The notes below the pieces were generated by a model. The model searched no databases and was not told the origin of the DNA. It was given only the letters and a program-made list of their open reading frames with translations. Below are positions 1 to 64,000 of a DNA stretch of 64,000 bases, piece by piece. The stretch is taken from assembly GCA_900318865.1 (NCBI GenBank), contig ONMF01000001.1:62001-126000 (forward strand), in the 5' to 3' direction. Position 1 is the stretch's first letter; the number at the start of each line of letters is the position of its first letter. The position numbers and the translations under genes are program-made. This stretch comes from an uncultured Prevotellaceae bacterium (lineage in GTDB: Bacteria > Bacteroidota > Bacteroidia > Bacteroidales > Muribaculaceae).

Positions 1-371
1 ATGAACAGTGCCAGCGCATGGTCGCCGTACATCTGCTTGACGTTGATGCCACCCAGCACGTCAATGTCGAGCACCACATTTCGTCCTTCGGCATTGATGC
101 GTTCTATTTCACGCTTCAGAGTTCCGTAGAAACGGCCTTCGTACACCTCTTGATATTCGGCGAACTCGTCGGCGGCAATGGCAGCCTTGAATTCCTCGGG
201 TGTCATGAAGTAGTAATTCACGCCGTCTTGCTCTCCACGACGAATGGGGCGGGTAGTGGCCGAAATGGAGAACGACAAGCGCAGCGACTCGTCCTTGATG
301 ATTTCGTTGATGATGGTCGATTTGCCACTACCCGACGGCGCCGATATGATTATCAGTTTTCCTGTTTCCAT
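1..371 (-). CDS. gmk: Guanylate kinase (C-terminus lies outside the window)
   Basis: Phosphorylates GMP to GDP with ATP in the cytoplasm, a step of purine nucleotide supply. The start METGKLIIISAPSGSGKST carries the P-loop (GSGKS, about residues 13-17), followed by the GMP-binding segment with ISATTRPIRRGE and later GRFYGT, both typical of guanylate kinases. The gene runs off the left edge after about 123 residues. It starts 23 nt after yicC on the same strand, the usual Bacteroidales yicC-gmk arrangement, so it is probably expressed from the promoter in front of yicC. The start is the ATG at 371. Confidence 0.95.
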   Translation of the reverse strand, partial: METGKLIIISAPSGSGKSTIINEIIKDESLRLSFSISATTRPIRRGEQDGVNYYFMTPEEFKAAIAADEFAEYQEVYEGRFYGTLKREIERINAEGRNVVLDIDVLGGINVKQMYGDHALALF

Positions 372-394
372 GGTTTTGATGTTGTTAATGAGGT

Positions 395-1273
395 TTATAA
401 TACATTGAGCACTTGCTCTTTGATTTGTTCTAATTGGTCTTTCATCGCCACCACTACTTTTTGCATCTCGGCATGGTTGGCCTTAGAGCCGGTGGTGTTG
501 ATTTCGCGCCCCATTTCCTGGGCGATAAATCCCAGTTTTTTACCTTGCCCCGGCTCGGCATGCAATGTCTCAAGGAAATAGTGCAAGTGGTTCTGCAGCC
601 GCAGTTTCTCTTCGGTGATATCCAGTTTTTCGATATAGAAGATAAGTTCTTGTTCCAGGCGGTTTTTGTCGTAGTCCATACCCTCAATCTGCTCGAGATT
701 GCTCAGGATGCGTGCTTTTATTTTCTCGATGCGTTGTGCGTCGAACTGTTCCACGTCGCTGAGCAGTTGCGCGATTCGTTCCACTTTTTCCTCGAAAAAA
801 CGCTCAAGGCGGGCACCTTCCTGAGTCCTGAACTCGATGAGAGCATTCACGGCTTTGACGACCGTTTCCATCAGGGCGTTGGCCTCGTCGTCGCTCACCT
901 CGTTGTCGTTGAGTTCGCTTTTCAGCGCGTCGGGCAGACGCAGCAGCGTGGCGTACCAATCTTGAGGTTCTTCGATTTCCAGCTCCTGGGCCATCTTGTC
1001 GATTTGGCTTTTGTAAAGTTTCAACAGCGGCATATTGATGCTCATGGCAGCATTGCCCTCGGCGGCTTCACATGAAATGTATAACTCCACTTTGCCCCTG
1101 AGCAATTTTTCGGCCACCATGTTGCGAATGTCGAGTTCGTGGTCGCGATAGGCTTGAGGCATGCGCACAAGCAGATCCATCTGCTTGCTGTTGAGTGATT
1201 TGATTTCGGCTGTGATTTGCTTGTTACCACAGATTGTCACCGCCTTACCAAATCCTGTCATTGATAATATCAT
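395..1273 (-). CDS. yicC: YicC-family endoribonuclease
   Basis: At 292 aa it has the normal YicC length and both family signatures: the N-terminal MTGFGKA motif (residues 5-11) and a C-terminal domain (DUF1732) with GKKLGFIAQEMGREINT near residue 245. YicC proteins are stress-linked ribonucleases known in E. coli and B. subtilis; the specific substrate here is unknown. It is the first gene of a yicC-gmk pair. The start ATG lies about 22 nt downstream of a TAAATTTG promoter on the minus strand. Confidence 0.93.
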   Translation of the reverse strand: MILSMTGFGKAVTICGNKQITAEIKSLNSKQMDLLVRMPQAYRDHELDIRNMVAEKLLRGKVELYISCEAAEGNAAMSINMPLLKLYKSQIDKMAQELEIEEPQDWYATLLRLPDALKSELNDNEVSDDEANALMETVVKAVNALIEFRTQEGARLERFFEEKVERIAQLLSDVEQFDAQRIEKIKARILSNLEQIEGMDYDKNRLEQELIFYIEKLDITEEKLRLQNHLHYFLETLHAEPGQGKKLGFIAQEMGREINTTGSKANHAEMQKVVVAMKDQLEQIKEQVLNVL

Positions 1274-1295
1274 AGTTCGTATTCCAATTTTTCTA

Positions 1296-1303
1296 CAAAT
1301 TTA
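1296..1303 (-). promoter_or_regulatory. Bacteroidota -7 promoter element for yicC-gmk
   Basis: Read on the minus strand this is TAAATTTG, a match to TAnnTTTG. It lies 22 nt upstream of the yicC ATG, so the leader is very short. Confidence 0.6.
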
Positions 1304-1347
1304 CACTTTAATTCGTCAGCAAGCAATTATAGACGGCTTTTTTTTCG

Positions 1348-1355
1348 TAATTTTG
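1348..1355 (+). promoter_or_regulatory. Bacteroidota -7 promoter element for tsaB
   Basis: TAATTTTG, 17 nt before the tsaB ATG at 1373. It sits back-to-back with the yicC promoter in a 99-nt divergent gap. Confidence 0.65.
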
Positions 1356-1372
1356 TGCCAAATTTTTGAACC

Positions 1373-2071
1373 ATGCCGACAATATTAAATATAGAAACGT
1401 CGACCACCGTGTGCTCGGTGGCTCTAACTGCCGACGGGCAAGTGCTTGACCATCATGAGAACTACGATGGCCCGACGCATGCCACGTTGCTGAGCGCCTA
1501 CGTGCAGAGTGCGCTGAAGTATCTGCGCAGCCGCGAACTTCGGCTCGATGCGGTGGCCGTGAGCATCGGGCCCGGGTCGTATACGGGGCTGCGCATAGGC
1601 CTGTCGCAAGCCAAAGGCCTTGCCTTCGGCCTGCAGGTGCCGCTGATAGGGGTGAACACCCTGCAGTTGCTCACCACATCGGCTATGTTCAGCCATTTCA
1701 TCGATATAGATGATGTGGTGTATGTGCCCATGATTGACGCCCGACGCATGGAAGTTTACACCGCAGCCTACGACAAAGCCCTTGCCACACTGCTCGAGCC
1801 GCAAGCCATGATTCTCGACTGTGATTCATTTTCGTCGATTTTCGCGGAGCACAAGCAGGTGGTCTTTGTGGGAAACGCTGTGGAAAAAGCTCAACAGGTG
1901 ATACGACATCCTCATGCACTCTTCATCGGCGGTATCAAGCCTGTTGCGCTTGACATGATGGCTCTTTCGGAGCGGGCTTTCCGCCGCAGCGAGTTTATCG
2001 ACGTGGCCTATTCCACTCCCCTCTATCTGAAAGAATTTCAGGCCACTAAATCCAAGAAAAACATCTTATAG
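1373..2071 (+). CDS. tsaB: tRNA threonylcarbamoyladenosine biosynthesis protein TsaB
   Basis: TsaB is the non-catalytic scaffold partner of TsaD in making t6A37 on ANN-decoding tRNAs. The 232-aa protein has the N-terminal ASKHA phosphate loop (LNIETSTTVCSVAL, residues 3-16) and the family segment SIGPGSYTGLRIGLSQAKGL (about residues 64-83), and lacks the metal-binding His motif of TsaD, as expected. The start ATG follows a TAATTTTG promoter. The downstream gene has its own promoter, so tsaB is probably a one-gene transcript or leads into it by read-through. Confidence 0.94.
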   Translation: MPTILNIETSTTVCSVALTADGQVLDHHENYDGPTHATLLSAYVQSALKYLRSRELRLDAVAVSIGPGSYTGLRIGLSQAKGLAFGLQVPLIGVNTLQLLTTSAMFSHFIDIDDVVYVPMIDARRMEVYTAAYDKALATLLEPQAMILDCDSFSSIFAEHKQVVFVGNAVEKAQQVIRHPHALFIGGIKPVALDMMALSERAFRRSEFIDVAYSTPLYLKEFQATKSKKNIL

Positions 2072-2094
2072 TTTCGGGTTTCATTTTTTTTCAG

Positions 2095-2102
2095 TAATTT
2101 TG
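2095..2102 (+). promoter_or_regulatory. -7 element in front of the DUF4290 gene
   Basis: TAATTTTG ends 6 nt before the ATG at 2109. The transcript would therefore be leaderless or nearly so. This position also argues against the upstream TTG at 2100 as the start. Confidence 0.65.
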
Positions 2103-2108
2103 CGGATT

Positions 2109-2705
2109 ATGCTGACATATAATTCACAACTCAAACAACTCGTTTTGCCCGAGTATGGGCGCAACATCCAGCAGATGGTGGACCATTGCGTCACTATCGA
2201 GGACCGTGAAGAGCGCAACCGTTGCGCTTACTCTATCGTGCAAATCATGGGGAATTTCTTCCCACAGATGCGCGACCAGGATGATTTTAAACACAAGCTG
2301 TGGGATCATCTTGCCATCATGAGCGATTTCAAGCTCGACATTGATTATCCCTATCCTGTGCTCAACGAAGCCAACTTGGAAACCCGGCCCGAGCCATTGC
2401 GTTATCAACTCGAAGAGATCAAGTACAGGCATTATGGCAAAATCATTGAGCGCATGATTGAGCGCGCGGCGCAGTACCCCGAGGGTGAAGAGCGCGACGC
2501 GCTGGTAATGCTTCTTGCCAACCACATGAAGAAGCTTATCTTCCAAATCAGCAAAGAGGATGTGGACGATGTGAAAATTTTCAAGGATTTGGCGCATTAT
2601 TCGCACGGTGCCATCCGCCTGGACCCCGCCACGCATGTGCTACACGAGTTCAAGGAGGCCCCGCAGCAGTCGCAATCCTCAGGAAAGAAGAAAAAGAAAA
2701 AATGA
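2109..2705 (+). CDS. DUF4290 domain-containing protein
   Basis: A 198-aa soluble protein recognised as the Bacteroidota-specific DUF4290 family (MLTYNSQLKQLVLPEYGRNI start, then the VDHCVTIEDREERNRCA segment). Function is unknown. It is predicted helical, with charged residues throughout and a lysine-rich tail of six consecutive lysines near the C-terminus. It overlaps rimM by ATGA (2702-2705), so the two are likely translationally coupled. The conserved position beside rimM suggests a link to ribosome biogenesis, but that is inference. I chose ATG 2109 over TTG 2100 because the promoter element ends at 2102. Confidence 0.85.
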   Translation: MLTYNSQLKQLVLPEYGRNIQQMVDHCVTIEDREERNRCAYSIVQIMGNFFPQMRDQDDFKHKLWDHLAIMSDFKLDIDYPYPVLNEANLETRPEPLRYQLEEIKYRHYGKIIERMIERAAQYPEGEERDALVMLLANHMKKLIFQISKEDVDDVKIFKDLAHYSHGAIRLDPATHVLHEFKEAPQQSQSSGKKKKKK

Positions 2706-3235
2706 TTACACGCGATGCACTCATCAAAATCGGGCGCTATAACAAGCCCCATGGTGTGAATGGCGAGATCTCGGCAACACTCGACGTTGACACTGAGGTG
2801 TTGACTCATTTCTCATGCCTGGTGAGTGACATCGATGGCATATTTGTGCCCTTTTTCGTGACCGGTAGTCGTGACAAATCGGCGCAAGTAACCTTGCTGA
2901 GCATTGATGGAGTGACCAGCGATGAACAGGCGTCAATGCTGGTCAACAAGGACATATTTGTTTTGCGGCGGGAGTACGATGAACTGCCCGCCGATGACGA
3001 CAGCGATGATTACCCGCTTGACTACTTTGTGGGGTTCAAGATCACTGACACCGACGGCACGCCGGTGGGGGAGGTGGTCGATGTGGACGACACCACCATC
3101 AACTGGCTGTTTGTCGTCGAAACGCCCGGAGGCGAACAAGTGCATGTGCCGGCTGCCGATGAGTTGATGGATGACATCGACCTGACGGCCCGCACCATTG
3201 TCATGAATCTGCCCGAGGGTTTAATTGATTTATAA
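2702..3235 (+). CDS. rimM: Ribosome maturation factor RimM
   Basis: RimM binds S19 and helps 30S subunit 3'-domain assembly. The 177-aa length is normal. The N-terminal RimM beta-barrel opens with IGRYNKPHGVNGEISATLD and the C-terminal PRC-barrel begins near residue 100 (YFVGFKITDTDGTPVGEV) and ends with MNLPEGLIDL. The start codon overlaps the stop of the DUF4290 gene (ATGA). Confidence 0.95.
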   Translation: MITRDALIKIGRYNKPHGVNGEISATLDVDTEVLTHFSCLVSDIDGIFVPFFVTGSRDKSAQVTLLSIDGVTSDEQASMLVNKDIFVLRREYDELPADDDSDDYPLDYFVGFKITDTDGTPVGEVVDVDDTTINWLFVVETPGGEQVHVPAADELMDDIDLTARTIVMNLPEGLIDL

Positions 3236-3257
3236 ATGATTGAAAAAAGTAACAACC

Positions 3258-3908
3258 ATGCACGCTTTCAAACAAACACATCTTATCATTGCGCTGATGG
3301 CAGCGTTTTGGTTGCTTTGGCCCGGAGCATTGAGCGCCAAAAAACAGGCGGTGGATATCTACGACCTGTCGCTCGACGAAAACCTTGATATGCCGCAAAT
3401 TCATAACGACAAGCAAGCGGCCAAGGTGCAAGACTATCAGTACGACGTGGCTGTGAAGCTCAAGAAGCAGAACTTTGATGTGGAGCTCATGCGCGACAAC
3501 GAGGTGATTGTGGTCACCATCCCCGCTGGGCAGCTATTCGGCCCCAACGACACCATCCTGAGCAATCTTGGGAAGACGTCGCTCAAGCCCATGCTCCAGT
3601 ATCTTCAAAACCCCGGTTTCTATAAAATGCTGCTGGTGATGCATAGCGACAACACCGGCTCAGATGCCTATACGCTCGAATTGACCCGGTCGAGGGTGAA
3701 TGCTGTGTTCGACTGGTTTGAGGACAATGGCACCGTGGAGTTCGTGGTGCCGTATGCCCTGGGCGACACCGACCCGCTGGTCGACAACAATTCCATGGTG
3801 AACCGCAAGCGCAATCGCCGGCTTGAGATTTACCTGGTGCCCGACAACGTGATGATCAATCAAGCCAAGAAAGGCAAAATCAACATCAAGCAAATACAAA
3901 AACAATAA
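3258..3908 (+). CDS. OmpA-family envelope protein
   Basis: A 216-aa secreted protein. Residues 1-27 form a signal peptide (MHAFKQTHLIIALMAAFWLL..., cleavage near LSA-KK). The C-terminal half resembles the OmpA peptidoglycan-binding fold: LELTRSRVNAVFDWFEDNG followed by VVPYALGDTDPLVDNNS and NRKRNRRLEIYLVP, where the conserved Asp/Arg pair normally grips diaminopimelate. No beta-barrel domain is seen, so it is probably periplasmic or cell-wall attached. ATG 3258 gives a clean signal peptide; a TTG at 3240 is an alternative. It lies between rimM and proS with a 6-nt gap to proS, and is probably co-transcribed. Confidence 0.85.
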   Translation: MHAFKQTHLIIALMAAFWLLWPGALSAKKQAVDIYDLSLDENLDMPQIHNDKQAAKVQDYQYDVAVKLKKQNFDVELMRDNEVIVVTIPAGQLFGPNDTILSNLGKTSLKPMLQYLQNPGFYKMLLVMHSDNTGSDAYTLELTRSRVNAVFDWFEDNGTVEFVVPYALGDTDPLVDNNSMVNRKRNRRLEIYLVPDNVMINQAKKGKINIKQIQKQ

Positions 3909-3914
3909 ATCAAT

Positions 3915-5396
3915 ATGGCAAACGAACTGAAAGATTTAACAAAGAGAGCCGTTAATTATTCACAATGGTACAACGAACTGGTGGTCAAAGCCGACCTGGC
4001 CGAGCAATCGGCCGTGCGCGGATGTATGGTCATCAAGCCCTATGGATATGCCATCTGGGAAAAAATGCAGCGCCAGCTCGATGACATGTTCAAGGCAACC
4101 GGTGTGCAGAACGCTTATTTCCCGCTGCTCATACCCAAGTCCTTCCTCAGCCGTGAGGCCGACCATGTGGAAGGCTTTGCCAAGGAATGTGCCGTGGTGA
4201 CACATTACCGCCTGAAGAATGACCCCGAGGGCAAGGGAGTGGTTGTCGACCCCGAGGCTCGTCTCGAGGAAGAACTGATAATCCGACCCACTTCGGAAAC
4301 AATTATATGGAACACCTATCGCAACTGGATCAGCTCCTATCGCGACCTGCCTCTGCTGGTGAATCAGTGGGCCAATGTCTTCCGATGGGAGATGCGCACT
4401 CGTCTGTTCCTGCGCACTGCCGAGTTCCTTTGGCAAGAAGGCCATACCGCCCATGCCACCAAGGAAGAAGCGCAGGCCAAGGCCATCGAGATGCTTCATG
4501 TCTACGGCGACTTCGCCGAGAAATACATGGCTCTTCCGGTGGTGAAAGGTGTGAAAACGGCCAATGAGCGTTTTGCCGGCGCCCTCGAAACTTATACCAT
4601 CGAGGCCATGATGCAAGACGGAAAAGCACTGCAATCGGGCACTTCGCATTTTCTGGGGCAGAACTTTGCCAAGGCTTTCGATGTGAAATTCATCAACAAG
4701 GAGAACCAGCTTGAGTACGTTTGGGCTACCTCGTGGGGAGTTTCCACCCGACTGATGGGCGCGCTCATCATGACGCACAGCGACGACAACGGACTGGTGC
4801 TTCCGCCGCATTTGGCACCCATCCAGGTGGTGATTGTCCCCGTTTACAAAAATGCTGAGCAGCTGCGCGAGGTGGATGCTTGTGTGGCACCCATTGTGGA
4901 ACGCTTCAAGGCCATGGGCATCTCGGTGAAATATGACAATGCCGACAACAAGCGTCCGGGATTCAAATTTGCCGATTATGAGCTGAAGGGGGTGCCCGTG
5001 AGACTGGTCATCGGAGCGCGCGACATCGCCAACGGCACCATCGAAGTCATGCGCCGCGACACGCTGGAAAAATCGAGCGAGCCGCTCCAGGGCATCGAGA
5101 ACCGCGTGAGCAGCTTGCTTGAGGAAATTCAACAAAACATCTACCAGAAAGCTTTGCGCCATCGTGAAGAGATGACCTTCAAAGTCGATACTTGGGAGGA
5201 ATTCAAGGAGCAGATTGAGAAGGGCGGATTCATTTTGGCTCATTGGGATGGGACCACCGAGACCGAGGAGAAAATCAAAGAAGAAACCAAGGCAACCATC
5301 CGTTGCATTCCACTCGATGCCCCCGAAGAGGAGGGACGGTGCATCTACACCGGCAAGCCCAGCAAGCGCCGCGTGATTTTCGCCCGTAACTATTGA
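3915..5396 (+). CDS. proS: Prolyl-tRNA synthetase (short, archaeal/eukaryote-like form)
   Basis: Charges tRNA-Pro with proline. At 493 aa it is the short class that lacks the INS editing domain between motifs 2 and 3 and carries a C-terminal extension. Visible are the class II motif 2 region ([15 protein letters not shown] about residue 119, then [25 protein letters not shown]) and motif 3 ([18 protein letters not shown] about residue 273), then an anticodon-binding domain (VVIVPVYKN). Cysteine and histidine residues of the zinc-like C-terminal domain are few. Its stop overlaps by 7 nt the end of a convergent recombinase gene. Confidence 0.97.
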
Positions 5397-6076
5397 CCGG
5401 GCTGCGAAGCGTGATTTTTGATTAAATCGGATTTATTTATGAAGGTGTCGATATACTTGCTGAGAGTATTCCTCGACACCTTCAATTTTTGTGCGATTTT
5501 AATTCTTGGCATGCCTTGTCTCATCCATTCCACAATCTGGGTGTGTGAGGTGTAGAGCTTGTATTTCTCTTGTTTGCTGAGCCTTCCTCGTGGTCGGCCC
5601 AGTGTCAGCCCCTCATGTCGGCGGCGTGCCAGAGCCTCGATGGTGCGCTGGCTGATTAGGTTCCGTTCGATTTCGGCGCTCAGTCCGAATGCAAATGCCA
5701 GCACCTTGCTTTGAATATCATCGCCCAAGCGATAACCGTCTTTCACCGTCCATACGCGGCATCCTCGACTCATGCACAAATTCAGTATCTCCATAATCAT
5801 GAATAAATTTCGGCCAAGTCTTGATAACTCGGTGCAGATGATGAGGTCGTTTTCGTCGACCTCCGAAAGCAATGTGCCCAATTCTCTCTTCTTGTAATTC
5901 TTGGTGCCACTGATGGTTTCCTCAATCCAACCATCAATTTCGATTCGGTTCGTATCACAAAACCGCTGCAACTCGAAGCGTTGGTTTTCAACTGTCTGCT
6001 TGTCGCTGCTTACTCTAATGTAACCATAAACCATGTTCTTGCGTTGTGAATTGTTCTTGTTATATTCATTGTTCAT
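5390..6076 (-). CDS. Serine-type DNA invertase/resolvase, Mpi-like
   Basis: A 228-aa small serine recombinase. The resolvase catalytic domain covers about residues 16-150: [11 protein letters not shown] places the nucleophile at Ser23, and ELSRLGRN carries the conserved arginines. A C-terminal helix-turn-helix ([21 protein letters not shown]) binds DNA. It resembles the 'master DNA invertase Mpi' family that flips capsule promoters in Bacteroides. It stands alone beside proS, overlapping that gene tail to tail, with no transposase or phage gene. I found no obvious invertible promoter nearby. An internal ATG at 6034 would give a protein starting [10 protein letters not shown], closer to many homologues. 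Confidence 0.9.
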
Positions 6077-6120
6077 ATGAACGTTGACTTAGTAATCTCG
6101 AAAATAGAAGGCGGTTAGGA

Positions 6121-6146
6121 AAAACCCAAAAGTTACTTTGGATTTT
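6121..6146. repeat. Imperfect inverted repeat between recombinase and barrel gene
   Basis: Arms of 10 nt (6121-6130 and 6137-6146, 9 of 10 pairs) flank the 6-nt spacer AGTTAC. It lies in the divergent gap between the serine recombinase and the outer-membrane protein gene. It might be an operator or a recombinase site; the sequence alone does not decide. Confidence 0.4.
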
Positions 6147-6160
6147 TGCTTTCCTTGTAC

Positions 6161-6168
6161 TAATTTTG
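6161..6168 (+). promoter_or_regulatory. -7 element for the outer-membrane barrel gene
   Basis: TAATTTTG ends 4 nt before ATG 6173, so the message should be leaderless. Confidence 0.65.
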
Positions 6169-6172
6169 TGGC

Positions 6173-6862
6173 ATGAAGAGGATTATAACAATCTTATTGA
6201 TGTGCATGCTGGTGCCTTGTGTGGCGCAAGCAGGCGACGATGAATATATAAAGGTGGACTGGTATCCGCTGTTTACCGACAGTGTGGGCTGGAATATCTA
6301 CACCGGTGACCTGGTGCTGGGATGGAACTCGGCATCGGGAGCCGATGTGGCCATGGGCCGCAGTGTGGACATCGGCTGGCTGAGCGTGGTGGGTGCAAAG
6401 TACAACACCGGTCACGGCCAGCGCATCACCATGGGCCTGGGAATCAATTGGCGTAATTTCAGGCTCGACAAGGGGAAGCAGTTTGTGCAGGATGAAGGCC
6501 ACATGAGCATCGTCGATGCCCCGGCACAGGCCAGTGGGGTGACATCGAGAGTGAAAGTGTTTTCGCTCACCTTGCCGGTGATGCTGCGCCAGCGTATCGC
6601 TTCCAAAATAGATGTTTTTGCCGGCCCGGTGCTGAACCTCAATCTCCATGCGAGCATGGAAATCACATACACGCTTGCTGGCGACAAGGTGAAGCACAAG
6701 AGCAATCACATCCATCAGGTGCCTGTCACCGTCGATGTAATGGGCGGCATCAAGTGGCGTTGCCTTGGCTGTTATGTGCGTTACAGTCCTTGCCATGTGC
6801 TACGTGAGCAATATGCCCCGGCATTCAATCCGCTCACTGTGGGCTTGTATATCGGTTTTTGA
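6173..6862 (+). CDS. Small outer-membrane beta-barrel protein, function unknown
   Basis: A 229-aa protein with a clear signal peptide (MKRIITILLMCMLVPCVAQA, cleavage before GDD) and an alternating hydrophobic pattern of amphipathic strands. Examples are GDLVLGWNS, QRITMGLGINWRNF, KIDVFAGPVLNLNL and the final strand LTVGLYIGF, which ends in phenylalanine as outer-membrane proteins do. This fits an eight-strand-like barrel of the PorT/OMP_b-brl type common in Bacteroidota; substrate and role are unknown. It is transcribed from its own promoter, divergent from the recombinase. Confidence 0.75.
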   Translation: MKRIITILLMCMLVPCVAQAGDDEYIKVDWYPLFTDSVGWNIYTGDLVLGWNSASGADVAMGRSVDIGWLSVVGAKYNTGHGQRITMGLGINWRNFRLDKGKQFVQDEGHMSIVDAPAQASGVTSRVKVFSLTLPVMLRQRIASKIDVFAGPVLNLNLHASMEITYTLAGDKVKHKSNHIHQVPVTVDVMGGIKWRCLGCYVRYSPCHVLREQYAPAFNPLTVGLYIGF

Positions 6863-6874
6863 CACAATATTCCC

Positions 6875-6882
6875 TATTTTTG
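6875..6882 (+). promoter_or_regulatory. Candidate -7 element for groES-groEL
   Basis: TATTTTTG, about 140 nt upstream of groES. It would place the start of transcription just in front of the palindrome at 6894-6924. I did not find a well-spaced -33 element. Confidence 0.45.
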
Positions 6883-6893
6883 GCACAATCTGA

Positions 6894-6924
6894 CCATGCG
6901 ACTGACAAATTGTCAACTGCATGG
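6894..6924. promoter_or_regulatory. 31-bp imperfect palindrome upstream of groES (candidate heat-shock operator)
   Basis: Two 15-nt arms (12 of 15 paired) meet around a central A at 6909, with the perfect core TGACAA-A-TTGTCA and the outer ends CCATGC/GCATGG. It lies directly downstream of the candidate promoter, in the groESL leader, where a repressor or an RNA hairpin could act. It is not the classical CIRCE sequence. Confidence 0.5.
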
Positions 6925-6928
6925 CATT

Positions 6929-6945
6929 TGGCACGGTGTGTGCCA
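6929..6945. repeat. Short palindrome in the groES leader
   Basis: TGGCAC-N5-GTGCCA, a perfect 6-bp inverted repeat immediately after the larger palindrome. It could form a second hairpin in the groESL leader or belong to the same operator region. Confidence 0.4.
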
Positions 6946-7023
6946 TGATGTGAAATGTGCGAAGGAACAAATGCCCGAACACAACGGAAAATCGTTTAAC
7001 CATTTAAAAATTATAAACTGACT

Positions 7024-7296
7024 ATGACAATTAAACCATTGAGCGACCGCGTGCTGGTCGTGCCGGCAAAAGCCGAAGAAGTGGTGGGTGGCATCATCAT
7101 CCCCGACAGTGCAAAAGAAAAACCGTTGAAAGGCCTGGTAAAAGCCGTTGGCGGCGGGACCAAAGACGAAGAAATGGTAGTGAAAGCCGGTGACACCGTG
7201 CTCTACGGCAAATATGCCGGCACCGAGATTGAAGTCGATGGTGAAAAGTTGCTGATGATGCGACAGAGTGACATTTTGGCAATCGTTGAAGAATAA
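7024..7296 (+). CDS. groES: Co-chaperonin GroES
   Basis: Caps the GroEL ring during ATP-driven protein folding. The 90-aa length is normal, with the family start [12 protein letters not shown], the mobile-loop region near residues 18-35 ([19 protein letters not shown]) and the end [12 protein letters not shown]. It is followed after 37 nt by groEL in the standard operon. A 140-nt leader with palindromes precedes it. Confidence 0.97.
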
Positions 7297-7319
7297 TCCA
7301 ATCAAGACAACATAAAACT

Positions 7320-8968
<1,649 letters not shown>

Positions 8969-9314
8969 ATTCCTTATTGACAGGAATTATAAACCGGACT
9001 GTGGCGTTAATGCCTCAGCCCGGTTTTTTTTTGAGAAAATAGTTAAGAAACACAAAATAAATAAAGAATTTTTTCGTTATATATTTAAAAGCAAAATCAG
9101 GCGTTTAGGCACAAGGAAGCGATAGAAGACAAAAAAAATTGCAGATATGCGCAAATTTGCTTAATTTTGCACATTGTGTATGAGTCCACGGATAACCGTG
9201 TAATAATACGCATGAATCACATTTTGTTCGCATAAGTGTTTGGGTTTCAATTTTTTATGCAGAGCCCAAAGCCCCAGAGTAATACCCAACAAGCACCTAA
9301 AACGGTAGTTGTTG
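8969..9314 (+). promoter_or_regulatory. Capsule-locus promoter and leader between groEL and upxY
   Basis: The first 60 nt hold the groEL terminator. A well-formed promoter follows: TTG at 9139-9141, a 20-nt spacer and TAATTTTG at 9162-9169. The roughly 140-nt leader to upxY contains a 7-codon mini-ORF (9180-9203, overlapping the hairpin CACGG-ATAA-CCGTG) and a possible TTTGGG/CCCAAA stem (9239-9244 with 9265-9270). A long leader before a UpxY antiterminator fits known capsule regulation, in which the antiterminator acts in the 5' leader. I saw no flanking inverted repeats that would make the promoter invertible. Confidence 0.6.
8991..9032 (+). terminator. Rho-independent terminator of groES-groEL
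   Basis: Arms AAACCGGACTGTGGC (8991-9005) and GCCTCAGCCCGGTTT pair at 13 of 15 positions around a short loop and are followed by nine to ten T. A smaller perfect 7-bp hairpin (AATTCCT/AGGAATT) lies between it and the groEL stop. Confidence 0.85.
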
Positions 9315-9869
9315 ATGATTGCCGACTCAAAAAACGCAAGCTCCGACCTGCATTGGTTTGCCATGCGCGTCACTTATCGACGTGAGATGGCGGTAAAAGA
9401 TATGCTCGACGCAGAGCAAGTGGAATCGTTTGTGCCGATGCATAAAGTGGTGCGCCAGCAAGGTGGCCGCAAGCACTGGATGATGGAGCCCGTGGTGCAC
9501 AATCTGCTTTTTGTTCATTCCAGCAAGGAGTGGTTGCAACAGTTTAAAGCACGAGTGCCTCATCTGCAGTACATGACCATGCGTGATGGCGAAAAAACGG
9601 TTCCCATCGTGGTTCCCGAAGATCAGATGCAGCGTTTCATGGAAGTGTCGAAGACTTACGATGAACAACTTTTGTTTCTTGACCCTAATGGGCTGGATTT
9701 GGCCCGTGGCACACGCGTCAGAATTCACGGCGGGGTGTTTGACGGGATGGAAGGAATATTCATGAAAGTGGCCGGCAAGCGTAACCGCCGTGTGGTGATT
9801 GCCATTAAAAACGTCATTGCGGTGGCGCTGGCCTATGTGGCCCCCGATTTTATTGAAGTGTTAGAATGA
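9315..9869 (+). CDS. UpxY-family transcription antiterminator (NusG-like)
   Basis: A 184-aa NusG paralogue. The NGN domain covers about residues 10-110 (LHWFAMRVTYRREMAVKDML at its start, matching the W-[FY]-[AV]-x-R pattern) and a KOW motif sits near residue 130 (RGTRVRIHGGVFDGMEGIFM). Proteins of this type are encoded first in Bacteroides capsule operons and let RNA polymerase pass terminators in the long operon. Being the first gene of a capsule locus fits exactly. No UpxZ, the usual trans-inhibitor partner, follows. It overlaps the next gene by 4 nt. I prefer ATG 9315 over the TTG codons at 9309 and 9312. Confidence 0.88.
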   Translation: MIADSKNASSDLHWFAMRVTYRREMAVKDMLDAEQVESFVPMHKVVRQQGGRKHWMMEPVVHNLLFVHSSKEWLQQFKARVPHLQYMTMRDGEKTVPIVVPEDQMQRFMEVSKTYDEQLLFLDPNGLDLARGTRVRIHGGVFDGMEGIFMKVAGKRNRRVVIAIKNVIAVALAYVAPDFIEVLE

Positions 9870-10975
9870 GCTTGATACTGATAGCAGCATTTTTGCTGAG
9901 TGTTTTGATTACGTGGTTATTGATTCCGCGCATCATTCATTTTGCATTCAAGAAAGAACTGTTCGACAAACCCGACGAGCGTAAAATCCACCACGGTGCC
10001 GTGCCGCGGCTGGGTGGCCTCACCTTTTTCCCCGTGTCGATGTTTGCCATTGCCGTGCTGGTGTCGGTCATAACGCTGTTCGCGCCGTCGTCGTCAATGG
10101 CGTTTTGGAATTCCGGCGCATGGATTACCACCCATTGGGAGAAACTGGTGATGGCTTTTTGCGCGGCCATGATACTGTATGTGTTCGGAGTTGCTGACGA
10201 CCTGACTGGCGTGCGCTACCGCAATAAGTTCATTTCGCAGATTGTGGCCGGCCTGCTGATGTGCATGTCGGGGCTTTGGCTCGATAATCTGCACGGCATA
10301 GCCGGGCTGCATGAGTTGAATCAGTATTTGGGTTGGCCCATCACCATCTTTGCCGTTGTGTTTATAACCAACGCCATCAATTTCATCGATGGAATTGACG
10401 GCCTGGCTTCAGGCTTATGTTCGATAGGCCTTTTATACTACGGTACCTTGTTGGCAATCGGTGGAAAGGCCGGTTATTCGCTGCTGGCGTTTGCCGTGCT
10501 GGGTGCAGTTTTAGCATTCATGTGGTTCAACCTTCACGGCACAGCCGAAAAGAAGAACAAGATATTCATGGGCGACACCGGCTCGCTGTTTCTCGGGCTG
10601 TTGCTTTCCGGTTTAGGGGTGTCGCTTAATCGAGTGGCCGATGGCAACACGCTGGGCTGTAATGCCTTTGCCGTTGCGTTCGCACCGCTCATCGTGCCAT
10701 GCTTTGACGTGCTGCGCGTGGTGTTGCATCGCGTGCGCCACAAGAAAAGTCCATTCAAGCCCGATAAGAACCATCTTCATCACAAATTCATGGCGCTGGG
10801 TTTTACGCAACGCCAGGTGCTGATGATAATTCTGCTTATGTCGGTGGGAATGATCGTGTTTTCCAACTCCATGTCGATTGTGCTCGATGTGAATTTGCTC
10901 TTGATTGTCGATATGATTGTGTGGATGACGCTCAATTATCTGATATGTGGAAAAATCAAAAAACTAAAAAAATAA
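9866..10975 (+). CDS. WecA/TagO-type undecaprenyl-phosphate sugar-1-phosphate transferase
   Basis: Begins lipid-linked glycan synthesis by moving a HexNAc-1-phosphate (probably GlcNAc-1-P) from its UDP donor to undecaprenyl phosphate at the inner membrane. The 369-aa polytopic protein shows the catalytic Asp motifs GVADDLTGVRYRNK (about residue 110), NFIDGIDGLASGL (about 172) and FMGDTGSLFLGLLL (about 235), plus the cytoplasmic KNHLHHKFMALG motif (HxHH-like, about 310). The last motif separates WecA/TagO proteins from MraY. It overlaps upxY by 4 nt. Substrate is inferred from family and from WecB/WecC/WecG-like enzymes in the same locus. Confidence 0.92.
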   Translation: MSLILIAAFLLSVLITWLLIPRIIHFAFKKELFDKPDERKIHHGAVPRLGGLTFFPVSMFAIAVLVSVITLFAPSSSMAFWNSGAWITTHWEKLVMAFCAAMILYVFGVADDLTGVRYRNKFISQIVAGLLMCMSGLWLDNLHGIAGLHELNQYLGWPITIFAVVFITNAINFIDGIDGLASGLCSIGLLYYGTLLAIGGKAGYSLLAFAVLGAVLAFMWFNLHGTAEKKNKIFMGDTGSLFLGLLLSGLGVSLNRVADGNTLGCNAFAVAFAPLIVPCFDVLRVVLHRVRHKKSPFKPDKNHLHHKFMALGFTQRQVLMIILLMSVGMIVFSNSMSIVLDVNLLLIVDMIVWMTLNYLICGKIKKLKK

Positions 10976-10979
10976 TGAT

Positions 10980-11774
10980 ATGAAACTCAAACATCTGATG
11001 ACTGCAGCGCTTGCCGTGGTGCTGGTCACTTCCTGTTCAACGCCGAAAATCGGCTATTTTCAGGACGTAAAAGCCGGTGATGTACATTCGCTTGCAAACC
11101 CCGACTATGTAAAAATCAATCCGGGCGACAAATTGTCGATATTGGTGAGTAGCAAGAACCCGCAGCTGGCCTATTTATTCAACTTGCCCATTGTGGGCAA
11201 CTACGACGCATCCAGTTCGCATGCCAGTCTGAATAGTTCGCGTGTTGCCAACTATAAGGTTGACGCGGAGGGAAATATTGATTTCCCGGTGTTGGGCCGT
11301 CTGCACGTTGCCGGGCTCAATCGAAGTGAGATTGCGTTGTACATTAAAACCGAGCTTGTGAAGCAAGACTTGCTGAAGGACCCCATCGTTACGGTCGATT
11401 TCCTCGACTTGTATTTCTCGGTGATGGGCGAGGTGCATCGGCCTGGACGCTTTATCATCGACCATGACAAGGTGACCTTGCTCGATGCCCTGAGCCAGGC
11501 CGGTGACATGACGATTTTCGGTAAGCGCGACAATGTGCTGGTGATGCGCACCGAGAACAATGTGGAGAAAGCTTATCGGGTCGACCTGACCAACGCCGAG
11601 CAACTTTACTCCTCGCCGGCTTTCTATCTCAAGCAAAACGACATTGTGTACGTGGAACCCAATCCCCGCCGTGCACGTGAGTCGACAACCACCGGCAACG
11701 CTCTGCTCCAGCCCTCGCTGTGGATATCGGCCGCATCGTTGCTCACTACTATTATTGTGTTGATTGTTAAATGA
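10980..11774 (+). CDS. Wza-like polysaccharide export outer-membrane lipoprotein
   Basis: A 264-aa periplasmic/outer-membrane exporter subunit. A lipobox (LVTSC19) marks it as a lipoprotein. The Poly_export domain begins near residue 45 (INPGDKLSILVSSKNPQLAYLF), followed by a SLBB-type domain (VMGEVHRPGRF, about residue 155). The C-terminal segment ILLQPSLWISAASLLTTIIVLIVK is a transmembrane helix, a layout common in Bacteroidota Wza homologues. It stands directly before the Wzc-like kinase, its expected partner. Confidence 0.92.
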   Translation: MKLKHLMTAALAVVLVTSCSTPKIGYFQDVKAGDVHSLANPDYVKINPGDKLSILVSSKNPQLAYLFNLPIVGNYDASSSHASLNSSRVANYKVDAEGNIDFPVLGRLHVAGLNRSEIALYIKTELVKQDLLKDPIVTVDFLDLYFSVMGEVHRPGRFIIDHDKVTLLDALSQAGDMTIFGKRDNVLVMRTENNVEKAYRVDLTNAEQLYSSPAFYLKQNDIVYVEPNPRRARESTTTGNALLQPSLWISAASLLTTIIVLIVK

Positions 11775-11788
11775 CAAAGAAATAAAAA

Positions 11789-14224
11789 ATGGCAGAAGAA
11801 AAATACTCTACACAGATGAACGGTGACCAGTCCTCGTCCGACACGATGGACTTGCAATCACTACTTTATCTGTGCATGTCGAAGTGGTATTGGTTTTTGG
11901 TGTCGCTGGTGGTGGCTTTTGCACTGGCAGTGATATACATTTTGATTACCCCGCCCATCTATACGCGGCAAGCTTCGATGCTGATAAAAGATGAGAATTC
12001 CCACACTATTTCCAACGAGTTTGGTAAGTTCTCGGCCGTGGGCGGAATCTATGACAACACCAACTTGCACAATGAGATGATCACACTCAGGTCGCCTTCT
12101 TATGTGCAAGATGTGGTTAAGAACCTTCACCTCGACATCAACTATTCGACCGACGGCGTTTTTCATGAGAATGTGCTTTACGGTCGCAATTTGCCTGTGG
12201 CAGTGTCGCTGCCCGATGTGGGCCAGGAGGATTATGCAGCTTTTGTAATGACCGTTTTGCCCAAAGGGGTGGTGGAACTGAAAGAATTTGCGTGTTCGGC
12301 CAAACCCGGTATCGATCATACCAAAGTAGTGAAAGCCAAAGTGGGCAGTGTGGCACAAACGCCAATAGGGAAAGTGATGATTTCCCCCACCAACTATTAT
12401 GTGGAAGAACAGTCCGAACCCATCCAGGTAAAGAAGTATGGCATGACCGACGCTACCAATATGTATGTGGCAAAGCTTTCGGTTTCACTTAATGACGACC
12501 AGGCGTCGATTCTCGACATCAAGGTTGAAGACCTTTCGTGGCAGCGTGCCGAGGACGTTATCAATGGTCTGTACGACGTATACAATCAGAAGTGGATTGA
12601 GAACATCAACAAGCAGGCCATCAGCACTTCGCAATACATAGATGACGAACTGCGCCAGATTGAGAGTGAACTGGGCAACGTGGATGCCGACATCTCGGTT
12701 TATAAGAGCAACAACCTCGTCCCCAATGTGGATATGGCCACGTCAATCAATATGAACCGTGCTGAGGTCACAGGCAATCAGTTGATGGAGCTTGGCAACC
12801 AGTTGTACATGGCCAATTACATCAAGAATCAACTCACGAGCGACGGAGAAAAGTTCAGTCCTCTTCCTGCAAACTCGGGTATCAACAGCAGCTCGGTGTC
12901 ACAGCAAATTTTGGATTACAACCAAAAGGTGCTGCAACGAAACAGCCTGGTGGCCAACAGTAGCACGACGAATCCGCTGGTGGTTGATTTAGACCAAAAT
13001 CTCAAAGCGATGCGCCAGGCCATCATTGCCTCGCTCGACAATGTGATTGTCACGTTGAAAGACCGCATCGGCGACCTGAAGGGCAGGGAGTCGTTGACCA
13101 AACAGCAAATTGCCTCCAATCCCACGCAGGCCAAGTATCTACTCAGCGTGGAACGCCAGCAGAAGGTAAAGGAACAACTCTATATTTTCTTGCTTCAGAA
13201 GCGTGAAGAGAATCAGCTTTCAAAGGTGTTCACAGCCAATAACACCGAGATGCTCAGCCCGCCACTGGGACCAAAGACGCCCATCAAGCCCGTGAAGCTT
13301 AATATCATGATGATGGCGTTGCTGCTGGGACTGATTGTGCCCCTTGTGGGCGTGATTGTGGCTGATAACCTCGACACAGAAGTGCATTACCGTCGCGACC
13401 TTGACAACTTGTCGCTGCCATTCATTGGCGAGATACCTCTTTCCTACAAGAAGAGTAGCGGCCTGCTCCGCTTCTTCCAAAAGAGACATAAGGACGTGCG
13501 TGAGATTGTGGTGCAGGACAAGAGTGGCAATGTCATCAACGAGGCCTTCCGTGTGGTTCGCACCAACCTCGAGTTCATTTCGGGCAAGGATGGCCGTTGC
13601 AAGGTGATCATGTTCACATCGGCCAATCCCGGGTCGGGTAAGACCTTCGTTTCGATGAACCTTGCCACCAGTTTCTCTATCAAGGGCAAGAAGACGCTGG
13701 TCATCGACCTTGACCTGCGCAAGGCATCGCTCTCATCGTTTGTCAACTCTCCCGAACTCGGTGTGTCGAATTACTTGAGCGAGCGTGTGGATTCCATCGA
13801 CAGCGTTCTGGTGCGCGGTGCCATCAACCCCAATCTGGATGTTCTGCCCGTGGGAACCATTCCTCCAAATCCCACCGAGTTGCTGTTCAGCGAGCGCTTG
13901 AGCCAGTTGATAGATAAGATGAAAGAGCAGTACGACTACATCTTTATCGATTGCCCGCCGTTGGATATGGTGGCCGATGCATCGATTATCAATAAGCTGT
14001 GCGACCTCATGGTGTTTGTGATTCGCGCAGGTTTGTACGACAAGCGCATGCTGCCTGAACTTGAACGAAATTACCAGGAGAAGCGCTACAAGAACATGAC
14101 CGTGATTCTGAACGGCGTTTATGATGCGTCGAATGGCTATGGCTACCGTCGTTACGGCTATGGAGGTTACGGCTACGGCTACGGCTATGGCTATGGTTAT
14201 GGAGAAAAGAATAGTAAAGATTAA
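11789..14224 (+). CDS. Wzc-like polysaccharide co-polymerase and tyrosine autokinase
   Basis: An 811-aa inner-membrane protein that controls polysaccharide chain length and export. N-terminal Wzz domain with TM1 near residues 36-54, long periplasmic coiled-coil region with a GNVDA-type segment, TM2 near residues 505-527, then a cytoplasmic BY-kinase: Walker A SANPGSGKTF (about 612), Walker A' VIDLDLRKASLSS and Walker B YIFIDCPP. The last 30 residues are an extreme Tyr/Gly cluster of about ten tyrosines, the expected autophosphorylation tail. The tail is encoded by GGYTAY hexamer repeats. It follows the Wza-like gene after 14 nt. Confidence 0.95.
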   Translation: MAEEKYSTQMNGDQSSSDTMDLQSLLYLCMSKWYWFLVSLVVAFALAVIYILITPPIYTRQASMLIKDENSHTISNEFGKFSAVGGIYDNTNLHNEMITLRSPSYVQDVVKNLHLDINYSTDGVFHENVLYGRNLPVAVSLPDVGQEDYAAFVMTVLPKGVVELKEFACSAKPGIDHTKVVKAKVGSVAQTPIGKVMISPTNYYVEEQSEPIQVKKYGMTDATNMYVAKLSVSLNDDQASILDIKVEDLSWQRAEDVINGLYDVYNQKWIENINKQAISTSQYIDDELRQIESELGNVDADISVYKSNNLVPNVDMATSINMNRAEVTGNQLMELGNQLYMANYIKNQLTSDGEKFSPLPANSGINSSSVSQQILDYNQKVLQRNSLVANSSTTNPLVVDLDQNLKAMRQAIIASLDNVIVTLKDRIGDLKGRESLTKQQIASNPTQAKYLLSVERQQKVKEQLYIFLLQKREENQLSKVFTANNTEMLSPPLGPKTPIKPVKLNIMMMALLLGLIVPLVGVIVADNLDTEVHYRRDLDNLSLPFIGEIPLSYKKSSGLLRFFQKRHKDVREIVVQDKSGNVINEAFRVVRTNLEFISGKDGRCKVIMFTSANPGSGKTFVSMNLATSFSIKGKKTLVIDLDLRKASLSSFVNSPELGVSNYLSERVDSIDSVLVRGAINPNLDVLPVGTIPPNPTELLFSERLSQLIDKMKEQYDYIFIDCPPLDMVADASIINKLCDLMVFVIRAGLYDKRMLPELERNYQEKRYKNMTVILNGVYDASNGYGYRRYGYGGYGYGYGYGYGYGEKNSKD
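14134..14202 (+). repeat. GGYTAY hexanucleotide repeat coding the Wzc tyrosine tail
   Basis: In-frame repeats of GGC/GGT-TAT/TAC encode alternating Gly-Tyr; the densest array is 14167-14202. Repeat number could vary by slippage without shifting the frame, changing the number of phosphorylatable tyrosines. Confidence 0.7.
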
Positions 14225-14238
14225 ATTGTTTTGATAAG

Positions 14239-15444
14239 ATGAAAGCATGTTTTATGGGCTTAGGCTACATTGGCCTACCCACTGCAATTATAGCCGCCAA
14301 GCACGGCATAGAGATTTTGGGTGTGGATATCAATCCCAAGGTAGTGAAAATGACCAATGAGGGACGTCTCCACATTGTAGAGCCAGGCATGGAGGACTTA
14401 CTCCGTGAAGTGGTGGAGCAGGGTATGCTCAAAGCTTCGACCAAGCCGGAAGTGTGCGATGCCTATTTCATGGTGGTTCCCACACCATTCAAGGGGAACC
14501 ATGAGCCCGATGTGTCATATGTCGAGTCGGCGACTCGTTCGGTGATTCCCTTGCTCAAAGAGGGCGATTTATATGTGATTGAGTCGACCTCGCCTGTGGG
14601 AACTACCGAGAAGATGGCAGATATTATTTTTGCCGTGAGACCCGACTTGAAGGGGAAAATCCACATTGCCTATTGCCCCGAGCGCGTGCTGCCCGGTAAC
14701 GTCATCTACGAGCTGGTGCACAACGACCGGGTGATTGGCGGTCTCACTCCCGAAGCAACCGACAAAGCCATTGAATTCTATTCGCAATTTGTGACCGGAC
14801 AGCTTCACAAGACCAACAGTCGCACGGCCGAGATGTGCAAACTCACTGAGAATTCGAGCCGTGACGTTCAAATCGCTTTTGCCAACGAGTTGTCGATGGT
14901 GTGCGAGAAAGCCGGTATCAATGTGTGGCATCTTATTGAATTAGCCAACAAGCATCCGCGCGTTAACATTTTGCAGCCCGGTTGCGGAGTGGGGGGGCAC
15001 TGCATCGCAGTCGATCCCTATTTCATCACCGCCGCCTTCCCGCGCGAGGCTCAAATCATAGCCAAGGCGCGCGACATCAACAACTACAAGAGCGAGTGGT
15101 GCGTGGAGCGTGTGAAGAGTGCTATGTTCCGCTTTGAACTCGATAACAAGCGCCGGCCCAAAGTGGCGATGATGGGTCTTGCATTCAAGCCCAATATCGA
15201 TGATTTGCGCGAGTCGCCGGCCAAGCGTATTGTCACATCGGTGATGCAAAGCTTCAACAATGCCGACATCCTGGTGGTGGAGCCCAACATAAAAGAGCAC
15301 AATGTGTTCAAGCTCACCAATTACCAAGATGCCTACGAACAGGCCGACATCGTTGTTTTCCTCACAGCACACAACGAGTTCAAGACATTGCCATGGCGCG
15401 ATGACAAGGTAATCCTCGATTTCTGCGGCATATTTAAGAAATAA
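14239..15444 (+). CDS. wecC: UDP-N-acetyl-D-mannosamine dehydrogenase
   Basis: Oxidises UDP-ManNAc to UDP-ManNAcA with two NAD+ . The 401-aa protein has the N-terminal Rossmann loop (MGLGYIGLPTA, residues 6-16), the central dimerisation helix with KLTENSSRDVQIAFANEL, and the catalytic cysteine in PGCGVGGHCIAVDPYF (about residue 258). It matches WecC more closely than UDP-glucose dehydrogenases. The substrate is supplied by WecB, encoded 24 kb further on in the same locus, and the product probably serves the WecG/TagA-like transferase at 22722. Confidence 0.9.
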   Translation: MKACFMGLGYIGLPTAIIAAKHGIEILGVDINPKVVKMTNEGRLHIVEPGMEDLLREVVEQGMLKASTKPEVCDAYFMVVPTPFKGNHEPDVSYVESATRSVIPLLKEGDLYVIESTSPVGTTEKMADIIFAVRPDLKGKIHIAYCPERVLPGNVIYELVHNDRVIGGLTPEATDKAIEFYSQFVTGQLHKTNSRTAEMCKLTENSSRDVQIAFANELSMVCEKAGINVWHLIELANKHPRVNILQPGCGVGGHCIAVDPYFITAAFPREAQIIAKARDINNYKSEWCVERVKSAMFRFELDNKRRPKVAMMGLAFKPNIDDLRESPAKRIVTSVMQSFNNADILVVEPNIKEHNVFKLTNYQDAYEQADIVVFLTAHNEFKTLPWRDDKVILDFCGIFKK

Positions 15445-15460
15445 TCAGTTCGTGAGGGCG

Positions 15461-16627
15461 ATGTTTCTCAGTATTTTCGTTTATACAGCCACCGCACTGG
15501 TACTTTCCGCACTGGGGTGGCATGTGAGCAAGCGGGAATCTGAAGCGCGCCTTGCGGGACACAACAACACGTTGTCAATCCCATTTTATAGCTGGGAGAT
15601 TCTTTTGTCGGTCGTTGTGTTTGCCGCGGTTGCCGGACTGCGTTATCACACGGGCTACGACCATGAGATGTACCTGCGTGACTTCATCTCCATTCAGCAT
15701 GTGGGAGAAAGTCGTGATTACGAGTACGGCTATCTGTTATTGAATCATCTGGTGGCATGCACGGGCTTGCCTGCTGTAATCTTTTTTGCCCTGTGCGGTG
15801 CATTGCAGATAGGCTTCTTGTACTACGGGCTTCGTAAAAACAAGGAGTTGCTACCCTGGGTGGCATTGTATTTGATGCTCGGTCCCTGGTTTTTGTGGTG
15901 CATGAATTCGATGCGGCAGGCCATAGTGGCTTGTGTGTTCGTGTCACTGATTCCCATGCTTGTCAATCGCCGCTGGCTTCCCTATGTGGTGATCGTGCTG
16001 ACGTTGTCGATGATTCACAAGTCGGCGTTGTTGCTGTTGCTGGCCGTCGTGGTTGTTAAGGTGCCCGAGTCTTGGCTGGAAAACAAGCGATTGCTGTTGT
16101 TGATTCTGGGAATCTGCGTGTTGCTGGGGTTGTATCCGGTGTGGATGCGGTTTCTTGAAGGCCTTCAGTCGGTGCTGGATTATATGGGCCTTCACAATTA
16201 CATCCAGTTTCTCGACCCCATCATCAAGGGCGAATTTCGTCAGGTGTCATTCGGCCCCAGCCGCCTGAGCAATCTCTTGGTGGATGTGATCTTAATTTGG
16301 TATTATCCACAATTGTTGCGCCATTATGAAGGCGATAAGCTGCTTCCGCTGTGTTTTGCGATGGCCCTGGTGGGAATGTTCAGCTTCAACATTTTTGTGA
16401 ACACTTCGTTCTTTGTGTTGAGGCCGTTTGAATATTTCTTGTTTTTCGTATTGATAATGGTCGGGTATACGTTATCTTACTTGTATAAAACACGGAAGCA
16501 CTTGCCGCTGATCATTCTTTCGGCATTATGCTTCACCTATATATATATAGAAATTTTCAAGGCTGTCTACCGTCCCACCCGTGAGATGCTCCCCACGCTC
16601 TATCAGGTGGCTGTGGTCGGTGGATAG
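15461..16627 (+). CDS. EpsG-family membrane protein, candidate polysaccharide polymerase
   Basis: A polytopic protein of 388 aa with about ten hydrophobic segments. The EpsG signature appears near residues 50-75 (AGLRYHTGYDHEMYLRDF), with a later motif FNSMRQ-like (LWCMNSMRQAIVACVF, about residue 145). EpsG proteins are thought to act as Wzy-type polymerases, joining lipid-linked repeat units in the periplasm. GTG 15452 and ATG 15461 are both possible starts; I prefer the ATG. It lies in the capsule operon between wecC and the first GT2. Confidence 0.82.
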   Translation: MFLSIFVYTATALVLSALGWHVSKRESEARLAGHNNTLSIPFYSWEILLSVVVFAAVAGLRYHTGYDHEMYLRDFISIQHVGESRDYEYGYLLLNHLVACTGLPAVIFFALCGALQIGFLYYGLRKNKELLPWVALYLMLGPWFLWCMNSMRQAIVACVFVSLIPMLVNRRWLPYVVIVLTLSMIHKSALLLLLAVVVVKVPESWLENKRLLLLILGICVLLGLYPVWMRFLEGLQSVLDYMGLHNYIQFLDPIIKGEFRQVSFGPSRLSNLLVDVILIWYYPQLLRHYEGDKLLPLCFAMALVGMFSFNIFVNTSFFVLRPFEYFLFFVLIMVGYTLSYLYKTRKHLPLIILSALCFTYIYIEIFKAVYRPTREMLPTLYQVAVVGG

Positions 16628-16641
16628 ATGCATAGTGTAAA

Positions 16642-17619
16642 ATGTTAGTTTCGATAATCATCCCTGTCTATAATTCAGAGAAATACGTGGAGCGATGTGT
16701 CAAGTCGCTCTTTGAACAGAAGTATCAAGACATCGAGTTCATATTTGTCGACGATGGTTCCACCGACAACTCCATGAACATCTTGAATCGGCTTCTCGAT
16801 GAATACCCTGCCGTGAAAGAGCGGGTGGTCATTCTGTCGCATGCCGAGAACAAAGGATGCGCCATGGCACGCTTGGAAGGCATGAAACATGCCACCGGTG
16901 AATATTTGATACAAGTCGACAGTGATGACTATGTAACCCCTGATTATATTGAGAAACTGGTCACGTCGGCTCAAAAGTACGGTTCGGATGTGGTGGTGTG
17001 TGACTATTTCTATTTTCATGACAACCGCATCGACCGCAAGGTGCTGAACCCGTCGGCCGACCCGCATGAATTCCTGATTCAAGTGCTTACCGGAACCATT
17101 CACAATGGATTGTGGAACAAACTGGTGCGTCACAACATTTTCAAGGATCATGACATCTATCCCATTCCCGGCATCAATATGTACGATGACAAATCGGTTA
17201 TATTCCGGGTGATGTATTATGCGAAGAGAATCAGTTATGTGGGGCGTCCGCTTTATTATTACAATAAGTCGAACCCGCATTCCGTGTCGGCCCAGGACAA
17301 AATTACCGAGATAGTCCCCGCCGTGCGCTTTTCAAAGCTTGCCGATGAGTTTTTTGCCGAGCATACGGCCGACGAGCAAGTGCATGAGGCACTGAATCTG
17401 TTCAAGGTGAGTGCCACCGGCCTGCTGTTGCTTTATGGCTCAAGAGAGGACAAGAAGCGTTATTTGCCTGAATTGCGGCGACCCACGTTGCGCCAAGTGC
17501 TGAAACATCCCACCATTCCCTTCTACTATAAAATAGCGGTGCTGTTCTATGTGTTGCACATTCCGTTTGTGACCAGTGCGGCCCGCTATTTAATGCCGTT
17601 GTTCCGCAAGCATAGTTGA
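16642..17619 (+). CDS. Family 2 glycosyltransferase
   Basis: A 325-aa GT-A enzyme. The GT2 domain opens with SIIIPVYNSEKYVERC, contains the nucleotide-sugar Asp (FVDDGSTD, about residue 35-42) and the metal-binding QVDSDDY (about 92-98). The tail has two weakly hydrophobic helices but no clear transmembrane anchor. It is a paralogue of the next gene, with many identical blocks (GLWNKLVRH, DDKSVIFR, YYNKSN). Donor and acceptor sugars cannot be told. Confidence 0.92.
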   Translation: MLVSIIIPVYNSEKYVERCVKSLFEQKYQDIEFIFVDDGSTDNSMNILNRLLDEYPAVKERVVILSHAENKGCAMARLEGMKHATGEYLIQVDSDDYVTPDYIEKLVTSAQKYGSDVVVCDYFYFHDNRIDRKVLNPSADPHEFLIQVLTGTIHNGLWNKLVRHNIFKDHDIYPIPGINMYDDKSVIFRVMYYAKRISYVGRPLYYYNKSNPHSVSAQDKITEIVPAVRFSKLADEFFAEHTADEQVHEALNLFKVSATGLLLLYGSREDKKRYLPELRRPTLRQVLKHPTIPFYYKIAVLFYVLHIPFVTSAARYLMPLFRKHS

Positions 17620-18584
17620 TGATGTTGGTATCCATTGTCGTTCCCGTTTATAACGCCGAAGCATATATCGAGCGGTGTGCGCTGTCACTGCTGCGGCAAA
17701 GTTACGAGGAGCTTGAAATTATCTTTGTTGACGACTGCAGCACCGATGCCGGCCCGGAACTGCTGCGCAAAACCATTGCCCGCTTCCCTGAGCGCAATGT
17801 GAAGATATTGCGGCAGCCCAAGAACACCGGGAGTGCAATGGCTCGCCAGCGTGGTTTGGATGAAGCGAGTGGTGATTATGTCATTCAAGTGGATAGTGAC
17901 GACTGTGTAAAGGTTGATTACATAGAAAAACTCGTTGCTGTGGCACAAAAAAACAAAGCTGATATTGTGATTTGTGATTTCCAGTATGATTATGGAAACC
18001 GTCAAGTTCATTGTCATGTTAATCCCCCGACTGACTCTCATTCTCTATTGAACAAGGTGCTTGCCGGTAGTGTTCATAGCGGGTTGTGGAATAAGCTTGT
18101 GCACCGCAAAATTTTTGTGGAACACAACATCCGGTTTACCGAGGGACTGAACATGTTTGATGACAAATCAGTTTTCTATCGGATAGCTGACCAAGCAGAT
18201 CGAATTGCTTATTTGTCGGAACCACTTTACATTTACAATAAAACAAATGAAGGCTCTATCACTTCTCGCAAAAGGACAAGGGCAATTGAACCAGCGTTGA
18301 TGTTGATTGAGCAGATGGAAGATTATTTCAGCAAAAGAGATGCTTCAAAAGACGTGTGGCAAAGCATTGAGTATTTCAAGGTTAATGTGATGCGTCTCAT
18401 ATTGCTGTATAATCCCATTAAAGACGCGCAAAAAAAAGAAGAGAGTTTGGGCTCATTTTCGATACGCTCGGTGGTGACACATCCCACACTGAAATCAATA
18501 TATAAATTGATGCTGCTGAGTTACAAAGCCCATTTTTATCCTCTTGTCTCACTCTTGAGGAGACTAATCGTAAATAAAGTGTAG
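17619..18584 (+). CDS. Family 2 glycosyltransferase, tandem paralogue
   Basis: A roughly 321-aa GT2 enzyme arranged like its upstream neighbour: SIVVPVYNAEAYIERC, FVDDCSTD, QVDSDDC, GLWNKLVHRKIF, FDDKSVFYR, LYIYNKTN. The start ATG overlaps the preceding stop (TGATG), so the pair is probably translationally coupled. From about 17.9 kb the codon use is more AT-rich than in the upstream copy, so divergence or separate acquisition followed by mosaic assembly is possible. Confidence 0.92.
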   Translation: MMLVSIVVPVYNAEAYIERCALSLLRQSYEELEIIFVDDCSTDAGPELLRKTIARFPERNVKILRQPKNTGSAMARQRGLDEASGDYVIQVDSDDCVKVDYIEKLVAVAQKNKADIVICDFQYDYGNRQVHCHVNPPTDSHSLLNKVLAGSVHSGLWNKLVHRKIFVEHNIRFTEGLNMFDDKSVFYRIADQADRIAYLSEPLYIYNKTNEGSITSRKRTRAIEPALMLIEQMEDYFSKRDASKDVWQSIEYFKVNVMRLILLYNPIKDAQKKEESLGSFSIRSVVTHPTLKSIYKLMLLSYKAHFYPLVSLLRRLIVNKV

Positions 18585-18587
18585 CAT

Positions 18588-19937
18588 ATGTTACTTAAAG
18601 AGCAGAATAACGTCAGGTATTTAAGGTTCTATTTCCTGATTTGTTTCCTGGTTTACATAACGATGGCATTCTATTATTCCATGTTGGGTTACAAGGAAAA
18701 TATTCCCACCTACATGGTTCAGTGCCGTTTGTTCTTGTCGTTCAGTTATATGTTTACGCTTGTCCTGTCGTTCACGACAGTAAAACCTCGCAATTTATTC
18801 CTGTTCAATGCGGTTGTTTTCTTGTTGCTTGTGATATTGATGAAAATGACCTACAGTTTTGAGGGGTTAAGAGAATTTGGTGCGGCGAGGGATTCTTATC
18901 GTTATTTGGGGCAGACTGTTAAATATGGCGACCTGCCAATCAAGAAGTTTTTGTTGCAATTACGTCATTTGGGCTACACTCGTTCGGACTATGGTTACTT
19001 CTTGATAACCTATATAGTTTACAATATTTATCCCGATAGAATGTTCACGGTCTATGGATTGATATTTGTAAATGCGATTTGTGTGTATGCATCGGCCTTT
19101 GGCCTCTATAAGTTGCAGCTGTTGTTCAATCCGTCGGAAACGATGGCCAAGGTTGTGGCTGTTTTGTGGGTTGCCTCGCCTTTCCTTATTTTGACCACGG
19201 CCAACGGTTTGAAGGAAGTGATATTTGTCACCATCATCATTTGGGCGTTTTATTCGCTGTATGTGTTTGGTCGTGAGCGCAATATGCTGCATGGCATTAT
19301 CGCTTTCGGTTGGATATATGTTTGTGCCTATTTCCGTTCGGCAGTGTTCTATATGTTCATTCTGTCATTCCTTACCATTTTGTTGGTGAATGACAAGAAT
19401 AAAAAGATGTTTATATATCTCATCATCGTGGTAGCCATTTTATCGGGAACGATTGTGCCCATCATCATCGAAAAGGTTTTTGGCACCTCGTTTGAGAATA
19501 TCATGAACACGGCCGATTACCGTATCAATCATGCCGACCGTTCCAGCAAGTTGTACTCGATGGTGCTGCCGCTGATGTCGGCCATCATTGGTCCTTTCCC
19601 CAACTTTGACCGTCAAGGCTCATACTCGTTTATGCACAGTATGGCTATCTACATGAAGACCGTGTGCGGCTGGTTCTTTGTCTATGGCATATATAAGATT
19701 TCTGCCGGTCTGCGAAAAGAATATTATCCCTTGTTGGTGTATGTCTTGTGCTCCATATTGATGACAGTGACCGCAGGTGTGTCGCTTGATATTCGTTTCC
19801 ATGCCACGTTCCTGCCGTTTGTGTTTTTGATTGTGGTGAATTTTATCAAACGTAAGCCCAAATTGGACTTTTTATATTTGGCGGTGGTCATTGTGCTTAT
19901 CATGATTTACAGCACACGAAAAGTGGCTTATTTGTAA
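18588..19937 (+). CDS. Polytopic membrane protein, second candidate polymerase
   Basis: A 449-aa protein with roughly eleven hydrophobic segments and a large extramembrane loop around residues 85-130 (GAARDSYRYLGQTVKYGDLP). The arrangement resembles Wzy/O-antigen polymerases or EpsG-like proteins, but I do not recognise a diagnostic motif. It sits 4 nt after the tandem GT2 gene. AT-rich codons (many TTT, ATT, TTG) distinguish it from the housekeeping flanks, as is common for capsule polymerases. It is alternatively a membrane glycosyltransferase of the GT-C type. Confidence 0.6.
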   Translation: MLLKEQNNVRYLRFYFLICFLVYITMAFYYSMLGYKENIPTYMVQCRLFLSFSYMFTLVLSFTTVKPRNLFLFNAVVFLLLVILMKMTYSFEGLREFGAARDSYRYLGQTVKYGDLPIKKFLLQLRHLGYTRSDYGYFLITYIVYNIYPDRMFTVYGLIFVNAICVYASAFGLYKLQLLFNPSETMAKVVAVLWVASPFLILTTANGLKEVIFVTIIIWAFYSLYVFGRERNMLHGIIAFGWIYVCAYFRSAVFYMFILSFLTILLVNDKNKKMFIYLIIVVAILSGTIVPIIIEKVFGTSFENIMNTADYRINHADRSSKLYSMVLPLMSAIIGPFPNFDRQGSYSFMHSMAIYMKTVCGWFFVYGIYKISAGLRKEYYPLLVYVLCSILMTVTAGVSLDIRFHATFLPFVFLIVVNFIKRKPKLDFLYLAVVIVLIMIYSTRKVAYL

Positions 19938-19957
19938 TCATTTAAAATTGCTCGGCA

Positions 19958-21013
19958 ATGAAAGTGTTGATGACAGTACCTTCGTTTAATGTCTTAGGCG
20001 GTGTGGCCAGCCATTATATGGGCTTGCGCCGTCATTGGCCCATGGATGTGACTTATCACACTATAGGCCGGCGCCGTCATGTGCCGGCCATCATCACATT
20101 TGTGCCTGACATGGTGATATTCTTGTTTCGCTTGCTTTTTGGCCGCTACGATGCCGTGCTGCTCAATTCCTCGTTTAAGTCGCACCCCATTCGCCGAGAT
20201 GCCTTGTTTCTGCGCTTGTGCAGTTGGTTCAGAATCCCTACGGCCGTGTTTTTTCATGGATGGAACAGCGATGTCTATGAGCGTGTGAAGTCATCGCCGA
20301 CCGGTTTTGTCAAGGCATACAATCGTGCACGCCTGATTTATGTTCTTTACTCAGGCTTCGCCCGCCAGCTTGCCGAGATAGGAATCACGGTGCCCATCCA
20401 TCTCACCACGACGAAGGTGAGCGATGAGATGCTTGCCGGTTTTGATGTGACAAAGCGCGATGGAAACATTGACCAAATTCTGTTTTTGGCTCGCGCCGAC
20501 AAAGAAAAGGGTCTTGACGTGACAATTCGCGCCTTCGAACTGGTGAAAAAGCGGTATCCGCATTTGCGCCTCAGTGTGTGCGGCGATGGCAACGCCCTGC
20601 GCGAGGCCAAAGATTACGTGGCCGTTCATCAGCTGGCCGACGTCACTTTCCATGGTTTCGTGAAAGGAGCCGAAATCATACGTCAATTCAATGAAAGTCA
20701 ACTTTATATTCTTCCCACCACGCATGGTGAGGGAATGGCCACATCGGTACTCGAGGCCATGGCCATGGGGCTGGTGGTACTCACCCGGCCGGTGGGCGGC
20801 GTGAACGACTTCTTTGAGCAGGACAAGATGGGACGGCTCATCGAAAGCGTTGACCCTGTGGATTATGCCAATGCCATCATTCATTATCTTGAAGACGTGT
20901 CCTTGACACGAAACACAGCCCGATATAATCATCAATATGCTTGCGAGCACTTCAAGGCATCGGCCATCGCCATAAGCATGTGTGATGACTTGCAAAGGAT
21001 AACGACTAAATGA
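19958..21013 (+). CDS. Family 4 glycosyltransferase
   Basis: A 351-aa GT-B enzyme. The N-terminal half begins MKVLMTVPSFNVLGGVASHY, with the glycine-rich acceptor-side loop; the C-terminal half has the donor site: ILFLARADKEKGLDVTIRAFEL (about 175-196) and the E-x7-E segment of LPTTHGEGMATSVLEAMAMG (about 252-271), typical of GT4. It should be a cytoplasmic, retaining transferase in repeat-unit assembly; the sugar is unknown. Confidence 0.92.
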   Translation: MKVLMTVPSFNVLGGVASHYMGLRRHWPMDVTYHTIGRRRHVPAIITFVPDMVIFLFRLLFGRYDAVLLNSSFKSHPIRRDALFLRLCSWFRIPTAVFFHGWNSDVYERVKSSPTGFVKAYNRARLIYVLYSGFARQLAEIGITVPIHLTTTKVSDEMLAGFDVTKRDGNIDQILFLARADKEKGLDVTIRAFELVKKRYPHLRLSVCGDGNALREAKDYVAVHQLADVTFHGFVKGAEIIRQFNESQLYILPTTHGEGMATSVLEAMAMGLVVLTRPVGGVNDFFEQDKMGRLIESVDPVDYANAIIHYLEDVSLTRNTARYNHQYACEHFKASAIAISMCDDLQRITTK

Positions 21014-21032
21014 TAAAATAAAGCAGAAAACT

Positions 21033-21527
21033 ATGTATAACGCAATACATTTGTACCGCTTGGCCCGGTGGCTCTATCTCCACCATATTCCATTGATTCC
21101 CATGATGATACAGCTGATAATCTTCTGTGGATACGGCTGTCGCCTTTCTTATAAGACCAAGATAGGTAAGGGCACATTCCTCAGCCATGGCGGTCTGGGT
21201 GTGACCGTGAGCCCCAAGTCGGAGATTGGTGAAGGTTGCGTGCTGGGATTCCGCTGCTCGATTGTTGGGCAGCCGCCCTATATCCGCACGCCCAAAATCG
21301 GCAATCATGTCTACATTTCACCGGGAGCCGTCATTCAAGGTCCGCTCATCATTGGAGACCATGTGATTATCGCGGCCAACAGTGTGGTGACCAAGAGCGT
21401 GCCCGATTATGCCATCGTGGGTGGAATTCCGGCCAAAATCATCGGCGACAGTCGCGATTTGGATTACGACATTTTTGAGACCAAAGGATGGCTCGACGGT
21501 ACCAAAGAATTCATGACTAAGAAATGA
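21033..21527 (+). CDS. Hexapeptide-repeat acetyltransferase (serine-acetyltransferase-like)
   Basis: A 164-aa left-handed beta-helix protein. Imperfect hexapeptide turns run from about residue 45 to 140 (IGKGTFLSHGGLGVTV, IGEGCVLGF, IGNHVYISPGAVIQG, IGDHVIIAANSVV), and the C-terminus has the acetyl-CoA-site loop VGGIPAKIIG. The N-terminus is a short amphipathic helix region. In a capsule locus it most likely O- or N-acetylates a sugar. It overlaps the next gene by 4 nt (ATGA). Confidence 0.88.
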   Translation: MYNAIHLYRLARWLYLHHIPLIPMMIQLIIFCGYGCRLSYKTKIGKGTFLSHGGLGVTVSPKSEIGEGCVLGFRCSIVGQPPYIRTPKIGNHVYISPGAVIQGPLIIGDHVIIAANSVVTKSVPDYAIVGGIPAKIIGDSRDLDYDIFETKGWLDGTKEFMTKK

Positions 21528-22729
21528 ATGAAGACAGCTTATTGACCGATGCACTCGTGTCGCTGAAGCAATACTGCGAGGTAGAGAACTTCCGCGGTTG
21601 GGATCCCTATGATGGACTCAACTCGCGGTTGTTTCATGCTATTCCTTTTCTTGACCGCTCGGCGCTGGCTCGCTTGGTGGTGATCCAAGGTTTCAAGCGG
21701 TCGCCCGTCAATTTGCGTCGGTTGGCCCTTGTTCCCAAGGAGCATAACGCAAAAGGCATCGGGTTGTTTTTGCAAGGTTATTGCAATCTTTATGCCGCTG
21801 TGCAGGGCCATCCTGAGTTGGCCCGGACATTTGGCTCGCCGGCCGATATTCAGGATCGGATACACGAACTGGCCCGATTGCTCATCGAAATGCGTTCCCA
21901 GGGCGACTATCACGGTGCTTGCTGGGGCTATAACTTCGACTGGCAGGCGCGTCGACTGTTTCTGTTCCCCAAAAACACCCCCACAGTAGTGGCCACCCAA
22001 TTTGCAGCCACCGCCTTGATAGCGGCCTACGAGGTGACAAAAAAACAGGAATATCTTGATGTGGCGCTCTCTTCTGCCCGGTTTGTTCTGCAAGACCTTC
22101 ATCGCACACCTCATGAAGGCGGTTTTTTGTTTTCATATAGCCCCCTGAAAGGCAACGACACGGTTTACAACGCGTCGTTGCTGGGTAGCCGCTTGCTCAG
22201 CCATTGTTACCACTATACAAGTGATGCCGAGCAGGCCGAGGCCGCACGGCAGTCGGTAGTGGCTTGCTGTGCGGGGCAACGCTGTGACGGAGCCTGGGTC
22301 TATGGCATGCTTCCTGTGCAGCAATGGGTCGACAGTTTCCACACGGGCTATAACCTTGATGCCCTGTGTGCTTATGAGCAACTCACTGGTGACACCGCAT
22401 TTCACGAGACAATGGAGCGTGGTTTTGACTACTATTTGAGTCATTTTTTCGAAGCCGACGGATGCCCCAAGTACTATGACACTCAAAAATATCCCATAGA
22501 TATCCATTGCCCTGGACAACTCTTTGTGACGCTTGCCCGCTTGGGGCGGTTCACTCAAAATAAGGAACTGGCACACAAAGTGCTGTCGTGGACAGTGGAG
22601 CACATGCAAGACCCGAAAGGCTATTTTTATTATCAATTGAAAAAAGGCATCAGTTCGCGCATCCCCTACATGCGATGGAGCAATGCTTTCATGTTTTACT
22701 CGTTAAGTTATTATTTACTCAATGAATAA
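21524..22729 (+). CDS. VpsJ-like polysaccharide biosynthesis protein
   Basis: A 401-aa soluble protein rich in Trp, Tyr, His and Ala with repeating helical pairs, which suggests an (alpha/alpha)6 toroid like glycan-processing enzymes. Recognisable blocks are GWDPYDGLNSRLF (near the N-terminus), YHGACWGYNFDWQARR, TPTVVATQFAATAL, DSFHTGYNLDAL and YMRWSNAFMFYSLSYYL. Such proteins occur in exopolysaccharide loci and are sometimes labelled VpsJ; activity is not established. It overlaps both neighbours (4 nt and 8 nt), so it belongs to the same operon. Confidence 0.7.
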   Translation: MNEDSLLTDALVSLKQYCEVENFRGWDPYDGLNSRLFHAIPFLDRSALARLVVIQGFKRSPVNLRRLALVPKEHNAKGIGLFLQGYCNLYAAVQGHPELARTFGSPADIQDRIHELARLLIEMRSQGDYHGACWGYNFDWQARRLFLFPKNTPTVVATQFAATALIAAYEVTKKQEYLDVALSSARFVLQDLHRTPHEGGFLFSYSPLKGNDTVYNASLLGSRLLSHCYHYTSDAEQAEAARQSVVACCAGQRCDGAWVYGMLPVQQWVDSFHTGYNLDALCAYEQLTGDTAFHETMERGFDYYLSHFFEADGCPKYYDTQKYPIDIHCPGQLFVTLARLGRFTQNKELAHKVLSWTVEHMQDPKGYFYYQLKKGISSRIPYMRWSNAFMFYSLSYYLLNE

Positions 22730-23420
22730 AGTATCGTTGCGCGGTGTGGAGGTTTATCCATTCACATCGGAAGAACAACTGCTCAACTATGTTGACACAC
22801 ACAAGGGCATTTTGGTGGCCATCAATGCCGAGAAAATTCTGCATGCCACACCGCAAATGCTTGAAATCATCAATCGCAACATCGGTTACTGTGATGGAGC
22901 CGGTGCCATGATGGCTTTGCGACAAAAAGGAGTGGAAGAAGCCTGCAAGATTCCCGGCTGTGAGTTGTGGCTCAAAATTGTGGCTCGTTTTCACGGCGAG
23001 AAATCTTTTTATCTGGTAGGCGGCAAGCAAGAAGTCATCGACCAAACTGTGTCGAAACTAAAAACCGAATATCCCGACATCCGCATCGTGGGCTACCGTA
23101 ACGGTTATATCAAGACTGATGAAGAACGGGCAGCACTCGTCGACGACATAGCTCGCCAAAAGCCCGATGTGGTTTTTGTGGCGATGGGGTCGCCCAAGCA
23201 AGAACTACTCATGGAGGAGATTCAGCAACGCCATTCAGCCATTTTCCAGGGGCTGGGTGGCAGTTTTGATGTTTACACCGGCCATGTGGAGCGCGCCCCC
23301 GAGTGGTGGGTGAAGCATAATTTGGAGTGGGCCTACCGCCTGGTGCGCCAGCCCAGCCGCATCAAGCGCCAAGTGCATTTGTTGCGGTATGCCTGGTGGC
23401 TGCTTGCCCGGAAATTTTGA
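22722..23420 (+). CDS. WecG/TagA/CpsF-family glycosyltransferase (GT26)
   Basis: A 232-aa transferase that adds ManNAcA (WecG) or ManNAc (TagA) to GlcNAc-PP-undecaprenol. Family motifs are the N-terminal EKILHATPQML (about 36-46), DGAGAMMAL (about 58-66) and VVFVAMGSPKQELLMEE (about 150-166), with a final FDVYTGHVERAPEWW. Because WecB and WecC are encoded in the same locus, ManNAcA is the likelier sugar, giving a GlcNAc-ManNAcA lipid-linked disaccharide. With the TagF- and TagD-like genes downstream, a ManNAc-type linkage unit is the alternative. Confidence 0.9.
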   Translation: MNKVSLRGVEVYPFTSEEQLLNYVDTHKGILVAINAEKILHATPQMLEIINRNIGYCDGAGAMMALRQKGVEEACKIPGCELWLKIVARFHGEKSFYLVGGKQEVIDQTVSKLKTEYPDIRIVGYRNGYIKTDEERAALVDDIARQKPDVVFVAMGSPKQELLMEEIQQRHSAIFQGLGGSFDVYTGHVERAPEWWVKHNLEWAYRLVRQPSRIKRQVHLLRYAWWLLARKF

Positions 23421-23544
23421 GCTACAAGCTTCATTCATAGCGGCTTGAAACTTCCGCACTGAAAAAATGACAATACCCATGATGAAAGTGTAGTTCTTCT
23501 AACGGTCAGGATGCTCACACTTCGAAAAATAATCCCGGTATTCC

Positions 23545-24456
23545 ATGAATGAACGAACTGTGATTAACCATCTATGTCGTTTGACGGGTTGCATCCTACT
23601 ATGCTTCCTGTCGCTGGGTTGTGGTGGTGATGAACCCCAACAAGGCAAGACCGCCCCGGCCGAAGACACACCAGAATCCAAAACAGAAGAGATTAGCCCA
23701 ATATCTGTATCCAAAATTATGGATATTTCAGATTTGTACGACAACTCTTATATTCAGAGCATGGCTATTTATGGCGACTATGCATTTGTGCTGAATACGA
23801 AAGGAGGTTGCCGCGTGGTGGATTTGAATAAGAAGCAAGTGATAGCCGAAACCCGCTTGGCAACCTACGTTTCCGATAATCATGCGAATCATGCAGAGTT
23901 CTCCCATCAATTCAAAGACCAAAGCTCCTTCCCGCTGTTGTATGTGACTCCGCTTTACAGCGGGCGGTGTTATGTGGAGAATTACCACCCCGAAACCAAC
24001 ACTTTCAGTCGTGAGCAGACAATTCTCCTCTCCACCACGGTGTTCAGTAATGAACGGACGACCCAATTTTCGATCGACAGGGATAAGGGGCTTTTATACG
24101 TCATCTCACATAAGGGTCTCTCGGAGGAACACCTCCGCTGGTTTAAGCTGCCCGATATCAACAAGAAATGGGTGACACTGACTGATGATGATTTGCTGGG
24201 CAGCCACATTTTGACCAAGATTTGGAATAATTCAGGGCAGGGTTCCTACATCATCAAGGGTAATCTATATCTGATGTATGGAACCGACAAGACTGAACAC
24301 GACATTTATGTCGTGGATTTAAATACGTTCAATTATAAGCATTACGAGTTTTCACAATTCCTTTCGGCAGAACCCGAGGGGCTGGCACCATATAAGGGCT
24401 ATCTGATGGTGAATACCAATTTTCCGGGAGGTATTTATCGACTTATGAAGTATTAA
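23545..24456 (+). CDS. Putative lipoprotein of unknown function in the capsule locus
   Basis: A 303-aa protein with a lipobox (LSLGC26) followed by a low-complexity linker rich in Glu, Pro and Thr (about residues 27-55). The rest shows repeating strand-turn units such as SMAIYGDYAFVLNTKGGCRVVDLNKK and GLLYVISHKGL, suggesting a beta-propeller. I do not recognise the family. It is preceded by 124 nt without a clear promoter and followed 12 nt later by a TagF-like gene. A surface or periplasmic role in polymer handling is only a guess. Confidence 0.6.
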   Translation: MNERTVINHLCRLTGCILLCFLSLGCGGDEPQQGKTAPAEDTPESKTEEISPISVSKIMDISDLYDNSYIQSMAIYGDYAFVLNTKGGCRVVDLNKKQVIAETRLATYVSDNHANHAEFSHQFKDQSSFPLLYVTPLYSGRCYVENYHPETNTFSREQTILLSTTVFSNERTTQFSIDRDKGLLYVISHKGLSEEHLRWFKLPDINKKWVTLTDDDLLGSHILTKIWNNSGQGSYIIKGNLYLMYGTDKTEHDIYVVDLNTFNYKHYEFSQFLSAEPEGLAPYKGYLMVNTNFPGGIYRLMKY

Positions 24457-24468
24457 ATCTCAAAAAAT

Positions 24469-25740
24469 ATGAGTTTTTGGTCCTCAAAAAAAAGAACCAT
24501 CAGAAATAAATGTCTCACTCTGTATGGAGCGAGCCTACACGAGGTGTTGCTGCGCCGGTATGTGCGTAAAATCTCGCAAAAAAGACCCGTGAAGGTCGTT
24601 TTCTTCGCCACCAATGTGTCGATGTGGCGCTATCAATGGGTTTACGAGCACATGAAGAACGACAGCCGTTTCAAGGTTGATATCGTGTTGTCACCGTCGA
24701 TTCAATACGCCCGTGCGCAGCAAGAAAACGATTTGAGGCAGATGCGTGAGTTTTTTGCCAAACAAGGTGTGGATTTTGTGGATTGGAAATTGGAACAGGG
24801 AGAAGATGCTGTTGACATAAGAAAAACAATCGACCCCGACATCCTTTTCTATGCGCAGCAATATGACGGTATTTTGACACCCAAGCATGAGTATAGGAAT
24901 TTTTTGGATAGGCTACTGTGTTTGGTCCCTTATGGCATAGGCCCTTCATTTACATATTGGTTCTACGACACGCCGTTTCATAATTTGGCTTGGCGGCTCT
25001 ATTATCCGTCGCCCATTGAAATGGAGGATGCTCGCCTGCTGGCATTCAATAAAGCACGCAACGCGAGAATGAGCGGGTATTCGATTTATGACGACTACCG
25101 CGCCCCGCTCACCGAAGACCCGTGGAAGCCCTTAGACGGCGGAAGGAAACGCATTATTTGGGCACCTCATTTCACGTTGCCCACATCGGTGGCGCATTAT
25201 CATCGTGCCAATTTCCTGTGGATGGCCGACGTGATGGTGCAGCTGGCGAGGAAATATGAAGACCGTTTTCAGTTTGCGTTCAAGCCACATCCCAAGCTAC
25301 TTACCGAACTTTACAAAAATCGTGATTGGGGCAAAGAGAAAACCGATGCGTACTATAAATTGTGGCAAACCATGCCCAACACCCAGCTCGAGACCGGTGC
25401 TTTTGCTCCCTTGTTCAAAACTTCCGATGCACTGATTCACGATAGCAACTCGTTTTCGGTTGAGTACATGTTTGTCAACAAGCCGGCGTTATACATCACC
25501 CAAGACATGGAGGCGTTGCGTGACTCGGTCCCGAAGCTTGGTAAACATGCTTTCGACGCCCACTATGTGGCTGCCGATGAGAAAGAGATAGAGAATTTCT
25601 TACTTGACGTTGTGGCCGGCGGTAACGACCCGCTTGAGCCCGTACGGCGGAATTTCTATGACCAATTTCTCAAACCACCTCATAATGAGGGGGTGGGAGA
25701 GTATATTTATCATGACATTTGCAACTCGCTGTTTTCTTGA
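24469..25740 (+). CDS. CDP-glycerol glycerophosphotransferase-family protein (TagB/TagF-like), copy 1
   Basis: A 423-aa peripheral-membrane GT-B-like protein. After a basic N-terminus (KKRTIRNK, VRKISQKRPVKV) it has VVFFATNVSMWRYQWVYEHM, the donor-domain IIWAPHFTLPTS (about residue 226), FKPHPKLLTELY (about 269) and ALIHDSNSFSVEY (about 322). These correspond to the two histidine motifs and the [DH]DSSS-type segment of TagB/TagF enzymes, which move glycerol- or ribitol-phosphate from CDP-alditols. It is a paralogue of the gene at 35429. Neighbouring TagD-like and SDR genes could supply its CDP donor. Confidence 0.82.
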   Translation: MSFWSSKKRTIRNKCLTLYGASLHEVLLRRYVRKISQKRPVKVVFFATNVSMWRYQWVYEHMKNDSRFKVDIVLSPSIQYARAQQENDLRQMREFFAKQGVDFVDWKLEQGEDAVDIRKTIDPDILFYAQQYDGILTPKHEYRNFLDRLLCLVPYGIGPSFTYWFYDTPFHNLAWRLYYPSPIEMEDARLLAFNKARNARMSGYSIYDDYRAPLTEDPWKPLDGGRKRIIWAPHFTLPTSVAHYHRANFLWMADVMVQLARKYEDRFQFAFKPHPKLLTELYKNRDWGKEKTDAYYKLWQTMPNTQLETGAFAPLFKTSDALIHDSNSFSVEYMFVNKPALYITQDMEALRDSVPKLGKHAFDAHYVAADEKEIENFLLDVVAGGNDPLEPVRRNFYDQFLKPPHNEGVGEYIYHDICNSLFS

Positions 25741-25761
25741 CTTTAAAACTTACTTAGCAAA

Positions 25762-26784
25762 ATGGCTGATTCTCCTTTGGTTACTGTACAATGCCTGGTT
25801 TACAATCACGAGCCGTTCCTCAGGCAATGCCTTGACGGCTTTGTGATGCAGGAAACGAGTTTTCCGTTTGAGGTGCTTATTCATGACGACGCGTCGACCG
25901 ACGGGTCGGCGGCAATCATTCGTGAATACGCCGAGAAATACCCCGATATCATCAGGCCGATTTTTGAGACGGAAAATCAATACGCCAAGCATGACGGCTC
26001 GCTCAGGCGCATCGTTCATGGCGCTTTGAATCCTGCAGCAAAGTATGTTGCCTTATGTGAAGGTGATGATTACTGGACCGACAAGCATAAACTGCAAAAA
26101 CAAGTGTCTTTTCTTGAATCCCATCCCGAGTACAATATGTGTTGCAACCGAACCCTTTTGTATTCCGAGAAAGACAAGAGAATGATTGCTGAAAACCATT
26201 GTTACGATTCAACCCGGGATATTGAAATCAAGGATGTGGTCAGGCGAACCGGCTTGTACATTTCGACGTGCAGCATTGTGTATCGGAAAACAATGCGGCC
26301 CGATTTCGGAAAATATCGCCAATTGGCGCCGGTGGGTGATTATCCGCTGCAAATCCTGTGTGCGCTGAAAGGTAAAATCCGTTATTTCGACGAGCCGATG
26401 TCGGTATATCGCGTGAATAATTCAGCCTCATGGATGTCACGGCAGCAGTGGGGTAGCAGTTCACCACAAAATCTGAAGCGGATTCGCTCCATGGTGGATA
26501 TGTTTCAAGCGTTTGCCAATGATTATCCCGAGCATGCTGCCTTGTTTCGAAACAAGGTTGCCCAGTATGTCAACACCCAGAGCCCAATTGCCCAGGTGTC
26601 ACCTGAGCAGAATAAGGAATACTTCTTGGCTTTCAAGGACATAACCGACGGTTATCCTTTCTGGTGGAAGATAGACTTGTATTTCCGAAAGCATCGGGAT
26701 GTATTCTCCCGATTCTATGTCAAGTATTTATCTCGTCGGGTGCTGAACCGTTACCGTACAAAGAGGAAATTCTACCGTTGCTGA
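25762..26784 (+). CDS. Family 2 glycosyltransferase
   Basis: A 340-aa GT2 of the subtype starting VTVQCLVYNHEPFLRQCLDGF, with IHDDASTDGSA (about 39-49) and CEGDDYWTDKHKLQKQV (about 94-110). The last motif is typical of capsule GT2 enzymes using HexNAc-like donors, although the sugar cannot be assigned. It lies between the first TagF-like gene and the TagD fusion. Confidence 0.92.
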   Translation: MADSPLVTVQCLVYNHEPFLRQCLDGFVMQETSFPFEVLIHDDASTDGSAAIIREYAEKYPDIIRPIFETENQYAKHDGSLRRIVHGALNPAAKYVALCEGDDYWTDKHKLQKQVSFLESHPEYNMCCNRTLLYSEKDKRMIAENHCYDSTRDIEIKDVVRRTGLYISTCSIVYRKTMRPDFGKYRQLAPVGDYPLQILCALKGKIRYFDEPMSVYRVNNSASWMSRQQWGSSSPQNLKRIRSMVDMFQAFANDYPEHAALFRNKVAQYVNTQSPIAQVSPEQNKEYFLAFKDITDGYPFWWKIDLYFRKHRDVFSRFYVKYLSRRVLNRYRTKRKFYRC

Positions 26785-26848
26785 AGGTGGAGGCGCGAGG
26801 CTATTTAGCGAACAACGAGTTAATAACAAAAAATCGGATAATGTCATT

Positions 26849-28195
26849 ATGAAAACTGTGATTACATATGGTACTTATGATCTTTTACACCAAGGCCATA
26901 TCAATTTGCTGAGACGTGCAAAAGCACTGGGCGACTATCTGATTGTCGGCGTAACGAACGATAACTTTGACCGCGAGCGTGGAAAACTGAATGTGCAAAA
27001 CAATGTTTTGGAACGCGTTGAGGCAGTCAAAGCTACGGGGCTTGCCGACAAAATAATCATTGAGGATTATTTCGGTCAAAAGATTGATGACATCCAGCGT
27101 TACGATGTGGACGTGTTTGCCATTGGTAGCGACTGGGTGGGGAAATTTGATTACCTCAATGAATTTTGCGAGGTCGTCTATTTGCCTCGTACCGAAGGTG
27201 TGTCGTCCACAATGCTGCGTGCAGCCCGGCAAAAAGAAATAAAGATAGGCATCGTGGGTGCAGGCCGCATAGCCCGGCGTTTTATTCCGGAATCAAACTA
27301 TGTGAGCGTTGTGAAAGTTCGAGGCATATACGATATTGTTAGAGCGCACTCAGAAGAACTTTCGGCGCTGAACAATGACATCATCGTATATGATGACTAT
27401 TCCCAGCTGTTAGATGATGTGGACGCCGTGTACATAGCCACACCGCATCTGTCTCATTTTGACCTTGCGCTTGAAGCCATTAAGCGGCATAAGCACGTTC
27501 TGATTGAGACCCCGATGGTTCTTAGTGATGAACAAGCTAAGCAACTGTATGAACTGGCCGAAAACAATGATGTCATAGCCATGGAGGCTTGCAAGACGGC
27601 TCACTGTCCTGCTTTCACTCACCTGATGAGCATGATTAAGAGTGGGGTGATAGGTGACGTGGTGGATGTGGAGGCTTCATTGTCCAAATTGTTGCCCGAC
27701 AAGAATCTGCGGGAATTTGACCCGAATCAGGCGGGCGGTTCCATGTATGAGTTGGCCTCCTATCCGCTTCTTCCTGTCGTGAAGCTTTTCGGCTGCGAAT
27801 ATAAGGATTTACGTTTCTACTCATTGTTCGATGGCGGAGTTGACATCTTCACCAAAGGGATGATACTTTATCCTCACGGCACGGCCTCGTTCAAATTGGG
27901 CTTGGGTGTAAAAACCGAGGGAAACCTGGTGATTTCCGGCACAAAGGGTTATGCCTATGTCCCGGCACCCTGGTGGAAGACCGATTACTTTGAACTCCGT
28001 TACGAGGATCAAAACCTGAACAAGAAGTTCTTTTACAAGTGGGATGAGGCAGGCCTGCGATACGAGATACAGGAGTTTATTTCCTGCATTGTCAACCACC
28101 GGTTCAGCACGGCCAGGTTACGCCGTCGCGAGAGTGTGGCCATCGCCGGCATCATGAAAGCCTTTGCCGATAGAAAAAATGTCATAGAAATTTAA
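26849..28195 (+). CDS. Fusion: TagD-like glycerol-3-phosphate cytidylyltransferase + Gfo/Idh/MocA oxidoreductase
   Basis: A 448-aa two-domain protein. Residues 1-125 match TagD closely: ITYGTYDLLHQGH (HxGH at 14-17), SDWVGKFDYLNEFCEVVYLP and RTEGVSST (114-121), the CTP-binding signatures of enzymes making CDP-glycerol. Residues 132-448 form a Gfo/Idh/MocA oxidoreductase with Rossmann loop GIVGAGRIA (134-142) and an EKP-like ETP in HKHVLIETPMV (about 222). The oxidoreductase may make or modify the alditol phosphate to be activated, comparable in logic to TarI/TarJ or Bcs1, although with different folds. The SDR starts 3 nt after it. The exact polyol is unknown. Confidence 0.88.
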   Translation: MKTVITYGTYDLLHQGHINLLRRAKALGDYLIVGVTNDNFDRERGKLNVQNNVLERVEAVKATGLADKIIIEDYFGQKIDDIQRYDVDVFAIGSDWVGKFDYLNEFCEVVYLPRTEGVSSTMLRAARQKEIKIGIVGAGRIARRFIPESNYVSVVKVRGIYDIVRAHSEELSALNNDIIVYDDYSQLLDDVDAVYIATPHLSHFDLALEAIKRHKHVLIETPMVLSDEQAKQLYELAENNDVIAMEACKTAHCPAFTHLMSMIKSGVIGDVVDVEASLSKLLPDKNLREFDPNQAGGSMYELASYPLLPVVKLFGCEYKDLRFYSLFDGGVDIFTKGMILYPHGTASFKLGLGVKTEGNLVISGTKGYAYVPAPWWKTDYFELRYEDQNLNKKFFYKWDEAGLRYEIQEFISCIVNHRFSTARLRRRESVAIAGIMKAFADRKNVIEI

Positions 28196-28198
28196 GTC

Positions 28199-28930
28199 AT
28201 GGATAAAAAATTGGCGTTGATAACGGGAGGCACCAAGGGAATAGGTGCCGGTATCTCAAAAATGTTGCTGCACCATGGTTACGACATCATTGTTACTTAT
28301 TGTAATGATGTGGCAAATGCCGATGCTTTTGTGGCACAGGCCAGGCTTGATTTCCCGTCATGCGAAATCACGGCCATCAGGATTGACAACAGCGATTATT
28401 CTCAGGTTGCCAAACTGGTGCAATATATTTCCGAAAAAAAAGCAATCCACTGCATCGTGTGCAATGCCGGTGTCACGTTGAGAAAATCGTTGACAGAGAT
28501 TTCCAATGATGACTGGCTGCGAGTCATGAATGCCAATGTGAATAACAATCTATTCTTGATCCGAGACCTTTATCCCTTCATTCCTATCGATTCGCGAATC
28601 GTGTTTATCGGTTCCATGATGGCAGTGCGCCCCCATGGCACGTCTTTGGCCTACGGGGTATCTAAATCGGCTGTTCACGCATTGGCATTGAATCTGGTGA
28701 AAGTTTTTGAGGGGACGGGTACAACGGTCAATGTGATTGCTCCGGGCTTTGTAGAAACCGATTGGCAAAAAAGCAAGCCGGAAGAAATACGTCAGAACAT
28801 CTATCGCAAAACAGCCATCAAGCGTTTTGCCACAGTGGAAGAAATAGCCGATGCCGTTAAATTCTGTGTCTATAATCCATTTGTTAACGGCAGTGTTATT
28901 GAAGTGTCGGGCGGTTATGATTTCAAGTGA
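28199..28930 (+). CDS. Short-chain dehydrogenase/reductase
   Basis: A 243-aa classical SDR: cofactor loop ITGGTKGIGAGI (residues 8-19), CNAGV (about 88-92), catalytic Ser in FIGSMM (about 139), and YGVSK (Tyr/Lys, about 153-157). It is closest in feel to FabG-like 3-oxoacyl reductases, but the 3-nt gap after the TagD-oxidoreductase fusion suggests a role in making the polyol precursor of the capsule. NAD(P) preference is not evident. Its end overlaps the start of the DUF4886 gene by 14 nt. Confidence 0.88.
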   Translation: MDKKLALITGGTKGIGAGISKMLLHHGYDIIVTYCNDVANADAFVAQARLDFPSCEITAIRIDNSDYSQVAKLVQYISEKKAIHCIVCNAGVTLRKSLTEISNDDWLRVMNANVNNNLFLIRDLYPFIPIDSRIVFIGSMMAVRPHGTSLAYGVSKSAVHALALNLVKVFEGTGTTVNVIAPGFVETDWQKSKPEEIRQNIYRKTAIKRFATVEEIADAVKFCVYNPFVNGSVIEVSGGYDFK

Positions 28931-29915
28931 AATCGAGGACCGGCTGCAGGCTTTGAAGAACAACATGCTTCAATGTGTGTTGTTCTTGTTTTTGTTCACG
29001 GCATGTGGGGCTTCGAGCGAGGAACCCCGTGGAACCGTTGCCGATGACCAGCCCCAGGTGACCTTGCGAGTATTGTCCATCGGCAACAGCTTCTCGGTCG
29101 ACGCGTTCTCCTACCTGCCTTGCATCGTACATGGTATCGCACCCAACGTTCACATCACCATGGGGCTGCTCAATCACGGTGGCGCCACGCTGGCCAAGCA
29201 TTGGGAATTTGTGGAGAAGGGTGCCAAATATCAGTATTATTACAAAGCGGAAGACAATAACCACTGGACGAGCCCCCTGGGCGATTCTTATGCTGCCACC
29301 ATTGCACAGGCAATAAACGACGAGCCCTGGGATGTGGTCATTTTGCAGCAGGGTAGTTCGCAATGCCGCGACTGGAGCACTTATCAACCGGCCCTGAACC
29401 ACCTGGTGGAGTGGATTCAAGAGCAGGCGGGCCCCGATGTGGTCATTGCCTGGATGCAAATTCCGGCGTTTGCCGAGGGGTTTGAACGACTTGGCGGAAG
29501 TACCAGCGATGAGATGTACAATGACATCACTCAGTGCTCGCAACATGTCATGAGCATGCCCGGCGTAGGACTGCTGCTGCCTGTGGGCACGGCTATCCAG
29601 AATGCCAGGCAAACGTCGCTGGCCCGATATGGCCAGTTTGGCAACCTCACCTTTGATGGAATGCACATGAACGATGGCATCGGTTGCCTGATAGAGACCT
29701 ATACTGCCGCCCAGGTGTTACTTGATTTTCTGAAAGTCGGGGCAACCATCGATGCCGATGCATCAGTCATCAACCAGGATTGGTTGGGCGCTTTGTGTGT
29801 GCAACAGCAGAACGGTAATCCTGTGGGGGTTACGCCAGAGAACCGCGCAATCGCCAAGGCTTGTGTCAAGGCGGCGCTGCAGCACCCTTACGCAATCACA
29901 AGCGTCCAAAAATGA
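28917..29915 (+). CDS. DUF4886 protein (SGNH-hydrolase-like lipoprotein)
   Basis: A 332-aa protein. A lipobox (LFTAC30) marks a lipoprotein if translation starts at ATG 28917; ATG 28965 is a second candidate that would give a very short signal. The DUF4886 domain begins LRVLSIGNSFSVDAFSYLP (GNS block I of SGNH-like hydrolases), then NHGGATLAKHWEF, VVILQQGSSQCRDWSTY and FDGMHMNDGIGC near the end, where the DxxH-like block sits. A surface esterase acting on acylated polysaccharide is plausible, and the locus does encode acyltransferases. The gene overlaps the preceding SDR and is convergent with the next. Confidence 0.82.
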   Translation: MISSEIEDRLQALKNNMLQCVLFLFLFTACGASSEEPRGTVADDQPQVTLRVLSIGNSFSVDAFSYLPCIVHGIAPNVHITMGLLNHGGATLAKHWEFVEKGAKYQYYYKAEDNNHWTSPLGDSYAATIAQAINDEPWDVVILQQGSSQCRDWSTYQPALNHLVEWIQEQAGPDVVIAWMQIPAFAEGFERLGGSTSDEMYNDITQCSQHVMSMPGVGLLLPVGTAIQNARQTSLARYGQFGNLTFDGMHMNDGIGCLIETYTAAQVLLDFLKVGATIDADASVINQDWLGALCVQQQNGNPVGVTPENRAIAKACVKAALQHPYAITSVQK

Positions 29916-29921
29916 ATCACG

Positions 29922-31037
29922 CTACTGCACTGTGAAGGTGGCTACGATGGGGTAGTGGTCGCTGATTCCGGCTTTGGGACGCTCAAAATGAGTCACGGCT
30001 ATGTCGCTGCTGTGCAGCATGTGGTCAAGATGGAAATAGAACGGGCCGACGTTGTAGGTATATAGATAGCCGATGCCCGATTGCTGATAAGCGTCGCGTA
30101 ATCCGCTGCCAGTAAGCATGCGGTAACAAAATGAGCCCGGCACATCATTCATGTCACAGCACATGATGATGTGCCGGGGATTTTTTTTGATGAAATCACC
30201 GATTACTCTGGCCTGGCTTACGCGTACGTTCAGCGCCATGTTGAATTTTTGAAGCAGAGTGGTGCTGTCGGTTGCATCGGGCCGGTGTCCGAGCCCTGAC
30301 AGTTTGCGCTCGGCAGGGCTCAGTTCGTAAGAGGCCATGTAGGCATTGATTAAAGTCAACCGCTTGCCGTCAGGCAGCTCAATGCGATAGGCCGTGGCAT
30401 CATTGCGGATTATCATCTTCCCATATTGATTCCTCACCTGACGGTTCACCAGCCTGGTGGCCGTGAATGGATATCGTGACAGCAGTGTCACCTTGGCTGA
30501 ATGGTCTTCGGTCCGGTAGGGGTAGGTGGCTCGGATGGTGTCGAGAAGCGGTGCCATGGATGGGATGTCGGCGTAGTTCCATCCGTAATAGACAGCTTCT
30601 TGCAATGCCACAATGTCGGCTCCGCTTTGCACGACGGCCTCCATGGTGATGTTCGGGCGGTTCTTTACCCGGTGGTCTTCGGCATTGAATCCGTGAACAT
30701 TGTAACTCATCACTTTCACGGTGAACGAAGAGTCGGATTGTTGTTGTCGGGAAATGTGTTCCAATGCGAATGTGACCTTGGCCATAGGCCATGCTACAGC
30801 CAAAGCCAGCGCCACTGCGGCACAAGCGGCCCATCGGCACGTAGCCGCGAAGCAGATGCATACAAGCAATGCAAGCATCCATGCGGCGGGGAAAGCCAGC
30901 ACACACATCTCGGCCCATGCCCCCCAGCGCGAGGGGTCCAGTGTGCCGGCCCATGCTGTGAGTGTGCAGGTGATGACCGCAAAAGCGGCCACCGAGCATA
31001 TCCATGCCGATTTAAGCCGTCTGCTCGCCTTTGTCAT
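29922..31037 (-). CDS. Membrane-anchored endonuclease/exonuclease/phosphatase-family protein
   Basis: A 371-aa protein. Three hydrophobic segments lie in the first 100 residues, then a periplasm- or cytoplasm-facing EEP domain: MSYNVHGFNAEDH (about 112), ADIVALQEAVYYG with the metal-binding Glu (about 142), CDMNDVPGSF (about 295) and ISDHYPIVATF (about 358). EEP enzymes cut phosphodiesters, so activity on a phosphodiester-linked or lipid substrate of this locus is possible. It overlaps the flippase gene by 26 nt on the same strand and is probably translated with it. I chose ATG 31037; an upstream ATG at 31061 is possible. Confidence 0.85.
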   Translation of the reverse strand: MTKASRRLKSAWICSVAAFAVITCTLTAWAGTLDPSRWGAWAEMCVLAFPAAWMLALLVCICFAATCRWAACAAVALALAVAWPMAKVTFALEHISRQQQSDSSFTVKVMSYNVHGFNAEDHRVKNRPNITMEAVVQSGADIVALQEAVYYGWNYADIPSMAPLLDTIRATYPYRTEDHSAKVTLLSRYPFTATRLVNRQVRNQYGKMIIRNDATAYRIELPDGKRLTLINAYMASYELSPAERKLSGLGHRPDATDSTTLLQKFNMALNVRVSQARVIGDFIKKNPRHIIMCCDMNDVPGSFCYRMLTGSGLRDAYQQSGIGYLYTYNVGPFYFHLDHMLHSSDIAVTHFERPKAGISDHYPIVATFTVQ

Positions 31038-32373
31038 GATGCTTTCGGCTATAAATAACAAAACTCAATCCTATCACTGCCACAGCCACCACCATGCTGG
31101 CCACATCCACCATCATCCATCGGCTGGCATAGTAAGGAATGGCGGCCAGCGCCATTACAGCCACCGGAATCAGGATTGCGGCTGTGATGTGCAGTTTTAC
31201 ATATCGACGTGTGTCAATCAAGCGGTAAATCAGCAGGAAGCCATAGGCCAGGATTGCTGTCAGGCAAGCACCCGGCAGTTGCAAGACCGGCAACAAAACA
31301 CAATTCAATCCCACCGACAGGCATGCCGTGAGCACCACGGCAGGCACAGCGCGCCGAGTGTTGCCGGCACTCTGGTAGATGGGGTCGAAGAACGAAGATG
31401 ACAATGCGCTGAGTACCGAAGCCAGCCCTAACGGGAAAATCAGTGGCAGGCAGCTCCTGTAAGCATCGGCCACAAGCCAGCCGATGTTGAGTTTGAGCAA
31501 GAACACGTAGAGGATGAAGATTGAAGCCAGCGCAAAGATGTAAACATTATAGACACGGCTATAATAAGCATCACGGTCCTTCGATTTGAATTGGGTGATG
31601 GCTGATTCTTGCCACGTTTGATAAAATATCAGAGCCAGTGCGTGAATGACGGCGCTGAAACGCATGGCCACGGCATAAACGCCATTGCTGTCAAGTCCCA
31701 GAAAGTGCTTGATGAGCAGGCGGTCGCTGTTCACCGTCATCCACCAGCAAAGCGTGAGTGGAATCATGGGAAGGCAATAACGAAGCAACTCTTTGCGCAC
31801 GGTTTTCGTGTCAACCTTGGCCCCCAAGCACAGTCGTAATGTTCGTGCCCGGGCCTCGCACAGTCCTATGCCGGCCACATGCCCCAGAACATTGGCCCAG
31901 AAGATACTTTCTACGCCGCCGTGGAACACCAGCAACAGAATCGCACTGACTGCGGCAGTCACCAGCGCGCAGGCAATATTGCCTTGCACATAGACGTCGT
32001 TTCGTTTCAGGCCCCGGCACATTTGCGCCACCACTTCATGAATCGAGAATGTCACCAGCATGGCCACCGTGGGCCAAAACAGCCTGATGTGTAATGTCAG
32101 TCCCATTGCCAATGCAATGAGCAGTGTGGCACCGATGCTTGTGGCCAGCGATTGATAGACCACAGTGGCAATTTGCCGGCGGCTCACATCGTCGTCGGCA
32201 GCAGTCGCCATCATAAATCGGAAAGCGCCTTCACGCATTTGCAGCGTCACCACCGGCACCAGCATCAGACAAAGGCTTAAGCAGATGTCAAAGTATCCGT
32301 AATCGCCTGGGTCGTGGATGCAATAAGTGTAGAGTGGAAGCAGCAAGAAGGAGATCAGCCTTGTGCCAATCAC
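31012..32373 (-). CDS. Wzx-type polysaccharide flippase without a canonical start
   Basis: A polytopic MATE/MOP-fold transporter of about 453 aa and 12-14 hydrophobic segments. It would flip lipid-linked repeat units across the inner membrane. Homology clearly starts before the first usable codon: the frame upstream of GTG 32373 reads RTRKFVKDFGIYGIGVIGTRL, which belongs to the family's first helix. Between an in-frame TAG and this GTG there is no ATG, GTG or TTG. GTG 32373 also overlaps the stop of a short upstream frame (GTGA). The true start may be non-canonical, coupled or shifted. It is transcribed against most of the capsule operon with the EEP gene behind it. Confidence 0.85.
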   Translation of the reverse strand: MIGTRLISFLLLPLYTYCIHDPGDYGYFDICLSLCLMLVPVVTLQMREGAFRFMMATAADDDVSRRQIATVVYQSLATSIGATLLIALAMGLTLHIRLFWPTVAMLVTFSIHEVVAQMCRGLKRNDVYVQGNIACALVTAAVSAILLLVFHGGVESIFWANVLGHVAGIGLCEARARTLRLCLGAKVDTKTVRKELLRYCLPMIPLTLCWWMTVNSDRLLIKHFLGLDSNGVYAVAMRFSAVIHALALIFYQTWQESAITQFKSKDRDAYYSRVYNVYIFALASIFILYVFLLKLNIGWLVADAYRSCLPLIFPLGLASVLSALSSSFFDPIYQSAGNTRRAVPAVVLTACLSVGLNCVLLPVLQLPGACLTAILAYGFLLIYRLIDTRRYVKLHITAAILIPVAVMALAAIPYYASRWMMVDVASMVVAVAVIGLSFVIYSRKHHDKGEQTA

Positions 32374-32531
32374 CCCGATGCCATAGATGCCAAAGTCTTT
32401 GACAAATTTGCGAGTCCTATTTTGTCCGGTGTCGATGATGCGCTGTTGTTTTCGTTGAAAAAAGGATGCCCCGCGCTTGCAAAACTAACAAGCCTGCTTG
32501 CATTTTCGCCGCGGTGACACATAATTTGCTC

Positions 32532-32539
32532 CAAAATTA
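32532..32539 (-). promoter_or_regulatory. -7 element for the minus-strand flippase-EEP pair
   Basis: Minus-strand TAATTTTG, about 160 nt upstream of GTG 32373. The minus-strand transcript would carry a leader with two other reading frames starting at ATG (32522 and about 32502) that both end close to the flippase start. Confidence 0.55.
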
Positions 32540-32636
32540 CGATATTTTAGATTTTATGGCAAAAAAAAGCCCGAGAAATGATGCCCGGCAGGGGGAAAAT
32601 GTGTAATTTTACAATTTGAAACATCTGTTTTGAGAT

Positions 32637-34448
32637 ATGCAAGCAATTATCCTGGCCGCGGGAATGGGGCGGCGCCTGGGTGAACACACCCGTGAGAATA
32701 CCAAGTGCATGGTGCCGGTGAACGGCGTGCGCCTCATTGACCGAGTGCTCACGCAGCTGTCGGCATTGTCGTTGCAGCGCGTTATTATTGTGGTGGGGTA
32801 TAAAGGCCGGAACCTGATAGACTATATAGGCGACCGTTACAACGGCAGGCTGCACATCGAGTATGCCGAAAATCCCATCTATGACAAGACCAACAATATT
32901 TACTCCTTGTCGATTGTCAAGGAACAACTGCAGCAAGACGACACACTGCTGATTGAGAGTGACTTGATTTTCAGCGACGCATTATTCCCAATGATTGTGA
33001 GCAATCCCAACCCCAATGTGGCGCTGGTGGCTAAGTACGAGCCCTGGATGGATGGTACGATGGTGCGCATTGATGCCGATGACAATATCGTGAGCTTTGT
33101 TCCTCGCAAGGCGTTCAATTATGCCGAGGTGAGTCATTATTACAAAACAGTCAACATCTACAAGTTCAGCAAGGACTTTCTCAGGCAGGTGTATGTGCCC
33201 TTCCTTACAGCCTACAGCGAGGTGATGGGCAACAATGATTACTATGAGCAAGTGTTGCGAGTGGTTACGGCGCTCGACCGTGTGGAGATGAAAGCCCTCG
33301 ACATCGGCGACGAGCGGTGGTATGAAATTGACGATGCACAAGACCTGGACATCGCCAGTGCTATTTTTGCGCCCGATGAACAACGCTTGGCCATGTATGG
33401 AGCACGATACGGTGGCTACTGGAGGTTCCCGCATCTGCTCGACTTTTGTTATTTGGTGAATCCTTATTTCCCCACACGGCGAATGAAGGACGAGATGCAG
33501 GCCAACTTTGACGAACTGCTCACCCAGTATCCTTCGGGAATGGCTGTAAACTCACTTCTTGCTGCCAAATATTTTGGCGTGCGCCGCGAGCACATTGTGG
33601 TGGGGAATGGTGCGGCCGAGCTGATCAAGAGCTTGATGGAACGAGCCACCGGCAGGGTGGGTGTGGTGTATCCCACTTTCGAGGAATATCCCCACCGTCT
33701 GCCCAAAGACAAAATAGAACCCTTCATGCCGCAAACCGATGATTTGCATTACACGGCCGATGACTTGATGAGCCATTTTGAGACAAAAGACATCGACACG
33801 TTGCTGCTCGTCAATCCTGACAACCCATCGGGCAACTACATCGCCAAGGCCGATGTGCTCCGTTTGGCACACTGGTGCAATCGGCGAGGTGTGCGCCTTG
33901 TTGTGGACGAATCGTTTGTTGACTTTGCCGACGCCGGATGCGACGCATCATTGCTTCACGATGATTTGTTGACTGCCCACTCGAGTCTTGTGGTGATGAA
34001 GAGCATCAGCAAGAGCTACGGCGTGCCGGGCCTGCGCCTGGGTGTGCTGGCCAGTAGCGACAAGGAACTGGTGGAAGCCGTAAAAAAAGATGTGGCCATT
34101 TGGAACATCAACTCGTTCGCCGAGTTCTATATGCAGATTTTTAACAAATATGAGAGCAACTACCGTGAAGCCTGCGTCAAGTTCCGGGCAGAGCGTGAGC
34201 GTTTTGCCGGGCTGCTCGGCCAGATAAGCTGGCTGCGCGTGATTCCCTCGCAGGCCAACTATTTCTTGTGTCAGCTGACGGACCGCCACACCTCGGGACA
34301 ACTCACCGAGCAGCTGCTCAACCGATTCAACATCTTGATTAAAGATTGCGACAGCAAGACCGGCCTTGCCGGACGCAACATGGTGCGTATAGCAATTCGC
34401 GATGCTCACGACAACGACATGCTCATCAAAGCATTAAAACAACTGTAA
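32637..34448 (+). CDS. Fusion: LicC-like nucleotidyltransferase + PLP-dependent aminotransferase
   Basis: A 603-aa two-domain enzyme. Residues 1-240 form an NTP-transferase like phosphocholine cytidylyltransferase LicC: LAAGMGRRLGEHTRENTKCM (6-25) and LIESDLIFS (105-113), ending WYEIDDAQDL. Residues 260-603 are a fold-type I aminotransferase close to histidinol-phosphate aminotransferase: NPDNPSGN (393-400), DESF (424-427), SISKSYG with the PLP lysine K459 and GLRLG with R467. Together the domains could form or activate a CDP-aminoalcohol. In other capsule systems related PLP enzymes act on serine-phosphate or serinol-phosphate; the substrate here is unknown. It starts a second cluster with an ornithine-cyclodeaminase-like and a TagF-like gene. 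Confidence 0.85.
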   Translation: MQAIILAAGMGRRLGEHTRENTKCMVPVNGVRLIDRVLTQLSALSLQRVIIVVGYKGRNLIDYIGDRYNGRLHIEYAENPIYDKTNNIYSLSIVKEQLQQDDTLLIESDLIFSDALFPMIVSNPNPNVALVAKYEPWMDGTMVRIDADDNIVSFVPRKAFNYAEVSHYYKTVNIYKFSKDFLRQVYVPFLTAYSEVMGNNDYYEQVLRVVTALDRVEMKALDIGDERWYEIDDAQDLDIASAIFAPDEQRLAMYGARYGGYWRFPHLLDFCYLVNPYFPTRRMKDEMQANFDELLTQYPSGMAVNSLLAAKYFGVRREHIVVGNGAAELIKSLMERATGRVGVVYPTFEEYPHRLPKDKIEPFMPQTDDLHYTADDLMSHFETKDIDTLLLVNPDNPSGNYIAKADVLRLAHWCNRRGVRLVVDESFVDFADAGCDASLLHDDLLTAHSSLVVMKSISKSYGVPGLRLGVLASSDKELVEAVKKDVAIWNINSFAEFYMQIFNKYESNYREACVKFRAERERFAGLLGQISWLRVIPSQANYFLCQLTDRHTSGQLTEQLLNRFNILIKDCDSKTGLAGRNMVRIAIRDAHDNDMLIKALKQL

Positions 34449-34451
34449 GTC

Positions 34452-35420
34452 ATGAATCACCATAACACTGTATCGATTATCCAGCATGACCACATTGCGC
34501 AGGCGGGTATCACCGCGGCAGAGTGCATGACGTGGGTGGAAGAGTCTTTCAAAATAAAATATGAGTCTCAACTTCCCCCAAAAATCAGCCTGCACCCGCA
34601 GGGCGACGATTTCTTCAACACGATGCCGGCTTTGCTGCCACCTCGCTATGGACGTTTCGGTGTGAAAGTGGTGCATCGCATCGATGGGCAAGTACCCTCA
34701 CTGGGGGCCGACATACTGCTTTATGACAGTGCCACAGGCCGCCTGCTGGCGGTTGTGGACGGCGACTGGATCACCACCATGCGCACAGGTGCCGTGGCGG
34801 CATTGGCAACTCGCCTGCTGCAACGCACCGGCGTGCACACCTATTCGATGATGGGGCTTGGCAACACAGCACGCGCCACAGCGCTTTGCCTGCTGGCCGA
34901 CCATGCCGACGAGCCGGTGACCTTGCGCTTGCTCCGCTACAAGGACCAGGCGCAGTCGTTCATCGAGCGTCTGTCGTCGGTCGGCACACGGAATGTGCAG
35001 TTTGAAGTGGTGGATGAAATCAATGATTTAGTGGCTGGCGCCGATGTGCTTATTTCTTGCATCACATTGGCCAAGGGATTGATTTGCGACCACGACGAGT
35101 TGTTCCGGCCCGGCATGCTGCTGTTGCCGGTACACACGCGCGGTTTCCAGAATTGTGACTTGTTTTTTGACAAGGTGTTTGCCGACGACACGGGTCACGT
35201 GTCGGGCTTCAAATATTTCACTCGATTTAAGCGCTATGACGAGCTGAGCCGCGTGTTGTTGGGGGAAAACCCCGGTCGCGAGAGCGACCACGAGCGCATC
35301 CTGGGCTACAACATCGGGTTAGGGCTGCACGATGTGTTGTTTGCCAGTAAAATCTACGACCGGGTCAAGGACTGCGAACACTTCGTTCAACGGAAAGAGA
35401 CTGCGAAATTCTGGATTTGA
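34452..35420 (+). CDS. Ornithine cyclodeaminase / mu-crystallin family enzyme
   Basis: A 322-aa NAD(P)-dependent enzyme. The substrate-side segment ITTMRTGAVAALATRLLQR (about 112-130) carries the conserved Arg, and the Rossmann loop is MMGLGNTARATALCLL (about 135-150). Family members include ornithine cyclodeaminase, alanine dehydrogenase and imine reductases, so the specific substrate cannot be assigned. It lies 3 nt after the nucleotidyltransferase-aminotransferase fusion and just before a TagF-like gene, implying a role in making an unusual amino compound for the capsule. Confidence 0.86.
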   Translation: MNHHNTVSIIQHDHIAQAGITAAECMTWVEESFKIKYESQLPPKISLHPQGDDFFNTMPALLPPRYGRFGVKVVHRIDGQVPSLGADILLYDSATGRLLAVVDGDWITTMRTGAVAALATRLLQRTGVHTYSMMGLGNTARATALCLLADHADEPVTLRLLRYKDQAQSFIERLSSVGTRNVQFEVVDEINDLVAGADVLISCITLAKGLICDHDELFRPGMLLLPVHTRGFQNCDLFFDKVFADDTGHVSGFKYFTRFKRYDELSRVLLGENPGRESDHERILGYNIGLGLHDVLFASKIYDRVKDCEHFVQRKETAKFWI

Positions 35421-35428
35421 TCCTGCTG

Positions 35429-36697
35429 ATGGGTTGGCCGAAAAAAATAGTTCGCTACATGTGGCTGCACGGTTGGAAATATCGTGCCACTGAACGTGCG
35501 CATCGACGTTATGTGGCCGAAATGGGACGCCGCCGTCCTGTGCGCGTGGTGTTCATTGCCATGAGTGTGGCCATGTGGCGCTACCAACACTTGTACGAAC
35601 TACTGGCCGCCGACCCTCGATTCGATGTGCACATCGTTCTGTCGCCCAGCATTGACTATGCCCCCGAGCAACGCGCTCATGACGAGGAACTGATGGAGCG
35701 ATATTTTGCAAAGCGCGGCATTGCCGTTGTGCCATGGACCGGCGATGACCATGCCGTGAACATCCGAGCCGATTTCGACCCCGACCTGTTGTTCTATCCG
35801 CAACCCTATGAGCATCTCCTGCTGCCCGAGCACGACTGCACTTCATTCTACGACAGACTCATCTGCTACTATCCCTACGCATTTTGGACATCAACCGGGA
35901 AATGGTCTTACGATTTTCACTTCCATAACTTGGCTTGGCGCCTTTACTACTCCACAACGATGCATTTGGCCGAAGCCAGGAAAGTGGCGACCAACCATGG
36001 TCGCAATGTGCGGGTTGTGGGCTATCCCAATGCCGATGACTTTTTGCTGAGCGACCACACTGACGTGTGGAAGCCTCAATCGGCGCCATGCAAACGCGTG
36101 GTGTGGGCGCCACACTATTCTGTCACAGCCGAATTTGGGCTGCCTCCACGCTCCAATTTTCTGTGGATGGCTTCACTCATGCTCCAACTGGCAGAACAGT
36201 ACCGAGACAAATTGCAGCTGGCTTTTAAACCCCATCCACGCCTGCTCACCGAGCTCTATGCACATCCCGAATGGGGAAAAAGTAGGGCCGACGCATACTA
36301 CAAACAATGGAAGACCGGTGTCAATACCCAGCTCGAAACAGGAGAGTTTATCGACCTGTTTATGACCAGTGACGCGATGATTCACGACAGCGGCTCGTTT
36401 GCCGTAGAGTATCATTACAGCCGCCGGCCAGTGATGTTCGTCAGCAATGACATGGAGCCCATTATGCGCACGCAAAGTGACTTTGGAAAAAAAGTCTACG
36501 AGTTGCATTATATTGGGGGTGATGAAGTGGCTGTGCGCCATTTTGTTGACGATGTGGTGATAGCAGGAAACGATCCTCTGCTTGACGAGCGTGAAGAGTT
36601 TTTCAATCGATATTTATTGCCTCCCGGCGGCAACAGCGTTGCCCAAAACACCCTCGATGATATTGTGGAATCCCTTCAGTTGTCAGAAAAGTCATGA
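35429..36697 (+). CDS. CDP-glycerol glycerophosphotransferase-family protein (TagB/TagF-like), copy 2
   Basis: About 422 aa and a clear paralogue of the gene at 24469: VVFIAMSVAMWRYQHLYELL, VVWAPHYSV, FKPHPRLLTELY, and MIHDSGSFAVEY line up block by block. It has the same basic N-terminus for membrane association. Its location after the second nucleotidyltransferase fusion suggests that each copy uses a different CDP-activated donor. ATG 35429 is chosen; TTG 35417 overlaps the previous stop and is possible. It overlaps the next gene by ATGA. Confidence 0.82.
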   Translation: MGWPKKIVRYMWLHGWKYRATERAHRRYVAEMGRRRPVRVVFIAMSVAMWRYQHLYELLAADPRFDVHIVLSPSIDYAPEQRAHDEELMERYFAKRGIAVVPWTGDDHAVNIRADFDPDLLFYPQPYEHLLLPEHDCTSFYDRLICYYPYAFWTSTGKWSYDFHFHNLAWRLYYSTTMHLAEARKVATNHGRNVRVVGYPNADDFLLSDHTDVWKPQSAPCKRVVWAPHYSVTAEFGLPPRSNFLWMASLMLQLAEQYRDKLQLAFKPHPRLLTELYAHPEWGKSRADAYYKQWKTGVNTQLETGEFIDLFMTSDAMIHDSGSFAVEYHYSRRPVMFVSNDMEPIMRTQSDFGKKVYELHYIGGDEVAVRHFVDDVVIAGNDPLLDEREEFFNRYLLPPGGNSVAQNTLDDIVESLQLSEKS

Positions 36698-38133
36698 CCG
36701 AAAATCTACGTGATAAGACAGTGAAAGGAGTGGCTTGGAGTTTTGTGGAGCGCTTCTCGGTTCAAGGGGTCACCTTCTTGCTCGAGCTCATCATCGCACG
36801 CCTGGTGGGGCCCGAAAACTATGGCCTTATTGCGATGCTGGCAATCTTCATGGCGGTTTCACAGGTGTTTATCGATGGCGGTTTCTCCAGCGCTTTGATT
36901 CAGCGCCAGGACCGCAATGAGCAGGACTTCAGCACGGTCTTTTATATCAACGTAGGCATCAGTATAGCCACTTATGCGTTGTTGTTTTTGGCCGCTCCAT
37001 GGATTGCCACATTCTTCGGACAGCCCATTTTGGCCCCCATCACCCGCGTTTATTCGCTCAATCTGGTGCTAAACTCGTTGGTAGCCGTTCATAAGACCAA
37101 ACTCACCATAGACGTCAATTTCAAGACACAAACAAAAATATCCTTGCTGAGCGCCGTGTTCTCGGGACTGCTGGGCGTGGCTCTTGCTTGGCTGGGGTGG
37201 GGTGTATGGGCGCTGGTGTGGCAAGCGCTGGCCGCTGCTGTACTGAATGTGGTTTTCAGCCTTTACTTCGTGCGCTGGCTTCCGCGTGAGCGATTTTCGC
37301 GCAGTTCTTTCCGGAAATTGTTTGCGTTTGGTTCGAAACTTCTTGCCGCCACACTCATCAGCAGTCTGTATTCGCGCATTTATGACCTGGTCATCGGAAA
37401 GCGGTTCAACAGCATCAGTTTGGGATTGTATTCCCGCGCCGATAAGTTCAATCAATTTGCCTCGACCAATATCAGCGGCATCCTGTCGCGCGTGTCGTTC
37501 CCAGTGCTAAGTGAAATACAAGATGATGACGCCCGCTTGCTGAGCGTGTACAAAAAGTATATGCAGATGTCGGCGCTGGTGGTGTTCCCGTTGATACTGG
37601 GCATGTGCGGTGTTGCCCGGCCCATGATTCATGCCCTTCTCGGAAATGAATGGGATGGCTGCGTGGCCATGCTGCAAGTTCTGAGTTTTGCTTACATTTG
37701 GGATTGTGTGATTATGGTCAACCTCAACCTGATTTATGTGAAAGGCCATTCCGACTATGTGCTGAAGCTGGAAATTGTCAAGAAACTCATCGCTTTTGGT
37801 ATTTTGATGGTGACCATGTTCTACGGGCTGCTTGCCATTTGTGTGGGCCGTGTGCTATATTCCATCATAGCTTTGTATCTCAACACCCATTACACCCGCC
37901 GTCTGCTTAACTATGGCTTCATTACCCAACTTCGAGAAATAGCGCCATTTTTTGCCATGTCGCTTGTGATAATGGCCTTGGCAATGCTGATTTCGGCACT
38001 TGTGCCACGAGCTATTGTGGCGCTGATTGTCAGCCTCGTGCTGTGCCCGGTGGCTTACGTGCTGATGTGCCGCATTTTCAAAATCGCCGCCTTTGCCGAA
38101 TTGATGTCGTTAATAAAAGATAAAATCAAGTGA
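36694..38133 (+). CDS. Wzx-type oligosaccharide flippase, second copy
   Basis: A 479-aa polytopic protein of the PST/MOP type. It starts KTVKGVAWSFVERFSVQGVTFLLELIIARLVGP (quoted in parts: WSFVERFSVQGVTF, ARLVGPENYG), the typical Wzx N-terminus, and has about 12-14 hydrophobic segments. It should translocate undecaprenyl-linked repeat units. It differs in family from the minus-strand flippase at 31012. Overlapping starts and stops on both sides (ATGA, GTGA) place it firmly in the operon with the second TagF-like gene and the acyltransferase. Confidence 0.92.
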   Translation: MTENLRDKTVKGVAWSFVERFSVQGVTFLLELIIARLVGPENYGLIAMLAIFMAVSQVFIDGGFSSALIQRQDRNEQDFSTVFYINVGISIATYALLFLAAPWIATFFGQPILAPITRVYSLNLVLNSLVAVHKTKLTIDVNFKTQTKISLLSAVFSGLLGVALAWLGWGVWALVWQALAAAVLNVVFSLYFVRWLPRERFSRSSFRKLFAFGSKLLAATLISSLYSRIYDLVIGKRFNSISLGLYSRADKFNQFASTNISGILSRVSFPVLSEIQDDDARLLSVYKKYMQMSALVVFPLILGMCGVARPMIHALLGNEWDGCVAMLQVLSFAYIWDCVIMVNLNLIYVKGHSDYVLKLEIVKKLIAFGILMVTMFYGLLAICVGRVLYSIIALYLNTHYTRRLLNYGFITQLREIAPFFAMSLVIMALAMLISALVPRAIVALIVSLVLCPVAYVLMCRIFKIAAFAELMSLIKDKIK

Positions 38134-39185
38134 ACGAAACAGTAAAAACCAGCCCACGCAAAATGCGCGACAGCAACATGGAGTTGCTGCGCATTGTGGC
38201 CATGCTGCTGGTGATGGTGGTGCATGCCAATTTCCGTGCATTGCCGGTGCCCGGCGTTCATGCCATAGCAGTCAATCCGTCGGGGGCGTTCCTGCAGTTT
38301 GTGGTCGAAGCACTGTCGGTGGTTGCGGTCAATGTGTTTGTATTACTGTCGGGCTGGTATGGTATCCGTCCCAAGGTGACCCGATTCTCAGAACTGCTGT
38401 TCCAGGTGATGTTCTTCGGCATCCTGTGTCTGGGCGTGGCTACACTCATCGAGGGCCGAGTGCCCGATGACTGCTGGTCGCGGCTGTTTCTGCTGGGTGA
38501 TGGTCATTACTGGTTTGTGAAAGCCTATGTGGCATTATATTTGCTTTCGCCCGTGCTTAATGCGTTTGTCGACCATGCCTCGCGCCGGCAGCAAGCCATC
38601 GTTCTGGCAGGTTATTTCGTGTTCCAGTCCATCTACGGCTGGTGGTGGGAAGGCACCACATGGCTGCGAGGCGGTTATTCACTGCCATCGTTTATATTCC
38701 TGTATCTACTGGCACGCTACATGCATCGTTTCGGGCCGGCCTTCACGCGATTCAACAAGTGGATAGACCTGCTCATCTATATCGACTATGTGGCGCTCCT
38801 TGCAGTAATCATGTATCTGCTCAAGCAAGCTGGCATGCGGGGAGATTACTGGTACTTCTACACTTGCCCGCTGGTAATTGTGGGAGCAGTCTATCTGCTG
38901 CTCTTTTTCAGTAAGTTGCATTTGCGCAATTCTGTTGTGAATTGGGTGGCCGCATCGGCCTTTGCCGCCTATTTGACTCAGTCGAACACATTCACCTATG
39001 CCTACTATGACAACATCATTGCCGATTGGTTCAATGGCGAGTCGCGAATGACGTTCATACTGTACGCCACGGCGTTTATTGCCGCAGTGTTTGTGGTTTC
39101 GATACTGCTCGACAAGGTGCGGATGATAATCTGGCGGCCCATACCCGATTTGATAAATAAATTTGTTAATAAAACAAGAAAGTAG
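38130..39185 (+). CDS. Acyltransferase family 3 (OafA-like) membrane protein
   Basis: A 351-aa integral membrane protein with about ten hydrophobic segments. The family hallmark is the N-terminal RDSNMELLRIVAMLLVMVVH, with the catalytic His (about residue 31). Such enzymes transfer acetyl or succinyl groups to sugar hydroxyls of glycans at the membrane. The GTG start overlaps the preceding stop (GTGA), so it is translationally coupled to the flippase gene; ATG 38163 is an alternative. It ends the cluster that starts at 32637; wecB has its own promoter just after. Confidence 0.88.
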   Translation: MNETVKTSPRKMRDSNMELLRIVAMLLVMVVHANFRALPVPGVHAIAVNPSGAFLQFVVEALSVVAVNVFVLLSGWYGIRPKVTRFSELLFQVMFFGILCLGVATLIEGRVPDDCWSRLFLLGDGHYWFVKAYVALYLLSPVLNAFVDHASRRQQAIVLAGYFVFQSIYGWWWEGTTWLRGGYSLPSFIFLYLLARYMHRFGPAFTRFNKWIDLLIYIDYVALLAVIMYLLKQAGMRGDYWYFYTCPLVIVGAVYLLLFFSKLHLRNSVVNWVAASAFAAYLTQSNTFTYAYYDNIIADWFNGESRMTFILYATAFIAAVFVVSILLDKVRMIIWRPIPDLINKFVNKTRK

Positions 39186-39193
39186 TATTTTTG
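39186..39193 (+). promoter_or_regulatory. -7 element for wecB-galE
   Basis: TATTTTTG beginning 1 nt after the acyltransferase stop and ending 22 nt before the wecB ATG. It gives the sugar-nucleotide pair wecB-galE an independent start. Confidence 0.55.
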
Positions 39194-39215
39194 TAAAAAA
39201 ACCAAGTACTATAAA

Positions 39216-40385
39216 ATGAAATCAATCAAGAAAGTGATGTTGGTGTTCGGGACACGTCCCGAAGCCATCAAAATGGCACCGCTGGTCAAGCAGTTTCAAC
39301 GTGATGAAGAGCATTTCCAGACCATTGTGTGCGTCACGGGCCAGCACCGTCAAATGCTCGATCAAGTGCTTAAAATATTTGATATTCAGCCCGATTATGA
39401 CCTGAATATCATGAAGGACGGCCAAGACCTCTATGATGTCACGGCCCGTGTGCTGGTGGGTATGCGAGACGTTCTCACCAAGGTGAAGCCCGATGTGGTT
39501 CTGGTGCACGGCGACACATCGACAAGCACAGCAGCCGCACTGGCGGCCTTCTATCAACGTATTCCCGTGGGACACGTCGAGGCCGGTTTGCGCACCCACA
39601 ACATCTACAGTCCATGGCCCGAGGAAATGAATCGGCAGCTCACCGGACGCATTGCAACCTATGATTTTGCTCCCACACAATTGAGCAGGCAAAATCTGCT
39701 TGATGAGAATGTGCCCGAGGAACGAATCATCGTAACCGGCAACACCGTGATCGACGCCCTGCACATGGTGGTGGCGAAATTGAAAGACGACGAGTCACAG
39801 CGTAATAAACTGGCACAAGAGCTCCTGGCCGATGGATATGATGTCAGCCGACTGGAGAACGGCCGTCGCCTGGTGCTTATAACCGGTCACCGCCGTGAAA
39901 ACTTCGGTGACGGATTTGTGAACATCTGCCGAGCCATAGCTACCTTGAGCGAACGCTATCCTCAGGTCGACTTCCTCTATCCCATGCACCTGAATCCTAA
40001 TGTGCGCAATCCCATCCACGATGCCTTTGGCCGCGATTTGAAAGAGCTGGGCAACTTGTTCTTTATCGAGCCACTGGAGTACCTGAAGTTTGTATTCATC
40101 ATGAGCAAGGCCCACATTGTGCTTACCGATAGCGGAGGAATTCAGGAGGAAGCTCCCGGCCTGGGCAAGCCAGTGCTGGTGATGCGCGACACTACCGAAC
40201 GTCCCGAGGCGCTTGAGGCCGGCACAGTGAAGCTGGTGGGGACCGACTACGACAAGATGGTGGGCGAGGTGTCGACACTGCTCGATGACACAGCCGCATA
40301 TAACCGCATGAGCCAGGCAGTGAACCCCTACGGTGACGGCAAAGCATGCCCGCGAATTGTGAATTTCCTGATAAATAATCTTTAA
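39216..40385 (+). CDS. wecB: Non-hydrolysing UDP-N-acetylglucosamine 2-epimerase
   Basis: Interconverts UDP-GlcNAc and UDP-ManNAc. The 389-aa protein has the family landmarks: VFGTRPEAIKMAPL (residues 10-23), VHGDTSTSTAAALAAF (about 93-108), VGHVEAGLRTH (about 114-124), ITGHRRENFG (about 224) and TDSGGIQEEAPGLGKPVLV (about 302). It feeds WecC at 14239 and possibly a TagA-type ManNAc transfer. It is followed after 20 nt by galE. Confidence 0.96.
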   Translation: MKSIKKVMLVFGTRPEAIKMAPLVKQFQRDEEHFQTIVCVTGQHRQMLDQVLKIFDIQPDYDLNIMKDGQDLYDVTARVLVGMRDVLTKVKPDVVLVHGDTSTSTAAALAAFYQRIPVGHVEAGLRTHNIYSPWPEEMNRQLTGRIATYDFAPTQLSRQNLLDENVPEERIIVTGNTVIDALHMVVAKLKDDESQRNKLAQELLADGYDVSRLENGRRLVLITGHRRENFGDGFVNICRAIATLSERYPQVDFLYPMHLNPNVRNPIHDAFGRDLKELGNLFFIEPLEYLKFVFIMSKAHIVLTDSGGIQEEAPGLGKPVLVMRDTTERPEALEAGTVKLVGTDYDKMVGEVSTLLDDTAAYNRMSQAVNPYGDGKACPRIVNFLINNL

Positions 40386-40405
40386 ACCAACCATAAGAAT
40401 AAACT

Positions 40406-41440
40406 ATGAAAGGAAGAATATTAGTCACGGGAGGCACCGGCTTTATAGGCTCGCACACCACCGTGGAACTGCAAAACGCTGGTTACGAAGTCATCATCAT
40501 TGACAACTTGAGCAACAGTAACCGCGAGGTGCTTGATGGTATTGAGAAAATTTCAGGCGTGCGGCCTGCTTTTGTCGAGGGCGACTGCACCGACATTGCC
40601 ACGCTTCGCAGCCTTTTTGAAACCTATCCGGGAATACGCGGTATCATCAACTTTGCGGCCAGCAAGGCTGTGGGTGAGAGTGTTCAGAAACCCATTCTCT
40701 ACTATCGCAACAACCTGAATATATTGCTTAATCTGCTTGACCTCATGCCTGAATTCGGCGTGAAAGGGTTTGTGTTCTCGTCGTCATGCACCGTCTATGG
40801 TGAGCCCGATCAGAATCCCATCACCGAAGATGCTCCTACTAAAAAAGCCACTTCGCCCTATGGTGCCACCAAGCAGATTTGCGAGGACATCATTGCCGAT
40901 GTGATTAAGAGCGGCAGCCCCATCAAGGCCATCTTACTTCGTTATTTCAATCCGATCGGTGCGCATCCCAGTGCCGAAATCGGTGAGTTGCCCAATGGCG
41001 TGCCACAAAATCTGGTGCCCTATATTACTCAAACGGCAATGGGCATCCGCAAGGAACTGAGTGTGTTCGGTAATGATTACAACACACCCGACGGTTCTTG
41101 CATCCGCGATTTTATCAATATAGTGGACCTGGCACGCGCCCACGTGGCTGCTCTCGACCGCATGCTCGAAGACAAGAGCGACAAGGCGCTCGAAGTGTTT
41201 AACATCGGCACGGGCGAAGGCTTGTCGGTTCTGCAACTGATTGATGCATTTGAGCGCGCCAACGGACTCAAGCTGCCCTACAAGATTGTGGGTCGCCGCG
41301 AGGGTGACATCGAGCAGATTTGGGCCGATCCCAAACGTGCCAATGAAGTGCTTGGCTGGCATGCCCAGGTGGGCATCGACGACACCATGCGAAGTGCATG
41401 GCGATGGCAACAGCGCTTGCGCGAGCGAGGCATCATGTGA
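40406..41440 (+). CDS. galE: UDP-glucose 4-epimerase
   Basis: Interconverts UDP-Glc/UDP-Gal (and possibly the HexNAc forms) through a bound NAD+. The 344-aa SDR-extended protein shows VTGGTGFIGSHTTVELQNAG (7-26), FSSSCTVYG (about 127) and the catalytic SPYGATKQICED (Tyr-x3-Lys, about 152). The Gly/Ala-lined sugar pocket cannot be resolved by eye, so HexNAc specificity is open. It is the last gene of the capsule region and is followed by a strong hairpin. Confidence 0.95.
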   Translation: MKGRILVTGGTGFIGSHTTVELQNAGYEVIIIDNLSNSNREVLDGIEKISGVRPAFVEGDCTDIATLRSLFETYPGIRGIINFAASKAVGESVQKPILYYRNNLNILLNLLDLMPEFGVKGFVFSSSCTVYGEPDQNPITEDAPTKKATSPYGATKQICEDIIADVIKSGSPIKAILLRYFNPIGAHPSAEIGELPNGVPQNLVPYITQTAMGIRKELSVFGNDYNTPDGSCIRDFINIVDLARAHVAALDRMLEDKSDKALEVFNIGTGEGLSVLQLIDAFERANGLKLPYKIVGRREGDIEQIWADPKRANEVLGWHAQVGIDDTMRSAWRWQQRLRERGIM

Positions 41441-41469
41441 TGTGCCAGTTCAATTCAGCATCGTACAAT

Positions 41470-41502
41470 CAGGGCGGAACTATTTGGATTGGTTCCGCCC
41501 TG
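41470..41502. terminator. Hairpin terminator between galE and the convergent amidase gene
   Basis: Perfect 11-bp stem CAGGGCGGAAC/GTTCCGCCCTG with an 11-nt loop, followed by the moderately T-rich ATTATTCTC on the plus strand. It closes galE and may serve the minus-strand operon too. Confidence 0.8.
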
Positions 41503-41532
41503 ATTATTCTCAGTTGAATGAGCCATCCGGTG

Positions 41533-42339
41533 TCAGTCGTTCAGCTGCAAGCTGAAGTCGTCGGCATCGCGCCATGCCGGGAATTTTTCACGGAATTGAG
41601 CCAATAGGGCCGGCGACAGGTCGGCCGTGATGATGGGCGAGGTCATGCGTTGCCCGATAATTTTGCCCTTGAAGTCAATGACCACCGATGACCCCTCGCT
41701 ATAGTCAATGCCCTTAGGGTCGGTGCCGCATCGGTTCACCCCGCACACATAGCACTCGTTTTCAAGTGCGCGCGCAATGAGCAGTTGCCGCCATGCTGCT
41801 TGTCGGGCTTGTGGCCAGTTGGCCACCACCACCAGAACGTCGTAGTCGTTGTGACGATTGCGGCAAAACACCGGGAAGCGCAAGTCATAGCATATCACCA
41901 CCTTGATGTTCATGCCGCGAAATCGCACAATGGGTGCTTCGCGGCGTCCGGCATTGAACACATTGTCCTCTCCGGCAAAGGTGAAGAGATGATGCTTGTC
42001 GTAGAAAGTTTCCTCACCGTTAGGCTCGATAAAAAAAGCCCTGTTGTAGAGTTGCGCGGCAGTGTTGGCCAGAAAACTGCCCACAATTCCCACACGGTAG
42101 GTTTGTGCCAACTCATGAAGCAGGCGCATGGTGTGAGCCGTATTGCGCTCGGCCACTGCGGCTGCTGCGTCGCGGTCGTCGACAATGAATCCCGTTGAGA
42201 ACAGTTCCGGAAGAATCACCAAGTCGGTGTCGTCGGGCATGTTCTGCATGTTACGGCGCAGTTGAGCCATGTTGGTCTCTTTGTCGGCCCAAGCGATGTT
42301 ATCTTCAATGAGAGTGACTTTCAGATTTCTTGAGAGCAT
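41533..42339 (-). CDS. Nitrilase/carbon-nitrogen hydrolase family amidase (omega-amidase-like)
   Basis: A 268-aa cytoplasmic hydrolase with the Glu-Lys-Cys triad of the family: LPELFSTGF (Glu about 44), YDKHHLF (Lys about 113) and VICYDLRFPVF (Cys about 149). It resembles omega-amidase/YafV, which removes the amide from alpha-keto acids such as 2-oxoglutaramate. It is the last gene of a minus-strand run with an LPLAT acyltransferase and a small conserved protein. Confidence 0.88.
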   Translation of the reverse strand: MLSRNLKVTLIEDNIAWADKETNMAQLRRNMQNMPDDTDLVILPELFSTGFIVDDRDAAAAVAERNTAHTMRLLHELAQTYRVGIVGSFLANTAAQLYNRAFFIEPNGEETFYDKHHLFTFAGEDNVFNAGRREAPIVRFRGMNIKVVICYDLRFPVFCRNRHNDYDVLVVVANWPQARQAAWRQLLIARALENECYVCGVNRCGTDPKGIDYSEGSSVVIDFKGKIIGQRMTSPIITADLSPALLAQFREKFPAWRDADDFSLQLND

Positions 42340-42370
42340 CGGGTAATAGGAATGGAATGAATAAAATAGG

Positions 42371-42919
42371 TTAGCCGGTTAGTCCGGTATCGAATTTTTC
42401 GGGGAATCGGGCAGTGAATCCTGAAAAATAGCGTTTGATGGTCTCCATATCGGCTTCAACATCGTCGGTGGGGTGGAACAACCGGTCCAGACACACCTTG
42501 CGGCAGCCGTAGTCGATATAGGCCAGCACGATGGGAACTTGTGCTTGCTTTGAAATGTACAAAAAACCGTGGTGCCACTTGGCATTGGGGCTGCGTGTGC
42601 CTTCGGGTGTGACGGCAATCATCAACTGGTCGTGTGCCGCAAATTCTTGCACGACCTGCTCGGTGACATTGGTGTGCTGATGTTGCTTGACAGCAATTCC
42701 GCCAATTCGTCGAAGCAGGACACCCATCGGGAAAAAGAACCACGTGTTCTTCATCAAGAAACCTGCAGTGCGCCCCACGGAACGGATACATAACTCTCCC
42801 AGAACAAAATCCCAATTGCTGGTGTGGGGTGCAACGCACACCACACACTTGGGCGGCAGCTCAATATTGATGGCGAACGACCACCCGGCCTTTTTTAATA
42901 TCCATCCGGCCAGGTTCAT
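42371..42919 (-). CDS. 1-acyl-sn-glycerol-3-phosphate acyltransferase-like (LPLAT)
   Basis: A 182-aa acyltransferase with the LPLAT HX4D motif (APHTSNWDFV, about 31) and the phosphate-binding PEGTRSPN (about 106). It lacks a predicted N-terminal membrane helix of the larger PlsC at 52816, and the short length is typical of small Bacteroidota LPLATs acting in phospholipid or ornithine-lipid remodelling. It is second in the minus-strand run from 43281. Confidence 0.88.
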   Translation of the reverse strand: MNLAGWILKKAGWSFAINIELPPKCVVCVAPHTSNWDFVLGELCIRSVGRTAGFLMKNTWFFFPMGVLLRRIGGIAVKQHQHTNVTEQVVQEFAAHDQLMIAVTPEGTRSPNAKWHHGFLYISKQAQVPIVLAYIDYGCRKVCLDRLFHPTDDVEADMETIKRYFSGFTARFPEKFDTGLTG

Positions 42920-42948
42920 GGTAGATGTGTCAGGATAACGTGGGAGTT

Positions 42949-43281
42949 TCAGGCTTTCTTGGGCATGAGGGCATTCATGCGCTTCACAATGTTTTCTGTT
43001 TCTTCGTGCATATAGTTCGAGATGGCTTTTTCCACTTCCTTGTAGTAGGCGCGGCGTGCCTTGTTGTAGGCCTTGCGGTTCTCAAAATCCTTGGGCGCGC
43101 GGTCAAATGCCACTGTCACACGGTTCACGGCCTCCTCCTGAAGCAGGGCCACGTCCACGATGATGCTGTCCCAGTCCTCTTCCTTACCTTGTCCGAACAC
43201 TTCCTGTGCAAAGATACATTCACCGGCAATGTCGCCGCATGCGTAGCGGATTGCTTTCTTCAAATCACGTTTATTTGCCAT
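42949..43281 (-). CDS. Conserved small protein of unknown function
   Basis: A 110-aa soluble, highly charged and probably all-helical protein (MANKRDLKKAIRYACGD..., HEETENIVKRMNALMPKK at the end), with no signal peptide. I do not recognise the family, though it has the look of a conserved Bacteroidales hypothetical protein. It is the first gene of the minus-strand run with the LPLAT and amidase genes. A near-consensus minus-strand element TAATTTAG lies at about 43313-43320. Confidence 0.65.
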   Translation of the reverse strand: MANKRDLKKAIRYACGDIAGECIFAQEVFGQGKEEDWDSIIVDVALLQEEAVNRVTVAFDRAPKDFENRKAYNKARRAYYKEVEKAISNYMHEETENIVKRMNALMPKKA

Positions 43282-43409
43282 GTCTGTTGATGTTATAGGT
43301 TAAACGATGCGCTAAATTACAAAAAAAATCGCTATCTGCCAAGTACCACATGGGTCAAAATCATGTACGCGCGGCAGGGTAGAGGCTTGCATGGTTCGCA
43401 GCGGTTTTG

Positions 43410-43417
43410 TATATTTG
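43410..43417 (+). promoter_or_regulatory. -7 element for the DUF308-like gene
   Basis: TATATTTG, 30 nt before ATG 43448. Confidence 0.55.
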
Positions 43418-43447
43418 TGCCACGATTAACAATTTAACTTGATAAAC

Positions 43448-44062
43448 ATGAACAAGATTAGTGTGAACTTACTCACCAATGTGGTGCTCTTGCTGGCCGG
43501 GCTGTTATTGATTATATTCTTTCGCAGTCCCGATGTGCTCACATGGGTTGTGCGTGTGATAGGAGCATTGTTTCTGCTTCCTGCCGCGGCTTTCTTGCTA
43601 ATGGTGTCGTTCCAGCATGCCGATGCCCGAACCAGCACCAATTTCGTGGGCATTCTGCCTGCTGTGGGAGGATTGTGCTTCGGATTGTTGATGCTGGTGA
43701 ATCCCGCCTGGTTCGAAAATGTGTTGTGCGTGCTCATGGGGGTCTTGTTGCTGGCTCTGGGGCTGTTTCACATTGTCTACCTGTTGCTTTCATGGCGCGC
43801 CATCGGTGTGAAAGCATGGTATCTTGTTTGTCCGCTCGCAGTGGTTGTGTGCGGTGTTTTGATTTTGATGGTAGATGTTGTCCGTGGTGACACATCGCTG
43901 GTGGTGTTGCTCTCGGGCATATCGTTGCTGCTGTTTAATTTCACCAGCCTGCAGGAATATATGGCTGAGCGCCGCAGCCGCACGTCTCATCCCGACGTGG
44001 AACAATTACCGGCCTCGGTCGATGAGGTGGTTCCCGAAACTCCTTCAGAGACAGAAGAATAA
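43448..44062 (+). CDS. DUF308-like integral membrane protein
   Basis: A 204-aa protein with about six hydrophobic segments, paired in the way of the HdeD/DUF308 family (LLTNVVLLLAGLLLIIFF, VRVIGALFLLPAAAFLL, VLCVLMGVLLLALGLFH, WYLVCPLAVVVCGVLIL). The C-terminus is acidic and soluble (VEQLPASVDEVVPETPSETEE in part). Function is unknown. I take ATG 43448 because the TTG at 43439 adds only three residues. Confidence 0.7.
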   Translation: MNKISVNLLTNVVLLLAGLLLIIFFRSPDVLTWVVRVIGALFLLPAAAFLLMVSFQHADARTSTNFVGILPAVGGLCFGLLMLVNPAWFENVLCVLMGVLLLALGLFHIVYLLLSWRAIGVKAWYLVCPLAVVVCGVLILMVDVVRGDTSLVVLLSGISLLLFNFTSLQEYMAERRSRTSHPDVEQLPASVDEVVPETPSETEE

Positions 44063-44064
44063 AA

Positions 44065-44094
44065 ACCGTCTCCTCAAGTTCTTGAAGAGACGGT
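44065..44094 (-). terminator. Terminator of rpoD
   Basis: Stem ACCGTCTC/GAGACGGT with an inner TCAAG/TTGA extension. On the minus strand it is followed by TTTTTATT. On the plus strand no T run follows, so it mainly serves rpoD, though the hairpin starts right after the DUF308-like stop. Confidence 0.8.
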
Positions 44095-44119
44095 GCACAA
44101 TGAGTTTTCCACAAAAGTC

Positions 44120-44977
44120 TTAACCTAAATAGGCCTTGAGCAACTTGCTCTTTTGTCCCTTGAGTCGCCTAATTGCCTTCTCCTTGATTTGGCGCACGCG
44201 TTCGCGCGTAAGGTCAAACTTGGCACCAATCTCTTCAAGAGTCATTTCCTGGCAACCGATACCGAAGAACATCTTCAAGATGTCGCGCTCGCGCGGGTTC
44301 AACTGGTCCAGTGCCCTGTTCACTTCTTTCGAGAGTGATTCCTGATTCAGCGAGAAGTCGGCCATGGGGCTGTCGTCATTTGGCAGCACATCGAGCAGGC
44401 TGTTGTCTTCGCCGTCGACAAACGGTGCATCAACCGATACATGCCGTCCCGACACTTTCATCGTGTCGGCAATTTTGTCCACGGGCACGTCGAGTTGCTC
44501 GGCGAGTTCCTCGGCGCTGGGACGACGCTCATGCTCCTGCTCAAAACGCGACAGCGCCTTGCCAATCTTGTTCAGCGAGCCCACCTGATTGAGCGGCAGC
44601 CTGACGATGCGCGATTGCTCGGCAAGTGCCTGCAGAATCGATTGGCGAATCCACCAAACGGCATAGGAGATAAACTTGAATCCGCGCGTTTCGTCGAATT
44701 TCTGTGCTGCCTTAATCAGGCCTAAATTCCCTTCATCGATTAAGTCGGGAAGACTTAATCCCTGATTTTGATACTGTTTTGCTACAGAAACCACAAAACG
44801 AAGATTCGCGCTGACGAGTTTATCGAGAGCAGCTTGATCACCTTGGCGAATGCGCTGAGCAAGCTCCACTTCCTCGTCGACGGTAATCAGCTCTTTACGA
44901 CCGATTTCCTGCAAGTACTTGTCGAGCGACGCGCTCTCACGGTTGGTGATGGATTTTGTAATCTTTAGTTGTCTCAT
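44120..44977 (-). CDS. rpoD: Primary RNA polymerase sigma factor (RpoD / sigma-ABfr type)
   Basis: The housekeeping sigma factor, which recognises the -33/-7 promoters seen in this window. At 285 aa it is the short Bacteroidota form lacking the large sigma-70 non-conserved region. Region 1.2/2 is seen in [20 protein letters not shown] and [19 protein letters not shown], with region 2.4 [21 protein letters not shown] (about 124), and region 4.2 in [23 protein letters not shown] (about 245). Minus-strand TAACTTTG lies 26 nt upstream of the start. Confidence 0.96.
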
Positions 44978-45003
44978 CTACTTTTAAGAATACTATAAGC
45001 GTG

Positions 45004-45011
45004 CAAAGTTA
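45004..45011 (-). promoter_or_regulatory. -7 element for rpoD
   Basis: Minus-strand TAACTTTG, 26 nt before the rpoD ATG. Confidence 0.6.
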
Positions 45012-45110
45012 ATAAAAGATTTTGAAACACACAATATTTCTTATGCAACTTTTGTGCCAACTTTTCGATATGACGCAAAGAATGTGCAACAGCCATTTAT
45101 GACATAACGG

Positions 45111-45137
45111 TGTGACTCGATGTGAAATGCGATGTGA
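45111..45137. repeat. Three TGTGA direct repeats upstream of nifJ
   Basis: TGTGA occurs at 45111, 45121 and 45133, spaced by 10 and 12 nt, about one helical turn, some 60-85 nt upstream of the nifJ -7 element. This is where an activator would be expected. Confidence 0.4.
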
Positions 45138-45172
45138 TACAACGGAGAAAAATGAAAAAAGTGCTGGCGGAA

Positions 45173-45204
45173 TTGTTTAATGTCAATTCTTTATTGTAAT
45201 TTTG
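45173..45204 (+). promoter_or_regulatory. Promoter of nifJ
   Basis: TTG at 45173-45175, a 21-nt spacer and TAATTTTG at 45197-45204. The leader to ATG 45268 is about 60 nt. Confidence 0.65.
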
Positions 45205-45267
45205 TAGAATGAAACGTGGCTAAAGACGTAATAATAACTTATTCAATAAATATTAACCAATAATTTT

Positions 45268-48200
45268 ATGAGCAAAGAAAAGAAATTCATGACGTGTGAT
45301 GGCAACCAGGCTGCCGCGCACATCAGTTACATGTTTACTGAGGTGGCTGCTATTTATCCTATCACGCCGTCATCGACAATGGCCGAGCATGTGGACGAAT
45401 GGGCCGCTGCCGGCCGTAAAAACATCTTTGGCGAGACGGTGACCGTGCAGGAGATGCAGAGTGAGGCCGGTGCAGCCGGAGCGGTGCACGGTTCACTGCA
45501 GGCCGGCGCATTGACCACCACCTACACTGCGTCGCAAGGCTTGCTGCTGATGATTCCTAACATGTACAAGATTGCCGGCGAGTTGCTGCCCGGCGTGTTC
45601 CATGTGTCGGCCCGTACGCTTGCCAGCCACACACTTTGCATTTTTGGCGACCATCAGGACGTGATGGCCACTCGCCAAACTGGTTTCGCGATGTTGTGCG
45701 AGGGCAGCGTGCAGGAGGTGATGGATTTGGCCGGTGTGGCACATTTGAGCGCCATCAAGAGCCGGGTGCCGTTTGTCAACTTCTTCGACGGCTTCCGCAC
45801 ATCGCATGAAATCCAGAAAGTGGAGGCTATGGACCAGGAAGACTTGCGTCCACTCATCGACATGGATGCCTTGCAAGCTTTCCGCCGCCGCGCCATGAAT
45901 CCCGACAAGCCCGTGACCCGAGGTACGGCCGAGAACCCCGATGTTTTCTTCCAGCACCGCGAGTCGAGCAACGACTTCTATGCCGCAGTGCCTGCAGTGG
46001 TGGAGGATTACATGAATAAAATCAATGAAATCACCGGACGCAAGTATGGCTTGTTCAACTATTACGGTGCCAAAGATGCCGACCGCGTGATTATCGCCAT
46101 GGGTTCGGTGACCGAGGCTATCCGCGAGGCAATCGACCACCTGGTGGAACAAGGTGAGAAAGTGGGCCTTGTGGCCGTTCATCTGTATCGCCCGTTCTCG
46201 GCCAAGCATTTCCTGGCCGCCGTGCCCAGCACAGCCAAGCGCATTGCCGTACTTGACCGCACCAAGGAGCCCGGTGCCACCGGTGAGCCGCTGTATCTGG
46301 ATGTGAAGGATTGTTTCTATGGCAACGAGAACGCTCCGCTCATCGTCGGTGGCCGCTACGGACTGGGTTCGAAGGACACCACTCCGGCACAGATTCTGGC
46401 CGTGTACGAGAATCTGGCTTTACCCATGCCCAAGAACCAGTTCACCATCGGCATCAACGACGATGTGACGTTTACCTCGCTTCCCCAGAAAGAGGAAATA
46501 GCCATGGGCGGCGCTAACATCTACCAGGCCAAGTTCTACGGTTTGGGAGCCGATGGCACTGTAGGCGCCAATAAAAACTCGGTGAAAATCATCGGTGAAA
46601 ACACCGATAAATATTGCCAGGCTTATTTCTCTTACGACTCGAAGAAGTCGGGCGGCTTCACCTGCTCGCATCTGCGTTTCGGCGACGAGCCCATCCGCAG
46701 CACCTATCTGGTGACCACCCCCAACTTTGTGGCATGCCACGTGCAGGCCTATCTGCACATGTACGACGTGACTCGTGGCCTGCAACGCGGTGGCACATTC
46801 CTGCTCAATACCGTGTGGGAAGGCGATGCGCTGGCAGCCAATCTGCCCAACAAGGTGAAGAAATATTTTGCCGACAATGATATTAAGGTTTACTACATCA
46901 ACGCTACCAAGATTGCGCAGGAAATCGGGTTGGGCAATCGCACCAATACCATCCTTCAATCTGCTTTCTTCCGTATCACCGAGGTGATTCCGGTGGAACT
47001 TGCCGTGGAGCAAATGAAGAAATTCATTGTCAAGAGCTATGGCCGCAAGGGTGAAGATGTGGTGAACAAGAATTATCAGGCCGTGGATCGTGGAGGCGAA
47101 TATGAGCGCCTGGAAGTGGATCCCGCATGGAGCAATCTGCCCACCGACGATGCGCCCAGCGACAACGCCCCCGCATTTGTCAACGAGGTGGTACGTCCCA
47201 TCAATGCTCAGAACGGCGACTTGCTGCCCGTGTCGGCATTCAGAGGACGCGAGGATGGTACCTGGGACCCCGGAACGGCAGCTTACGAGAAACGTGGCGT
47301 GGCCGCTTTTGTGCCGGTGTGGAACGCCGAGAACTGCATCCAGTGTAACAAATGTGCCTACGTTTGCCCGCATGCCGCTATTCGTCCGTTCCTGATGAAC
47401 GAGGAAGAGGCAGCGCAATCACCATTCCGCGAGGAGGATATGCTCAATGCCATCGGTCGTGGACTTGAGGGTCTGAAGTTTGTGCAGGTGGTTGATGTGC
47501 TCGACTGTCTTGGCTGCGGCAACTGTGTGGACGTGTGCCCGGGCAAGAAGGGCAACCGCGCACTTGAAATGGTGCCGCTCATGGGACACGAGGACGACCA
47601 GCGTCTGTGGGACTATGCGGTGAACCATGTCACCTCCAAGCAGGAACTTGTCGACGTGAAACTCAATGTGAAGAATTCTCAATTTGCCACCCCGTTGTTT
47701 GAATTCTCGGGCGCTTGCTCGGGTTGCGGTGAGACTCCCTATCTCAAACTCATCTCGCAACTCTTCGGCGACCGCGAGATGGTGGCAAACGCCACGGGTT
47801 GCTCATCGATTTATTCGGCATCCGTTCCGTCGAGTCCCTATCGTGTGAATGCCAAGGGTCATGGACCCGCATGGGCCAACTCCTTGTTCGAGGACTTCTG
47901 CGAATTCGGTCTCGGAATGGCTATTGCCGACGAGAAGATGCGCGACCGCGTCACCGGATTTGTGCGTGATGCCATCGAGGCCGACGGCGTGAACGACGAC
48001 GTGAAAGAGCTCTATCGCCAGTGGCTGGAGAACAAAGACGACGGCGCCATGAGCCGCAAGCTCAGCGACCGGATTCTCGAGGCCATCGAGCACAGCGACA
48101 ATGCTGCCGACCTGAAGGTGAAAAGCCTGGGTCAATATCTGGTGAAACGCTCGCAGTGGATTGTGGGTGGCGACGGTGCCAGCTACGACATCGGCTTTGG

Positions 48201-48822
48201 CGGTCTTGACCATGTGATTGCATCGGGCAAGAACGTGAACATCTTGGTTCTCGACACCGAGGTTTACAGCAATACCGGCGGCCAAGCCAGCAAGGCCACT
48301 CCGCTGGGTGCCATCGCCAAGTTTGCTGCAGCAGGCAAGCGCATCCGTAAGAAAGACTTGGGTCTCATTGCCTCGACCTATGGCTATGTATATGTGGCCC
48401 AGGTGGCGATGGGAGCCGACAACGCTCAATGCCTGAAAGCAATCCGCGAAGCCGAGGCTTACGACGGACCATCGGTCATCATCGCTTATGCACCATGTAT
48501 CAACCATGGATTGAAAGCCGGTATGGGCAAGGCACAGGCCGAGGAGCAAAAAGCTGTGGCTTGTGGCTACTGGCACCTGTGGCGCTACAACCCCATGCTT
48601 GAGGCCGAAGGCAAGAACCCCTTCACGCTCGACAGCAAGGAGCCCAATTGGGATGGCTTCATCGACTTCCTGAAGGGTGAAGTGCGCTACGCGTCGGTAA
48701 TGAAACAATATCCCGACGAGGCCGAGGAACTCTTCCTTGCAGCCAAGGAGAATGCTCAGTGGCGCTATAACAACTACCGCCGCTTGGCACGCCAGCAATG
48801 GGGCGTTGAACCGGCCGAGTAA
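45268..48822 (+). CDS. nifJ: Pyruvate:ferredoxin (flavodoxin) oxidoreductase
   Basis: Oxidatively decarboxylates pyruvate to acetyl-CoA and passes electrons to ferredoxin, the anaerobic route to acetyl-CoA. At 1184 aa it is the full single-chain form. Domain order: N-terminal domain I (YPITPSSTMAEHVDEWAA, about 31), CoA-binding domains, a two-[4Fe-4S] ferredoxin domain with CIQCNKCAYVCPHAA (about 691) and CLGCGNCVDVCPG (about 746), then the TPP domain with the third cluster (CSGCGETPY, about 819) and GDGASYDIGFGGLDH (about 969) with EVYSNTGGQ. A strong hairpin follows. This marks a fermentative anaerobe. Confidence 0.98.
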   Translation: MSKEKKFMTCDGNQAAAHISYMFTEVAAIYPITPSSTMAEHVDEWAAAGRKNIFGETVTVQEMQSEAGAAGAVHGSLQAGALTTTYTASQGLLLMIPNMYKIAGELLPGVFHVSARTLASHTLCIFGDHQDVMATRQTGFAMLCEGSVQEVMDLAGVAHLSAIKSRVPFVNFFDGFRTSHEIQKVEAMDQEDLRPLIDMDALQAFRRRAMNPDKPVTRGTAENPDVFFQHRESSNDFYAAVPAVVEDYMNKINEITGRKYGLFNYYGAKDADRVIIAMGSVTEAIREAIDHLVEQGEKVGLVAVHLYRPFSAKHFLAAVPSTAKRIAVLDRTKEPGATGEPLYLDVKDCFYGNENAPLIVGGRYGLGSKDTTPAQILAVYENLALPMPKNQFTIGINDDVTFTSLPQKEEIAMGGANIYQAKFYGLGADGTVGANKNSVKIIGENTDKYCQAYFSYDSKKSGGFTCSHLRFGDEPIRSTYLVTTPNFVACHVQAYLHMYDVTRGLQRGGTFLLNTVWEGDALAANLPNKVKKYFADNDIKVYYINATKIAQEIGLGNRTNTILQSAFFRITEVIPVELAVEQMKKFIVKSYGRKGEDVVNKNYQAVDRGGEYERLEVDPAWSNLPTDDAPSDNAPAFVNEVVRPINAQNGDLLPVSAFRGREDGTWDPGTAAYEKRGVAAFVPVWNAENCIQCNKCAYVCPHAAIRPFLMNEEEAAQSPFREEDMLNAIGRGLEGLKFVQVVDVLDCLGCGNCVDVCPGKKGNRALEMVPLMGHEDDQRLWDYAVNHVTSKQELVDVKLNVKNSQFATPLFEFSGACSGCGETPYLKLISQLFGDREMVANATGCSSIYSASVPSSPYRVNAKGHGPAWANSLFEDFCEFGLGMAIADEKMRDRVTGFVRDAIEADGVNDDVKELYRQWLENKDDGAMSRKLSDRILEAIEHSDNAADLKVKSLGQYLVKRSQWIVGGDGASYDIGFGGLDHVIASGKNVNILVLDTEVYSNTGGQASKATPLGAIAKFAAAGKRIRKKDLGLIASTYGYVYVAQVAMGADNAQCLKAIREAEAYDGPSVIIAYAPCINHGLKAGMGKAQAEEQKAVACGYWHLWRYNPMLEAEGKNPFTLDSKEPNWDGFIDFLKGEVRYASVMKQYPDEAEELFLAAKENAQWRYNNYRRLARQQWGVEPAE

Positions 48823-48852
48823 CCACTGACTCAACCGTTTGAAAAGCAATCA

Positions 48853-48879
48853 GGGGCGATGCCAATCAGGTGTCGCCCC
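48853..48879 (+). terminator. Hairpin terminator after nifJ
   Basis: Stem GGGGCGA/TCGCCCC with an inner CC/GG pairing and a short loop, followed by GTTTGTTG. Confidence 0.75.
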
Positions 48880-48930
48880 GTTTGTTGAGATAACAATACA
48901 AAAAATATTTTGAAAAAAGTGGCGAAAAAT

Positions 48931-48961
48931 TTTGTGCTGTTCAGAAAAAGTATTAACTTTG
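48931..48961 (+). promoter_or_regulatory. Promoter of tRNA-Val
   Basis: TTTG at 48931-48934, a 19-nt spacer and TAACTTTG at 48954-48961. Textbook Bacteroidota -33/-7 spacing, 17 nt before the tRNA. Confidence 0.7.
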
Positions 48962-48978
48962 CAGTCGCAAACCGAGAT

Positions 48979-49053
48979 AGGGGCGTAGCCCAGCTGGTTC
49001 AGAGCGCTGCAGTCACATTGCAGAGGTCATCGGTTCGAACCCGATCGTCCCTA
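48979..49053 (+). tRNA. tRNA-Val (anticodon CAC)
   Basis: A 75-nt cloverleaf: acceptor AGGGGCG pairs with CGTCCCT (one G-U), D arm with GG in the loop, anticodon stem CTGCA/TGCAG around the 7-nt loop GTCACAT (anticodon CAC, positions 34-36), and T stem ATCGG/CCGAT around TTCGAAC. Discriminator A; CCA is not encoded. CAC reads the valine codon GUG. G32 in the loop is slightly unusual. A strong promoter precedes it and a hairpin terminator follows 6 nt later. Confidence 0.88.
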
Positions 49054-49058
49054 CTCAA

Positions 49059-49090
49059 AAAGCGAGTCAATCATTTGATTGGCTCGCTTT
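49059..49090. terminator. Bidirectional terminator between tRNA-Val and lon
   Basis: A 15-nt arm (14 of 15 paired) AAAGCGAGTCAATCA with loop TT, flanked by a T-rich run on the plus strand and TTTTT on the minus strand. It closes the tRNA gene and can also close lon. Confidence 0.8.
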
Positions 49091-49139
49091 ACTTTTATTC
49101 TGTGTTATTCTACTTGCAGGACTGAGGCTGTGACCCGTT

Positions 49140-51590
49140 TTACAATTCAACGGCGTCGGGCACTTTTTCGGGCAACAGCGCGAAATCAAGCACATCCTTG
49201 ATGGTGTTGACGTAGTGGAACGTGAGCCCATTGATGTAGACGGGCTTGATTTCATCAATATCTTTTTTGTTCTCCTGACAAAGGATAATGTCGGTGATGC
49301 CGGCTCGCTTGGCAGCCAAAATCTTTTCTTTGATACCACCCACAGGCAGCACCTTTCCTCGCAAGGTGATTTCGCCCGTCATGGCCAAGTGGTCGCGCAC
49401 GCGCCGCTGAGTGAAAGAGGAGGCAAGTGATGTGACCATGGTGACTCCAGCCGACGGGCCATCCTTTGGAATAGCACCTTCAGGCACATGGATGTGGACG
49501 TTGTATTTGTCGAAAAGTTCATAGTCTATGCCAAGCTGTGAGGCATGAGCCTTGAGGTATTGCAGCGCTATGACAGCACTTTCTTTCATCACGTCGCCCA
49601 GATTGCCAGTGAGCGTGAGTTTCTCGGATTTAGCTCTCGAAAGCGAGGACTCAACAAACAGGATCTCGCCCCCCACGGCAGTCCATGCCAGCCCGGTAAC
49701 GACACCGGCAAATTCATTGCCCTCATAATGGTCGCGGTTATAATTCTCCACACCCAAATAGTCGGAGAGCATGTCGATGGTGATTCGGCTCGGGAAATCG
49801 TCGCCCGATGCCTTGAGGCGTGCCACTTTGCGCAGCACTTGGGCAATCTTTTTCTCCAATTCGCGCACGCCGCTTTCGCGAGTGTACCGGTCGATGATTC
49901 GCTCTATCACCGCGCCGCCCATTTTTACTTCATGTCTGCCGAATCCGTTAAGTTCCAGTTGCTTGGGCAGTAGATGCTTCTTGGCAATCTCAATTTTCTC
50001 CTCGTTGATGTATCCGTTGATTTCGATGATTTCCATGCGGTCGAGCAGGGGCTGGCTGATGGTCGTCAGAGAATTTGCCGTGGCAATGAAAAGAACTTTC
50101 GACAGGTCGTAGTCCATGTCGATGTAATTGTCGTGGAAATGATTGTTCTGCTCCGGGTCAAGCACCTCGAGCAAAGCCGATGACGGGTCGCCCTTGAAAT
50201 CTTGTCCCACTTTGTCGATTTCATCAAGCACAATCACCGGGTTGGAACTCTGGCAGCGAATGAGCGCATCGATAATCCGTCCGGGCATGGCCCCGATGTA
50301 GGTGCGCCGATGGCCGCGAATCTCGGCTTCGTCGTGCAGGCCGCCTAATGCGATGCGTGCATACTTGCGGTGCAAGGCATCGGCCACCGAGCGTCCCAGT
50401 GATGTCTTGCCCACACCCGGGGGGCCGTAAAGGCAAATGATGGGCGCTTTGAGGTCGCCTCTGAGTTTAAGCACTGCCAAGTGCTCGAGAATGCGGTCCT
50501 TGACTTTTTCCAGCCCATAGTGGTCGTGGTTGAGTTTTTCCTCCACTTTCTTGAGGTTGAATACATCTTTCGTGTACTCATTCCACGGCAAGTTGAGCAA
50601 CTGGTCGATGTAGGTGAACTGCGTGTAGTAGTCGGGCGATTGCTGGTTAAGGCGCTCCAATTTTTTCAGTTCCTTCTCGAAGAGTTGCTTTGTGCTGTCG
50701 TCCCAATGCTTGCTTTTAGCTCGTTCTTTGAGCCGGTCAATATCGTCGGTCTCGGTATTGCCAAGTTCTTCCTGAATGTTTCGCAACTGCTGCTGCAAGA
50801 AGTGTTCACGCTGCTGCTGTGACAAGTCCTCACGGGTGCGCGATTGAATCGAGGCCTTGATTTCGACCAATTGTGCTTCTCGGTTGAGATAAGAGTAGAG
50901 CAGATAAGCGCGTTTTTTCAGGTCCCTTTCTTCAAGCAGATTCTGCTTTTGGTCGGTGTCAAAAGGAATGTTGCTCGACAGGAAGTTGATAAGGTAGATG
51001 GGGCTATCGATGTTTTTCACGGCGAACACCAGCTCACGGCCATTGTCGCCCAGATTGCTCATCATCTTCATGGTCACCTCCTTGATGCTGACCATGAGCA
51101 TTTCAAATTCCTTGTCGTTCTTAGCCGGTGTAATCTCGGGCACGAACGACACATTCCCGTGCAGATAAGGCTCGGTCGAAACAATTTCATCGAGATGGAA
51201 TGTGGATCGTCCTTGCAGAATCACATTGGTGCCACCATCCTGAAACTCCAGAATCTTTATGATGTCGGCCACCGTGCCATGTTTATGCAGGTCGCGTTGT
51301 CCGGGCTCATCCACATTGCTGTCGAGTTGACACACAACGCCGATGGGTCTTTTGGCTTTTGCTGCTTCTTGAATCAGACGCATGGATTTCTCGCGTCCCA
51401 CACCGATAGGCATTGTCATTCCCGGGAAAAGCACCATGTTGCGTGTGGGCAGGATAGGCAGCCCTGAGATGCCTTCGCCTTGCAAGTCGGTGCTATTTGT
51501 CCCTACGGCTATTTCTGTGATGATGGGCACCACATGGTGTCCCTGTGCCATCGTGAAATCATTGTCTATGTCGTCAAAAAAATTGTTCAT
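49140..51590 (-). CDS. lon: ATP-dependent protease Lon
   Basis: Degrades misfolded and regulatory proteins in the cytoplasm. The 816-aa protein has the N-terminal LON substrate domain ([19 protein letters not shown], about 44-62), the AAA+ ATPase with Walker [10 protein letters not shown] (about 393) and Walker [10 protein letters not shown] (about 460), and the S16 protease domain with the catalytic Ser in [11 protein letters not shown] (about 712). A minus-strand TAACTTTG lies about 50 nt upstream. Its neighbour across the promoter gap is the divergent RidA-like gene. Confidence 0.97.
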
Positions 51591-51640
51591 TCTTTGTTAT
51601 CTGTAAATATGAAACAAAATTTTTCTTTCAAAAAGGATGC

Positions 51641-51648
51641 CAAAGTTA
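51641..51648 (-). promoter_or_regulatory. -7 element for lon
   Basis: Minus-strand TAACTTTG, 50 nt before the lon ATG. Confidence 0.6.
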
Positions 51649-51753
51649 CATCAAAGTGCGTTAGAAAGCAAAAATGGAGTGCTTTTTATTTTAAAACGGC
51701 TTGGCTATCCCGAAAAATCGGTCAAAAATATCAGTAATATAGAAATAAATCAG

Positions 51754-51761
51754 TAATTTTG
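51754..51761 (+). promoter_or_regulatory. -7 element for the RidA-like gene
   Basis: TAATTTTG, 22 nt before ATG 51784. No clear -33 element. Confidence 0.55.
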
Positions 51762-51783
51762 TCATATCTTATCATTCAAGCAC

Positions 51784-52833
51784 ATGAATCAATATCACAT
51801 ATTATCGGCTTCAGGAGGAGTTGACTGGAATGATCAGCTTGCCGACCTGCATCGACAGATGACTGAGCTATCGCGCTCGTTGCAAAGCCAAGGCTTGGAA
51901 TTGCGGTGGGTGAAAGTGTTTGTAAGCGACCTGGCCAATCAGCAGATGTCGTTACATGAATCACCCCTTTTCGTTGAATACATCTCACGCGTGGCCCACA
52001 CTGTGGTGGAGCAACCACCACTGGCGGCCGGTGTGAAAATCATGCTGCTGGCGGCATGTGCCTGCGTGGCAAATGACTGCGTGCAGATGGAAAGCTGGCG
52101 ACTGAGCGGCGCCGACCTGAGCGATGGCTGCCACGACAGTTACAACCAGGCCATGCTGTTGTTTGAGCGCTATGTTGCCAGCCTGGAGCGCCGCGGCTTG
52201 TCACTGTGCGAGCATTGCTTGCGCACGTGGATTTATGTGCGCGACATCGACAACAATTATGCAGGGATGGTGCGTGCCCGTAATGAAGTGTTCGCTCGCC
52301 ACGGACTCACGCCATCCACCCATTTTATCGTGAGCACCGGCATTGGCGGTGCAACGGCCGTGCCCGGTGCGCTTGTGGCACTGGACACACTCACTGCCGA
52401 TGCTTCGACCACCCATGAGGTGCGTTTTCTCGAGGCACTTGACCATCTCAATCGCACGCATGAATACGGTGTGGCATTTGAGCGCGGCGGCTTGTTCAGG
52501 GTGGGAGATGAAGAATTCTGCTTGATTTCCGGTACGGCCAGCATCGACCGCGGTGGCCGGGTGCTTCACGAGGGCGATGTGCTGGCACAAGCGGCCCGCA
52601 TCAGGGAAAACATAGCCGCTTTGCTGGCCGATGGCGGCCTCACGCTGGCCGATGTGTGCTATTATGTGGTCTACGTGCGTGATGTGAGCGACCGTGATGC
52701 GGTGTGTGACTACCTCCGTCACAATTGCGCCGATGTGCCGTGCGTGTTGGTTCACGCACCGGTGTGCCGAAGCAACTGGCTGATAGAGATGGAATGTGTG
52801 GCCCGGCGGCGTGTGTCAGAGCAGAGCCGATGA
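51784..52833 (+). CDS. RidA/YjgF-like protein with two related domains
   Basis: A 349-aa soluble protein that looks like a tandem of YjgF-type folds. The middle segment ends LRTWIYVRDIDNNYAGMVRARNEVF (about 144-168) then ...GLTPSTHFIVSTGIGG, and the C-terminal segment has LADVCYYVVYVRDVSDRDAV (about 291) followed by VPCVLVHAPVCRSNWLIEMECVA, the typical RidA ending. RidA proteins clear reactive enamine/imine intermediates; larger relatives include chorismatases. Function here is unknown. Its end overlaps the convergent plsC by 18 nt. Confidence 0.72.
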   Translation: MNQYHILSASGGVDWNDQLADLHRQMTELSRSLQSQGLELRWVKVFVSDLANQQMSLHESPLFVEYISRVAHTVVEQPPLAAGVKIMLLAACACVANDCVQMESWRLSGADLSDGCHDSYNQAMLLFERYVASLERRGLSLCEHCLRTWIYVRDIDNNYAGMVRARNEVFARHGLTPSTHFIVSTGIGGATAVPGALVALDTLTADASTTHEVRFLEALDHLNRTHEYGVAFERGGLFRVGDEEFCLISGTASIDRGGRVLHEGDVLAQAARIRENIAALLADGGLTLADVCYYVVYVRDVSDRDAVCDYLRHNCADVPCVLVHAPVCRSNWLIEMECVARRRVSEQSR

Positions 52834-53535
52834 GATGATTTCTCTTGACATCCGGCTCAGTTCGTTGATGTCATGCCCATTTTCGCCCGGTTCGATGGGG
52901 GAGTGGATGGTGAGGGTGATGGTGCCGGGGGTGACATTGAACGTGGAACGCGGCATCACCCTGTAGCTTCCATTGATAGTGATGGGCACAACGGGCAGGC
53001 TAAACTCCTCGGCCAACTTGAATGCTCCCGGCTTGAAGGCCCCCATTTGCCCCGTGGACGTGCGTCGACCTTCGGGGAAAACCACGAGCGAGGTGCCGTT
53101 CTTAAGCTGATTCTCAGCGTTGTCGATAGTCTGTTTCAATCCGTGCGCGCTATGGGTGTCCACCATGATGTGGCCTGCACGCAGGCAGGCGGTTCCCACG
53201 AGCGGAATGTTGGCAAGACCCTTGCGCATCATCCACTTGAAGTCATGGTTCAAATACCCATAAATGGAGAAAATATCGAAGGCGCCTTGATGATTGGCCA
53301 CGAAGACGTAGCTGGTCGAGCTGTTAATGTTCTCCCTGCCTGTCACTGTCACTTTCACCCCAAGCAGCACACACCAGCAGCGCGCCCACAGGCGGGGAGG
53401 GTAGTAAGCCCACCAGTCACGGTCCAGATAGGTGCCCAGCATGGTGGTCAGGGCAGTAATGATGGTGAGCACAAGCAGAATGGGTGCTGCAATGAGCCAT
53501 TGATATATGCGGAAAAACAATATTGATGGTTTCAT
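52816..53535 (-). CDS. plsC: 1-acyl-sn-glycerol-3-phosphate acyltransferase
   Basis: Acylates lysophosphatidate to phosphatidate in membrane lipid synthesis. Counted from ATG 53535 it is 239 aa: an N-terminal membrane helix (IYQWLIAAPILLVLTIITAL), the HX4D motif NHQGAFDIF (about 76) and VFPEGRRTSTG (about 145). The start is chosen because a -7 element lies at 53571-53578; longer in-frame ATG codons lie upstream of the likely transcription start. Tail to tail with the RidA-like gene. Confidence 0.92.
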   Translation of the reverse strand: MKPSILFFRIYQWLIAAPILLVLTIITALTTMLGTYLDRDWWAYYPPRLWARCWCVLLGVKVTVTGRENINSSTSYVFVANHQGAFDIFSIYGYLNHDFKWMMRKGLANIPLVGTACLRAGHIMVDTHSAHGLKQTIDNAENQLKNGTSLVVFPEGRRTSTGQMGAFKPGAFKLAEEFSLPVVPITINGSYRVMPRSTFNVTPGTITLTIHSPIEPGENGHDINELSRMSREIISSALL

Positions 53536-53570
53536 TTGGATATCGATGTTTTCTATTTCCAATCGCCCTG

Positions 53571-53578
53571 CAAAGTTA
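53571..53578 (-). promoter_or_regulatory. -7 element for plsC
   Basis: Minus-strand TAACTTTG, 36 nt upstream of ATG 53535. It decides the plsC start. Confidence 0.6.
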
Positions 53579-53596
53579 ACAATGAAAAACAAAAAA

Positions 53597-53621
53597 TGCA
53601 ACATCGCGGGGCGATATTGCA
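53597..53621 (-). terminator. Terminator of rprX-rprY
   Basis: TGCAATATCGC/GCGATGTTGCA stem (10 of 11 pairs) around CCC on the minus strand, followed by a long T run. It separates rprY from plsC. Confidence 0.8.
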
Positions 53622-53648
53622 CTTTGATAGTTGGAGAGGTGACAGTTG

Positions 53649-54353
53649 TCACTTGGCTTCGGCATCGGGAGCGATCAGCTTGTAACCCTTGCCGTGGATG
53701 TTGATAATCTCGATTTCGGGATCATCTTTCAGTTTCTTGCGCAATTTGGTGATGTAGACGTCCATGGAGCGTGCGTTGAAGTAGTTGTCATCTATCCAGA
53801 TGGTCTTCAGCGCGAAGTTACGCTCCAGTATTTCGTTGGCATGCGCGCAGAGCAGGCTCAGCAGCTCGCTTTCCTTGGTGGTGAGGTTGTCGCTTTTTTC
53901 ATCGGTGAAGAGCACCTGCCGCTGAGTGTCGAAGGTGAATTTACCAATCTTATAAACGGTTACCTCCTTGCCCTTTTTGCCTTTCACCCGGCGCAAGATG
54001 GCCTCAATGCGCAGCACCAGCTCCTCCATCGAGAATGGCTTGGTGATGTAGTCGTCGGCACCGATTTTGAAACCTTCCAAGATGTCTTCCTTCAGCGCTT
54101 TAGCCGTCAGGAAAATAATGGGCACGTCACTGTTGACGGTGCGGATTTCCTGTGCCAGCTGAAAACCATCCTTCTTGGGCATCATCACGTCGAGCAAGCA
54201 GATGTCGTATTTACCCTTCAAGAAAGCTTTGTAACCACTTTCGCCATCGGCAAAGAGCTCAGCTTTGTAGCCCTTGTCCTCCAGGTACTCACGCGTGAGC
54301 GTACCCAGATTTTCATCATCCTCGCATAATAAAATTCGCAATTTCTCGTCCAT
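53649..54353 (-). CDS. rprY: Response regulator RprY (OmpR/PhoB family)
   Basis: A 234-aa DNA-binding regulator. The receiver has the acidic pair CEDDENLG, the phospho-Asp in DICLLDVMMPKKDG (about 57) and FLTAKAL; the winged-helix domain (about 130-228) includes NLTTKESELLSLLCAHANEILERN and SMDVYITKLRKKL. Its sequence and the partner kinase match RprY, known from Bacteroides and Porphyromonas as a stress- and envelope-related regulator. It is encoded 8 nt after rprX. The palindrome GTGACAGTTGTCAC overlaps its stop codon. Confidence 0.93.
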   Translation of the reverse strand: MDEKLRILLCEDDENLGTLTREYLEDKGYKAELFADGESGYKAFLKGKYDICLLDVMMPKKDGFQLAQEIRTVNSDVPIIFLTAKALKEDILEGFKIGADDYITKPFSMEELVLRIEAILRRVKGKKGKEVTVYKIGKFTFDTQRQVLFTDEKSDNLTTKESELLSLLCAHANEILERNFALKTIWIDDNYFNARSMDVYITKLRKKLKDDPEIEIINIHGKGYKLIAPDAEAK

Positions 54354-54361
54354 AACAGAAT

Positions 54362-55867
54362 TTATTTAAATAGTGGTAATGTGATAATAAATTTCGAGCC
54401 TTTTCCCGGTTCACTATCGGCACGGATGGTGCCGTTGAACAAGGTTATCATTTTGTGCACATAAGCCAGTCCTAAACCGAATCCCTTCACGTCGTGCCGG
54501 TTACCGGTCGAGACCCGATAGAACTTCTCAAAGATTTTTTTCAAGTCCTCACGCTTGATGCCGATGCCGTTGTCGGCAATGATGACCTCAAGCGTGTCGT
54601 CATCGGGGTTTCGGGTGGTCACCGTGAGTTGCAAGGGCACGTCCTCACGGCGGTATTTGATGGCATTGTCCAGCAGGTTGAACACCACGTTGGTGAAGTG
54701 CATTTTGTCTACGTTCACGATGGGGTCGTCGGCATCGAGCTGTGCCACGATTTGCCCGCCGTATTTCTCGACCTTGAGTTTAAAAGTGTTGATAACACTG
54801 TGGATGATGGCGTTGGCATCCTCGTCCTCCAGACGCATGGTGGCGTTTTTGCGGTCGAACATCGACATCTGCAACACCTTCTCCACCTGGAAACGCAGAC
54901 GCTTGGTCTCGTCGTTGATGACGGTGGAAACATGCTTGAGCATGGCCGGGCTCTTGCGCACCGAGTCATCGTTGAGCATCTGGGCCGCAATCGATATCGA
55001 TGAGATGGGAGTCTTGAACTCATGCGTCATGTTGTTGATGAAGTCGTTCTTGATTTCGCTCAGTTTCTTCTGCTTGAATGCCAGGAAGATGGTGTAGAGG
55101 AAAACAAAAAGCAGGATGAAGGTGAACGCGAATGACGGAATCAGGAACTTGATGGAGTTGAAGATGTAGTCACTCTTGGTGGGGAACGTCACGCTCAGGT
55201 AATTCTGCTTGTTCAGCGGGTCGTTGGGGAAGAGCACCTGCGTGTAGACCTCGTTCTGTGACTCGGGCTTGTATTGTGCCGTTTTGTAAACGATGCCACT
55301 GTTTCGGCTCACGACAGCGAACTCAAAGGGCAGCCTCAGCCCGTTGTTCTCAAATTCCGACTTCAGATATTCACTGACGGTTGTGGAGTCGGCGCGCTCG
55401 GCAATGGGGCGGTCGCTCGACTGCGACAGAATGGTGAGAATCACCTCATTGAGCAGGCTTTTTTGATACAAATACTGCCCACGGAGTATTTCCTGCCGGT
55501 TCTGATAGCTGTCGTTCAGGTTCTTGAGCGTGTTGAAGTTGGCAGGCCGTTGAATTTTGATGTCTCCGGCAGCCACAGCTGTAGTGTCCTCCCCGTAGGG
55601 GTCGAATTGAGTGCTGGGGAATGACATGGTTCCCACCTGCGGCCCGTAGGTGGCCTCGGCCTCCTTCAGGTCTTGGTCGAGATAGTATTTTGTCTCGTTC
55701 TGCTCCAGCATCGTCGATACACCATAGAGACTGCGCATCACCATTTCGGCAAACTGCTCGTTGCGCATCTTCACCATGTTTTCCATATACATGATTTGCA
55801 CAGCGAGAAGCCCCACAAAGGCGCACGCCATCACAGCAGTCAATATCCAAATGGTCGATTTCTTCAT
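54362..55867 (-). CDS. rprX: Sensor histidine kinase RprX
   Basis: A 501-aa inner-membrane kinase paired with RprY. Two transmembrane helices (about 7-27 and 245-268) bracket a periplasmic sensor of about 215 aa. The H-box is NNMTHEFKTPISSI (phospho-His about 282), followed by N box (NVVFNLLDNAIKYR), G1 (IIADNGIGIK) and G2 (GFGLGLAYVHKM). Minus-strand TAATTTTG lies about 41 nt upstream. The signal is not known from sequence. Confidence 0.93.
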   Translation of the reverse strand: MKKSTIWILTAVMACAFVGLLAVQIMYMENMVKMRNEQFAEMVMRSLYGVSTMLEQNETKYYLDQDLKEAEATYGPQVGTMSFPSTQFDPYGEDTTAVAAGDIKIQRPANFNTLKNLNDSYQNRQEILRGQYLYQKSLLNEVILTILSQSSDRPIAERADSTTVSEYLKSEFENNGLRLPFEFAVVSRNSGIVYKTAQYKPESQNEVYTQVLFPNDPLNKQNYLSVTFPTKSDYIFNSIKFLIPSFAFTFILLFVFLYTIFLAFKQKKLSEIKNDFINNMTHEFKTPISSISIAAQMLNDDSVRKSPAMLKHVSTVINDETKRLRFQVEKVLQMSMFDRKNATMRLEDEDANAIIHSVINTFKLKVEKYGGQIVAQLDADDPIVNVDKMHFTNVVFNLLDNAIKYRREDVPLQLTVTTRNPDDDTLEVIIADNGIGIKREDLKKIFEKFYRVSTGNRHDVKGFGLGLAYVHKMITLFNGTIRADSEPGKGSKFIITLPLFK

Positions 55868-55907
55868 TTTGCAGCTAAAATCAATCCGCTAATGTTAAAC
55901 CACAATG

Positions 55908-55915
55908 CAAAATTA
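55908..55915 (-). promoter_or_regulatory. -7 element for rprX-rprY
   Basis: Minus-strand TAATTTTG, 41 nt before the rprX ATG. Confidence 0.6.
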
Positions 55916-56053
55916 ACAATTAAATGTGAAAAATCAAAATTTTAACAAAAATATTTCACAAAATTCAATGAAAAGGAGCCGGCTTATGTCTAAAACCCGA
56001 TTGTTGTCAAGTAACAGATTTGCCACTCTCAAATTATTTCTTACATTCAAAGC

Positions 56054-56090
56054 AAAACCGCCCGGCTCCCGGATGGGGCAGGGCGGTTTT
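56054..56090 (-). terminator. Terminator of the EF-G paralogue gene
   Basis: Stem AAAACCGCCC/GGGCGGTTTT. On the minus strand it follows the EF-G stop by about 20 nt and ends in TTTT. Between it and the rprX promoter nothing else is apparent. Confidence 0.75.
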
Positions 56091-56109
56091 TGCGGTGTGG
56101 TGATTATTA

Positions 56110-58269
56110 TCAATCCTCCTCTTGCTTGCTCTCCTCGTAAGCCTTGAGCAGGGCTGCCTGCACGTCGGTGGGAACCAGCTCATAGGAAGCAAACTTCATG
56201 TTGAACGAAGCTCGTCCGCCGGTCACCGAACTCAGTGCGGTGCTGTAGCTTGCCATTTCTTTCAAAGGCACCTTGGCGTCGATTTTCTGCAAACCGTTGG
56301 CCTCGTTCATGCCCATGATGATGGCGCGGCGCCCCTGCAGGTCGCTCATCACGTCGCCCATGCACTCGGCGGGCATCAGCACCTCCACGTCGTAGACAGG
56401 CTCAAGCACTTTGGGGTTGGCGTTGCGGAAGGCATCGCTGAAGGCGTGGCGTGCGGCCAGGCGGAACGAGATTTCGTTACTGTCGACCGGGTGCATCTTA
56501 CCATCGTAAATGCACACGCGCACGTCGCGGGCGTAAGAACCGGTGAGCGGTCCTTGCTCCATGCGGTCCATGATACCCTTGACGATGGCGGGGATGAAGC
56601 GTGCATCGATGGCACCACCCACGATACAGTTGTAGATGACCAGCATTCCGCCCCATTCCATGGGGATTTCCTGCTTGTCCTTGATGTTCATCTTGAACTC
56701 TTGGTTGCCAAACTTGTAGACATCGGGCTCGGGCATTCCCTCGCGATAGGGCTCCACGATGAGATGCACCTCGCCGAATTGTCCCGAACCACCCGACTGC
56801 TTCTTGTGACGATAGTCGGCACGGGCGGCCTTGGTGATGGTCTCACGATAAGGAATTTTGGGCTCCATGAATTCGATTTGCACCTTGTCGTTGTTCTCGA
56901 TGCGCCATTTGAGTGTGCGCAGGTGGAATTCACCCTGTCCCGACACGATGGTCTGCTTGAGCTCCTTGGATTGCTCCACGAGCCATGTGGGATCTTCCTC
57001 GTGCATGCGGTTGAGGATGGTGCCGAGTTTCTCGATTTCGCTCTCGTTGACGGGCTTGACGGCACGCTGATACTTGGGGGCGGGATATTCAATGAAGTCG
57101 AAAATGTGTTCGCAATCCTTCTCGTTGAGGGTGTTGCCGCGACGCACGTCCTTCATCTTCACGGTGGCACCGATGTCGCCGGCAGCCATCTGGTCGACCG
57201 GAGTCTTGCCAAGGCCGTAGACGGCGTTGATCTGGGCGATGCGCTCCTTGCTTCCGCGGTTCATGTTGTTGAGGTCGGTTCCGCTTTTAATCGTACCCGA
57301 CATCACTTTGAAGTAAGACACCTCGCCGATGTGCGGCTCGATGGTGGTTTTGAAGAAGAACAGGCTGAGGGGAGCGTTCTCGTCGACGGGCACCTCGTTG
57401 CCTTCGTTGTCGGCTACGGTAGGCATCTCCTTGGGGCTGGGTACGATGGCGCCCAGCACGTCGAGCAGTCGGTCGACACCCATGTTCTTTTCGCCGGCCA
57501 CGCACATCACGGGGATGATGCTGCGGTCGATGAGGCCCTTGCGGATGCCCTCAATCATTTCGGCCTCGCTGAGCTCGCCTTCCTCGAAGAATTTGTCCAT
57601 GAGTGCCTCATCGTTCTCGGCTGCCATCTCCACGAGGGCGGCCTTGAGTTCTTCGGCCTTGTCGGCATAAGCCGGGTCAATGTCGGCCACAGTGGCTTTG
57701 CCGCCGTCGGGGCCGTAGGTGAGTTGCTTCATCAACAGCAAGTCAATGATGGTCTTGAAGCCCGGGCCGCATGCAGCGGGGAACTGCACAGGCACCACCT
57801 TATTGCCAAAGCTCTCTTTGAGTTGGTTCAGCACGTTATCGAAATCGGTTTTCTCGGCCTCAAGCTTGTTGACCGCGAAGATAACCGGTTTCTTGATATT
57901 GTTCAGTGTGCGGTACTGGTTTTGCGTGCCCACTTCGATGCCGTACTGGCCATCGATGAGCATGAGCGCAGCATCGGTGACGTTGAGCGCGGTGACCACA
58001 TTGCCCACAAAGTCATCACTGCCCGGGCAGTCGATGAAATTGATTTTCTTGCCATTTTTCTCGGCATAGAACAGGGTGGAGAACACCGAGTATCCATACT
58101 CTTTCTCGACGGGGAAATAGTCGCACACGGTGTTGCCGGCCGCAATCGTTCCGCGACGGTTAAGCACGCCACACTCGAAGAGGATAGACTCGGCGAGTGT
58201 GGTTTTACCCGAGCCCTTGCCACCTAACAAAGAGATGTTACGAATCTCATCAGTTTTGTAAACCTTCAT
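56110..58269 (-). CDS. Elongation factor G paralogue (EF-G2-like) with altered GTPase motifs
   Basis: A 719-aa protein with all five EF-G domains: G domain (1-280), domain II (SLFFFKTTIEPHIGEV...), III/V and domain IV (SGGSGQFGEVHLIVEPY). The P-loop is intact (GGKGSGKTT, 16-24). G3 reads DCPGSDDF (80-87) where canonical EF-G has DTPGHVDF, so the catalytic His is Ser. The switch I ERGITI is replaced by EYGYSV (57-62), and G4 NKMD by NKLE (134-137). The Bacteroides EF-G2 paralogue has been reported to support translation without GTP hydrolysis and to help gut colonisation. This protein fits that class rather than canonical FusA. It is monocistronic, with its own promoter and terminator. Confidence 0.9.
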   Translation of the reverse strand: MKVYKTDEIRNISLLGGKGSGKTTLAESILFECGVLNRRGTIAAGNTVCDYFPVEKEYGYSVFSTLFYAEKNGKKINFIDCPGSDDFVGNVVTALNVTDAALMLIDGQYGIEVGTQNQYRTLNNIKKPVIFAVNKLEAEKTDFDNVLNQLKESFGNKVVPVQFPAACGPGFKTIIDLLLMKQLTYGPDGGKATVADIDPAYADKAEELKAALVEMAAENDEALMDKFFEEGELSEAEMIEGIRKGLIDRSIIPVMCVAGEKNMGVDRLLDVLGAIVPSPKEMPTVADNEGNEVPVDENAPLSLFFFKTTIEPHIGEVSYFKVMSGTIKSGTDLNNMNRGSKERIAQINAVYGLGKTPVDQMAAGDIGATVKMKDVRRGNTLNEKDCEHIFDFIEYPAPKYQRAVKPVNESEIEKLGTILNRMHEEDPTWLVEQSKELKQTIVSGQGEFHLRTLKWRIENNDKVQIEFMEPKIPYRETITKAARADYRHKKQSGGSGQFGEVHLIVEPYREGMPEPDVYKFGNQEFKMNIKDKQEIPMEWGGMLVIYNCIVGGAIDARFIPAIVKGIMDRMEQGPLTGSYARDVRVCIYDGKMHPVDSNEISFRLAARHAFSDAFRNANPKVLEPVYDVEVLMPAECMGDVMSDLQGRRAIIMGMNEANGLQKIDAKVPLKEMASYSTALSSVTGGRASFNMKFASYELVPTDVQAALLKAYEESKQEED

Positions 58270-58363
58270 TTATCAGTGAAATTTAAAAATATATTTGTTT
58301 GTTTTGGTTTTCGTTCAAATGGCTGCGGGCACTCTGGCAGGACCCTTTTTGCCAAATCAGCCA

Positions 58364-58371
58364 CAAAGTTA
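58364..58371 (-). promoter_or_regulatory. -7 element for the EF-G paralogue
   Basis: Minus-strand TAACTTTG, about 95 nt upstream of the ATG at 58269. The leader contains a possible GGCA/TGCC hairpin. Confidence 0.6.
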
Positions 58372-58414
58372 CGAATAAGTTGTGAATTATCGGCCCAAAA
58401 AGAGAAAAAATTAC

Positions 58415-58422
58415 TACATTTG
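58415..58422 (+). promoter_or_regulatory. -7 element for hemW
   Basis: TACATTTG ends 8 nt before ATG 58431, so the hemW message would be leaderless or nearly so. It also rules against the upstream GTG at 58422 as the start. Confidence 0.6.
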
Positions 58423-58430
58423 TGACAATT

Positions 58431-59567
58431 ATGGCAGGGATTTATGTTCACATACCGTTTTGCGGCCAGCGTTGCATCTACTGCGACTTTTTCTCGACCG
58501 TAGGCCTGCAGCATCTTGCCGGCGATTATGTGAACGCTCTTCTGGTCGAGGCCAGGCTGCGTGTCGCGGAGCTTGGCAAAGACGCGGTGCGCACGCTCTA
58601 TGTGGGCGGAGGCACGCCATCGACGCTTTCCGCCGAACAGTGGCAACGGCTCATCGCCGGGCTGCGCGAGCGCTTCATGCTGAGCGAACTGGACGAATTT
58701 ACCGTGGAGGTGAATCCCGATGATGTGACACAAGCCTACATGGAAAACCTGCATCGGTTGGGGGTAAACCGCGTGAGCATGGGGGTGCAGAGCCTGGTGG
58801 ACGAAGAATTGCGGACCATCAACCGCCGTCACACGGCATCTCAAGCAATGGACGCAGTCCGGTACATTCATGAGGCAGGCATCGACAATGTGAGCATCGA
58901 CCTGATATATGGCCTGCCCGGCCAGACTCTTTCCTCCTGGCGCCGCAGCGTGGAGGGTGCTTTGCGCCTGGGTGTGCAGCACATCTCGGCTTATAACCTG
59001 AGTTATGAGCCCGGCACCCGCTTGTGGCACTTGCGCGAATCGGGAGCGGTGCATGAGGCCGATGATGACTTGTGTGTGGACATGTATCACACACTGGTCC
59101 AAATGCTTGGCAGTGCAAACTTCGAGCATTACGAGATATCAAATTTTGCCCTGCCCGGATATTATTCACGGCACAACTCGGCCTACTGGGACGGCACTCC
59201 CTATTTGGGGCTTGGCGCATCGGCCCACAGCTACGACGGCGCGGTACGCCGTTATAACCCCGGCGACTTGCACGGTTACATCCGCTCGCTTTCGTCCGGC
59301 CAATCCGTGGCGGTGGCTGAGCCGAGCCAGTGGTGGGAGCGCTACGACGAGATGGTGATGGTGCGACTGCGCACGGCCCGCGGGCTTGACGTGCAGGCCG
59401 TGGCGGAAAAATTCGGTGAAAAAGCCAGCCGGCACCTGATGCGAGAAGCCCGGCGACATGTGCAGGGCGGATTGTTGCGGCAGACAGGGAACCACTTGGT
59501 GCTCACGGCATCGGGGGTGATGATGAGCGACTCGGTGATTCGCGACCTGATGTGGGATGGGCAGTAG
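58431..59567 (+). CDS. hemW: Radical SAM heme chaperone HemW
   Basis: A 378-aa oxygen-independent coproporphyrinogen-oxidase-like protein; HemW binds and delivers heme rather than oxidising coproporphyrinogen. The radical SAM cluster motif is IPFCGQRCIYCDFF with C11, C15 and C18, followed by YVGGGTPSTL (about 61) and the HemN C-terminal domain with YEISNFA (about 232). The start ATG 58431 is set by the promoter position. It directly abuts the convergent prfA (59567/59568). Confidence 0.93.
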   Translation: MAGIYVHIPFCGQRCIYCDFFSTVGLQHLAGDYVNALLVEARLRVAELGKDAVRTLYVGGGTPSTLSAEQWQRLIAGLRERFMLSELDEFTVEVNPDDVTQAYMENLHRLGVNRVSMGVQSLVDEELRTINRRHTASQAMDAVRYIHEAGIDNVSIDLIYGLPGQTLSSWRRSVEGALRLGVQHISAYNLSYEPGTRLWHLRESGAVHEADDDLCVDMYHTLVQMLGSANFEHYEISNFALPGYYSRHNSAYWDGTPYLGLGASAHSYDGAVRRYNPGDLHGYIRSLSSGQSVAVAEPSQWWERYDEMVMVRLRTARGLDVQAVAEKFGEKASRHLMREARRHVQGGLLRQTGNHLVLTASGVMMSDSVIRDLMWDGQ

Positions 59568-60677
59568 TTACAATTCGGCTTCTTTCAGTTTTTCGGCGTT
59601 TTCGGCCACGATGAGGTGGTCGATGCAATCCTGGATGTCACCGTCCATGAAAGCCGGCAGGTTAAAGATGGTGTAGCCGATGCGGTGGTCGGTGATGCGG
59701 CCTTGTGGATAGTTATAGGTGCGGATTTTGGCCGAGCGATCACCCGTGGACACCAGCGTTTTGCGCCTTGAAGCGATGTCGTCGATATATTTTTGATGCT
59801 CGGCATCGTAGATAAACGTGCGCAGGCGGGCCAAGGCGCGCTCTTTGTTCTTGGGCTGGTCGCGTGTTTCGGTACACTCGATGAGGATTTCCTGCTGCTG
59901 GCCGGTGTTGGGATTGGTCCACATGTAGCGCAACCGAACCCCCGAATTCACTTTGTTCACATTCTGCCCGCCGGCTCCGCTGCTTCTGAACGTGTCCCAC
60001 TTGATTTCTCCCTCATTGATTTGCACATCGAATGGCTCGGCCTCAGGAAGCACTGCCACCGATGCCGCCGAGGTGTGGACGCGTCCTTGTGTTTCGGTGA
60101 CCGGAACGCGTTGCACCCGGTGCACGCCACTTTCGTATTTCAGCGTGCCGTACACTGAATCGCCCGTTACCGACATGATGATTTCCTTGAAGCCACCGGC
60201 AGCGCCCTCGGTAAAGCTCGACACCTGCACGGTCCAGCCCCGCGCCTCGCAGTAGCGCGTGTACATCCGCGCCAAATCGCCGGCAAACAAGGCGGCTTCA
60301 TCGCCCCCGGTTCCGCCGCGGATTTCGAGCACCACATTCTTCGAGTCCTCGGGGTCCTCGGGGATGAGCAGCAATTTGATTTCCTCCTCCATGCGGGGCA
60401 GCAGGGCGCTGTTGCTGTCAATTTCCTCGCGCGCCATGAGACGCAGGTCTTCGTCGGCCTCCTCGTCCAGGATGAGACGTGCCTGATCGATGTCGTTGAG
60501 CGCCTGCCGATAGCGGCGAGTGGCCGCAAGCAGGTTCTCGAGGTGTTTGTATTCCTTGGTGAGCTTGACGTAACGCTGCTGGTCGGCGATGACGGCAGGG
60601 TCGGTGATGAGCGTGCCAATCTCGTCGAAACGAGCGTCGATGCCGTCGAGGCGGCTGAGAAGGTTGTTATCGGCCAT
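59568..60677 (-). CDS. prfA: Peptide chain release factor 1
   Basis: Recognises UAA/UAG and triggers peptide release. The protein (369 aa from ATG 60677, MADNNLLSRLDGID) has the RF1 codon-reading domain, GGTGGDEAALF (about 107) and the catalytic GGQ in SSGAGGQNVNKV (about 238). The upstream ATG at 60701 falls inside the promoter element (60700-60707), so 60677 is the better start. Tail to tail with hemW. Confidence 0.95.
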   Translation of the reverse strand: MADNNLLSRLDGIDARFDEIGTLITDPAVIADQQRYVKLTKEYKHLENLLAATRRYRQALNDIDQARLILDEEADEDLRLMAREEIDSNSALLPRMEEEIKLLLIPEDPEDSKNVVLEIRGGTGGDEAALFAGDLARMYTRYCEARGWTVQVSSFTEGAAGGFKEIIMSVTGDSVYGTLKYESGVHRVQRVPVTETQGRVHTSAASVAVLPEAEPFDVQINEGEIKWDTFRSSGAGGQNVNKVNSGVRLRYMWTNPNTGQQQEILIECTETRDQPKNKERALARLRTFIYDAEHQKYIDDIASRRKTLVSTGDRSAKIRTYNYPQGRITDHRIGYTIFNLPAFMDGDIQDCIDHLIVAENAEKLKEAEL

Positions 60678-60699
60678 GTGCTGATTGAAATTAGGCTGC

Positions 60700-60707
60700 A
60701 AAATTAC
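60700..60707 (-). promoter_or_regulatory. -7 element for prfA
   Basis: Minus-strand TAATTTTG, 22 nt before ATG 60677, immediately after the umuD terminator. Confidence 0.6.
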
Positions 60708-60738
60708 AAAAAATCCTCACATCGATGAAATGTGAGGA
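60706..60738 (-). terminator. Terminator of umuD
   Basis: Minus-strand TCCTCACAT/ATGTGAGGA stem (9 bp, 7-nt loop) followed by TTTTTT. It overlaps the prfA promoter. Confidence 0.75.
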
Positions 60739-60781
60739 GATTTTTGCCCTTTCGGGTGATTCGGCCGCCGCTGCTGCGGCG

Positions 60782-61210
60782 TCATTTTTTCATGTTTTTC
60801 ACTATGTGCGAGACGATGCCCCAAATGATGAAGTTGCTTTCCTGCGGCACAAATATTTCGGGAAAATCCTTGTTGGCCGGCACCAGATAGACCCCTTGCT
60901 GCCTGATGCTGATGCGCTTCACGGTGAAGTCGCCATCGAGAAAACACACAGCGATGCTGCCATCGCGTGGCGGCAGCGACTTGTCGATAATAAGCAGGTC
61001 GCCATCGTTGATGCCGGCATCGACCATCGAATTGCCGGTCACCCGGGCACAAAACGTGGATGCCGGGTTCTCGATAAGTTCCCGGTTCAGGTCGATTTTG
61101 CTGGTGTAATCGCCTTGTGCAGGACTGGGAAAGCCCGCTTGGATGCGGCTCTCGGAAAATTCCACAGGAGTCTCCCGGGAGCCGTCGATGATGTTCATCT
61201 CCAAGTTCAT
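60782..61210 (-). CDS. umuD: UmuD-like autoproteolytic SOS protein
   Basis: A 142-aa S24-type peptidase that in UmuDC systems is cleaved and joins the error-prone polymerase. It shows the Ala-Gly cleavage site (QA25-G26FPSPA), the catalytic Ser in TGNSMVDAG (S61) and the Lys in DFTVKRI (K98), with the UmuD-type IDLNRELIENPAS in between. No umuC is nearby, which is unusual. It starts 12 nt after the htpG stop on the same strand and could be co-transcribed with it. ATG 61198 is an alternative start. Confidence 0.88.
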   Translation of the reverse strand: MNLEMNIIDGSRETPVEFSESRIQAGFPSPAQGDYTSKIDLNRELIENPASTFCARVTGNSMVDAGINDGDLLIIDKSLPPRDGSIAVCFLDGDFTVKRISIRQQGVYLVPANKDFPEIFVPQESNFIIWGIVSHIVKNMKK

Positions 61211-61222
61211 GTCATATGCCCA

Positions 61223-63268
61223 TTACAGCAGATCGACCGAGCGGTGCAGGAATTTGCTGAGAGCCTCACCCTTGAGCAGTCCGCCGGCCAGCAACGCGAT
61301 GTCGATGAGTTGCTTCACGCGTGGCTGTGCTTCGGCGTACTTGCCGATGAGGGCGTTTTTCTTGTCGCGCAGCTCATGCTCCTTTTTCTCATTTTCCTCG
61401 AGGTCTTTCTTCTTGTCATCGGGGACGCCCTTCCCGTCCTTGTCGAGGTCGCGTAGTGCGCTGATGACGTTGGCGGTGGCGTGGATATCGTCGTCGATGG
61501 GCTTGAGTTGCTCGGCCAGTGCCGTCATGGCATCGTTCACCACCTCCTTGACGATGCGGTGGTTGGTGTTGAGCGTGAGGTTGTAACTGTCGGGCAGATC
61601 ACCGTAGAAGCTCATGCCCGGCTGGAATTGCGCCATTTCTTTCATGCGCCTCATGTACTCGCTCTGCGTCACCACCACCGGCTCCTCATCGGGCGCCAAT
61701 GCTGCCAGCGAAACCATGAAATTGGCTTTCTCCATGGTGGGCAGCTGTGACTGGAAGAGTTGTGTGGCCACGTCCTTTTCTCCCTGCGACAATTCCACCT
61801 CGCGGCGATTTTCTTTGGCTATGAGGTTGTCAATCACATCGCTGTCGATGCGCATGAAGCGGGTTTTCTCGTTTTTCTGCTCCAACATTCCCACGAAGGG
61901 CACGTCGAGCTGGCCGTTCATCAAGAGCACGTCGTAGCCCTTGTCGGTAGCAGCCTTGATGTGGGCATACTGCGTGTCCTTGTCGGTGGCATAGAGGTAG
62001 ATGAGGTTGCCGTCCTTGTCGGTTTGCTCAGTCTCAATGAGTTTTTTGTATTCGTCGAGTTTGAAGAACTTGCCGTCGGTGTTTTCCAGCAGGGCGAATT
62101 TCATGGCCTGGTCGCAGAACTTCTCGTCGCAGAGCATGCCGTACTCGATGAAAATCTTGATGTCGTTCCACTTGTCCTGGAACTGCTTGGCGTCGTCGCG
62201 TGCTATCTCTTCGAGACGGGCAGCCACTTTCTTAGTGATATAGGTGGAGATCTTCTTCACGTTGCGGTCGGCCTGCAGATAGCTGCGCGACACGTTGAGC
62301 GGAATGTCGGGGCTGTCGATGACGCCCTGCAGTAGCATCAGGAAGTCGGGCACCACGCCTTCCACGCTGTCGGTGACGAAGACCTGGTTGCAGTAGAGCT
62401 GGATGCGGTCCTTGCGGATGTCGAGATTGTTCTTGATTTTCGGGAAATAGAGGATTCCTGTGAGTGTGAACGGGTAGTCCACATTCAGGTGGATCCAGAA
62501 CAGCGGGTCTTCCTGCCCGGGCTGAATGGCGCGATAAAATTTCAGGTAATCATCGTCGGTGAGATCGGTGGGCTTGCGTGTCCACAATGGCTCCACGTCG
62601 TTGATAATCTTGTCGCGGTCGGTGTCTTGATACTTTCCGTCTTTCCACTCCTGCTCCTTGCCGAAGACCACTGGCACGGGCATGAAGCGGCAGTACTTGC
62701 GCAGCAACGCCTCGATGCGTGCCGCTTCCAGATATTCTTTCTCTTCGTCGTCGATGTGCAGGATGATGTCGGTGCCGCGCTCCGCCTTGTCGCAGTCGGT
62801 CATCTCAAATTCAGGCGAGCCGTCGCACGTCCAGCACACGGCCTTGGCGCCCTGCTGATAGGACAGCGTGCGGATTTCCACTTTTTTGGCCACCATGAAG
62901 GCCGAGTAGAACCCCAGCCCGAAGTGGCCGATGATGGCGTTAGCGTTGTCCTTGTATTTGTTCAGGAAATCTTCGGCTCCCGAGAAGGCTATCTGGTTGA
63001 TGTAACGGTCAATTTCGTCGGCCGTCATGCCGATGCCGCTGTCGCTCACGGTGAGCGTGCCGGCTTCTTTGTCGAGCGCGATGCTCACACGCAGGTTGTC
63101 GGTAGGGCCGTCGAAGTCGCCGGCTCCGGCCAGCGTGCGCAGTTTTTGGGTGGCATCGACAGCGTTCGACACCAGCTCACGCAGGAAAATCTCGTGGTCG
63201 CTATAAAGAAATTGCTTGATAACGGGGAAGATGTTGGTTGTCGTTACCCCAATTGTTCCTTTTGCCAT
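61223..63268 (-). CDS. htpG: Molecular chaperone HtpG (Hsp90)
   Basis: A 681-aa ATP-dependent chaperone. The GHKL ATPase domain contains FLRELVSNAVDATQKLR (about 28), DSGIGMTADEID (about 76) and IIGHFGLGFYSAFMV (about 111), followed by the middle and C-terminal dimerisation domains. A GTGACAA-N9-TTGTCAC palindrome lies about 100 nt upstream. The solitary umuD follows after 12 nt. Confidence 0.96.
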   Translation of the reverse strand: MAKGTIGVTTTNIFPVIKQFLYSDHEIFLRELVSNAVDATQKLRTLAGAGDFDGPTDNLRVSIALDKEAGTLTVSDSGIGMTADEIDRYINQIAFSGAEDFLNKYKDNANAIIGHFGLGFYSAFMVAKKVEIRTLSYQQGAKAVCWTCDGSPEFEMTDCDKAERGTDIILHIDDEEKEYLEAARIEALLRKYCRFMPVPVVFGKEQEWKDGKYQDTDRDKIINDVEPLWTRKPTDLTDDDYLKFYRAIQPGQEDPLFWIHLNVDYPFTLTGILYFPKIKNNLDIRKDRIQLYCNQVFVTDSVEGVVPDFLMLLQGVIDSPDIPLNVSRSYLQADRNVKKISTYITKKVAARLEEIARDDAKQFQDKWNDIKIFIEYGMLCDEKFCDQAMKFALLENTDGKFFKLDEYKKLIETEQTDKDGNLIYLYATDKDTQYAHIKAATDKGYDVLLMNGQLDVPFVGMLEQKNEKTRFMRIDSDVIDNLIAKENRREVELSQGEKDVATQLFQSQLPTMEKANFMVSLAALAPDEEPVVVTQSEYMRRMKEMAQFQPGMSFYGDLPDSYNLTLNTNHRIVKEVVNDAMTALAEQLKPIDDDIHATANVISALRDLDKDGKGVPDDKKKDLEENEKKEHELRDKKNALIGKYAEAQPRVKQLIDIALLAGGLLKGEALSKFLHRSVDLL

Positions 63269-63364
63269 AATATATAACTTTTTATTGTTGTTGAATGTAT
63301 TGACGCAATGGTTCTCTCAAAAACAATGCCAACGAGCCAAGACTGACATTTTTGCAGCCATGGG

Positions 63365-63387
63365 GTGACAACTCGACCAATTGTCAC
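63365..63387. promoter_or_regulatory. Inverted repeat GTGACAA-N9-TTGTCAC upstream of htpG
   Basis: A perfect 7-bp inverted repeat with a 9-nt spacer, the arrangement of an operator such as CIRCE but with a different sequence. It shares the TGACAA/TTGTCA core with the groES palindrome at 6894-6924. Confidence 0.5.
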
Positions 63388-63411
63388 ACCCAATCAGCCA
63401 CCCCGCCCGAT

Positions 63412-63463
63412 ATGAAAAACTTTGTTTCTCATTTTGCCCTACACTCGCTTATTCGTAACTTTG
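63412..63463 (+). repeat. 52-bp direct repeat, copy 1 (promoter-bearing)
   Basis: Identical to copy 2 except for two bases. It ends in the promoter element TAACTTTG (63456-63463). Confidence 0.85.
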
Positions 63464-63498
63464 GTTTGCACCGAAGTTACTGCTGCTCGGCATGAAAA

Positions 63499-63550
63499 AT
63501 GAAAAACTTTGTTTCTCATTTTGTCCTGCACTCGCTTATTCGTAACTTTG
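63499..63550 (+). repeat. 52-bp direct repeat, copy 2 (promoter-bearing)
   Basis: Second copy, 87 bp downstream of the first. Its TAACTTTG (63543-63550) ends 5 nt before the chromate transporter ATG, so this copy probably drives it as a leaderless message. Confidence 0.85.
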
Positions 63551-63555
63551 CAAGC

Positions 63556-64000
63556 ATGAAACGGATTTATTGGGACTTGTTTGTGACGTTTTTCAAAATC
63601 GGGCTGTTCACCTTCGGCGGCGGGTGGGCGATGATTTCTATCATGGAGCGCGAGATTGTGGACCGTCACAGCTGGCTCGAGCGCGATGAGTTTCTCGATT
63701 TGCTGGCCGTTGCCCAGTCGATGCCCGGCATTCTGGCTGTGAACATCAGCACGGTGGTAGGCGACCGCCTGCGTGGCTTGCCAGGCAGTGTGGCCGCATC
63801 GCTGGGCACAATTCTGCCGTCATTCGTCATCATCCTGTGCATCGCCATTTTCCTCACGCCCGATGCCATCAAGAACAACGCAGTGCTGAGCCGCATTTTC
63901 AAGGGCATCAGGCCCGCTGTGGTGGCCCTGATTATCGCTCCCGTGCTCACCACGGCCCGCGCCGCCGGCATCACGTGGAAGACGGTGGCGATACCCGCCG
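63556..64000 (+). CDS. chrA: Chromate transporter (N-terminal part; runs off the window)
   Basis: The first 148 residues of an inner-membrane CHR-family protein: MKRIYWDLFVTFFKIGLFTFGGGWAM opens with the FxxFGGG-type signature (residues 17-24), then EREIVDRHSWLERDEFLDLLAVAQSMPG (parts: HSWLERDEFLDLL, AQSMPGILAVNIST) and two hydrophobic segments. CHR proteins export chromate; in gut anaerobes the natural substrate may be another oxyanion. In Bacteroidales two adjacent half-size CHR genes are common, so the partner may lie just beyond the edge. Confidence 0.92.
   Translation, partial: MKRIYWDLFVTFFKIGLFTFGGGWAMISIMEREIVDRHSWLERDEFLDLLAVAQSMPGILAVNISTVVGDRLRGLPGSVAASLGTILPSFVIILCIAIFLTPDAIKNNAVLSRIFKGIRPAVVALIIAPVLTTARAAGITWKTVAIPA

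What the first reader, a model, noticed from the sequence alone, without database searches (positions are those of the whole stretch)
22722..36697. Teichoic-acid-like CDP-alditol system inside a Gram-negative capsule locus
The locus combines a TagO/WecA-type initiator (9866), a ManNAc-forming epimerase (39216), a TagA/WecG transferase (22722), two TagB/TagF-family phosphotransferases (24469, 35429) and a TagD-like CDP-glycerol synthase domain (26849). This is nearly the complete enzyme logic of a wall-teichoic linkage unit plus CDP-alditol polymerisation, here with Gram-negative export (Wza/Wzc/Wzx). Seen: the motifs. Known: roles of Tag proteins. Inferred: the product carries phosphodiester-linked glycerol or another polyol.
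Basis: partly seen in the sequence, partly recalled or inferred. Interest (0 to 1): 0.85.

Follow-up and report, generated by a model that had tools for sequence, protein, structure and literature searches.

The report
Capsule locus with opine-phosphate module
A capsule gene cluster of a Bacteroidales-type bacterium holds two gene sets, each predicted to make a CDP-activated small molecule that its own distant relative of the teichoic-acid enzyme TagF would attach through phosphate to the capsule repeat; one molecule is likely a polyol and the other likely an amino alcohol modified like an opine, a kind of group whose genes did not turn up in the papers searched.

Summary
The initiator, epimerase, WecG/TagA-type and TagD-like genes are real. 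The chain start is likely not a wall-teichoic linkage unit: the locus also encodes UDP-ManNAc dehydrogenase (WecC, above its curated cut-off), and 22722 scores higher on WecG than on TarA, so GlcNAc-ManNAcA is likelier. The two 'TagF' proteins (46% identical) are remote GT-B relatives: in 169 family members no histidine before residue 233 reaches 95% conservation (TagF's WHG histidine has no clear counterpart), while the KPHP histidine is invariant. Context supports CDP-donor chemistry: TagF-like genes sit beside several kinds of nucleotidyltransferase cassette. In 60 relatives of the fusion, 46 carry a nearby reductase of this or the octopine-dehydrogenase family; 34 carry LicD, 7 a TagF-like gene, none both. 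Best reading: phosphoserine is decarboxylated to phosphoethanolamine, CDP-activated, N-carboxyalkylated and transferred by a TagF-like enzyme in LicD's place; a TagD-Gfo/SDR cassette makes a CDP-polyol for the second TagF-like enzyme.

The parts
9309..9869 (+). UpxY-family antiterminator at the head of the capsule operon
   Evidence: NF033644 169 bits, cut-off 100
9866..10975 (+). WecA/TagO-type polyprenyl-phosphate GlcNAc-1-P transferase (initiator)
   Evidence: PF00953 119 bits; best NCBIfam TIGR02380 WecA, under its cut-off
10980..11774 (+). Wza-type export protein
   Evidence: PF02563 and SLBB
11789..14224 (+). Wzc-type co-polymerase and kinase
   Evidence: PF02706, PF13807, PF13614
14239..15444 (+). 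WecC, UDP-ManNAc dehydrogenase; argues for ManNAcA, not ManNAc, in the repeat
   Evidence: NF008286 525.6 bits, cut-off 459
15452..16627 (+). EpsG-family membrane protein, Wzy-like polymerase candidate
   Evidence: PF14897 112 bits
22722..23420 (+). WecG/TagA-family transferase, closer to WecG
   Evidence: PF03808 181 bits; NF002980 197 bits vs TarA NF041710 114 bits, both under their cut-offs
24469..25740 (+). TagF-like GT-B protein 1 (P0001), predicted CDP-polyol phosphotransferase
25762..26784 (+). Family 2 glycosyltransferase between TagF-like 1 and the TagD fusion
   Evidence: PF00535 65 bits
26849..28195 (+). TagD-like cytidylyltransferase fused to a Gfo/Idh/MocA oxidoreductase (P0002), donor cassette 1
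   Evidence: PF01467 and PF01408; TagD 2b7l E 3e-36; RTxGxSS and D95, W96 invariant in 130 of 130; EKP lysine replaced in 129 of 130
28199..28930 (+). FabG-like SDR, donor cassette 1
   Evidence: PF13561 120 bits; YGVSK motif; the same three gene types lie together in L141
32637..34448 (+). LicC/PntC-like nucleotidyltransferase fused to a CobD-like PLP domain (P0003), donor cassette 2
   Evidence: PF12804 and PF00155; TIGR01140 198 bits (under its cut-off) vs hisC 143; LicC 1jyk and PntC 6pd1 best PDB for the N-domain
34452..35420 (+). Ornithine cyclodeaminase/mu-crystallin-family reductase (P0004), predicted opine-type N-carboxyalkylation
   Evidence: PF02423 98 bits; slot held by the octopine DH family in many relatives
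35417..36697 (+). TagF-like GT-B protein 2 (P0005), predicted transferase for donor cassette 2
36694..38133 (+). Wzx-type flippase
   Evidence: PF13440 323 bits
38130..39185 (+). Acyltransferase; relatives follow TagF-like and Wzx in many loci
   Evidence: PF01757 60 bits; context
39216..40385 (+). WecB, UDP-GlcNAc 2-epimerase
   Evidence: TIGR00236 499.6 bits, cut-off 210

Best explanation
The locus is a Wzx/Wzy-type capsule cluster that holds two donor cassettes, each predicted to make a CDP-activated small molecule which the neighbouring, divergent TagF-like protein would transfer as a phosphodiester-linked group onto the capsule repeat. Shown by sequence: the gene families, their order, and the conserved and missing motifs. 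Inferred: all chemistry. Cassette 1 (26849, 28199, 24469): the TagD-like domain likely activates a polyol phosphate or keto-phosphate with CTP, the Gfo and SDR enzymes likely supply the reduction, and TagF-like 1 would transfer the polyol phosphate; which polyol is open. Cassette 2 (32637, 34452, 35417): the CobD-like domain likely decarboxylates phosphoserine to phosphoethanolamine, the LicC/PntC-like domain likely makes CDP-ethanolamine, the OCD-family reductase likely joins its amine to a 2-keto acid such as pyruvate (an opine-type reaction), and TagF-like 2 would transfer the N-(1-carboxyalkyl)ethanolamine phosphate, a job that LicD likely does in many relatives. Transfer presumably happens on the lipid-linked repeat before Wzx flips it; whether the group is a side decoration or part of the backbone is open. 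The chain likely starts GlcNAc-ManNAcA (WecA, WecB, WecC, WecG).
For: (2) In the 44 named loci found with the TagF-like profile, 24 have the fusion and all 24 of these have an OCD (13) or octopine-DH (11) gene next to it. Nine of 10 neighbours, picked by their length of about 270 aa, were LicD by Pfam. (4) The ODH variant aligns along nearly its whole length to octopine DH (E 3.6e-49), and the positions of H212, R324 and D329 are kept in 7 of 7; 12 of the 120 listed homologues of 32637 are one chain with it. (5) E107 (202 of 202) and E204 (203 of 203) match, by my reading of the alignment, the PntC glutamates that contact a primary amine. (6) Other nucleotidyltransferase types also sit beside TagF-like genes: IspD plus SDR in L043, CTP_transf_like in L066, NTP_transf with HAD in L064 and L138. 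(7) The fusion label is clustered on the TagF-like tree (8 changes, shuffled mean 21.9). (8) No PEP mutase over the cut-off in the assembly; the one weak hit reads like PanB, which argues against a phosphonate. (9) N-[(R)-1-carboxyethyl]ethanolamine phosphate is a known bacterial surface-polysaccharide group: it is in the key of a figure of P. mirabilis O- and K. pneumoniae capsular polysaccharides (PMC9630907, passages; that it belongs to Proteus is recalled).
Against: No enzyme was assayed and no capsule was analysed. Fourteen of 31 TagF-like genes had none of the three commonest cassettes nearby, and 19 of 60 fusion loci had neither transferase. LicD and TagF-like are not exclusive everywhere: 6 of 72 loci with a TagF-like gene also carry LicD (L039, L041, L068, L071, L136, L137), L041 together with the fusion; there LicD may use the donor. 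Four fusion loci have OCD and ODH together, so the two may do different steps, and 14 of 60 have neither. CobD-like enzymes may instead act on phosphothreonine or aminate dihydroxyacetone phosphate. In fold searches UDP-GlcNAc 2-epimerases rank above TagF, TarL and Bcs3, by 0.9 to 2.5 Z. TagD-Gfo is not clearly clustered on the TagF-like tree (10 changes vs 11.2 shuffled). A LicD gene lies elsewhere in the assembly.
Confidence: 0.5

Rival explanations
1. Cassette 2 makes a plain amino-alcohol donor (CDP-ethanolamine, CDP-serinol or CDP-1-aminopropan-2-ol), and the OCD-family enzyme does something else, such as supplying or recycling an amino acid.
For: 14 of 60 fusion loci have no reductase. 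The CobD-like domain's best PDB hits include named phosphothreonine decarboxylases (6oux, 1lc5), and Cj1437 makes serinol phosphate (PMC12409886, passages). Solved OCD-family relatives include alanine dehydrogenase and pyrroline-carboxylate reductase.
Against: The same slot is filled by octopine-DH-family enzymes, sometimes in one chain with the fusion, so the reductase likely works on the fusion's product.
Confidence: 0.27
2. Teichoic-acid-like capsule: a wall-teichoic linkage unit, CDP-glycerol and TagF-type polymerisation by both TagF-like proteins.
For: TagD-like domain with conserved CTP motifs; PF04464 borderline matches; TagF, TarL and Bcs3 among the top folds. Teichoic-like capsules of Gram-negative bacteria exist (PMC5974469, passages).
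Against: WecC present and WecG-like 22722; PT(F/W)R arginine missing and no clear WHG histidine; TIGR01518 below cut-off; cassette 2 is LicC/LicD-like, not alditol-like; Wzy-type EpsG candidate present.
Confidence: 0.08
3. The TagF-like proteins are ordinary GT-B glycosyltransferases or epimerase-like enzymes, and the nucleotidyltransferase cassettes feed other transferases in the loci.
For: UDP-GlcNAc 2-epimerases rank first in fold. No clear counterpart of the TagF WHG histidine. 14 of 31 genes lack the three cassettes, and 6 of 72 TagF-like loci also carry LicD.
Against: Repeated association with different cytidylyltransferase cassettes and no overlap with LicD in the 60 fusion loci; C-terminal profile similarity to PF04464 proteins (P 5e-6).
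Confidence: 0.15

Closest known systems
TagF-like capsule polymerases of Gram-negative group 2 capsules (Bcs3, Cps3D; PMC5974469, passages)
   Different: Single-domain proteins of about 420 aa; no PT(F/W)R arginine and no clear WHG histidine; Wza/Wzc/Wzx genes instead of a group 2 system; borderline PF04464
Lic pathway (LicC cytidylyltransferase and LicD phosphocholine transferase; Proteus O18 example PMC8027243, passages)
   Same: LicC-like domain; LicD within 8 kb of the fusion in 34 of 60 relatives; decoration of a Wzx/Wzy repeat
   Different: No choline kinase or permease among the genes I scanned in the window locus (not searched for by name); the precursor is likely made by a CobD-like domain; a TagF-like gene where many relatives have LicD
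PntC, AEP cytidylyltransferase fused to a class V transaminase (PMC6697681, abstract and passages)
   Same: LicC-type domain fused to a PLP enzyme; two glutamates that would face a primary amine
   Different: PLP domain is CobD-like (class I/II); no PEP mutase over cut-off in the assembly, so likely a phosphate ester, not a phosphonate
Octopine dehydrogenase (PDB 3c7a)
   Same: Relatives of the cassette carry this family, nearly full-length match with conserved H212, R324 and D329 positions
   Different: The window itself carries the OCD/mu-crystallin family in that slot
Campylobacter CDP-6-glucitol pathway (PMC10918830, abstract and passages)
   Same: Cytidylyltransferase plus reductase making a CDP-polyol for a capsule
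   Different: There PF01128 plus PF01370; here PF01467 fused to Gfo/Idh/MocA, plus an SDR

Membership tests
TagF / PF04464 CDP-alditol phosphotransferases | Pfam PF04464 gathering score (22.1 bits) | tested here: inconclusive
   35417: 22.2 bits; 24469: 19.4 bits
TagF / PF04464 CDP-alditol phosphotransferases | WHG motif with the first catalytic histidine (H444 in TagF) | tested here: not met
   No WHG motif; no His conserved at 95% or more before residue 233 in 169 sequences. P153 (168 of 169) and Y154 (169 of 169) follow the strand that I take as the match; hhalign supports only the C-terminal half. H168 (152 of 169) and H170 (151 of 169) lie a little later, so a replacement histidine is not excluded
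TagF / PF04464 CDP-alditol phosphotransferases | PT(F/W)R motif arginine | tested here: not met
   APH instead, H233 in 169 of 169, and S, T or A at the fifth place of WAPHx; hhalign aligns the two motifs
TagF / PF04464 CDP-alditol phosphotransferases | Second catalytic histidine (H584 in TagF, numbering) in K-x-H | tested here: met
   KPHP, H273 in 169 of 169, aligned to the KPHP of a PF04464 protein
TagF / PF04464 CDP-alditol phosphotransferases | TDYSS motif | tested here: inconclusive
   Mostly HDSxS: D324 and S327 169 of 169, T replaced, H323 166 of 169
TagF / PF04464 CDP-alditol phosphotransferases | TagF fold | tested here: inconclusive
Wall teichoic acid linkage unit (TagO, MnaA, TagA, TagB) | TagO/WecA-type initiator and 2-epimerase | tested here: met
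   9866 and 39216; both also belong to enterobacterial common antigen
Wall teichoic acid linkage unit (TagO, MnaA, TagA, TagB) | TagA that transfers ManNAc, no ManNAcA pathway | tested here: not met
   WecC over cut-off; WecG model 197 bits vs TarA 114, both under cut-off; the sugar transferred was not tested
TagD glycerol-3-phosphate cytidylyltransferase | TIGR01518 cut-off 165.4 bits | tested here: not met
   120 bits
TagD glycerol-3-phosphate cytidylyltransferase | Nucleotidyltransferase motifs HxGH and RTxGxS | tested here: met
   HQGH in P0002; R114, T115, G117, S119 in 130 of 130
LicC/PntC cytidylyltransferases | Closest solved structures and amine-contact acidic residues | tested here: met
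   1jyk E 9e-11, 6pd1 E 2e-9; E107 and E204 conserved; the E204 match is my reading of the alignment
LicC/PntC cytidylyltransferases | CTP and amino-alkyl phosphate specificity | not testable with these tools
   Needs an enzyme assay
L-threonine phosphate decarboxylase (CobD) | TIGR01140 cut-off 290.55 bits | tested here: not met
   198 to 200 bits, above hisC 143 bits
Ornithine cyclodeaminase/mu-crystallin family | PF02423 over cut-off | tested here: met
   98.4 bits, cut-off 24
Opine dehydrogenases | N-carboxyalkylation of an amine by 34452 | not testable with these tools
   Inferred only from replacement by the PF02317 family in relatives

The most novel reading that the evidence does not exclude
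The locus makes a new class of activated donor, a CDP-opine (CDP-N-(1-carboxyethyl)ethanolamine), and a TagF-derived GT-B family that traded the TagF WHG histidine for another active site (invariant Y154, H233, H273) works as a general phosphotransferase. This family takes its specificity from swappable donor cassettes and can stand in for LicD in Bacteroidales capsules.
Probability: 0.28. Interest if true: 0.8.

Novelty: new variant of a known kind. Interest (0 to 1): 0.6.

Why it matters
Charged and phosphate-bearing groups on Bacteroidales capsules matter for immune recognition (recalled). N-(1-carboxyethyl)ethanolamine phosphate is a known surface-polysaccharide group (PMC9630907, passages; Proteus recalled) for which I found no assigned genes in the paper searches, in a library of open papers only, nor in the passages seen of PMC5560731. 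If right, this gives a concrete enzyme order, two testable donors and a transferase family for them, common enough (fusion in 56 of 247 family genomes) to help predict capsule chemistry from sequence.

Tried and rejected
Phosphonate (AEP) route: rejected, the only PEP-mutase-family hit in the assembly is below cut-off and its sequence reads like PanB (my reading). Cobalamin CobD: the fusion is the best CobD-like protein in the assembly and none reaches the TIGR01140 cut-off. Phosphocholine: less likely, the two acidic residues of 32637 are glutamates as in PntC, not aspartates as in LicC. Placing the TagF WHG motif by global hhalign gave no reliable alignment of the N-half, so the missing histidine rests on conservation counts. 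A sequence profile of the TagF-like family found no PDB chain at E up to 1. A tree to pair TagF-like 1 with TagD-Gfo was not informative: it sits alone on a long branch and the TagD-Gfo label is scattered. The passages of the Proteus O-antigen paper hold no mention of ethanolamine, carboxyethyl or cytidylyltransferase. Pneumococcal CDP-2-glycerol as a model for TagD-Gfo/SDR could not be followed up (one search listed one unrelated paper).

Weak LicD hits of 38 to 40 bits in L148 and L166 were counted as absent. Two fragment hits of the fusion in G254 were dropped before the count of 60. In L116 (G359) the hit has one in-frame stop; only its 569-residue open piece was used. Loci L001, L002, L033, L045 and L046 were dropped from the 169-sequence alignment, and seven repeats of other loci from the tree. 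The 169 sequences are not independent: 119 are database homologues of 35417 and 50 come from loci, and some loci are near-copies of one another.

On checking the draft against the calls I lowered the main confidence from 0.55 to 0.5 and the novel case from 0.3 to 0.28, because 6 of 72 TagF-like loci also carry LicD and because UDP-GlcNAc 2-epimerases rank above TagF in the fold searches, not level with it.


Full report
What is there. The window is G000:C11:62001-126000 of a 2.5 Mb assembly. Relatives of its proteins are named Muribaculaceae and other Bacteroidales. Genes from 9309 to 41440 form a capsule cluster: UpxY antiterminator, WecA-type initiator, Wza, Wzc, WecC, an EpsG-like Wzy candidate, glycosyltransferases, WecG, Wzx, WecB. 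A second protein, 18588, matches EpsG only weakly (17.9 bits, cut-off 30.1).

The linkage unit. The cluster also has UDP-ManNAc dehydrogenase at 14239 (525.6 bits, cut-off 459), and 22722 scores 197 bits on the ManNAcA transferase model against 114 on TarA (both below the models' cut-offs). GlcNAc-ManNAcA, as in enterobacterial common antigen, is therefore the likelier start.

Why CDP donors. Context is the main evidence. Among 31 TagF-like genes in 28 of 247 family genomes, 7 lie within 6 kb of the 32637-type fusion and 7 others within 6 kb of the TagD-Gfo fusion. The other 14 have none of the three. Farther relatives and others sit with IspD plus SDR (L043), a lone CTP_transf_like (L066) or NTP_transf plus HAD (L064, L138). 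The window holds both main kinds, one for each TagF-like gene.

Cassette 2. 32637 joins a LicC/PntC-like domain to a CobD-like PLP domain. The fusion occurs in 56 of 247 family genomes. I fetched all 60 full or near-full copies, the window's own included (two fragments dropped). Of the 60, 24 have an OCD-family and 18 an octopine-DH-family reductase nearby, 4 both, 14 neither; 34 have LicD, 7 a TagF-like gene, none both, 19 neither. Nine of 10 neighbours picked by length and tested by Pfam are LicD. This exclusion is not general: over all loci scanned, 6 of 72 with a TagF-like gene also hold LicD, one of them, L041, with the fusion. The octopine-DH type matches octopine dehydrogenase along nearly its whole length (E 3.6e-49), PF02317 hits 7 of 7, and the positions of H212, R324 and D329 are kept (their catalytic role is recalled). 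In 12 of the 120 listed homologues of 32637 this enzyme is in the same chain. The simplest reading is that the reductase modifies the product of the fusion, and the known chemistry of the octopine-DH family is joining a keto acid to an amine.

Which amine. Cj1436 of Campylobacter decarboxylates phosphoserine to ethanolamine phosphate and Cj1437 makes serinol phosphate (PMC12409886, passages). The CobD-like domain scores higher on the phosphothreonine decarboxylase model than on HisC (198 vs 143 bits). E107 and E204 of the N-domain correspond, by my reading of the alignment, to the PntC glutamates near the primary amine of AEP (PMC6697681, passages) and are invariant. No PEP mutase passes its cut-off. 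So phosphoethanolamine is the likeliest amine. N-[(R)-1-carboxyethyl]ethanolamine phosphate is a real glycan group: it stands in the key of a figure of P. mirabilis O- and K. pneumoniae capsular polysaccharides (PMC9630907, passages; the assignment to Proteus is recalled).

Cassette 1. 26849 keeps the TagD nucleotide motifs (130 of 130 for R114, T115, G117, S119, S120) but falls short of the glycerol-3-phosphate model (120 vs 165.4 bits). Its Gfo domain has lost the EKP lysine in 129 of 130 sequences (that this lysine is usual in the family is recalled). TagD-Gfo, SDR and TagF-like genes lie together in L141 and co-occur in L037. The Campylobacter CDP-glucitol pathway activates first and reduces second, with other families (PMC10918830, abstract and passages). 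The polyol cannot be named.

History. On a tree of 66 TagF-like proteins the fusion label needs 8 changes against 21.9 shuffled; the window's 35417 falls in a set of 28, of which 24 have the fusion. TagF-like 1 stands alone on a long branch. Distant members (L127-L130) also sit with the fusion, some of them in another arrangement, which points to repeated pairing.

Verdict. The linkage unit, both transferases being plain TagF, and glycerol are not borne out. The most distinctive part, the LicC-CobD fusion with its reductase, was not in the finding. All functions are predictions from sequence and context.

Noticed in passing
L024, L026, L038 (also L028, L029): A minus-strand pair, CTP_transf_like plus an Asn_synthase-like protein, lies near the TagF-like gene instead of the fusion (Pfam checked in L024, L026 and L038). 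In L028 and L029 only the TagD-like gene was seen.
   Followed up: partly
L119, L154, L161, L167: Both an OCD-family and an octopine-DH-family gene lie next to the fusion, so the two may do successive steps in some loci.
   Followed up: no
L068, L071, L136, L137, L039, L041: LicD-like genes in the same locus as a TagF-like gene; in L136 one was confirmed as LicD by Pfam, beside a class V aminotransferase.
   Followed up: partly
window 29922-32373 (minus strand): Two minus-strand genes inside the operon: 29922 Exo_endo_phos family, 31012 without a Pfam match; relatives of 31012 lie near the fusion in L105, L111, L112 and L118.
   Followed up: no
window 21524-22729: A glycoside-hydrolase-76/88-like protein in a capsule operon, next to WecG; relatives lie next to WecG in L021 and L111.
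   Followed up: no
window 28851-29915: DUF4886 protein (130.6 bits) directly after the SDR of cassette 1; function unknown.
   Followed up: no
window 23545-24456: 303 aa protein that looks like a lipoprotein, no Pfam or NCBIfam match, between WecG and TagF-like 1.
   Followed up: no
L182 (G000:C5:45000-59000): The assembly has one LicD gene in another cluster, with no fusion or TagF-like gene seen in the 14 kb fetched around it.
   Followed up: partly
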